Origin: a virus
IMG/VR virus record: IMGVR_UViG_3300047168_000114
Span: 1 to 26,370 of that record
Strand: one strand, 5' to 3'
Length of the DNA stretch: 26,370 nt
The translations under genes were made by a program, and so were the position numbers. Below, piece after piece: positions 1-26,370 of this stretch. The notes beneath the pieces were generated by a model that worked only from the letters and a program-made list of their open reading frames with translations, ran no database searches and was not told the origin of the DNA. Position 1 is the first letter of the stretch; every line of letters starts with the position of its first letter.

Positions 1-152
1 CATGCCAAGGCGCGCCATAGCAAACGTAACGCCAAGTCCAAAAAGCCCCCAGACGGAATTTGCCCACATGCGTGAAAGTCTGCCCCGATTCGCCTAAACC
101 AGTCAAGTACAGCACAATCGCCAAAGCAAAAGTTCAGTGCTTTTCCGACCAT
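1..152 (-). CDS. Partial small protein of unknown function, runs off the left edge
   Basis: An ATG at 152 on the minus strand is preceded by a strong Shine-Dalgarno AGGAGG seven bases upstream and opens a frame of 50 codons with no stop before the window edge. It begins 34 bases after the stop of the neighbouring gene and so continues the same operon. The visible part holds four cysteines and a hydrophobic stretch near its end. I do not recognise it. A second frame, from an ATG at 69, also runs off the edge and would encode a single hydrophobic helix (MWANSVWGLFGLGVTFAMAR). I prefer the first start because of its ribosome site. Confidence 0.5.
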   Translation of the reverse strand, partial: MVGKALNFCFGDCAVLDWFRRIGADFHACGQIPSGGFLDLALRLLWRALA

Positions 153-186
153 CAGGTCGCCTCCTCTTCGGAATCATTGTTTGGTT

Positions 187-657
187 TCATGCGCTGATAT
201 CCATGGCGGCGATCGACTCAAACGCCGCGGAGATTTGTGTGTCCGCCAATTTCGACGCGGCTTCGTATTGCTCCTGGGTCAGCGTTCTGAAGGTGTGCAG
301 CTTGGCGTGGAAGATAGTTTCGTGTTTGCTTTCTGGCGGCTCGAGTTCAAACCAGAAAATCGCCGACTTCGTGACGATCTCGGCGAATGGCACGAAGAGG
401 TGCTTTCGATAAAAACTCTCCTCGATCTTTCCATTGAATGTGTGCTCAATGCCCGAGCTCATCTTCTCGCCCATTTGGCGCGTCGCCAAGCGCACGGTGG
501 CGGCCGCCGGGCCGATCTCACCGTCTTCGCGCTTCGTAAAAAGCTGCTCGACCTCGATGATCGCCTCAATCCAGGAAGCACCATCCGGGTGCGGCAGCGT
601 GATGTAGTCCATCCGCTGCTTGATCGGACGATTGATCGGAAAGTGAAAGTGATTCAA
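187..657 (-). CDS. Hypothetical phage protein, 156 aa
   Basis: The frame is 156 codons long with a TTG start at 657 that overlaps the TGA of the upstream gene (TTGA), suggesting translational coupling; GGA lies about ten bases upstream. A later ATG (residue 16) is an alternative start. The protein is soluble, mixed alpha/beta in appearance, with no signal peptide or membrane segment. It contains a run of aromatic and acidic residues (FWFELEPPESKHETIFHAKL) and a helical C-terminus. I do not recognise the family. Its place beside the Tad2-like and sulfotransferase genes suggests an accessory rather than a virion role, but that is only inference. Confidence 0.65.
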   Translation of the reverse strand: MNHFHFPINRPIKQRMDYITLPHPDGASWIEAIIEVEQLFTKREDGEIGPAAATVRLATRQMGEKMSSGIEHTFNGKIEESFYRKHLFVPFAEIVTKSAIFWFELEPPESKHETIFHAKLHTFRTLTQEQYEAASKLADTQISAAFESIAAMDISA

Positions 658-935
658 GGCGTCTGTTCCTTAGGCTTGGCAGCGACGCAGCGGGTACCGT
701 GCGTCTCGCGCAGAAAGGCGAGGTCTTTGAAGCGCGCGGCCCTCCAGCGGTATGCAGGAACGATGCGTACGCGGCGTTGAAAATCCTCAGAAAAGCTCTC
801 GACCTCGCGCAGGCACTTTTCCTCGACGAATAGACGAAGAGCGCCGAACCAGCCGCGGCGATAGATGAATTCGCCGGTCTTTTCCCAGGCGTCGGGCTTA
901 AGCGGCGTCATCGGCATCAGCTTTTTTGAAACCAC
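654..935 (-). CDS. Hypothetical small basic protein, 93 aa
   Basis: The frame starts with GTG at 935, with GGAGG ten bases upstream; ATG codons at residues 7 and 9 are alternatives. The product is rich in Arg and aromatic residues and has no membrane segment or recognisable motif. Its 5' end overlaps the 3' end of the small membrane-protein gene 898-1023 in another frame by about 38 bases, and its stop overlaps the start of the next gene. Function unknown. Confidence 0.6.
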   Translation of the reverse strand: MVSKKLMPMTPLKPDAWEKTGEFIYRRGWFGALRLFVEEKCLREVESFSEDFQRRVRIVPAYRWRAARFKDLAFLRETHGTRCVAAKPKEQTP

Positions 936-1023
936 GACCTGATTTCCTCCGCCGCGTGAGCGCGTTCGCGATGCTGATGGCGCTCACCAGGACGAGAGCC
1001 GCCAGGATTACCCACGCGTGCAT
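898..1023 (-). CDS. 41-aa single-span membrane protein
   Basis: A short frame from ATG at 1023 to TAA at 898 encodes 41 residues. The first 22 form one hydrophobic helix (HAWVILAALVLVSAISIANA) and are followed by a strongly basic stretch (TRRRKSGRGFKK) and an acidic tail. The ATG shares a base with the stop of the upstream Tad2-like gene (TAATG), the coupling arrangement used throughout this operon. The positive-inside rule predicts N-out/C-in. Small one-span proteins of this kind occur among phage lysis and superinfection functions, but nothing here proves either role. Confidence 0.55.
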   Translation of the reverse strand: MHAWVILAALVLVSAISIANALTRRRKSGRGFKKADADDAA

Positions 1024-1481
1024 TAAGGTTGGTCCGACTGATCGTACCCCGCCGGCCAGCCGACATGCGGCGCCTGACGCGGTGGAAAGGGGATGATGAT
1101 CCGGTGATCAACGACGCATTCGCCGCTCGAGATATTGCCGGCGCTCTCGACCGGGCCGACATTCGTGTGCGAAGGTTTGGGCTGTTCGTGCAGGGCAACG
1201 ATTGCCGTGCCCATGTCGCACCAATCGTCAGAAAGCAAGTCGGCGTGGCTCGGTGTCCATGGCATCACTGGCCCGCGCGCCATCTTGATGTCGATGTGCG
1301 GGTGGTATTGGATTTCCGTCCCTTCCGGATAAATACCGAGCAGCGGCGCGCGGTTCACTTTGAAAGTGCTTCCCGGAACCATGAAAATGAACATCTCTCC
1401 GCCCGTCCAGCCCTTGCGCGCAACACAATGGCCGTTGCGAAGCATGTCGAGGGCCAGGCTGAAATTGAAAACCAACTCCAT
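1023..1481 (-). CDS. tad2: DUF2829 / Tad2-like anti-Thoeris protein
   Basis: Residues 1-90 carry the DUF2829 signature: an N-terminal helix, ARKGW near residue 21, GEMFIFMVPGSTFKVNRAPL (29-48), GIYPEGTEIQYHPHIDIK (49-66), a W at 75 and ADLLSDDW (80-87). Phage proteins of this family (Tad2) bind and sequester the cyclic ADP-ribose signal made by the TIR protein of Thoeris defence, blocking activation of the effector. About 55 extra residues follow the domain here, rich in Pro and His, which typical family members lack. I start at the ATG at 1481 (GAGGAAGG upstream); it shares a base with the preceding TGA. The family is certain from the motif run; signal binding by this member is inference. 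Confidence 0.85.
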   Translation of the reverse strand: MELVFNFSLALDMLRNGHCVARKGWTGGEMFIFMVPGSTFKVNRAPLLGIYPEGTEIQYHPHIDIKMARGPVMPWTPSHADLLSDDWCDMGTAIVALHEQPKPSHTNVGPVESAGNISSGECVVDHRIIIPFPPRQAPHVGWPAGYDQSDQP

Positions 1482-2122
1482 CACCCTTCCTCTACTTCAT
1501 GAAGCCGCGCATATTCCTCCTTGCGCTCGAGGGTTTCCGTGATCGCGGTTTCGATTGCATCGTCGGTTGCATGGAGTCCGCAAAAGATGCAGAGCGCGCG
1601 CACAGCTGAAGACGGGAACGCCTTCAGAGTTTCGTAGGAAATCATGAGCGTCGGAACCGTCAACAGCTCCAGGAACCGCGTCATTGCCACATATTCGTCG
1701 CACATGTGACGAATCACCGCGGCCGGGTCCGTTCGGCGCTCGTAGAGCATCACGCTTCGGCACTGTGCCGTCTGGTCACGGCTGATATAAACCACGCGCG
1801 GATTGCGGAAGTCGCGCGCGATCTGCGCTGGATGAAGGTGATTGTGGATGCTGGGAAACTTGAAACCATGACGCGGCAACCGCGCATTTCGATCGGCCGT
1901 CAACGCGATCCGGCCGTCATGCTCGTGATATAGGATCGCATGAGTCATGTGGCGATCCTCAAACCGAGCGTCGGGAAATTCTTCACCCATCGGAATGCCG
2001 AGGCGATGCAAAAGTTGGGCAACCATACTGGTGCCTGACCGTCCGAGGCCGGTGACGATGATCGTGGAATCAGGTGCCGCGCCGACGTTGCGCAATGTCA
2101 GGAATCCTATGTTGACCATCAT
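1481..2122 (-). CDS. Sulfotransferase-family protein (PAPS-dependent)
   Basis: The 213-aa product carries the sulfotransferase P-loop that binds the 5'-phosphosulfate of PAPS (VTGLGRSGTSMVAQLLHRLG, residues 23-42) and a downstream RVVYISRD...RSVMLYERR segment (109-130) that matches the 3'-phosphate binding motif, with Arg115 and Ser123 as likely ligands. Length fits a compact bacterial-type sulfotransferase. Such enzymes move sulfate from PAPS to sugars, lipids or proteins; the acceptor is unknown. A phage copy could alter the host surface or a virion glycan. The start overlaps the upstream stop as ATGA; the stop overlaps the Tad2-like start. No signal peptide, so it should act in the cytoplasm. 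Confidence 0.8.
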   Translation of the reverse strand: MMVNIGFLTLRNVGAAPDSTIIVTGLGRSGTSMVAQLLHRLGIPMGEEFPDARFEDRHMTHAILYHEHDGRIALTADRNARLPRHGFKFPSIHNHLHPAQIARDFRNPRVVYISRDQTAQCRSVMLYERRTDPAAVIRHMCDEYVAMTRFLELLTVPTLMISYETLKAFPSSAVRALCIFCGLHATDDAIETAITETLERKEEYARLHEVEEG

Positions 2123-2400
2123 GCCAGAAAGCGCTCGATCTCGTCGGCTGCCGCATGAATGTCTTGGCGATGAGCGATGAAGATCGCGCTGTTGCTCGCG
2201 GCGACGTTGCGCAGACCCGTCGCGGTCGCCTTGGTCGGGCGCGGCGATTTAGCCGGGTCGAGAAGCCACGAAGCCACGAAGACGCAAAGAGAACGCTCTC
2301 GCGATTCCAGAAGGCGCATGTCGATCAGTTGAAGCAACCGTTCGCGCAGATAATGCCAGGTCTCGTGGCCATGGTGACCCCCGGGAATCGAGGCGTTCAT
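2119..2400 (-). CDS. Hypothetical protein, 93 aa, His-rich N-terminus
   Basis: The frame starts with ATG at 2400 (GGAG eight bases upstream; ATGA overlap with the gene before) and ends in an ATGA overlap with the sulfotransferase gene. Residues 8-16 read GGHHGHETW. Two amphipathic helices follow, one ending in a LCVFVASWLLD patch. The stop/start overlaps on both sides support it as real and co-translated with the sulfotransferase. Family not recognised. Confidence 0.6.
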   Translation of the reverse strand: MNASIPGGHHGHETWHYLRERLLQLIDMRLLESRERSLCVFVASWLLDPAKSPRPTKATATGLRNVAASNSAIFIAHRQDIHAAADEIERFLA

Positions 2401-2636
2401 TTCGCGGCTCCAGCCGCAACCGCTTGCCGCGCGACATTCTTGTCGGCCTCGGCCTTCGCCGTGATGCGCCCAAGGACGTCGTTAAATTTCGTGGCCAGAT
2501 CCGCAAGCTCAGCCTTTTCGGCGATCTCAGCGCTCATCTGGTCTACCTGCATTTCGAGCATCTCGATGGTATTGGCCACGCCCCGCACCTGTTGGCTGCG
2601 GACGATGGCGGCTTGCAGTTGCTGGGATGGGCTCAT
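2397..2636 (-). CDS. Small coiled-coil protein, 79 aa
   Basis: I start at ATG 2636 (AGGAG six bases upstream); an upstream extension in frame would read through a strong hairpin and is unlikely. The product is almost entirely helical with heptad spacing (IEMLEMQVDQMSAEIAEKAE), ending in an Ala-rich tail. No membrane segment or signal. It follows the lipoprotein gene 2695-3162 after a hairpin and overlaps the next gene as ATGA. Soluble coiled-coil proteins of this size are common in phage lysis/tail regions; role unknown. Confidence 0.65.
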   Translation of the reverse strand: MSPSQQLQAAIVRSQQVRGVANTIEMLEMQVDQMSAEIAEKAELADLATKFNDVLGRITAKAEADKNVARQAVAAGAAK

Positions 2637-2655
2637 CAAAAACTCCTGGAAAGAG

Positions 2656-2685
2656 AAGCCCCGGACGTCTTCATGTCCGGGGCTT
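2656..2685. terminator. Strong intercistronic hairpin
   Basis: AGCCCCGGAC (2657-2666) pairs perfectly with GTCCGGGGCT (2675-2684) around an eight-base loop. The outer A-T pair extends it. On the plus strand it is followed by a T-rich run (TTGTTGTTGTTT); on the minus strand by TCTCTTT. It lies between the lipoprotein gene and the coiled-coil gene, both minus strand. It can act as a partial terminator or mRNA-stabilising hairpin for the minus transcript, and as a block to antisense transcription entering from the left. Confidence 0.7.
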
Positions 2686-2694
2686 TGTTGTTGT

Positions 2695-3162
2695 TTAGGA
2701 AGCCGGGATCGCGATCGGAATCGGCGCCGCGATGACCTTGGTGGGAACGGCACCAAGCGCCGGCGTGGTCGCCGGTGCAGCGACGGCGGTGGCGCCGTTG
2801 ACCAGGCCTTCCACCAGCGCGATACCGGCGTCGATTTCGAGCGCGGAGACGCCGGGGATCGGGATCAGCGAAATCAGCGGTTCGAGTTCGTTCACGACCG
2901 CTTCGGCGTCTTGGATTTCGGTCTTGCCGGGCTGGACAGCGGCGAATGCGGCCTCGGCCGCCTGGGCGGCTTTCAGAGCCGTCGCCACCGCCGGCGAAGG
3001 ATTGGAGCCTGCCAGCGCCGTAAAGGCCGTGACGAGCGCCGCAGCTTCCTGCTGCGCGTTGGTGAGAGTGACGGGAACGGTGGCTGTCGTGGTCGCGCTG
3101 CAGGCGGTGATGCCAAGCGCAAGGGCTGCGGCGGAGCCGCCGCGGATGATGAAGGAACGCAT
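2695..3162 (-). CDS. Phage lipoprotein, Ala-rich, 155 aa
   Basis: The N-terminus is a lipoprotein signal: Arg at residue 2, a hydrophobic run and a lipobox ITAC ending at Cys21. The mature part is rich in Ala, Pro and Val with two helical segments (around 38-75 and 80-125) and no catalytic motif. Start at ATG 3162, with AGGAG six bases upstream and a TAATG overlap with the preceding gene. Next to a small membrane-anchored protein (3162-3374) it could be the outer-membrane partner of a spanin-like pair, but it is longer than a typical Rz1, so this is weak inference. Confidence 0.7.
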   Translation of the reverse strand: MRSFIIRGGSAAALALGITACSATTTATVPVTLTNAQQEAAALVTAFTALAGSNPSPAVATALKAAQAAEAAFAAVQPGKTEIQDAEAVVNELEPLISLIPIPGVSALEIDAGIALVEGLVNGATAVAAPATTPALGAVPTKVIAAPIPIAIPAS

Positions 3163-3374
3163 TATGACTCCTGGGTTTCGGTTAAGGCTTCAAGGGCACG
3201 AGCTTTCAGTCTTTCCTGTTCGGCCTTCGCGGCGGCGGCCTGGTTGAACGCGCGCAGCGTCAAGCGGGCCTGAAAGCCGAACAGAATGGGCAGCGCGCTG
3301 GCCCCGGACGTACCAAGGGCCAGCGCGAGAGAGCTGACGCCGCCCCTCAGACGGCGGCGCAGAGATTGCGGCAT
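3162..3374 (-). CDS. Small membrane-anchored protein, 70 aa (possible inner spanin-like)
   Basis: A basic N-terminus (RRRLRGG) is followed by one hydrophobic segment (SSLALALGTSGASALPILFG, residues 14-33) and a charged helix (AAAAKAEQERLKARALEALT). This topology (short basic head, membrane span, coiled periplasmic tail) resembles an inner-membrane spanin subunit, and its stop overlaps the start of the lipoprotein gene. No clear Shine-Dalgarno; it begins three bases after the stop of 3378-3830, so coupling is likely. Sequence identity to a known Rz family is not visible. Confidence 0.6.
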   Translation of the reverse strand: MPQSLRRRLRGGVSSLALALGTSGASALPILFGFQARLTLRAFNQAAAAKAEQERLKARALEALTETQES

Positions 3375-3377
3375 GGA

Positions 3378-3830
3378 TTACGCCGCGGCGGGCGCGGCAG
3401 CGGGCTCAACCGGCGTAGCCGGCGGCGCGACATTGACGACGGTGGATGGTGTGTCGGGCTTCATCGACCAATGCAGCCAAGTCGACAGCTTGCCCTGAAC
3501 CATGGTGCCAATCTCGGTCGGCGTCACGCCGAGCGTGGCTTCCGCCGCCGGCGCCATTTTCAGCACTGTGGCGGCGATGTCGGCCAGCTTGGAATTCGGG
3601 ATCTGGACATATCCGTTATGGGCTTCGACCGACTTGAACCAGTCGACGGCGAGGTTAAAGCCGTGCTCGAGCGCCTGGTCGAGGTCGTCCTGGACCTGAC
3701 TGTTGCCCTTCAGCTTCAGGAGCCGGCCGGCTTTGTAGATGGCGTAATTGGCCAGATAAGCGGCGGGCGCGGCGGCGACAGTGCCGATCGTGGTCCAAAG
3801 CAGGGTGATATCGGTCGGGTTGACGGACAT
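3378..3830 (-). CDS. Membrane protein, holin-like candidate, 150 aa
   Basis: Residues 7-33 form an N-terminal hydrophobic span (ITLLWTTIGTVAAAPAAYLA), followed by a basic stretch and a helical soluble domain (NSQVQDDLDQALEHGFNLAV). The C-terminus is an Ala/Pro tail. One span plus a long cytoplasmic helix and a Pro/Ala tail is seen in some LLH-type phage holins, and the place (first gene after a regulated intergenic region, followed by a membrane protein and lipoprotein) suits a lysis operon. ATG at 3830 with AAGGA about ten bases upstream. Holin function is inference only. Confidence 0.6.
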   Translation of the reverse strand: MSVNPTDITLLWTTIGTVAAAPAAYLANYAIYKAGRLLKLKGNSQVQDDLDQALEHGFNLAVDWFKSVEAHNGYVQIPNSKLADIAATVLKMAPAAEATLGVTPTEIGTMVQGKLSTWLHWSMKPDTPSTVVNVAPPATPVEPAAAPAAA

Positions 3831-3867
3831 TTCGGTGATTTCCTTGTGTGGATAGCGACTCGGATTT

Positions 3868-3881
3868 CACATCAAAATGTG
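3868..3881. promoter_or_regulatory. Operator-type palindrome CACAT-N4-ATGTG (perfect)
   Basis: CACATCAAAATGTG followed by TTTT. It lies 38 bases upstream of the 3378-3830 start, in an AT-rich gap between that gene and 4033-4593. On the minus strand TTGCAG stands upstream of it at promoter-like spacing. It is identical in arms and spacing to the palindrome between the repressor and Cro-like genes. A direct repeat of TTAAATCT flanks the neighbouring site (3892-3939). Likely a repressor site for the 3378-3830 operon. Confidence 0.75.
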
Positions 3882-3906
3882 TTTTACTGCAAGATTAAAT
3901 CTAGGC

Positions 3907-3920
3907 AACATCGGCATGTT
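3907..3920. promoter_or_regulatory. Second palindrome in the same gap, AACAT-N4-ATGTT
   Basis: AACATCGGCATGTT is a perfect palindrome with the same five-base arms and four-base spacer as the phage operator, differing by one symmetric base pair in each outer position. It lies 39 bp (centre to centre) from the perfect site at 3868. Two sites in one AT-rich intergenic region suggest paired binding. The rest of 3831-4032 holds a small TAAAGC/GCTTTA hairpin at 3972-3988 and no gene I can support. Confidence 0.5.
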
Positions 3921-4032
3921 TCGGTTAAATCTTAGCCTTGCGCTTGTGTTTTGTTTAGGATCAATGATTTATAAAGCGTTTTGCTTTAAAATTCCTGTGT
4001 GGTGAGCATCGGCGAAAACTACATCGGACCGA

Positions 4033-4593
4033 TCAGGCAATCGTTGCCGATGCGCTAGGCCAGCTTGGCGTGCCGCCAGCCTCGGCCGTGCCGAGCGCGA
4101 TGTCCGCCGCCGCCACGAACTGAGCTGCTGCGCTGGCGACTTCCTTGAACACCGCAATCGAAGGGATCATCACCAGGGCGCCGTTAAGCAAAGGCCATGG
4201 CTGTGTCGCGCCGAGCGGAAAAGCACCATTTGCGAGCACATAAGTCTCGGTGGCGCTGAAATTGTCCTGGGCGGCGGCGTCAACCGCGTATGTGCCATTA
4301 ATTGCAGGAGTCGCGGTGCTGGTGATCGTCAAGCCGCCGGCAATCAGGGAGGCAAACTGCGCTTGTGCGGCCTGAGCCACGGTCGGCGCGGGTGCGGCCG
4401 GTGCGATCTGCGCCAAAACGCCTCCATTCACGAACCAGTTGCCTTCCGCCTGCGCGTCCCATTGCGCCTGTGTCGCGATGACCAGGTCGGCTGCCGCAGG
4501 CAAGTTCGGGTAGCTGAAAGCATCAGTGTCATACCAGCCGAGAACAGGCTGCGGTGACGCGGCGGCGGGATTGAAGCTGGCGTATAGGGGCAT
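4033..4593 (-). CDS. Tail-appendage-associated protein, DUF4376-like, 186 aa
   Basis: The N-terminal 55 residues resemble the short phage-tail-fibre companion segment that tracks a tail fibre gene (MPLYASFNPA...PVLGWYDTDA, then WDAQAEGNWFVNGG). Residues 75-185 look like the DUF4376 type (AQFASLIAGGLTITSTATPA, NGTYAVDAAAQ, VFKEVASAAAQFVAAAD). Such proteins sit beside tail fibres and may help assembly or fold at the fibre tip. ATG at 4593 has AAGGA eight bases upstream and shares a base with the stop of the small secreted-protein gene before it. Family assignment from memory of the pattern, moderate. Confidence 0.65.
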   Translation of the reverse strand: MPLYASFNPAAASPQPVLGWYDTDAFSYPNLPAAADLVIATQAQWDAQAEGNWFVNGGVLAQIAPAAPAPTVAQAAQAQFASLIAGGLTITSTATPAINGTYAVDAAAQDNFSATETYVLANGAFPLGATQPWPLLNGALVMIPSIAVFKEVASAAAQFVAAADIALGTAEAGGTPSWPSASATIA

Positions 4594-4760
4594 CAGGCCG
4601 TCCTTTCAAAACAAATTTCGTGCGTTGCCCGTGTCCACGCGGGCAGCGAGTTGCAGTTATCCGCCGCCGATGGAGATGGTTCGGGGAGAAAAAAGTGCGA
4701 GCCATCGGCGAACGCGAGGGTGGGTAGGAGGATAAAGGCCAGAACTAGGATGCGGATCAT
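4593..4760 (-). CDS. 55-aa secreted protein with signal peptide
   Basis: A small frame from ATG 4760 (AGGAG seven bases upstream, ATGA overlap with the gene before) to TGA 4593 (TGATG overlap with the gene after). Residues 1-18 are a clear Sec signal (MIRILVLAFILLPTLAFADG) with a likely AFA cleavage site. The mature part of about 37 residues has two cysteines (36 and 50) that could form a disulfide. The ribosome site and both stop/start overlaps make it a convincing gene. Function unknown; exported with the surface-type proteins upstream. Confidence 0.75.
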   Translation of the reverse strand: MIRILVLAFILLPTLAFADGSHFFLPEPSPSAADNCNSLPAWTRATHEICFERTA

Positions 4761-5752
4761 TGGGTGACTCCTGAGATGCCAAATGTCTTTCCTTGTGAAA
4801 TTTCCACGTTAGATTGGTCAGCAGAGTTCAAAATTACAGTCCATAGCATTGCTTCCGAAGCCATTTTACTGTCAGCGCCAACACCATTGAGCGTCGACCC
4901 TAAGGCTAACACCTGAAGCCCAGATGTTGCCGGTGGCGTTATTGGCGAACCCGCAGTCCCATTAAGATAAACGCTAACATTTGTGCCGTTCCTTACAAAA
5001 GTCGTAATACTTAAATTTGTGAGACTCCAAATGCTTGATGAATTATAATCATATGAAATAAAAACATGAGGATGCAGACTAGAGTCTACCCGCAAAAACT
5101 GTATTGCCGATGGACCACCCCATAGAATACCTTGAAGATTGTCAGCATTTTTGCTCCACACGCCATTGGAGGTAAAAGCATTAACGTAGGGCCCGGATAA
5201 GTTTAACCAAGATGTTGTCGAAAATGCAACACTCGGCACCCCATTCTGCGTGTTCACCACCCCACTCGCGACAACCTGCGGCTGGTTTGCAGCGGTGGAT
5301 TGCGTGGCGTCGGCGGATGAGCTGAGGTAGCCTTGATTGTACCATTTGGTGACGAACCCGTTGCCGGAGCCACAGAACGCCAGCAGCGTCACCACATCGA
5401 GCAGGCCGTTGACGAAGTAGATGTCTTTCGTAGCGCCGTCGGTCGACCTGCGCACGTTCATGCAGGGGCCGAAATAATTCTTGGTCAGCTTGCGGACGGA
5501 ATAAGCCACCGCCGGAAAAGCTGAGAGGAGGTCGAGCACGAAGACGGAGCAACCAGGCCAGACCGGGTTGAACTGACCGTTGAACGTCGGCGATGGCGTA
5601 CCGCAGAAATCGGATGCCGCTTCGGCGCGGCCGGCAAGTTTTGCGTAGGCAGCAACGGCAGCAGCGCCGGTAATGAACTCGCGGCGAGCCAGGCGCTTTG
5701 TTTCCTGGAACTCCCGTTCGGCGCGGATGATTTTGGGGCTGCGGATCAGCAC
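4757..5752 (-). CDS. Exported tail/surface protein: Tat-like signal, arabinofuranosidase-B-like and lectin-like regions
   Basis: Residues 21-45 look like a twin-arginine signal (ARREFITGAAAVAAYAKLAG, then AEAAS). Residues 68-150 (VLDLLSAFPAVAYSVRKLTK, MNVRRSTDGATKDIYFVNG, CGSGNGFVTKWYNQG) match the N-terminal catalytic-region pattern of GH54/AbfB-type proteins as found in phage tail proteins. Residues 160-331 resemble a concanavalin-like carbohydrate-binding beta sandwich (VYLNGTAGSP, LQVLALGS). The GTG start at 5752 overlaps the upstream gene by seven bases; ATG alternatives are far downstream. The distal half (4757-5230) is clearly more AT-rich than the rest, suggesting a swapped-in module. 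Likely a receptor-binding or host-glycan protein; enzyme activity uncertain. Confidence 0.7.
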   Translation of the reverse strand: MLIRSPKIIRAEREFQETKRLARREFITGAAAVAAYAKLAGRAEAASDFCGTPSPTFNGQFNPVWPGCSVFVLDLLSAFPAVAYSVRKLTKNYFGPCMNVRRSTDGATKDIYFVNGLLDVVTLLAFCGSGNGFVTKWYNQGYLSSSADATQSTAANQPQVVASGVVNTQNGVPSVAFSTTSWLNLSGPYVNAFTSNGVWSKNADNLQGILWGGPSAIQFLRVDSSLHPHVFISYDYNSSSIWSLTNLSITTFVRNGTNVSVYLNGTAGSPITPPATSGLQVLALGSTLNGVGADSKMASEAMLWTVILNSADQSNVEISQGKTFGISGVTQ

Positions 5753-5946
5753 GGCTTGAACTTCTTATCGTAGTAGAACGTTTGCACGTCGTTCGCGGAC
5801 AGGTTGCGTGACGAGAATGCGGCGACGGGCTTGACTGACAACCGGTCCAATACCAGGGCGTGAGCCGGCTTATTCGGCTGCGCGACGGGCAACGCCGCTG
5901 CCACGGCGACCGTGCTCACGCCCACCAAAAACTCGTGCCGATCCAT
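5746..5946 (-). CDS. 66-aa exported protein, short paralogue of the next gene's N-terminus
   Basis: I start at ATG 5946, which shares a base with the upstream TGA. Residues 1-30 are signal-like (FLVGVSTVAVAAALPVAQP). The mature part ALVLDRLSVKPVAAFSSRNL aligns without gaps with VFVLDLLSAFPAVAYSVRKL of the following gene (10 of 20 identical), then stops after about 15 more residues. It looks like a truncated duplicate of the first domain of 4757-5752. No ribosome site is obvious; coupling by overlap on both sides is likely. Confidence 0.6.
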   Translation of the reverse strand: MDRHEFLVGVSTVAVAAALPVAQPNKPAHALVLDRLSVKPVAAFSSRNLSANDVQTFYYDKKFKPC

Positions 5947-6473
5947 CAGTTCGCAAACCCGGTCTGCACCCACAGCGTCGTCTCAGCGGTCGTGCCGTTG
6001 GTGAAAACCACCTTGTAGCTCGCGCAAATTAATGGAGCCTGCAAGGTCGTAGCACCGCCGCCGGTCGTGCTCGATTCCTGAAATTCGACGTACCCCGTGC
6101 CGTTGTAGCACTGGATCTGAAATCCGTTGGAAGCGCTGGACTGGTCTGAATAAACCACGGCGTAAAAATACCGCGCGCTCGTGGCCGTGGGGAGAGTCCT
6201 AGCCGAACCGGTGAATGTCGCGGACGCGCCAAGCGCGGTCGTGGTCTCGGTCCAATAGGTCGACGGAGGCGGCGAAACACCGTCGGATAGCGGAATTCCA
6301 TTGGCATCGGTCGGCCAAGCGCCGTATGTGCCCGCATTCGAATTGTAGAGTTGCTGAAGGAAGAGCGCCGGCGCACTGGTGATCGTCGGCGGCGCTGCCG
6401 CGACGGCTGGCAGAACCGCCATGAAGACGCCCAAGATCGCGCCGAAGAGGGCTTTCAGGAATTGCTTACGCAT
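5946..6473 (-). CDS. Exported beta-rich phage protein, 175 aa
   Basis: Start chosen at ATG 6473; the open frame further upstream crosses an operator and has no ribosome site. Residues 1-27 form a Sec signal (RKQFLKALFGAILGVFMAVL, then PAVAAA). The mature part is Thr/Ser/Ala-rich with beta-strand character, a GTYGAWPTDANGIPLSDG loop and two cysteines near the C-terminus that could pair. It is first in a run with two other exported proteins. A virion-surface or adhesion role is plausible. Family not recognised. Confidence 0.65.
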   Translation of the reverse strand: MRKQFLKALFGAILGVFMAVLPAVAAAPPTITSAPALFLQQLYNSNAGTYGAWPTDANGIPLSDGVSPPPSTYWTETTTALGASATFTGSARTLPTATSARYFYAVVYSDQSSASNGFQIQCYNGTGYVEFQESSTTGGGATTLQAPLICASYKVVFTNGTTAETTLWVQTGFAN

Positions 6474-6539
6474 TGCGGCCAACCGTCCTATCCATGATTG
6501 GGCGACATTGCCGGCGGTTGGTCGCCTTTGTTTTTGTGG

Positions 6540-6568
6540 TTGAAAAACACATTTACATGTGCTCATTT
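6540..6568 (+). promoter_or_regulatory. Promoter-like -35 with perfect operator in the spacer
   Basis: TTGAAA (6540-6545) is followed after 17 bases by a weak extended -10 (TGCTCATTT). The perfect palindrome CACATTTACATGTG occupies the spacer at 6548-6561. The first 15 bases, TTGAAAAACACATTT, recur exactly at the early promoter at 19498, and TTGAAAAACACAT recurs on the minus strand at 17857. The site lies between the divergent genes 5946-6473 (minus) and 6680-6886 (plus) and could control either. No second palindrome was seen in the remainder of 6474-6679. Confidence 0.65.
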
Positions 6569-6679
6569 GGCGAAGGAAGCAGACGCCCGTGATCATCGGG
6601 ATCCCGGGGCCGCCACCCTGCCGGCGGAACGTTGTCCGGGCGTTTGCTTTCTCCCGCTTCCACAAAACGAGAGAACGAA

Positions 6680-6886
6680 ATGAAAAAGCTCTATCTCATC
6701 TTGCCGATGGTTGGCTTTCTGGCTTTAAGCGGCTGCGACAAGTATGGCAGCGGCGGCGGCTTCTCGCACCTGCTCGGCAACTGGGCGCAGGTCAACCTGC
6801 CCGACGGGTGTGTCGCCAAGCAGATCGCGGTCGAAGAGAATTCCGGCGTCGCTGTGCTCTGCGAAGACGGCCGGGTCTTTCATTAA
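6680..6886 (+). CDS. Small lipoprotein, lone plus-strand moron
   Basis: The 68-aa product has a textbook lipoprotein signal: MKKLYLILPMVGFLALSGC with Cys19 as the lipidation site and Asp at +2, which in enterobacteria favours inner-membrane retention. The mature domain has two more cysteines (C50 and C61, in GCVAK and LCEDG). It is the only plus-strand gene in the 19 kb of late genes and is bounded by a regulated promoter region and a strong hairpin, the classic moron layout. Phage lipoproteins of this size often mask receptors or block superinfecting DNA; that role is inference. An upstream in-frame ATG at 6632 would bury the signal and is rejected. Confidence 0.8.
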   Translation: MKKLYLILPMVGFLALSGCDKYGSGGGFSHLLGNWAQVNLPDGCVAKQIAVEENSGVAVLCEDGRVFH

Positions 6887-6894
6887 CCAATACC

Positions 6895-6955
6895 CCCGGC
6901 GCAGACAGGTCCTGAGGCCTGTGATAAGCGAAGGCGGGATAGCTTCTGCGCCGGG
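6895..6955. terminator. Large branched hairpin between convergent genes
   Basis: CCCGGCGCAGA (6895-6905) pairs over 11 bases with TCTGCGCCGGG (6945-6955). Inside the stem is a second hairpin, CAGG/CCTG near 6906-6921, and a possible third, AAGC/GCTT, so the whole can fold as a multi-branch structure. It lies between the stop of the plus-strand lipoprotein gene and the stop of the minus-strand MuF gene. No long T-run follows, so termination may be weak or Rho-assisted; a small structured RNA is the alternative. Confidence 0.6.
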
Positions 6956-6980
6956 CCCCGTGTACTTCTTAAACTGCCAG

Positions 6981-9335
6981 CTACGCCGGCTCCAACTCTT
7001 CGGAACCGCCGAATAGATCATCCGGGTCATCGATGTCGTAAGCGGGCTTTGGCCCATCCCAGAAATTCGGCGTCGGCGTGCCATAGGCGGCCGGTCCGTG
7101 GCGAACTGCATGGCTGCGAGGCACCAGGGTCGTCATAATGGTACACCTGCACCGAACGACTTCCTTCGCCGCCGCATCCGGGTCATGCGGCCATCTGATC
7201 CTTTCGCCCGAATCACACACGAATGGGGTATTCAGCCCAAGCACAGTCTGCCGGTGCAGCCCGCGGTGATCGGGCCGCGTCTTATCGTCCTCTGTCGCAA
7301 TCCACGTCTTCGCCACAGTCCATTCGGGATGATCGTCGAGAAAGCCCTCGACAGTCTTGATGTGGCCGTTGTTCGCGGCTCGGAGTGCCTCTGTGCGGGC
7401 GATCGTCATGGCGCGGCTGGCGATCATGCGCCGCTGGTAGGCGTCGACCATCTTATCGACCTGGGCGCTGCTAAGCGCCTTCTTAGCGTCGATCGCCTTG
7501 GTAATCGTGGAATCATAGCGCTTGTCGCGCAGCGCGAAGGCCATCGCCCGTGGGTCCAACGTCTCCAGCAGCGTGCGATAGTTTGCTACGATGCTAGCCT
7601 GATACGCGGTGAGCCCGACGACGTCGCGGATCTTGCGCGCGATCACAGCCGGCGGGTCGGCCTTGTTCGTCGCATCGACGATGATCTGCTTTATGTTCTT
7701 GCGCTGGGCTTCGGTGATCTCGCGCACGCGCTTATAGCGATATGCCTTGGCATAGTCCTGCACCGCGTCGGATCGCACGTTGAAGCCGAATTGCAGCAGG
7801 CGCGGCCGGGGTTTGCCATCTACATCATCATTGCTCGGCGGCGGCTGCAGGCGCGATGGTGCTGCGATGCCTTCGGCCGTGGCTTTGTCCATCGGCGCCA
7901 TGCCGGCGAACAGCGGCGCGTCTAGCTGGTCGAATAGGCCGCCTGGCGCGTTCGGCGAAGCGACGCTATCTGGCGTGACAGCGTCTTTCCAGCCAGCCAG
8001 CGCGCGGCCGACGCCGGCGGCCAGGTCGTGTTCGATATCGACGGCGGCGGACAGAAGGCGGCGGGGTGTTGAGGTGGATTTTCGCTTTTTCTGAGGCGGG
8101 GCGTCGTTTTCACCCGGCTGGTTCGCGTCATCCGGCGCAGCCTTCGCCAGCCCGGATTTGTGCACATGTGCATTTTTGAAAATGCGATCAGCCGCCGCGC
8201 CGCCGGCCAGAAGCCCAGCACCGGCGCCAGCGATCAGCAGATTGCGCCGCGCCACCGGCCGGAAGAGTGCAGCGAGCCGCCTGGTGATCGCGCCATCGGC
8301 CGCCGCCGCAACTGTTTTTGCCCCGGTCATTTCCTCGTTTGCGCGCTCGGCCTCTCGCATCGTCCGCGCGCCGTGCCGCGCTTTGATATCGGCTAGAAGC
8401 TCGTCGCGCATCGCTTTGCGCGCCTCAGGCTTTGGATAGCCGCCGGTGGTGACTTTGCCCGCCGACACGATCTTGATCGTGTTGGTCACCTCGGTCGTCT
8501 TTTTGGTGGCCTTCAGTTTCAGGTTCGGCAGGCTGGCTTCGTGCTTCAGGAAGGTAGCAAAGGCGTTGCGGTCCTGCGGCTCCAGCGCGCGAAAATGCGC
8601 CTCGAGCTTGTCGATCGAGCCGATGCCCAAATCGTGCAGCACCGACTTTTCGCTACCCGGCGACGCATCGTGCTCAAACATCTCCTGCAGGCGGTCGCGC
8701 GTGGCTTGCGAGAGGATCAGCTTCAACTGGCCTTTGATCTCGCGGGTAAAGCGATCGACCTTTGGCCGTTTGATGTGAGCGACGCGGTCGCGAACTTCCG
8801 GCTCTTTGCCCTTGGCGCGCAGATCGGCCGCGGTTGCCTTAAAGCGGTCGGCCTGGTCGGCGTTGAGCATCATCGCCCGCGCCGTCAGCCTGTATTCGCC
8901 CTCTGGGTCGTCCGTTGCCCAACCGCCCTCCCCACTCGTGCTGTCGAAGAACGGCTCGGAGTGCGCGTCCTGGTGCCGGGCGAGCGCGCGGTTCGCCATC
9001 CGCGCCATACGAAATTTTGCTTCGTACGCTCGCGGAGCGTTCGAAAGAAAGTTGCTCGGGGAAAGTTTCTGCCTCGCATTTTTGGCGCGGCGGTCGATGA
9101 ATTCCTGGTTGATCTTGTGCGTGCGGAAAGCCGCGCGCAGCGGCCCGAGCGCTTCCTGCTTACCTGACACGGCTGACCGGCGAATTGCCGTGACACCGGC
9201 TTGCGTGGCGGCGCCGGAGGCGAAAGCGCCGGCAGCCGCGCCGGCGGCGGTGACGCTAGCTTCTTTCGCCTTATCCCAGCGTGCGCGGGCGGCGTTGCGG
9301 CGTTCCTGGATCTGCGCAGGCGATAGGACAGCCAT
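6981..9335 (-). CDS. SPP1 gp7 / MuF-type minor head protein with a very long N-terminal extension
   Basis: The last third carries the MuF (SPP1 gp7) head-morphogenesis pattern: ARTEALRAANNGH near residue 655, TWIATEDDKTRPDHRGLHRQ, then PFVCDSGERIRWPHDP and a closing VRCRCTI. Family members join the portal and help assemble the head, and SPP1 gp7 leaves the capsid with the DNA. Here the MuF part follows about 500 residues of mostly helical, basic sequence with a glycine-rich hydrophobic segment (LLIAGAGAGLLAGGAAADRI, about 370-390). Total length, 784 aa, is well above the usual 250-500. The extension may be an internal or ejected part. ATG at 9335 shares a base with the preceding stop. Confidence 0.85.
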   Translation of the reverse strand: MAVLSPAQIQERRNAARARWDKAKEASVTAAGAAAGAFASGAATQAGVTAIRRSAVSGKQEALGPLRAAFRTHKINQEFIDRRAKNARQKLSPSNFLSNAPRAYEAKFRMARMANRALARHQDAHSEPFFDSTSGEGGWATDDPEGEYRLTARAMMLNADQADRFKATAADLRAKGKEPEVRDRVAHIKRPKVDRFTREIKGQLKLILSQATRDRLQEMFEHDASPGSEKSVLHDLGIGSIDKLEAHFRALEPQDRNAFATFLKHEASLPNLKLKATKKTTEVTNTIKIVSAGKVTTGGYPKPEARKAMRDELLADIKARHGARTMREAERANEEMTGAKTVAAAADGAITRRLAALFRPVARRNLLIAGAGAGLLAGGAAADRIFKNAHVHKSGLAKAAPDDANQPGENDAPPQKKRKSTSTPRRLLSAAVDIEHDLAAGVGRALAGWKDAVTPDSVASPNAPGGLFDQLDAPLFAGMAPMDKATAEGIAAPSRLQPPPSNDDVDGKPRPRLLQFGFNVRSDAVQDYAKAYRYKRVREITEAQRKNIKQIIVDATNKADPPAVIARKIRDVVGLTAYQASIVANYRTLLETLDPRAMAFALRDKRYDSTITKAIDAKKALSSAQVDKMVDAYQRRMIASRAMTIARTEALRAANNGHIKTVEGFLDDHPEWTVAKTWIATEDDKTRPDHRGLHRQTVLGLNTPFVCDSGERIRWPHDPDAAAKEVVRCRCTIMTTLVPRSHAVRHGPAAYGTPTPNFWDGPKPAYDIDDPDDLFGGSEELEPA

Positions 9336-9808
9336 TATCCAGCGGCGGCGTCAGGCGCCTTGAACGTCATGAAATAGGGCAGCACGTAGAACCGGCCAGG
9401 ATATTCGAACTGAACCTTGCCCGCGTTGATGAGATCGATCAGCTTTTGCTGCTCGTCGCTGCTAAGGTGCTGAAAATAGAATTTTTGGTGGTTGTCGATA
9501 TAGGCTTTGTAGCTCTTGTCGGTCGGCGTGATCTTCTTGCCCGCCTCGATGGCTGCGAAGAACTCGTCGGGCCTGAGCGATCCGCAATAGCTGCAGGTTT
9601 GAGAGTTGGGATACCAAAAGTCCTCGGCGACCAGGTTATCCGCGCGGAACACTTCGCGGCGCCGCTCGCACATAAAGAGCACATGTGGATGTGATTCTTT
9701 GACGTGCTTATGCACTGACAAAATGGCATTTTCCTCGACTGTCCGGGGCGAGGATTCGCCACGGAGCGTCTCGTCGCAGTGCGGGCATTTGGCATAAGCG
9801 GGGGTCAT
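9335..9808 (-). CDS. Zinc-ribbon protein, 157 aa, phage head region
   Basis: Two metal-binding pairs are visible: CPHC (residues 8-11) followed by HKHVKESHPH (33-42), and CSYCGSLRPDEFF (72-84). A PTDKSYKAYIDNHQKFYFQH segment follows. This CSYCGS-PDEFF-PTDK arrangement recurs in uncharacterised phage proteins encoded near portal genes. Start at ATG 9808 with AGGAG seven bases upstream. Likely a structural zinc protein, perhaps nucleic-acid binding or a head-assembly factor. Function not known. Confidence 0.7.
   Translation of the reverse strand: MTPAYAKCPHCDETLRGESSPRTVEENAILSVHKHVKESHPHVLFMCERRREVFRADNLVAEDFWYPNSQTCSYCGSLRPDEFFAAIEAGKKITPTDKSYKAYIDNHQKFYFQHLSSDEQQKLIDLINAGKVQFEYPGRFYVLPYFMTFKAPDAAAG
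9680..9693. promoter_or_regulatory. Perfect operator palindrome inside the zinc-ribbon gene
   Basis: CACATGTGGATGTG matches CACAT-N4-ATGTG exactly but lies within coding sequence (the HPHVLFM part of 9335-9808), without A/T flanks. It may be an internal stoperator-like site or a coincidence of the His/Val codons. Confidence 0.4.
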
Positions 9809-9904
9809 TTCGCTGCTCCTGTTGAATTCGGAGCAGTCTTATCAGCGGCTGGTCGCCCCACCCTGTGTTTACACATGGCGTCAATCGGTCGAGAATGTAC
9901 CGAC

Positions 9905-10024
9905 TTAGAGTTGACAAAACTGACGTGAAGCTGGGTATCGCATGGTGCGGACGAAGGGGTTGATCGCCTGGAGTCGAATGCGGTTCGATACCGCGCCCGG
10001 CGCCAATGTCCCATTTTTCTGCAT
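9905..10024 (-). CDS. 39-aa small phage protein
   Basis: ATG at 10024 shares a base with the stop of 10024-10266 (TGATG); the frame ends at TAA 9905. The peptide looks coding (NGTLAPGAVSNRIRLQAINP, then Arg/Phe/Tyr-rich), basic, with no membrane segment. A competing 69-codon frame (9805-10014) overlaps it, lacks a ribosome site and has a composition unlike the neighbours; I take this one because of the stop/start coupling. Bases 9809-9904 hold no gene I can support apart from the ribosome site of the next gene. Confidence 0.5.
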   Translation of the reverse strand: MQKNGTLAPGAVSNRIRLQAINPFVRTMRYPASRQFCQL

Positions 10025-10266
10025 CAAATTAGGCGGAAAAACGGCGGCGGATCGTCTTCGACCACCAGGCCGCAATCGCACACCGGGCAGCAGCGCGACT
10101 TCGGGGGATCATCAGGATCGAAGCCGCCAAGCTCGATGATCGCGCGCTGGCACTTCGTATAGCGGAAATTGCCTAAGCGGGCGGAGACATGACCTTCGCC
10201 GGCGCAGAGCACGCAGTCTTTGCGGACTTCCCGCGGCGCGTTGAAGGTGATGTCGTAGGCGATCAT
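10024..10266 (-). CDS. Small zinc-binding protein, 80 aa
   Basis: Two cysteine pairs, CVLCAGEGH (residues 18-26) and CCPVCDCG (59-66), suggest a single zinc ribbon. The rest is short beta-rich sequence and an acidic C-terminus (VVEDDPPPFF). It overlaps the stop of 10263-11552 as ATGA and leads into the 39-aa gene by TGATG. Unknown role; two different zinc proteins between portal and MuF genes is notable. Confidence 0.65.
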   Translation of the reverse strand: MIAYDITFNAPREVRKDCVLCAGEGHVSARLGNFRYTKCQRAIIELGGFDPDDPPKSRCCPVCDCGLVVEDDPPPFFRLI

Positions 10267-11552
10267 TCGGCCATCATCTGCTTTGCGATGGCCGGCGCGC
10301 GCTTCGCCAGATCTTCCGCCTCGGCGAGCATCTTGGCCATGCTCTGCTTGTCTGGCTGGTTGCCATAGCCGAGCGCATGCGAGGCCATTTCTAGCGGCTT
10401 AGCCGCGATAGCGCCAGCGATCACCGGGACTTTCAGCGCCCCAGAGACGGCGCCGACACGGCTGGCAACTTTCCTGGTGCGTGCCCCAGCGCCAAAACCG
10501 TCCGCCACCCCCTCGGCGAAGCCAGAGCCTGTCCGCGCGCCTTCCTTCATGCCAGTGCCAACGGCTTTCACGGGATTGCGCACGAATGCCTTGGTTTTAT
10601 CAGCTGCCCACCGTCCGGCGACGTAGCCGCCGCGGTTGGCAGCGCCGGCGCGCGGGCGGAACAGGCCTTTGACGCGTGTGGCGGCCTGCCCCGCATGCGC
10701 AAATGCCGACTCTTTTTCTTCGTGCGACACCGAGAAACTGTCCAAGCCATGCGCGGCGCGAGCCGCCAGGTTGCGCGCCGCTGCGACAAACGGCGCCGCT
10801 TTGATAAGCTGCTGGTTCGGCCGAAAGCGCTTGCGCTCCTTGCCCGTCACCTTGTCGAACTTCGGGTTCGGAAACGGCTTGGCAAACTCGTCGTGATACG
10901 GCTGCTTCTCGCCAGGAAAGGCTTTGTTTGCATTATGTTCGAGACGTTCCTTCGCGTAGCGCATGAACGGTTCGACGGGCTTCAACTCGGCCTTCAGGTC
11001 TGGGTCCATCTTCCAATCGTAATCAACCAGGCCGCGCTCGTGCATGTGGACCAGCGCCGCATGGTGATACGCCCGGACCAGCGTCGATTTCGGCGTGCCC
11101 TCGGGGTACAGGTCAGGCTTCATGCGCGAGCGCTCGACGCCGCGCGCCGCCGGCTCATGCGCCTTCAGATAAACGTGCTTCTTGCCTTTCCTATTCTTTT
11201 CAGCACCTTCCATGATTTCCTTGCGAGAGTCCTTCACCAACTGGATATAGCGCGCAACGCGCTTCTGGTGATCCGCGACAGACACGCTTTTCGGGATTTG
11301 ATTGGTCAGCGTCAGGCTTAGATAGCTGCCAACCGGGCGCGAGAGTTCATGTGATCCGGTATAATCACGCGGCAACGCATTGATTTTGCTGCCAATACGC
11401 TGCCAGCCCTCTCCGCGGGTCTGGCTGCGTGCGGGGCCGGAAGACCGTTCGCGCACCACCGACTGGCTGAATGCGGGGCCGGAATAGCCGGTGACCCGGG
11501 CAAATTTACCTTCAGAACCCCTCGGATGCCGTTGATTATCAAAGAAACTCAT
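10263..11552 (-). CDS. Basic internal virion protein candidate, 429 aa
   Basis: I start at ATG 11552 (GGGGA eight bases upstream, ATGA overlap with the tiny gene before); an ATG five codons earlier lacks a ribosome site. The N-terminus contains FFDNQRHPRGSEGKFARVTG, a pattern close to the HPR-D/S-x-x-GKF tag common in phage head and portal-linked proteins. The body is strongly basic (RKGKKHVYLKAHEPAARGVE and similar) and helical. Near the C-terminus is a hydrophobic Ala/Gly/Val segment (GALKVPVIAGAIAAKPLEMA). DNA binding or packaging inside the head is plausible. No enzyme motif seen. Confidence 0.65.
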   Translation of the reverse strand: MSFFDNQRHPRGSEGKFARVTGYSGPAFSQSVVRERSSGPARSQTRGEGWQRIGSKINALPRDYTGSHELSRPVGSYLSLTLTNQIPKSVSVADHQKRVARYIQLVKDSRKEIMEGAEKNRKGKKHVYLKAHEPAARGVERSRMKPDLYPEGTPKSTLVRAYHHAALVHMHERGLVDYDWKMDPDLKAELKPVEPFMRYAKERLEHNANKAFPGEKQPYHDEFAKPFPNPKFDKVTGKERKRFRPNQQLIKAAPFVAAARNLAARAAHGLDSFSVSHEEKESAFAHAGQAATRVKGLFRPRAGAANRGGYVAGRWAADKTKAFVRNPVKAVGTGMKEGARTGSGFAEGVADGFGAGARTRKVASRVGAVSGALKVPVIAGAIAAKPLEMASHALGYGNQPDKQSMAKMLAEAEDLAKRAPAIAKQMMAE

Positions 11553-11647
11553 TGGAAAAATCCCCATAGCGCCAAAACGCCAAAATAAACATCGTTTCTT
11601 TTAACCTCAATATGAACTGAGCCGTCTTTCATGTTGAAATCATTCAT
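11549..11647 (-). CDS. 32-aa peptide between portal and internal-protein genes
   Basis: ATG at 11647 opens 32 codons ending in TGA at 11549, which overlaps the next start as ATGA. The peptide begins with polar residues and ends in a hydrophobic segment (NDVYFGVLALWGFFQ). No Shine-Dalgarno is visible, and the stretch is more AT-rich than its neighbours. It fills the only gap between two large genes, which supports it weakly. Confidence 0.4.
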   Translation of the reverse strand: MNDFNMKDGSVHIEVKRNDVYFGVLALWGFFQ

Positions 11648-11670
11648 TTTAAGGTTTTGGTAGAGCGTTG

Positions 11671-13578
11671 CTAGCCGGGGGGCGGCGAGGAGGACGACTT
11701 ACCCTTGAACTTGGCCTCGTGTCGCGCGAGTTCCGCCAGGACAAGCGCAGGTGCCGCGCCACGTTTCGGATTGCGCGGCACCGGGCGGTTGATCTTGGCG
11801 TGATCGGCCTTCAGCCCAACGGCGTCGAGGAGCTGGGGAGGTAGAGTTGCGAGATGATGGTTCGCGATCTCGGAAACCGCGGGGGCTGATTTGAGGCGCG
11901 CGATCGCCTGGGGCGACATGAGGGCGGGTTTCACCGGCGGATTATGCGGCATCGGGAGCGCCAAGCGCCCCGGCGGGGCGATAATCTGCTGTTGCCCCGG
12001 TAGCGGCGCCGGGTCACTGGCGGGTAATGCCGGCTGCGGATCGTATGGCGCGCCGGCGCCCATCATTCCCGCGTCCGGCGGGGGCGGCGGTTGTGGCATG
12101 GTGAGGCCCTGGGCCTTGGCTTTCAGGAGATCGTCGACGAACATCACGCCGAGAGGGCCGATGCCGAAGATGGCCGGCCCCATGCCGAGCGACGGCAATC
12201 CGCGTTCAGCGCGGTATTCATCGATCGAAAGCGCGCCGGCCTTGACCTCGGCAAGCTGACGCTGGGCCAGCTTGTCGGGATCGTCCTCGCGATAGTTGTC
12301 CATGACGAATTCAAGGTCAGGAAACCCGAAGACGTGCGCGAAGATGTGGTCCATCAGGCCTTTCAGCCAGACGATATTCGGGGCGAGGCCTTCGCGCAGG
12401 GCTGCGTCATTCGCCGTCTCGGCTGTTGCGCGGTTTTGCTGGTTGACCAGCGGCAGGTTTGGCAGGTTGAAGGCAAAGGTGATGACGCGGGCCAGCCATT
12501 CGTCCTGCTGAGGGTCGAGCGTTTGCACCGGGCGCGTCGGGTTAAAGCTCGTGCCACCAGGGATAAAGTAGGCTTTTCGGCGGTTTTGCTGGTCGCTGGT
12601 CCAGTTGTCGAAGAGAAGCTGCATCCGGTTGATGTCTTCGGGAGTCCACTTCTCAGGTACGCCGATCAGCGCGTCGGGGATGTTGCCCTCGGTCCAAAAG
12701 GCAAGTTTGTTGATCTCCCGGCGGATTGCGATCTGGATCGTCATTCCGATGAGCTCGACGGCGCCCTGCCCGTAGAGCTTGCCGGCGCGCAGGTTTCGAG
12801 GAAAGTAAATGATCTCGTCGGAGGTGTAGTTGATCGCCGGAATCCCTTTCAGGATCTGGGTGTACGCGGTCTCCGGCGGTGCTGGCGTGCGGCCCAGCTT
12901 GTCGTAGCGCGGGATGAGCGTGGCGCCATCGATGACTTCCAGCGAAAAAATGTCCCCGCCCACGGTGCGGCGCACGTAGATGGCGGGCGCGTCGATAACC
13001 AGCATCTCGTGGAGCAGCATGCGCATCCACGTATCCCAGTTGTGCTTCCGGTCGGGCGAGCGGAAGAACGCTTCCAGCTGCGCGCAGCGCGGATCATCCT
13101 TCTGGCGGACATTCTGCCCTGGCCGCATGCGGGGCATGATCTCCCATGACAGCTTTGCCATCTGGTTCTTGCGCGTCTCGACGCAAAGCTTGGCGACGTC
13201 CAGGCCTTCGAAAAGACCGCGGATCATGCCGAAATTCATGCTCTCGTATTGACGAGGCGTCAGCGAAAGGTTGACCGCGACGGGGTAATCGCTCGCGCGG
13301 CCGGCTACGTCGCCGCGGGGCGCGTTCCCGTTGAGCGGCACGCCAGGTCCGAACCAAGGCTCCTGCCGATTGCGCGGCATGTTGGCATTCATTCGCTGCA
13401 GATAGGCCTGCTGCTGCGGGGTTTGCGGCGCGTTCGGGTCAGGTAGCGGGATCGATTGCTGGTCCGGCGGAGCCTTCTGGCCGAAGCCCAGCGTCGATTT
13501 AAGCGCCCCCATGGCCTGGTCGATCACAAAGCGCGGAATCTCGGTCAGGATCGCGCCGGGCGTGAGTTTCGGGCCCAT
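11671..13578 (-). CDS. Phage portal protein, 635 aa
   Basis: The portal forms the dodecameric DNA gate at one head vertex and docks the terminase and tail. The body of the protein (about residues 100-470) shows the HK97-type portal pattern: VAKLCVETRKNQMAKLSWEI, an IDAPAIYVRRTVGGDIFSLE strand block, VIDGATLIPRYDKLG, SDEIIYFPRNLRAGKLYGQG, then NLPNLPLVNQQNRATAETAN and NIVWLKGLMDHIFAHVFGF. Family members are typically 400-500 aa; here a Pro-rich C-terminal tail of about 150 residues is added. Start ATG 13578, AAGG about ten bases upstream. It lies upstream of the MuF gene, as expected. Confidence 0.9.
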   Translation of the reverse strand: MGPKLTPGAILTEIPRFVIDQAMGALKSTLGFGQKAPPDQQSIPLPDPNAPQTPQQQAYLQRMNANMPRNRQEPWFGPGVPLNGNAPRGDVAGRASDYPVAVNLSLTPRQYESMNFGMIRGLFEGLDVAKLCVETRKNQMAKLSWEIMPRMRPGQNVRQKDDPRCAQLEAFFRSPDRKHNWDTWMRMLLHEMLVIDAPAIYVRRTVGGDIFSLEVIDGATLIPRYDKLGRTPAPPETAYTQILKGIPAINYTSDEIIYFPRNLRAGKLYGQGAVELIGMTIQIAIRREINKLAFWTEGNIPDALIGVPEKWTPEDINRMQLLFDNWTSDQQNRRKAYFIPGGTSFNPTRPVQTLDPQQDEWLARVITFAFNLPNLPLVNQQNRATAETANDAALREGLAPNIVWLKGLMDHIFAHVFGFPDLEFVMDNYREDDPDKLAQRQLAEVKAGALSIDEYRAERGLPSLGMGPAIFGIGPLGVMFVDDLLKAKAQGLTMPQPPPPPDAGMMGAGAPYDPQPALPASDPAPLPGQQQIIAPPGRLALPMPHNPPVKPALMSPQAIARLKSAPAVSEIANHHLATLPPQLLDAVGLKADHAKINRPVPRNPKRGAAPALVLAELARHEAKFKGKSSSSPPPG

Positions 13579-13588
13579 GCGATGTGCC

Positions 13589-13897
13589 TTAGATCAGGCC
13601 GATGAGGCCGGTGGCCGTCGTTCCGGTCGCCATGACGATGGCGGCAGCGACAGGAAGGATCGTGCCGGCCTGGACGTTATTGAACACCAGCGGCGCGTTC
13701 TGGGACTGATTGTTCGCCTGGCTGGTCTGATTAGGCGGGTCGCCGCGAAGAAACAGAGCGATGCTGCCGGAGGAGCCGACATAGATGCCGACGACGCTCG
13801 AAGGAAGTGGCGCATAATCCATAGGGACGATCGGAAACCCATTTTGCGCCGGTGCGACGGGGGTCCGGGCGCCATAATACGGGTCGAATTTGCTCAT
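13589..13897 (-). CDS. Small beta-rich virion-associated protein, 102 aa
   Basis: A short N-terminal arm (FDPYYGARTPVAPAQNG) is followed by a beta-rich domain, GIYVGSSGSIALFLRGDP, then PLVFNNVQAGTILPVAAAIV and a closing ATGTTATGLIGLI. Small proteins with this VGG-VFxNVxAGTxLPV-ATGTTA layout are common next to phage portal or head genes and are probably structural. Start ATG 13897 with AGGA ten bases upstream; it ends ten bases before the portal start. Confidence 0.65.
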   Translation of the reverse strand: MSKFDPYYGARTPVAPAQNGFPIVPMDYAPLPSSVVGIYVGSSGSIALFLRGDPPNQTSQANNQSQNAPLVFNNVQAGTILPVAAAIVMATGTTATGLIGLI

Positions 13898-13972
13898 TTG
13901 GGGCTGTCCTCACGTCTCATCGTGAGGGGAACGATGTGCCGGCTTGGTCGCCTATGCTCGGCGCAAAAAAGA

Positions 13973-14005
13973 TGGCCGCTGCGGTTTTCTAAGCCGCAGC
14001 GGCCA
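13973..14005 (-). terminator. Strong Rho-independent terminator on the minus strand
   Basis: TGGCCGCTGCGG (13973-13984) pairs over 12 bases with CCGCAGCGGCCA (13994-14005). Read on the minus strand the stem is followed directly by ATCTTTTTT. It ends transcripts from the promoter at 14377-14404 just before the virion genes, so late expression needs readthrough, antitermination or another promoter in 13898-13972, where I see none. Confidence 0.85.
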
Positions 14006-14073
14006 AGTTCAGGGAGGAAACGTCCAAACTTCCACGCCGGATTCTTCGCACCAGCTTGTCGCCGGGGGAAACT

Positions 14074-14295
14074 TCAGGCCGCGATGCCTGCATTCGGCGA
14101 GTTGTGACTTTTGGCAATCTTTTCAGAAACAGAGATCTGTCCCGCGGCAGAGGTCAAAGCAGCGCGGGCCGGAACCATAGCGCCAAACCCGTCTTGACGG
14201 TGATAGACGACGCCTTCGAATTGAAACTCAGTCAGATCGCCATCAAAGGGATGGCTGGGTAAAATGTGTCGACGAAGCCACAGCCATAGTCTCAC
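14074..14295 (-). CDS. Hypothetical small protein, 73 aa, between late promoter and terminator
   Basis: The GTG at 14295 has AGGGAGAA about ten bases upstream. The product begins basic and Trp-rich (RLWLWLRRHILPSHPFDGDL), then TEFQFEGVVYHRQDGFGAMV. It would be the first product of the TTGACA promoter and lies just ahead of the terminator. A second, 34-codon frame (ATG 14093 to TAG 13989) overlaps its end and runs into the terminator stem; I do not call it. If real, this gene is placed like a lambda Q-type or antitermination gene, but no such motif is visible. Confidence 0.45.
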   Translation of the reverse strand: MRLWLWLRRHILPSHPFDGDLTEFQFEGVVYHRQDGFGAMVPARAALTSAAGQISVSEKIAKSHNSPNAGIAA

Positions 14296-14376
14296 GCCTT
14301 TATTCTCCCTTTTGCCTTAAAAAATCCCTGCTTCGCGAGTTTTTTGGCTCGTCAGATTACGCGAGACATTAAGGCG

Positions 14377-14404
14377 ATTTTAAAATCCTTCACGGAAATG
14401 TCAA
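14377..14404 (-). promoter_or_regulatory. Near-consensus sigma70 promoter, minus strand
   Basis: Read on the minus strand: TTGACA (14404-14399), 16 bases, TAAAAT (14382-14377). This is the best promoter in the window and points toward 14074-14295 and the head genes. Operator-like sites lie immediately upstream at 14412-14425 and 14431-14444, within the tandem repeat region. Confidence 0.75.
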
Positions 14405-14411
14405 CGTTCCA

Positions 14412-14425
14412 AACATTACAATGTG
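14412..14425. promoter_or_regulatory. Operator-type site AACAT-N4-ATGTG upstream of the late promoter
   Basis: AACATTACAATGTG differs by one base from the perfect palindrome and ends eight bases from the -35 element. A second, weaker copy (CTCAT-TTTC-GTGTG, 14431-14444) follows 19 bp away, in step with the tandem repeats. Repressor binding here could block or bend the promoter. Confidence 0.55.
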
Positions 14426-14459
14426 CATTTCTCATTTTCGTGTGCATTTCTCATTTTCG
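14422..14459. repeat. Two perfect tandem 19-bp repeats
   Basis: TGTGCATTTCTCATTTTCG occurs at 14422-14440 and again at 14441-14459 with no mismatch or gap. The second copy overlaps the stop codon of the GcrA-like regulator gene. Relative to the minus-strand promoter the repeats lie upstream of -35, about two helical turns apart, where activators bind. They may be the target of the adjacent regulator or a doubled operator. Confidence 0.85.
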
Positions 14460-15221
14460 AAAGACAATCGAATAATGCTCCAAGCACCAGCTTTTTCCAC
14501 TCAAGGTATGGGCGCCGCAAAATTCCGGCCAATATGCCTCGTCAGGCGATGTAATGTACTGGCACGACCTTGGAACGGGCGTCTGAGCGGTACTGCCGAG
14601 GATTGCTTGTTTAAACGCGAAATCGTGGCCACGAGCGACGCCGAGAAAGGCAAAGCCTCCGGCGCGGCCGATTGGCTGCGGCACCACGACAGGAAGAGCT
14701 ACGGGGACTGTGCCTTTTGCATTTTTTGAGTACGGCGCGTGGCCGAGGCGATGCTCGCCCCAGGTCGTGATGATAGCTTTCCCGACCACCAGCACGCGGC
14801 GGTACCCGTGCTTTGAGTCGACGCGTAGCCGGCCGAGTGCTACGAGCCGGTCAAACGCCTTTGCCACACTCTGTCTCCCGCGTCCCAATATCGCACCGAG
14901 TTCTTGGTTGGTCGGCATTGCGATTTTCGCGGATGCGGTTCGGATCACCACGTCAAGCACTCGCTGCATGAGAGGAGTAACGATCTTGGGTGGCAACGAA
15001 AATGGCAGCGCGCATTGAAGCTCGCGCCACGAGCGGTCGGCGGGGCGCCTGGCAGAGATGCGCCGGCTATGCGGAGTACGGCGCTTGAGCGATGCAGCGG
15101 TCGGCGGAGTCAGCATCAATGCCACATTCGCATTCGCAGGGACCAACGCATCGACACTCAACGAAAAATTCTCAAACAACGCGGGCCGAATATCGAAAGC
15201 ATGGACCGGGAGTGCATTCAT
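14451..15221 (-). CDS. Winged-helix regulator with GcrA-like C-terminus
   Basis: Residues about 82-146 form a winged-helix DNA-binding domain (VTPLMQRVLDVVIRTASAKI, NQELGAILGRGRQSVAKAFD, RLVALGRLRVDSKHGYRRVL). The C-terminus, SCQYITSPDEAYWPEFCGAH then LSGKSWCLEHYSIVF, reproduces the end of the alphaproteobacterial cell-cycle regulator GcrA, with C220, C235, C246 and H249 spaced as possible metal ligands. In GcrA this end is thought to contact RNA polymerase sigma70 domain 2. The combination suggests an activator of phage promoters; its gene is just upstream of the TTGACA promoter and tandem repeats. Start ATG 15221 with AGAGGT eight bases upstream. Confidence 0.7.
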   Translation of the reverse strand: MNALPVHAFDIRPALFENFSLSVDALVPANANVALMLTPPTAASLKRRTPHSRRISARRPADRSWRELQCALPFSLPPKIVTPLMQRVLDVVIRTASAKIAMPTNQELGAILGRGRQSVAKAFDRLVALGRLRVDSKHGYRRVLVVGKAIITTWGEHRLGHAPYSKNAKGTVPVALPVVVPQPIGRAGGFAFLGVARGHDFAFKQAILGSTAQTPVPRSCQYITSPDEAYWPEFCGAHTLSGKSWCLEHYSIVFRK

Positions 15222-15319
15222 TGCCGCACCTCTGATTTATGTGTCCCGGTGCCGAATTCTGACAACAGGAATGCCCAATCTTTAAGGGCTTAGGAATTTA
15301 CAGCACAACAGCAGATTGA

Positions 15320-15333
15320 CACATTTCGGTGTG
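15320..15333. promoter_or_regulatory. Operator-type site before the GcrA-like gene
   Basis: CACATTTCGGTGTG (one mismatch) with a GTTTT flank, in the 131-base gap between the large terminase stop and the regulator start. On the minus strand it overlaps a possible GTGTCA-N16-TAAATT promoter. It would place the regulator under the phage repressor. Confidence 0.6.
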
Positions 15334-15352
15334 GTTTTAGCCTGACCGGATT

Positions 15353-16954
15353 TTAATTTGACATCCCGCCCGTTTTGAAGGTCCGCGCTAGGTCGTCCGT
15401 CTGTTCGTGGGTCACGCCGTCTTTTGGCTTGGATTCCGCAGCTTCTTTGGCCAGTTTGTCCTGGTCCAGCAGGCGCGAGTAGTAGTCGAGGATGCCTGTG
15501 TTCGACCGGATGAACCCCTTGAAGGCTTGCGCGGCCGCATCCACCATGTCGTCGTGAGCCGCCGTCGGGAATCCGGCCAGCTCGGCTAAAAACATGTCGG
15601 TCCAGTCGGCGTCGAGAATAACTACGTTGCCGATCATGGCCTGGCTGGCCACCGGCGCTGCGTTGACAGCTTTATCGCCGGTGACCGGCTCGCAGACGAA
15701 GGAAAAGCCTGAGAGGTTCCCGCCCTGCTGCTCGGCTCGCGTCTTGCCGGCGGCGCCGGGGTCCTGGGGATAGCGTATGCGCGTCGCATAGCCGTCCACA
15801 GTGGCGATGGTCCGCATGATGCGGTCCACCTCACCGCCATCCACGCGCCAGCGCTGGACGTCAACGATGTAGTATTTCTGGGTAATTCGACTGTGTCCGA
15901 TCTTGACGGTGGCCGTCCAGTCGGGGTCAGCTTTGATCAGGGATTTTACAGTGGCGGCAAAGTCCCATCCGCGGCAGAATTCGAGGTCGGCGGGCAGCTC
16001 GTGCAGTTTGCAACGCGGGAACCAGGCTGTTTTGAATAGACCGCCCTCACGCGGACCTGGGAGCTGCTGGAACTGACTGTTGAAGGCATAGGAACCAAGG
16101 TTGTTTGAGAACCGCTCGATTACGCCGCGCGGCATATGCGCCGGCCAGAGCAACTCTCCTGTCTCGGTGCGCGGGTCTCCCGGCCACAAATGCGGGTGCT
16201 TGGGATCAAAATAAACTGGCAAGCTCATGTAGCGATATTCGCCCGGCTGGCGCTTCAAAATGTCTCCGATTACGTCGTTTTCGCCAACCCGCTGGTGGCA
16301 GACGATGAACACGCCGGTCTTGGGATCGTTGAGGCGGGACTGGACACGCTCTCGCCAGAAATTAAGAACCTCGGTGCGCTTTACGTCTGATTCGACATCC
16401 TTAATGTCATGCGGATCATCGGCCAAAATGACATTGGCGCCCTTCCCCATAACACGTCCGCCCACTGAAATACACTCCCTGTATCCGGTCTTAGTCGTCT
16501 CCAGGATGATTGAGTTGTCGGTTTTGAGCTGCACCTTTGCGCCCCAACGGTCTTGAAACCATTCGCTGGAGACAAGGTCTCGTGTTCTCTTCGAGTCGCG
16601 GATCGCCAATGAAAAGTCGTAGGAAATGAACATCATACGCTGCGACGCGTCTTTGATCCAGTAATAGGCCGGAAACATGACCGACAAGATTGTCGACTTT
16701 GAATGCCTGGGTGGACACGCAATGGCCAAGCGCCGGTTGCGCCCCGCCATGACATCCTCCAGTTCGCGGCAAATCTCATCGATGTGCCAGTTTGGAACGA
16801 AGACGGCCGTGGGCTCGATAACGTGCCAGGCCAACTCCACGAACGCCCGAAGCCCAAACCGCTCGACCATCGCGCGATCGAGGTCGATCAGCGCCTGTTT
16901 CGACGAAAGCCATGCGGCGTTGTGGAGAAGTTTGGAGTCTAGACCTTCAGGCAT
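15353..16954 (-). CDS. terL: Terminase large subunit (ATPase and nuclease), 533 aa
   Basis: The packaging motor pumps DNA through the portal and cuts the concatemer. The ATPase half has a Walker A-like loop (ACPPRHSKSTILS, residues 79-91; the phage P-x-R-x-x-KST type) and a Walker B (NVILADDPHD, 174-183). The nuclease half shows the acidic residues expected of an RNase H-like fold: GWDFAAT (329-335), YPQDPGAAGKT (395-405) and HDDMVDA (447-453). Length is normal. ATG at 16954 lacks a good ribosome site; an ATG at residue 29 is less likely as it would lose conserved sequence. Confidence 0.95.
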   Translation of the reverse strand: MPEGLDSKLLHNAAWLSSKQALIDLDRAMVERFGLRAFVELAWHVIEPTAVFVPNWHIDEICRELEDVMAGRNRRLAIACPPRHSKSTILSVMFPAYYWIKDASQRMMFISYDFSLAIRDSKRTRDLVSSEWFQDRWGAKVQLKTDNSIILETTKTGYRECISVGGRVMGKGANVILADDPHDIKDVESDVKRTEVLNFWRERVQSRLNDPKTGVFIVCHQRVGENDVIGDILKRQPGEYRYMSLPVYFDPKHPHLWPGDPRTETGELLWPAHMPRGVIERFSNNLGSYAFNSQFQQLPGPREGGLFKTAWFPRCKLHELPADLEFCRGWDFAATVKSLIKADPDWTATVKIGHSRITQKYYIVDVQRWRVDGGEVDRIMRTIATVDGYATRIRYPQDPGAAGKTRAEQQGGNLSGFSFVCEPVTGDKAVNAAPVASQAMIGNVVILDADWTDMFLAELAGFPTAAHDDMVDAAAQAFKGFIRSNTGILDYYSRLLDQDKLAKEAAESKPKDGVTHEQTDDLARTFKTGGMSN

Positions 16955-16987
16955 CGAACTGAAGATGGAATTGTCAGGTCGCCTGCG

Positions 16988-17077
16988 CTATGGGTAAAAG
17001 CGTTTGTGAAAGCGCTCGGCGTCCACCATGTCATCGCGTGCTAGCCCCGCCGAGGAAAAATTTCGCACAAGTCTCAT
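16988..17077 (-). CDS. 29-aa peptide upstream of the large terminase
   Basis: ATG at 17077 overlaps the TGA of the tiny gene before it (ATGA); TAG at 16988. The peptide is charged and basic (GLARDDMVDAERFHKRFYP at its end). Supported only by coupling and by a reasonable composition. Confidence 0.4.
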   Translation of the reverse strand: MRLVRNFSSAGLARDDMVDAERFHKRFYP

Positions 17078-17172
17078 TTGTGTTTCGCTACGGTAAGAAA
17101 TTGCATCGGGTCGATCGCCGCGCCCTGAAACGGCTTCATGGGATCGCCGAGAATACGCCGCATTTCCTCCAT
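17074..17172 (-). CDS. 32-aa peptide between the terminase genes
   Basis: ATG at 17172 directly follows the TAA of 17173-17379; an in-frame ATG at 17163 has GGAGG three bases upstream. The peptide (RRILGDPMKPFQGAAIDPMQ in its middle) reads like a real protein. It overlaps the next tiny gene by ATGA. Function unknown. Confidence 0.45.
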   Translation of the reverse strand: MEEMRRILGDPMKPFQGAAIDPMQFLTVAKHK

Positions 17173-17379
17173 TTAACGCAAAGCGTGCGATGCCGCGCTG
17201 TTGTTTAGCGCTTCAGCGAGCTGCTTTTCCAAATCAACAATTCGCGCCGAGGCGGCTTTCATGTCGTCAGAAATGTTGGCGCCAGGTTGATAGGCACTCA
17301 AGATCGTCACAAAGCCGCTGCCGTGCGCTGGGTAACCGCTAAACTCGGCAGTCAGAAGACGTTCCGCTAGGGTGCTCAT
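17173..17379 (-). CDS. Hypothetical small protein, 68 aa
   Basis: Start ATG 17379 with AAGGA six bases upstream and an ATGA overlap with the preceding gene; an open extension upstream has no ribosome site. The N-terminal half is mixed (AERLLTAEFSGYPAHGSGFV), the C-terminal half a helix (MKAASARIVDLEKQLAEALN) that could dimerise as a coiled coil. Not recognised. Confidence 0.6.
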   Translation of the reverse strand: MSTLAERLLTAEFSGYPAHGSGFVTILSAYQPGANISDDMKAASARIVDLEKQLAEALNNSAASHALR

Positions 17380-17447
17380 ATCTTTTCCTTCGTGCCAAAG
17401 CGCTCCGCTTCGCCGCCGCAGAACGGGCATGGTTTCAGGTTGCTCAC
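17376..17447 (-). CDS. Possible separate 23-aa Lar-like zinc peptide
   Basis: A GTG at 17447, with GAGGG about ten bases upstream, would give a 23-residue peptide with LKPCPFCGGEAERFG, the zinc-knuckle opening of Lar-type restriction-alleviation proteins. Full Lar proteins are about 60 aa with a second metal pair, which is absent here, so this is either a remnant, a minimal zinc peptide, or simply the C-terminus of the longer frame. Function in restriction alleviation is unproven. Confidence 0.35.
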   Translation of the reverse strand: MSNLKPCPFCGGEAERFGTKEKI

Positions 17448-17822
17448 TTTAAGGCCCTCACTGTCACGTGACGCTCCTCGATTTACGGTGCCGCGGCGCC
17501 GGCTGAAGCATCGCCAGCGCCAGCGCATCAACGATCCGGCAAGCCGCGATCGTAAGCTGACGGCCCTGTTCTCTCGATCATCGGCTGTCATCTCGCCTTC
17601 GATGAAGACGCCGCCGGCACGCCGATAGCGCTCGTCGCGAAGGATTGCGTCAATCTCGGCGCGTGCCGCGGTGAGCGATTCGACCATTGTCGGAATCTCG
17701 AGCGTGTTGCGGACCAGGCGCAAAGCCCAGTCTTCGACGCGATGAACGGCCTCCTGGGTCCGGTCGACGCGTGCTTGCCTGATCCGGTCGGCGCCGCGAA
17801 ACTCGCAATCGTTAATCTGCAT
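17376..17822 (-). CDS. Hypothetical protein ending in a Lar-like zinc motif; possible frameshift
   Basis: The open frame encodes 148 aa. The first 80 residues are helical and protein-like (ARVDRTQEAVHRVEDWALRL, AEIDAILRDERYRRAGGVFI). From about residue 81 the frame turns into Arg/Trp/Ser-rich sequence unlike the rest, while another frame from near 17570 to a TGA at 17464 gives GRQLTIAACRIVDALALAML, which looks far more like protein. A single-base indel or frameshift near 17563-17575 would join them. The last 23 codons match the start of Lar restriction-alleviation proteins. ATG at 17822, operator 14 bases upstream. Confidence 0.5.
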   Translation of the reverse strand: MQINDCEFRGADRIRQARVDRTQEAVHRVEDWALRLVRNTLEIPTMVESLTAARAEIDAILRDERYRRAGGVFIEGEMTADDRENRAVSLRSRLAGSLMRWRWRCFSRRRGTVNRGASRDSEGLKVSNLKPCPFCGGEAERFGTKEKI

Positions 17823-17835
17823 GTTTCGAGCAAAT

Positions 17836-17857
17836 CACATTTAGATGTGTTTTTCAA
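17836..17857 (-). promoter_or_regulatory. Perfect operator with adjoining TTGAAA element
   Basis: CACATTTAGATGTG (17836-17849) is a perfect copy with AAA and TTTTT flanks. Read on the minus strand it is preceded by TTGAAAAA, giving the same TTGAAAAACACAT arrangement as at 6540 and 19498. It overlaps the end of the small terminase gene and ends 14 bases before the start at 17822, so it could repress a promoter inside the packaging operon. Confidence 0.7.
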
Positions 17858-18798
17858 GCCCGCGGAAGCGCGCCTTCCAGGATTTCTTCTGCGACCCCTT
17901 CGAGTGCGTCTGCTTCCGTTGCCGGCCGCGTCAGCGCGACCTCCTGGTTGAGCATGGCGGCGGCGCGCCGCAACTCCATCATCTTCTCCATCGAAAGCGT
18001 CGTCAGGACCTCTTTGACCTGCTCGGGAGGATCCTCGCCGCCGGCGCCGGCCGCATTGGGCAGAAGTTTGGCTTCCATGCTGAGCGCCTTCCGCCGGATG
18101 GCCAGGCCCTTGTCCACGGTGGCTACCGCGGCGCGCACCAGGCCAGACAGTGATTCCGTCTTGCTGCCGACCATACGCAGCCGGGAGGCGATTTGGCGCA
18201 CCAAATCCTCGTCACTGCTGGAAATCAGGATCGACAGCTGGTCTATCAGCGTGGTGCCAAACGCGATGATCTGGTCGGATTTGGCGATCTCTTTAAGGAT
18301 CTGCTGCTGCTGGACGGCGGCCATCCGCTTGCCCGCGCGCACCGCTCCCGCCTGATCGGCGACCGCTAATTCGCCGATGGTGCGCGGCGGCTCTTTTTTC
18401 GTAGTTTCTTCGAGAACGTCGTCAAGGTTTGAAAACGGCGGCGCCAGCGGAACGGGTGGATTTGCACCACTTGCACCACTTTGCGCACCACCCAACTCGC
18501 CGTCCGCACCAGCCGCCAGGACCATGTCGATCACGCTGTTCGTCGCGACGTTGGCGGCGATCATGTTGGGGTCCTTACGCCAACCTTCTTTCTGCTGCCG
18601 GCGCAGTACGGTGGTGTGGGATTTCTGTCCGAACTTTCGTGCCAGTTCCCGAATGCCGATCTCCGTGGTCTCGAATTCATGCTTCATCTCAGCCCAGAGC
18701 CGTTCCTGGCCTTCGGTGGAGAGCGAAGCCTGCAGCTTGGCGCGCCTTTTGGCTTTATCAGCGGCGACTTTCTTCAGTTTCAGGTCTCTTCTGGCCAC
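17854..18798 (-). CDS. Terminase small subunit candidate, about 314 aa
   Basis: The gene precedes the terL operon, as small terminases do. Residues after the start are basic and helical, followed by FETTEIGIRELARKFGQKSH and TTVLRRQQKEGWRK, an HTH like that of phage terminase small subunits (DNA-end recognition). The rest is long helices and an acidic C-terminal tail. Start is uncertain: the frame extends to TTG 18924 or ATG 18885, but that part is AT-rich and carries a plus-strand promoter and an operator, so I choose GTG 18798. It is larger than typical (about 150-200 aa). Confidence 0.7.
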   Translation of the reverse strand: MARRDLKLKKVAADKAKRRAKLQASLSTEGQERLWAEMKHEFETTEIGIRELARKFGQKSHTTVLRRQQKEGWRKDPNMIAANVATNSVIDMVLAAGADGELGGAQSGASGANPPVPLAPPFSNLDDVLEETTKKEPPRTIGELAVADQAGAVRAGKRMAAVQQQQILKEIAKSDQIIAFGTTLIDQLSILISSSDEDLVRQIASRLRMVGSKTESLSGLVRAAVATVDKGLAIRRKALSMEAKLLPNAAGAGGEDPPEQVKEVLTTLSMEKMMELRRAAAMLNQEVALTRPATEADALEGVAEEILEGALPRA

Positions 18799-18835
18799 CG
18801 GACTGCAAAACCTTTCAAGAAAATTACGCAAACCC

Positions 18836-18864
18836 TTGTATTTGTTGAATATATCGCTTATATC
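18836..18864 (+). promoter_or_regulatory. Early plus-strand promoter
   Basis: TTGTAT (18836-18841), 17 bases, TATATC (18859-18864), in an AT-rich stretch pointing to the plus-strand gene at 18924. An operator-type site lies just downstream at 18881, near the expected transcript start. Confidence 0.6.
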
Positions 18865-18880
18865 TACTGTACCGGGATTG

Positions 18881-18894
18881 CACATCCCGATGTC
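18881..18894. promoter_or_regulatory. Operator-type site in the early promoter
   Basis: CACATCCCGATGTC differs by one base from the palindrome. It covers about +10 to +24 of the promoter at 18836-18864, a position where a bound repressor would block the early operon. Confidence 0.55.
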
Positions 18895-18923
18895 GTTGTA
18901 CCCAAAAATTGAGGAGAACCGCA

Positions 18924-19211
18924 ATGAACAACTTGTTCGGCGCGGCGCTCGATGACCAGGAAGACGAGACTCTGCGCCTCTGGTACGAGGAACCCGTCGT
19001 GTATCGCGACATTCCGCATCCGGTTCGCAGATCTACCGCTTTCGCGTTGCACAGCATTGAATTTCAGAGCTGGAGCCGGCTAAGAGACATCAGCCGCCTT
19101 CCGCGCGCCGCCGTGGCGCCGGGCAACCGCATCATGAGCGCCGCCGAGGCCCAGACGTTTCTCGCACAGCGGGAAATGCCTGGGATCAGAAATCCAGGCC
19201 GGGACGCTTAA
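18924..19211 (+). CDS. Hypothetical early protein, 95 aa
   Basis: ATG at 18924 has GAGGAGAA eight bases upstream. The N-terminus is acidic (NNLFGAALDDQEDETLRLWY), the rest basic with no known motif and no membrane segment. First gene of the plus-strand early operon. Its stop codon lies in the loop of a strong hairpin (19197-19220). Phage early proteins of this size often target host functions, but nothing specific is visible. Confidence 0.65.
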   Translation: MNNLFGAALDDQEDETLRLWYEEPVVYRDIPHPVRRSTAFALHSIEFQSWSRLRDISRLPRAAVAPGNRIMSAAEAQTFLAQREMPGIRNPGRDA

Positions 19212-19220
19212 GTCCCGGCC
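19197..19220 (+). terminator. Hairpin over the stop codon of the first early gene
   Basis: GGCCGGGAC (19197-19205) pairs with GTCCCGGCC (19212-19220); the TAA stop sits at the loop. It is followed by GCTTTCCCTT, so it may be a weak or attenuating terminator that limits downstream expression. Confidence 0.6.
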
Positions 19221-19230
19221 GCTTTCCCTT

Positions 19231-19284
19231 CCCGCCGGCTAAGACGGCGGGGTGATCAGCTCCCACAAAGGAGCGAAAGGGACA
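19231..19284 (+). ncRNA. Structured mRNA leader, copy A
   Basis: Two hairpins: CCCGCCG/CGGCGGG (19231-19237, 19245-19251) and, after TGATCAG, GCTCC-CACAAA-GGAGC, then GAAAGGGACA leading to ATG 19291. Copy B at 19821-19875 has the same layout. The second stem differs by a compensating pair (GCTCC/GGAGC against GCCCC/GGGGC), and the first stem has different sequence but the same place. This points to selection on RNA structure, probably translational control of the following gene. Confidence 0.6.
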
Positions 19285-19290
19285 CTTCAC

Positions 19291-19461
19291 ATGAAAACAG
19301 CCGTCAAAATCACCGCGATCGCAATCGCTTTCCCCGCTTTGTCATTCTGTTGGGCGATGGGCTTCCTGGCATTTTCCTTTGCCTGGCAGACGCCCGGATC
19401 CATGGCTTACCTGGTCGGGACCAGCGCGGTCGCGGCGGCCCTTGTTGGTCGTTACGGTTAG
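19291..19461 (+). CDS. Small membrane protein, 56 aa, two spans
   Basis: Start at ATG 19291 behind structured leader A; an earlier in-frame ATG at 19252 lies inside the leader and is rejected. The product is almost all hydrophobic: a first span (VKITAIAIAFPALSFCWAMG) and a second after TPGS (MAYLVGTSAVAAALVG), with a basic N-terminus. Two-span proteins of this size in phage early operons include superinfection-exclusion and host-takeover proteins. Role unknown. A strong terminator follows at once. Confidence 0.65.
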   Translation: MKTAVKITAIAIAFPALSFCWAMGFLAFSFAWQTPGSMAYLVGTSAVAAALVGRYG

Positions 19462-19496
19462 AAAAAATACGGTCCCTAGGCGGGGCCGTATTTTTT
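19462..19496. terminator. Strong bidirectional terminator
   Basis: AAAAAATACGG (19462-19472) pairs with CCGTATTTTTT (19486-19496), with a TCCC/GGGG inner extension; followed by a T-run on both strands. It ends the first early transcript and isolates the promoter at 19498. Confidence 0.85.
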
Positions 19497-19497
19497 C

Positions 19498-19526
19498 TTG
19501 AAAAACACATTTCTTTGTACTATGTA
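19498..19526 (+). promoter_or_regulatory. Early promoter with operator-like site in its spacer
   Basis: TTGAAA (19498-19503), 17 bases, TATGTA (19521-19526). The spacer holds CACATTTCTTTGTA (19506-19519), a degenerate copy of the operator. TTGAAAAACACATTT is shared exactly with the site at 6540. The start codon GTG 19554 follows about 20 bases after the expected transcript start. Confidence 0.7.
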
Positions 19527-19553
19527 AGGAATGTGTTTTGTGGAGATTCAAAC

Positions 19554-19802
19554 GTGTGTATCGCGCAATTCGTTCGTGAGTCGAACGCCGAAATCTGGGC
19601 GCCTGACCTTGCTTGCGAGGCAGCCCCCGAAATGATCGCCGATGAACCGCCGGTGATGGACAGCTTCGAGACGCCCGACGGGCGCTCCTGGGTGCGCGTC
19701 TATCTCGATAGCTCGGCGCTCGATCAGAATGGCACCGTCTATGTCCACGCGCCGCGCGCCGCCGCCAGCCGCCGGTTTGAGCCGGGGTTGCTGGCAGCCT
19801 AA
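19554..19802 (+). CDS. Hypothetical early protein, 82 aa
   Basis: GTG start at 19554 with GGAG eight bases upstream, directly behind the promoter at 19498; the longer frame upstream runs through a terminator and is rejected. The protein is acidic in its first half (AEIWAPDLACEAAPEMIADE) and has a beta-rich SFETPDGRSWVRVYLDSSAL stretch and a basic Ala-rich end. No known motif. It is followed by leader B and the clamp gene. Confidence 0.6.
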   Translation: MCIAQFVRESNAEIWAPDLACEAAPEMIADEPPVMDSFETPDGRSWVRVYLDSSALDQNGTVYVHAPRAAASRRFEPGLLAA

Positions 19803-19820
19803 AGCCGCGCCGATCCCTTC

Positions 19821-19875
19821 TGGCCGCAAACCGCGGACCAGGTGATCAGCCCCCACTTAGGGGCCGAAAGGGACA
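19821..19875 (+). ncRNA. Structured mRNA leader, copy B
   Basis: TGGCCGC pairs with GCGGACCA's complementing bases (a seven-pair stem with one bulge, 19821-19840), then GGTGATCAGC, then GCCCC-CACTTA-GGGGC, then CGAAAGGGACA and ATG 19879. The GGTGATCAGC and GAAAGGGACA blocks match copy A exactly. Placed before the sliding-clamp-like gene. Confidence 0.6.
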
Positions 19876-19878
19876 AAA

Positions 19879-20772
19879 ATGACCTACACCGATGAAAACG
19901 ACCTCGACGACGAAGTGGTGGAGACACCGTTCGTCGAAGAGGCGCCGGCGGCCGAGCTGCCGCAGCGTTCCGTCGTCATCGTGCGTCCGCACGTCATGCT
20001 GGCCGCGATGGTGGCAATGTCGACCGAGGAAACCCGCTACTATCTGAACGGGATCTTCATCCAGCCCCACGAAGACGGTGGGATCGTCCTGACCGCGACC
20101 GACGGGCACTTGCTCGTTACCATCAGGGACTCTTTCGGCTACGCCGAAGGCCCGGCGCAGATCTGGCAAATCAAAGACATGGTCTCGATGATCAAGGCCA
20201 AAATCAGCGCCCAGGGCAAGTTCCTGAAGGACAAAGCACTGCTTCGGTATGAGTTCGACGGTTCGACCACAGACGGCAAGGGCAATCGCCGGCAGGGAAA
20301 ATCCCGGCTCGGAATTGCCTTCCAAGACGTCGACGACGTGAAGGACATGGAGGTCGGCTCGGAACACTGCGATATGCTTGCGTCGCCGGCGTGCATCGAC
20401 GGGACGTTTCCGGAATACGGGCGCGTCATCCCCCAGGTCGGGGAAACACGCTCTGGAGCCTGCATCCAAGCCGCTTTGCTCATGCGTATTGGCAAGTTCG
20501 CCCAGGAGATCACCAACGCCAAGCTGGCCGCGGTGAATCTGGAGATCAGCGACGAATCCGGGCCGAGCTGCTTCCATGTGGCGGCGCCCGGCGAAGGCCT
20601 GGACGCGATCGGCGTGGTTATGCCGATGCGCGGCCCAGCCAGACTGCATCACCATCCCGATTGGCTTGTGAAGGTGACCGGACGCCCCGAATTGGGCGCC
20701 CCGCCGCCGGTCGAGATGATCAAAACCAGCGAGGATGCGGAATCCGACGACCAGGTCGCGAAAGCGGCCTAG
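19879..20772 (+). CDS. DnaN-like sliding clamp (beta-clamp fold), 297 aa
   Basis: Landmarks of the bacterial beta clamp are visible: LAAMVAMSTEETRYYLNGIF then IVLTATDGHLLV (residues 41-80, as in clamp domain II), CIDGTFPEYGRVIPQ (172-186, the FPDY-RVIP block) and AIGVVMPMRG (243-252, the C-terminal VMPMR). At 297 aa it is shorter than chromosomal DnaN (about 370), so one of three clamp domains seems missing; a trimer of two-domain units or a different oligomer is possible. It would tether a polymerase during phage replication or compete with the host clamp. Structured leader B precedes it. Confidence 0.75.
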   Translation: MTYTDENDLDDEVVETPFVEEAPAAELPQRSVVIVRPHVMLAAMVAMSTEETRYYLNGIFIQPHEDGGIVLTATDGHLLVTIRDSFGYAEGPAQIWQIKDMVSMIKAKISAQGKFLKDKALLRYEFDGSTTDGKGNRRQGKSRLGIAFQDVDDVKDMEVGSEHCDMLASPACIDGTFPEYGRVIPQVGETRSGACIQAALLMRIGKFAQEITNAKLAAVNLEISDESGPSCFHVAAPGEGLDAIGVVMPMRGPARLHHHPDWLVKVTGRPELGAPPPVEMIKTSEDAESDDQVAKAA

Positions 20773-20773
20773 A

Positions 20774-20787
20774 AACCCTTCGGGGTT
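20774..20787 (+). repeat. Small hairpin after the clamp gene, copy 1
   Basis: AACCC-TTCG-GGGTT with a GAAACCC and GGTTGC frame. The same element, with a longer stem, follows the next gene at 21182-21197. Stem length and lack of a T-run argue for an mRNA-end or processing hairpin rather than a full terminator. Confidence 0.5.
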
Positions 20788-20834
20788 GCTTGACTCATGT
20801 CAGGCTTGATGAAATCCTCAACAAGGAGGCAAAC

Positions 20835-21173
20835 ATGTCTTATTATTTGGCGATTTACGCGCCGGATCGCAGTCTGATCTCTGAAATAGCCTTCGAAACG
20901 CTTGATGAAGCGCTGGCGTTCGTCGACGATAAAATCCTCAGCCCCAAGACGCCCTATGCAGGCGTGCCATTCAACGCGGAAATGCGTAACGGCAAAATTT
21001 ACCAGATGACGCGCGACGTGCTGGGCCCGAAAGAGGCACACATTCAGGAATGGGAACATCTTTACCTGCTTTACAAAACACCAATTTCGTCGATTATCAT
21101 CGAATGTGAGGAAGCCCACGCAGACTACCTTGCAGACCGCGCAGCCGAAACTGGCGCGCTGTTCGGTGGATAG
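20835..21173 (+). CDS. Hypothetical early protein, 112 aa
   Basis: ATG at 20835 with AAGGAGG six bases upstream, the best ribosome site of the early operon; the longer open frame upstream overlaps the clamp gene and is a shadow. The product begins SYYLAIYAPDRSLISEIAFE, has a helix-strand pattern and a C-terminal acidic helix (ECEEAHADYLADRAAETGAL). No catalytic motif. Not recognised. Confidence 0.7.
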   Translation: MSYYLAIYAPDRSLISEIAFETLDEALAFVDDKILSPKTPYAGVPFNAEMRNGKIYQMTRDVLGPKEAHIQEWEHLYLLYKTPISSIIIECEEAHADYLADRAAETGALFGG

Positions 21174-21181
21174 CAACACGA

Positions 21182-21197
21182 AACCCCTACCGGGGTT
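21182..21197 (+). repeat. Small hairpin after 20835-21173, copy 2
   Basis: AACCCC-TACC-GGGGTT, inside GAAACCCC...GGGGTTGC. Second copy of the post-gene hairpin at 20774, with one more base pair. Confidence 0.5.
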
Positions 21198-21224
21198 GCC
21201 CGAAAGGGTGTGAAAACTGCAAAA

Positions 21225-21318
21225 TTGACGGAAAATATGCAGATTTTATGCAGAAATCATTCAAAAAAGCATAAAAAGTGAGGAAAACCCTTGCATTTTC
21301 CAAAGTTATTGCTATATT
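21225..21318 (+). promoter_or_regulatory. Tandem plus-strand promoters and long leader
   Basis: Promoter 1: TTGACG (21225-21230), 16 bases, TATGCA (21247-21252). Promoter 2: TTGCAT (21291-21296), 16 bases, TATATT (21313-21318) with a TG one base before. The stretch is very AT-rich. Between here and the next start (21647) lie about 320 bases without a supported gene: several GC hairpins (for example GCCCC-TGACTT-GGGGC near 21506-21521), and a half operator CACATCAAAAT at 21387. A 60-codon frame lacking a start codon crosses it; I do not call it. Confidence 0.6.
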
Positions 21319-21646
21319 AAAACTATCGAAGGGGCGCCCACGACGCCTCTGATCGCTCCTAGATCGAGCTTCAAATTTCCTTCTGACACATCAAAATTAA
21401 GGACTTGGAAGCTCTCAGCGAGCGATGACGTGCCCGTCGCCGCGCCTGGCCTTCGTGAATGGCGGCGGAAACGTGCCAGCGGCTCATCTCGCTGGCCTCG
21501 TCGCCCCTGACTTGGGGCAATGACCATTTAAAACGTTGAAACGCCTCTGGCGTCGCTCCTCCAAGGGGGCAAGTCTACACCTCCCGAAACGCGAGACTAT
21601 CGCGCTGGCCGCACTCTTGCGGCTTATGAAAACGAAGGAATTCACA

Positions 21647-22000
21647 ATGAACACTGAAAACGTTCTTGCTTCCGCGACCGAATCCGCCGCCGGCGGCTTG
21701 GTCGGGAACGCCCTCGACGCCGCGCAAAAGGCGATCATCGGCGCCACCACCAAGGCCATGACCGAAGGCAACGTCAAGCTGGCCCTCGCGGCGGGTGCCG
21801 GCGCTGTTTTGGTCGGGACAGCCTTTCTCGTCTACGAATACGGCGGCGCCGCGGCTGATGCCGTGAGCGAAGGCGCGTCCGAAGCCGCGACCTGGATCGC
21901 CGATTCAGTGATCGGGCTCTTCCTGCGCTCGACCATCGAAATCATTCCGATTTTCGAAGGCGCGCCGGAAGACGGCATGGTCGACGCCGCGTTCGTTTAA
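21647..22000 (+). CDS. Membrane protein, 117 aa
   Basis: Start at ATG 21647 (GAAGGA seven bases upstream); in-frame ATGs at 21536 and 21626 have no ribosome site. An amphipathic N-terminal helix (ASATESAAGGLVGNALDAAQ) precedes one membrane span (VKLALAAGAGAVLVGTAFLV, about residues 43-63) and a helical tail with a second hydrophobic patch (SVIGLFLRSTIEIIPIF). It is expressed from the tandem promoters after a 320-base leader, next to the repressor, and closed by a strong terminator. Expression from beside the immunity region suggests a lysogeny or exclusion gene; inference. Confidence 0.65.
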   Translation: MNTENVLASATESAAGGLVGNALDAAQKAIIGATTKAMTEGNVKLALAAGAGAVLVGTAFLVYEYGGAAADAVSEGASEAATWIADSVIGLFLRSTIEIIPIFEGAPEDGMVDAAFV

Positions 22001-22002
22001 CC

Positions 22003-22037
22003 AAAAATCCTCCTGGGCTCAGCCTGGGAGGATTTTT
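22003..22037. terminator. Strong bidirectional terminator between convergent genes
   Basis: AAAAATCCTCC (22003-22013) pairs with GGAGGATTTTT (22027-22037), with GGCTCAGCC inside the loop region. It serves the plus-strand membrane gene and the minus-strand repressor gene. Confidence 0.9.
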
Positions 22038-22042
22038 GCGTT

Positions 22043-22744
22043 TCAGCCTTCGGGAATGAATGCGCCAATCACGACGCCGGCGATGACATACCGCTCTCCA
22101 CCGGACTGCCAGACGCGGCCGCTGATGTCCTGGGGCAGTTTGACAGCGCCTTGAAGGCGTGGGTCCGTAGAACGCTGGGACAGCCACAGGCGCCCCTCGG
22201 CGTCTTCCTGGACCTCGCGGACGGTGACCTCGATCCTCGTGTCCACCAGGCGTTCGACGAGCAGTCTGCGCCCCTTTATAATGATCCCCTTGTATCGCGC
22301 GATCGGCTCGACCAGTAGAAGCGTCTTCTCTGGGTAGATCTCCTCGGCGCCCGGCCTGCGCACCATCGCAGCGAAAGCCCCAGCCTGCCGCGCGGAGTCG
22401 TCCACGGGCAAGGGTAGTTCCCTGATCTGATTGGCCGGCAGATTGAATGATTCCCGCAAGTGATGCCCCTGCACATATGTACGCAACAGCACCGGCGCGC
22501 CCGTTTTGCGCCCCTTTTTATCGCCCAGGAGGTCTTCCATCGTGAGCCCCGGCATCTGGGCGAGAATTTGCTGATATGTCGCGGTCGTAAGCGAGGCCGA
22601 AATTCCGTTCATGAAATTATAAATTTTTGTCGGGTGAGCCCATCCACATTTGCGTGCGAGGTCTGTGGGCGTCATCCCGCGCGCATCCAGCGCCTCCTTC
22701 AGCGCGTGCCGCCTCATCTCTGCGATGGCGTCTTCGTCGGTCAT
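22043..22744 (-). CDS. CI-like phage repressor, HTH plus S24-like domain without the catalytic residues
   Basis: Residues 8-50 form an HTH (EMRRHALKEALDARGMTPTD, ARKCGWAHPTKIYNFMNG). Residues 120-233 follow the LexA/CI C-terminal fold (YPEKTLLLVEP, YKGIIIKGRRLLVERL, YVIAGVVIGAFIPE). Where autocleaving relatives have G-x-SM the sequence reads GAFAAMVRRP, and the Lys-bearing strand reads EVTVREV, so the Ser/Lys pair seems absent. It should dimerise but not self-cleave. Start ATG 22744 with AGGA nine bases upstream; the GTG at 22792 lies inside the operator and is rejected. Probably binds the palindrome at 22790 and its copies. Confidence 0.8.
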   Translation of the reverse strand: MTDEDAIAEMRRHALKEALDARGMTPTDLARKCGWAHPTKIYNFMNGISASLTTATYQQILAQMPGLTMEDLLGDKKGRKTGAPVLLRTYVQGHHLRESFNLPANQIRELPLPVDDSARQAGAFAAMVRRPGAEEIYPEKTLLLVEPIARYKGIIIKGRRLLVERLVDTRIEVTVREVQEDAEGRLWLSQRSTDPRLQGAVKLPQDISGRVWQSGGERYVIAGVVIGAFIPEG

Positions 22745-22789
22745 AGACTTTATCCTGTACAACATATTGCGACAGTTTTCCTTGGAAAC

Positions 22790-22803
22790 CACATTATGAT
22801 GTG
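22790..22803. promoter_or_regulatory. Perfect operator between repressor and Cro-like genes
   Basis: CACATTATGATGTG is the only such palindrome in the divergent gap. It contains TATGAT on the plus strand and CATAAT on the minus strand, each a plausible -10 element for the gene on that side, so one site may govern both directions. TTGGAA lies just before it on the plus strand, echoing the TTGAAA at other sites. Confidence 0.8.
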
Positions 22804-22816
22804 TTAACCCGAAAAA

Positions 22817-23152
22817 ATGCAGCGAATCGACCAGCTACTCGAAGAGATCAAAACCAGGGGAAAAGCCCTCAACGTGTCCATCCCAGGCTTGGCGAAACTC
22901 GCCGGCCTTGGCCAGAATACTCTGCGTGGGATCGAAAGCGACGCATGGTCGCCGAGTCGTGACACGATCAGGAGCCTTCAGGACTGCATTGAGCAGCTGG
23001 AAAAATTGTCCCTTGCGGAATTGCAAAAAGTCGCCGGTACCAAGAAAGTCCACCCTCCTAAAATCCTGGGCGTACCCCGCCCGAAGCAAAAACGTTCTAA
23101 CACTACGGCATCTCCTAAATGCACAATAGAATGTGCTCCAGGCGATGATTAG
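22817..23152 (+). CDS. Cro/XRE-like HTH protein, 111 aa
   Basis: Residues 8-55 look like an XRE-type HTH (KALNVSIPGLAKLAGLGQNT, LRGIESDAWSPSRDTIRSLQ). A helix (CIEQLEKLSLAELQKVAG) and a basic tail follow. It diverges from the repressor gene, with the shared operator 13 bases before the ATG. No Shine-Dalgarno is present; if TATGAT in the operator is the -10, the mRNA would be almost leaderless. It is the natural candidate for the lytic partner of the repressor switch. Confidence 0.75.
   Translation: MQRIDQLLEEIKTRGKALNVSIPGLAKLAGLGQNTLRGIESDAWSPSRDTIRSLQDCIEQLEKLSLAELQKVAGTKKVHPPKILGVPRPKQKRSNTTASPKCTIECAPGDD
23122..23135. promoter_or_regulatory. Operator-type site at the end of the Cro-like gene
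   Basis: CACAATAGAATGTG, one mismatch, inside the 3' end of 22817-23152 and just before the following small gene. The AT-rich gap that follows (23153-23257) has no clear promoter. Confidence 0.45.
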
Positions 23153-23267
23153 CAATAGATTACCGCCAAAGGCAACAGAAACGGCCAAAAATAACCCTAC
23201 TGCCTCGATAGCTTACAGATCGTTTAGAAAGGTGCCACCCAGGGGTGTAGTCACCGAGTGCGGCTAA
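23145..23267 (+). CDS. 40-aa small basic protein
   Basis: ATG at 23145 overlaps the end of the Cro-like gene by eight bases and the frame ends at TAA 23267, just inside the nuclease gene. The peptide is basic and polar (PPKATETAKNNPTASIAYRS, then FRKVPPRGVVTECG). Supported by overlap on both sides; the ribosome site is weak. Confidence 0.4.
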   Translation: MISNRLPPKATETAKNNPTASIAYRSFRKVPPRGVVTECG

Positions 23268-23782
23268 CACGCCCCCGCGCCAAGAGCGTCGTTGCGCAAG
23301 GCCTTCTCTTTCAAGAAAAATCGAAGCCGGAAAGACGCGAAAACAAGCTCCAAGGAGCGATGGTGGAATATTTCGCCGCCGTCGTTCCAGTCGGGTCGGC
23401 AATCCTATTTGCGGTCCCGAATGGGGAGTACCGGGACAAGCGGACAGCCCTTCTGCTCTCCGGGCCGGCGAAGGATGACCTTGCACCTGACGATGTGTTT
23501 TTGGTCCCCGCAGGGCAGGGAGTGCTTTCCGGGGCGCCCGACCTCGTTTTGCTAACGGACAAGGCAACCGTTACGCTGATCGAAGTGAAGGTGCCGAAAG
23601 AGGGTGGCAAGCTCGCCGGCGTTATCTCTCGAGCTCAGAGGATATTCCACGCCGCGGCGCGGTTACTTGGGCACCAGGTCGAAGTCGTCAGGAGTGTGGA
23701 TGATTTCGACGCGCTGTTGCGCCGGAAAGGGGTTCCTGTGCGGGCTGTGCTGGTCCCGCGGGCGTTTGGACTGACCGGCTAG
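23258..23782 (+). CDS. VRR-NUC domain nuclease, 174 aa
   Basis: The VRR-NUC fold (PD-(D/E)XK class) is visible: RRENKLQGAMVEYFAAV (26-42), FAVPNGEYRDKRTA (51-64), then the catalytic core GAPDLVLL (92-99) and LIEVKVPKEGGKL (107-119), followed by Q127 and GHQVEVVRSVDDF. Likely metal ligands are D95 and E109 with K111. Phage members occur beside replication genes and are thought to process branched DNA. The GTG start at 23258 keeps the conserved N-terminal helix; an ATG at residue 35 with AGGAG would lose it. Its stop shares CTAG with the convergent minus-strand gene. Confidence 0.85.
   Translation: MRLTRPRAKSVVAQGLLFQEKSKPERRENKLQGAMVEYFAAVVPVGSAILFAVPNGEYRDKRTALLLSGPAKDDLAPDDVFLVPAGQGVLSGAPDLVLLTDKATVTLIEVKVPKEGGKLAGVISRAQRIFHAAARLLGHQVEVVRSVDDFDALLRRKGVPVRAVLVPRAFGLTG
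23484..23497. promoter_or_regulatory. Operator-type site inside the nuclease gene
   Basis: CACCTGACGATGTG followed by TTTTT: one mismatch in the left arm and a T-run as at the other sites. It lies in coding sequence with no promoter nearby, a stoperator-like position. Confidence 0.4.
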
Positions 23783-24333
23783 CGCGCGGCCTCAGCGGGG
23801 CGGCTGAGAGGGACCAGGCGCGTGACTTTTTCGGTTTCGACCAACCAACCTTCGGCCAGGACCTCCTCGGGAGACGGCAGCGCGGCCGCATAGTGCCGGC
23901 CGAGGATAACGTTCATTTCGTGGCGGAGCAGGTTGTACTCTTCCAGCGCCGGCTGGATGCAAAGCCAAATCTCGGCTGCCGTCGGAAACCATTCACACGA
24001 CCGGATCACGTCACGCTGGCATGCCGAGCTGAGCAAAACCTTCGGGACGCCTTCGAGCGCAAACGCGATCCCGGCGATCCGGTTTTTGATGTCCTCGTCG
24101 GTCATGTTGCCGGCTTTGGTGCAGGCCAGGATGGCAGCGAGCCAGGCTTTCACGTCCTCGGCAGTGACGTTTCCGGCGGTCATCGCCATCTTTCCCAGGA
24201 CGAAGGCGGCGTTACGCCAACGGGCGGAGCCTGGTTTGATTTCGGAGGCAGTCTGACCATTGCGCATTGCCAGGACGGTGCCAACGATCGGGTGGGTTTC
24301 CTCAATTCCCAGGGCTTTCAAAGCTCGAAACAT
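23779..24333 (-). CDS. Replication-associated protein, possible helicase loader, 184 aa
   Basis: The protein is helical. Residues 85-130 (GIAFALEGVPKVLLSSACQR, then RSCEWFPTAAEIW) match a pattern I know from uncharacterised phage proteins encoded next to DUF1376 and DnaB genes, in the position of lambda P-type loaders. No ATPase motif. Start ATG 24333 with GGAG about 11 bases upstream; it overlaps the end of the DUF1376 gene by 16 bases. Loader function is inference from position. Confidence 0.6.
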   Translation of the reverse strand: MFRALKALGIEETHPIVGTVLAMRNGQTASEIKPGSARWRNAAFVLGKMAMTAGNVTAEDVKAWLAAILACTKAGNMTDEDIKNRIAGIAFALEGVPKVLLSSACQRDVIRSCEWFPTAAEIWLCIQPALEEYNLLRHEMNVILGRHYAAALPSPEEVLAEGWLVETEKVTRLVPLSRPAEAAR

Positions 24334-25208
24334 GTGGGCGCGATCTCCTCGGCGACGCTATCGATTGTGGTCTTGAACGCATTTTGGTGTGTTTTTTTGG
24401 CACCGTCAAGCAGTTCTGCCAGGACGCGGGATTTCGCGGTTGATGGAACTGGGGGCGCCGCGGTCGTGACGAGGTCTTCGTCCCGCCAGCGCTGATCCCG
24501 CAGCCAGCGGTGGGGGTCCTTGCGAAACTGCGGATCGGGCTGGGCGCGAGTGTAGCGGCGAACGCCGGCCATCAGGGTTTCGAAGTCCACGATTTTCAGG
24601 GCTTTGGCAAACTGCTCCCGCGCAGCCTTCGGGTCGCGCTTCCGGCCGTAGGCTTCGTAAAACACGGAAAAATCTCGATCGATCGCGGAAACGGTATTTT
24701 CAGTACCAAGGTTATTATTCTCGCTAAGGGTATTTTTAGTAAGAGACTCTTTCTTAGTAATAGGTAGTGGTAGTGGTCTGCCCCCTAGTTGACGTTCTGT
24801 TGAACCACTTGTTCGAACATGTGTTGAACACATGTTGTCTTTTTGTTGCGCTGATCGTGCGGCCGCTGATGCCCTTCCTGCCCCCTGTCGCTTCGCGATA
24901 ATGCCTTTCGCCTTATCGAGTTCGGCGTCAATTCTCTTGTGCCGATAGAAGCCCTCGTCTAGATAGAAAAACTTCATAAGCTCGTTTCGAGACGCCCTCC
25001 ACTCCTTTGAATTCATTCTTGTTATCGAGCGAAGTCTTTCCGGATCGGAAGGAAGTTTCCCGTCGTTCGTCCATGCGTTAAAGATCAAAAGAAGGTACGC
25101 GCCGTGCTCAATGGTGCGCAGGTGATTGGTGTCGCGGTAGTAGTCTGACACGTAAAATGACAGCCACAAATCGGGCCTTTTCTTGGTCTTCACTCGGACG
25201 CACTCCAT
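24318..25208 (-). CDS. DUF1376 replication initiator-like protein, 296 aa
   Basis: Residues 13-95 are a DUF1376 domain (DLWLSFYVSDYYRDTNHLRT, EHGAYLLLIFNAWTNDGKLP). A linker rich in Ser, Thr and Asn (about 110-170) holds the repeats described at 24786. The C-terminal domain (FSVFYEAYGRKRDPKAAREQ, then DPHRWLRDQRWRDED) is typical of phage replication proteins of the lambda O type. It probably binds the origin and, with the next gene, loads the helicase. ATG 25208 has no clear ribosome site; an operator-type site lies 16 bases upstream. Confidence 0.75.
   Translation of the reverse strand: MECVRVKTKKRPDLWLSFYVSDYYRDTNHLRTIEHGAYLLLIFNAWTNDGKLPSDPERLRSITRMNSKEWRASRNELMKFFYLDEGFYRHKRIDAELDKAKGIIAKRQGAGRASAAARSAQQKDNMCSTHVRTSGSTERQLGGRPLPLPITKKESLTKNTLSENNNLGTENTVSAIDRDFSVFYEAYGRKRDPKAAREQFAKALKIVDFETLMAGVRRYTRAQPDPQFRKDPHRWLRDQRWRDEDLVTTAAPPVPSTAKSRVLAELLDGAKKTHQNAFKTTIDSVAEEIAPTCFEL
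24378..24391. promoter_or_regulatory. Weak operator-type site near the end of the DUF1376 gene
   Basis: CGCATTTTGGTGTG followed by seven T. Two symmetric changes from the perfect palindrome, giving a CGCAT-N4-GTGTG subclass shared with 25224. It lies 45 bases before the start of 23779-24333. Confidence 0.4.
24786..24836. repeat. 12-bp iteron-like repeats and perfect palindrome: candidate replication origin
   Basis: Three tandem 12-bp units start at 24798, 24810 and 24822, each TGTT(C)GAAC plus a short tail, with a related unit before them. The third unit is part of a perfect 21-bp palindrome (24816-24836). A 70-base AT-rich stretch (24703-24775) adjoins. Everything lies inside the linker of the DUF1376 gene, as lambda ori lies inside gene O. 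Confidence 0.6.
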
Positions 25209-25223
25209 TGCATTTTTGAGGAG

Positions 25224-25237
25224 CGCATTTTTGTGTG
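25224..25237. promoter_or_regulatory. Weak operator-type site before the DUF1376 gene
   Basis: CGCATTTTTGTGTG with a TTTTC flank, in the 32-base gap between the helicase stop and the DUF1376 start. Same subclass as 24378. Confidence 0.45.
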
Positions 25238-25240
25238 TTT

Positions 25241-26370
25241 TCAGGACACGGTCAAGAACGTCGTAGTGGGCCCATCGAACCTCATCTCGATCGCTGAGGT
25301 AGCGCCCTTTCGCACCTTCGCGCTGACCAATTCGACCTTGCCCCGCACGTCGGCGAGGGCCTGCTGATACTGTTGTTCACGGTTCTGATATTCCGAGTCG
25401 CTCTCGCCCGGCTTCCTGGTCGGCTTAGCCTTGTGCATGTGAAGTTCCGCCCGATGAGTGAACAGCACCACGTCTGCAGCGGCCTCGATATCGCCGGAGG
25501 ACTTCAGGTCGGCCATAGTCGGCACCTTGTCGTCGCTGCTCTCTTTCGAGCGGTTTAGCTGCGCCAGGGCGACCATGGGGCAGTCCTCCTCCTTGGCGAT
25601 CTCCTTCAGCGAATTGGCCAGCTGCCCAATGGCGAAAGGCAGACCGAGCTTCATATCGGCTTGCTGGACGCGCATCAGGTGCATGTGGTCCACCACGATC
25701 AGGCCGGGCTTGCCGTAGCGACGTTTGAAGCGCCGAACAGCCAGGCGAAGCTGTGGAACGTCAAGCCGAGGTCGGTCGTCGAAGTAGACCTTGAGCTCGG
25801 CCAGGTCGCGCTGGGCCTTAACGAGCTTCTCGGCCTCATTTGTGCTGATTTGCCCGAGTTCGATCCTGTCCGTCGAGATGCCGGACATCTGCGAAAGGAT
25901 GCGCGCAGCTTGTTGGTCGGACGTCATCTCCATCGTGAAGAAGTAAACTGGTAGGCTATACCTTTGGCAGAAAGCGGCGCTTATCTGGGTGGCAAGGGCG
26001 CTCTTGCCGTGGCCTGGGCGTCCGCCGAGGACGATCAAATCAGCCGGCCGCAAGCCGCCGCCGATAATGCCGTCAAGGTCTGGAATGCCGGTCGAGTAGA
26101 TCCGCGGCACCTCGCCGGCCATCGCGTTCTGCATCGCGTCGATGACCTTGGCGACAGCATCTGCGAGCTTCACGTCCGTCTCATCGCCATGACGGACCAG
26201 CGTGCTTTCAAGCTGTCCGATCGTGCTGGCGACGATCTCCAGAGTCGTCTTCTTGCCAGGGCCGAACGCGGTGTTGACCAGATCCTCGGCGATATCGATC
26301 ATCTGGCGCCGTGCCCAAGCCTCCTGGATGGACCGCCCATAGTCGCCGGCGTTGACGATGCCCACCATGG
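25241..26370 (-). CDS. dnaB: DnaB-type replicative helicase, N-terminus cut by the window edge
   Basis: The frame is open to the right edge, so the protein starts outside. It contains the RecA-like motor: Walker A GGRPGHGKSALA (residues 115-126 of the visible part), EMTSDQQAARILSQ, Walker B LIVVDHMHLM (223-232), LAQLNRS and SSGDIEAAADVVLFTHR. The visible start (VNAGDYGRSIQEAWARRQMI) is the end of the DnaB N-terminal domain. It unwinds the fork ahead of phage DNA synthesis and would be loaded by the two downstream gene products. It heads this minus-strand replication set within the window. Confidence 0.9.
   Translation of the reverse strand, partial: MVGIVNAGDYGRSIQEAWARRQMIDIAEDLVNTAFGPGKKTTLEIVASTIGQLESTLVRHGDETDVKLADAVAKVIDAMQNAMAGEVPRIYSTGIPDLDGIIGGGLRPADLIVLGGRPGHGKSALATQISAAFCQRYSLPVYFFTMEMTSDQQAARILSQMSGISTDRIELGQISTNEAEKLVKAQRDLAELKVYFDDRPRLDVPQLRLAVRRFKRRYGKPGLIVVDHMHLMRVQQADMKLGLPFAIGQLANSLKEIAKEEDCPMVALAQLNRSKESSDDKVPTMADLKSSGDIEAAADVVLFTHRAELHMHKAKPTRKPGESDSEYQNREQQYQQALADVRGKVELVSAKVRKGATSAIEMRFDGPTTTFLTVS

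Follow-up and report, generated by a model that had tools for sequence, protein, structure and literature searches.

Known dispersed operator systems

Lambda CI, 186 CI and LexA bind palindromic operators and cooperative tandem sites, and the operators of the two phages occur at only a few promoter regions. PhiC31 carries symmetric, conserved inverted repeats that are dispersed over its genome and bound by its repressor. In P1, one repressor controls lytic genes through 22 C1 operators that are widely dispersed over the genome (PMC8546580). In the large prophage SPbeta, the element SPBRE is repeated at intergenic promoter regions and is bound by the master repressor MrpR (PMC10516654). L5 has more than 20 repressor sites distributed through its genome, both in promoters and in short gaps between genes; each of these stoperators is an asymmetric 13-mer recognized by a monomeric protein that combines an HTH with a Stoperator DNA-binding domain (PMC9283540).

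Such scattered switches are known from a few phages, and the family analyzed here is previously undescribed. The window (the whole stretch of viral DNA that was analyzed, 26,370 nt) contains dispersed copies of the palindrome CACAT-N4-ATGTG, and our analysis supports the original prediction of a symmetric operator set that covers both early and late genes and is linked to an HTH/S24-like repressor. Its repressor resembles lambda CI, 186 CI and LexA in fold, but no longer has the Ser and Lys of the S24 active site. The resemblance to phiC31 is accompanied by a different site sequence and a different host group. As in L5, there are many candidate repressor sites with promoter and short-gap placement, but the site in the window is not an asymmetric 13-bp element, its consensus is palindromic in two phages (according to both the dyad scan and the matrix described below), and the modeled repressor combines an HTH with a beta-rich CI/LexA-like domain, without the Stoperator domain. 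SPbeta likewise has a repeated element at intergenic promoter regions, but MrpR has a tyrosine-recombinase fold rather than the HTH and CI/LexA-type fold predicted here. P1 is similar as a large temperate phage with dispersed operators under one repressor; the likeness is one of operator layout, as the P1 operator is an asymmetric 17-mer and not a palindrome associated with a CI/LexA-fold protein. With many site copies, mainly at promoters, the phage probably belongs to the same dispersed-operator temperate type as P1 and SPbeta. The symmetry of the dispersed set stands, but calling it a distinct example was an overstatement, since dispersed repressor sites were known in P1 (PMC8546580) and SPbeta (PMC10516654).

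The motif and its conserved placement

Perfect copies of CACAT-N4-ATGTG occur five times in the window versus 0.02 expected, and in none of 100 shuffles. Copies with at most two mismatches number 20 versus 7.3 +/- 2.8 expected, so that the two-mismatch class alone is near background. All 15 positions proposed originally are present with their assigned quality (five perfect, five with one mismatch, five with two), and further two-mismatch matches start at 7214, 8163, 15123, 22639 and 22645. An unbiased dyad scan of the window ranked CACAT-N4-ATGTG first. The extended form of the motif is AAAAACACAT-TWWA-ATGTGTTTTT, or more generally AAAAACACAT-N4-ATGTGTTTTT.

The window had been taken for a whole phage; it is a 26-kb linear record, collinear with approximately 39.5-64 kb of its relative G001, a 95.5-kb temperate phage. 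A matrix trained on G001 alone scores 12 sites of the window at 12 bits or higher versus 0.2 expected. Sites that reach 17 bits number 11 for the window and 24 for G001. About eight sites lie at gene junctions that are occupied in both phages, and such syntenic sites are kept at ~40-70% protein identity while their N4 letters differ. Placement is predominantly intergenic: 21 of the 26 sites in G001, where coding sequence makes up 87% (p about 7e-15), and 10 of the 15 scored sites in the window, which is 85.5% coding by our own gene calls. The predicted preference for gaps therefore holds for most copies, but the perfect copy at 9680 and the sites at 23122, 23484 and 24378 lie inside genes. That a perfect copy and a few weaker ones are intragenic counts against the operator reading.

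The leftmost perfect candidate operator (3868..3881) lies upstream of gene 3378-3830(-) and is syntenic with G001 62390/62422; a weak two-mismatch site 39 bp from it (3907..3920) may be its tandem partner, and the matching junction in G001 has a site pair 32 bp apart. Another perfect copy (6548..6561) is located between the divergent genes 5946-6473(-) and 6680-6886(+). In the terminase region, a one-mismatch site (15320..15333) lies between the large-subunit gene (15353-16954) and the adjacent gene, syntenic with G001 54193/54225; a perfect copy with a T-run flank (17836..17849) lies between genes 17854-18798(-) and 17376-17822(-), with a TTG at -8 in the direction of the downstream gene and a counterpart at G001 47967; and a one-mismatch site (18881..18894, syntenic with G001 46937) is found upstream of the divergent small-terminase and 18924-19211(+) genes. 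Several weak sites gain support from A/T flanks and synteny. These include the two-mismatch site 19506..19519, directly after a terminator-like hairpin and associated with the promoter-like TTGAAA-17-TATGTA, whose G001 counterpart (46301) likewise directly follows a hairpin, and the two-mismatch site 24378..24391, which lies upstream of 23779-24333(-), is syntenic with G001 41805 and covers the -10 of a promoter-like TTGACG-17-CAAAAT. A further two-mismatch site (25224..25237), upstream of 24318-25193(-), covers the -10 of a promoter-like TTGACC-17-AAAAAT.

The gap between the repressor and cro genes is filled, as predicted, by a perfect copy (22790..22803) with a TTG 8 bp upstream toward cro, and the same junction is occupied in G001 (43398) and in two more distant phages, G010 (1336/1367) and G011 (85091). 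A one-mismatch site (23122..23135) inside the Cro-like gene, close to its 3' end, has a G001 equivalent at the matching place (43083). The perfect copy 9680..9693, within gene 9335-9808(-), has no A/T flanks and its function is uncertain. The one-mismatch site 14412..14425 has no G001 counterpart, and a two-mismatch site 19 bp from it (14431..14444) is uncertain, as is the one-mismatch site 23484..23497 inside a VRR-NUC gene, for which no counterpart was found.

The sites often adjoin -35-like TTG elements. In total, 13 of 90 flanks have a TTG at -8 versus 1.9 expected. At the spacer-type sites, -10 elements are poorly conserved, which counts against the operator reading. Six of nine close site pairs are spaced 31-33 bp apart. 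One site stops 10 bp short of a tRNA gene, and some come directly after hairpin terminators.

The repressor and the Cro-like protein

The repressor gene (22043..22744, minus strand) encodes a 233-aa protein with an HTH and a CI/LexA-like C-terminal domain. Its homologues are 61% identical in G001 and 24-30% identical in G011, G010, G004 and Pan3. A Cro/CI-type HTH is present at the N-terminus (HTH_3 E 0.024 in the window, HTH_26 E 4e-4 in G001, both under the curated cut-off), and the AF2 model (pLDDT 77.8) has five helices within residues 3-72. Foldseek relates the C-terminus to the S24-like fold of a 186-lambda hybrid (7jvt), the lambda CI-RecA complex (8gmu) and LexA (3jso and 1jhe), with E-values of 4e-6 to 3e-4 and modest TM-scores. 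As modeled, the protein has the lambda-CI/LexA-type fold. The S24 catalytic pair is lost in the window and G001 repressors (S to G, K to R); it is also absent from G011 and G004 and present in G010, Pan3 and Nsp-JY10. This loss weakens the label "self-cleaving CI" but not the fold assignment, and 186 CI is another family member that is not known to cleave itself. The divergently encoded Cro-like protein (22817..23152, plus strand) is a small protein with weak HTH_31/HTH_3 matches; its homologues adjoin the repressor in G001 and G010, with 32-34% identity and the HTH region best conserved.

Distribution of the motif

When 2.9 million viral contigs were scanned with the motif alone, two more phages were recovered; both encode a repressor homologue ~26% identical to that of the window, and in both the sites adjoin the repressor gene. 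In Rhodovarius crocodyli, a member of the Acetobacteraceae, all six perfect copies in the 5.3-Mb genome are inside a prophage (G011, within a 552-kb contig of strain CCP-6). Across 299 genomes of the host family there is only ~1 motif copy per genome, and 57 terminase relatives without this repressor (744 kb) contain none. Beside the repressor gene, Pan3 has a pair of altered sites, GCATAT-N4-ATATGC, 31 bp apart, and G004 has CACAG-N4-CTGTG and CACAT-N4-GTGTG, all with the same geometry; in G010, Pan3 and G004 sites flank the gene on both sides. Because the motif travels with one repressor family even in these distant relatives, it is very likely the switch set of that repressor. Enrichment in relatives had been put forward as one test of the original prediction; the motif is indeed enriched there and tracks the repressor family.

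A point against the operator reading is that this set of sites is absent for G085, G070, G288 and G073, homologues of the repressor that are encoded on chromosomes; a search for operators of their own gave no clear candidate. A genome scan with the repressor alignment gave no matches, and a portal search found no new relatives. Genome pattern scans gave, R. crocodyli excepted, mostly single matches in unrelated, often AT-rich taxa, which are apparently due to chance. We rejected G002 as an independent phage (99.98% identical to G001), and G009 is probably also the same phage, hence the lineages with the exact motif number approximately four, not six. An integrase is present in G001 and G011 and none in the window fragment itself; by the integrase of these two and the integration of G011, the lineage is temperate.

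Proposed mechanism and alternatives

The motif, its conservation and placement, its link to one repressor family and the residue loss are features of the sequences themselves. We estimate a probability of about 85% that the motif is the operator set of one CI/LexA-type repressor, and probably of the Cro-like protein too, that silences much of the prophage. We infer that a repressor dimer would bind each palindrome and, by occupying the -35/-10 spacer or the -10, block initiation, with binding probably cooperative at tandem sites that are separated by about three helical turns. As the sites lie at many promoters in early and late regions, one repressor would directly silence much of the prophage; as it lacks the S24 Ser/Lys pair, induction probably does not proceed via RecA-stimulated self-cleavage.

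The Cro-like protein probably reads the same operators and may at many sites be the principal protein that binds, which counts against the main reading. That the motif belongs to it or to another phage regulator, e.g. as activator sites at lytic promoters, would agree with the fact that its gene neighbors that of the repressor in the window, G001 and G010 and that the HTH is its best conserved part, yet seems rather unlikely: records picked out by motif sequence alone proved to encode a homologue of the repressor, the repressor gene has sites on either side in three phages, and operator overlap with promoter cores suits a repressor. We regard as unlikely that the sites are stoperators in the L5 sense, at which repressor bound in transcribed regions halts elongating polymerase. 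Many do lie in short gaps between co-directional genes, the placement described for L5 (PMC9283540), but the site is symmetric, the C-terminus of the repressor is modeled as a CI/LexA-type fold and not as a second DNA-binding domain, promoter-like elements accompany many sites in a fixed register, and the positions just before a tRNA gene or right after hairpin terminators are places for promoters; hence the label "stoperator-like" is not supported. Short palindromes are also typical of host regulators, but host transcription factor sites borrowed by the phage are extremely improbable, and we rejected this reading on the distribution in the R. crocodyli genome and the scarcity of copies in its family. 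Short RNA hairpins or bidirectional terminators, which arms and A/T runs could form with a U tail, are hardly credible and were rejected, as the 32 changed arm pairs are altered almost only on one side (20 break pairing, 11 become G-T, one is compensated), sites occur in divergent gaps and upstream of genes, and Rfam gave no match.

Possible evolution of the operator set

The operator reading adds a well-supported phage-wide regulon, and one of the relatives resides in an Acetobacteraceae host. Sites number four in G010 and three in Pan3 (flanking the repressor), ~8 in G011 (early region) and ~25 in G001; the window fragment has 11. We tentatively suggest that within one repressor family the operators may have expanded from a local switch to an early-region set and then to a genome-wide set, roughly alongside the loss of the active site, turning a lambda-type repressor into a direct silencer of early and late prophage genes that possibly bridges sites along the prophage. 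The family allows the step from local switch to genome-wide repression to be followed by phage comparison, and ChIP-seq and induction tests are practical for the R. crocodyli relative, since the strain that has it integrated as a prophage is a named one (CCP-6).

Conservation of the sites

The palindrome CACAT-N4-ATGTG, a putative repressor operator, occurs in the window in five perfect copies, where 0.02 are expected, all of them at the positions given in the original prediction. The ten imperfect copies listed there are likewise present (10/10), and since the background at ≤2 mismatches amounts to 7.3 copies in the window, the two-mismatch class alone is not significant. A motif-blind dyad scan identified CACAT-N4 as the top dyad of the window (P-value 1.6e-10, uncorrected for the roughly 20,000 tests) and ranked the identical extended core first in one relative as well. 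Site 9680 and the weak sites in coding regions may be non-functional. A perfect hairpin within a replication gene (24816-24836, AACATGTGTTGAACACATGTT) carries the operator half-sites in reversed order.

The genes of the window are collinear, in inverted orientation and with protein identity of roughly 40–70%, with ~39.5–64 kb of G001, a 95.5-kb temperate phage record. Because of this collinearity and the tyrosine integrase encoded in G001, the viral record of 26,370 bases, which lacks end repeats, is best read as a piece of a large temperate phage; the copies listed in the original prediction are dispersed over this fragment, not over a whole phage. A matrix built from G001 only identified 12 positions of ≥12 bits in the window (0.2 expected), and the window matrix 23 positions of ≥14 bits in G001 (0.5 expected), so that the enrichment extends to a relative, as the original prediction implied. 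The consensus is AAAAACACAT-TWWA-ATGTGTTTTT. The junction between the repressor gene (22043-22744, minus strand) and the divergent Cro-like gene (22817-23152, plus strand) is occupied in both phages (window 22790, G001 43398), and so is the end of the Cro-like gene (23122 and 43083). Further matching junctions occupied in both hold window 24378 and G001 41805, 19506 and 46301, 18881 and 46937, 17836 and 47967, 15320 and 54193+54225, and 3868 and 62390+62422. Despite 87% coding density, 21 of the 26 G001 sites are intergenic (P-value ~7e-15). G001 sites recur in the viral record G009, probably the same phage; G002 is a piece of G001 (99.98% identity) and hence not independent. Genes in the window, G001, G010 and G011 were called with a simple codon-usage program written for this analysis rather than taken from a curated annotation.

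Association with the repressor family

A scan of viral contigs for AAACACAT-N4-ATGTGTTT, carried out without any protein information, returned 17 stretches; outside the G001 group, three records (G010, G011 and G013) possess at least two perfect core copies. Homologs of the window repressor were detected in G010 (E-value 5e-14) and G011 (E-value 7e-17); none was found in G013, a record with 30% GC, and its two copies are probably due to chance. G010 has four sites, two on either side of the repressor gene, while the sites of G011, about eight, are all intergenic: one lies within the 35-bp gap between the repressor and the divergent gene, and the others lie in the replication-side region (76.7–91 kb) or near the record start. 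G011 matches a contig of Rhodovarius crocodyli CCP-6, identical across 8 kb, and all six perfect copies in this 5.3-Mb genome fall in the prophage (6/6); the motif rate in 299 genomes of the same family is ~1 copy per genome. Neither perfect copies nor repressor homologs were found in 57 loci whose only shared feature is the terminase (744 kb). The exact motif is present in about four lineages (window, G001, G010 and G011).

In the cyanophage Pan3 (repressor identity 25%) there are three GCATAT-N4-ATATGC-like sites, one upstream of the repressor, which according to the alignment likely starts downstream of its annotated start, and a pair 31 bp apart on the opposite side. The G004 repressor is flanked by CACAG-N4-CTGTG and CACAT-N4-GTGTG. 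In both cases the geometry is constant and the letters are altered, a pattern that operators should show when the repressors of a family diverge. The repressor of the Nostoc phage Nsp-JY10 has a different recognition helix, and three TAGCG-N5-CGCTA palindromes flanking its repressor region (L019 19906, 21128 and 21163) are a likely operator set of this phage. Searches at the chromosomal homologs G085, G070, G288 and G073 revealed no clear operator. The apparent increase in site number within the family is drawn from five phages (the window, G001, G010, G011 and Pan3), and more sites may have been missed in G010 and the window because both are fragments.

The repressor

Family models match the window repressor weakly. 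Its AlphaFold model (mean pLDDT 77.8) combines an N-terminal helical HTH with a beta-rich C-terminal domain, and the top PDB matches, with modest TM-scores, are the lambda-186 hybrid repressor, lambda CI with RecA, and LexA. The alignment shows an intact S24 Ser/Lys pair in G010, Pan3 and Nsp-JY10 and substitutions of it in the window, G001, G011 and G004 (homologs without the pair include L041 4327-5064, L017 10001-10663 and window 22043-22744), which makes self-cleavage of these four repressors appear unlikely.

Proposed mode of action

Read toward the downstream gene, TTG stands at -8 of the sites in 13/90 flanks (1.9 expected); in the window, G001 and G010 these include the site oriented toward the Cro-like gene. 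The operator would thereby fall in the spacer between the -35 and -10 elements. At 24378 and 25224, the site overlies the -10 of TTGACG/TTGACC-17 promoter-like matches, which in that region reach just twice the shuffled number. A repressor bound in the spacer or over the -10 would occlude the promoter. The spacing of close site pairs is 31–33 bp in 6/9 cases (a bin picked after data inspection), i.e. three helical turns, which suggests that such pairs may bind repressor dimers cooperatively. Some of the putative operators may also be targets of the Cro-like protein, or be bound by it alone. Arrest of transcription elongation by the sites ranks below promoter occlusion, since one operator copy precedes the G001 tRNA-Met gene (65773-65845; L013 5773-5845) by 10 bp and two syntenic sites lie directly 3' of hairpin terminators, all places for promoters.

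Dispersed symmetric repeats also occur in phiC31. The present system would work like the 22 dispersed C1 operators of P1, which have an asymmetric 17-bp consensus (PMC8546580), and like the SPBRE element of SPbeta, bound by MrpR, a repressor of the recombinase fold (PMC10516654). In contrast, the tested features of L5-type phages, in which a two-domain monomeric repressor binds asymmetric stoperators (PMC9283540), were not found, and given the promoter-type placement of the sites the label "stoperator-like" in the L5 sense is not supported. The new element is a CI/LexA-fold repressor, by its substituted residues probably peptidase-dead, with a genome-wide set of palindromic sites, together with relatives carrying fewer sites.

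Two further observations concern gene content. In G001, an S-adenosylhomocysteine hydrolase gene lies close to a DNA methyltransferase gene (L013 9648-10955 and 14381-14908). A phage-encoded sliding clamp of the DNA polymerase III beta type would be unusual; the gene at window 19879-20772, kept in G001, gives a weak match to this family (PF02767, E-value 1e-5, slightly below the curated cut-off).
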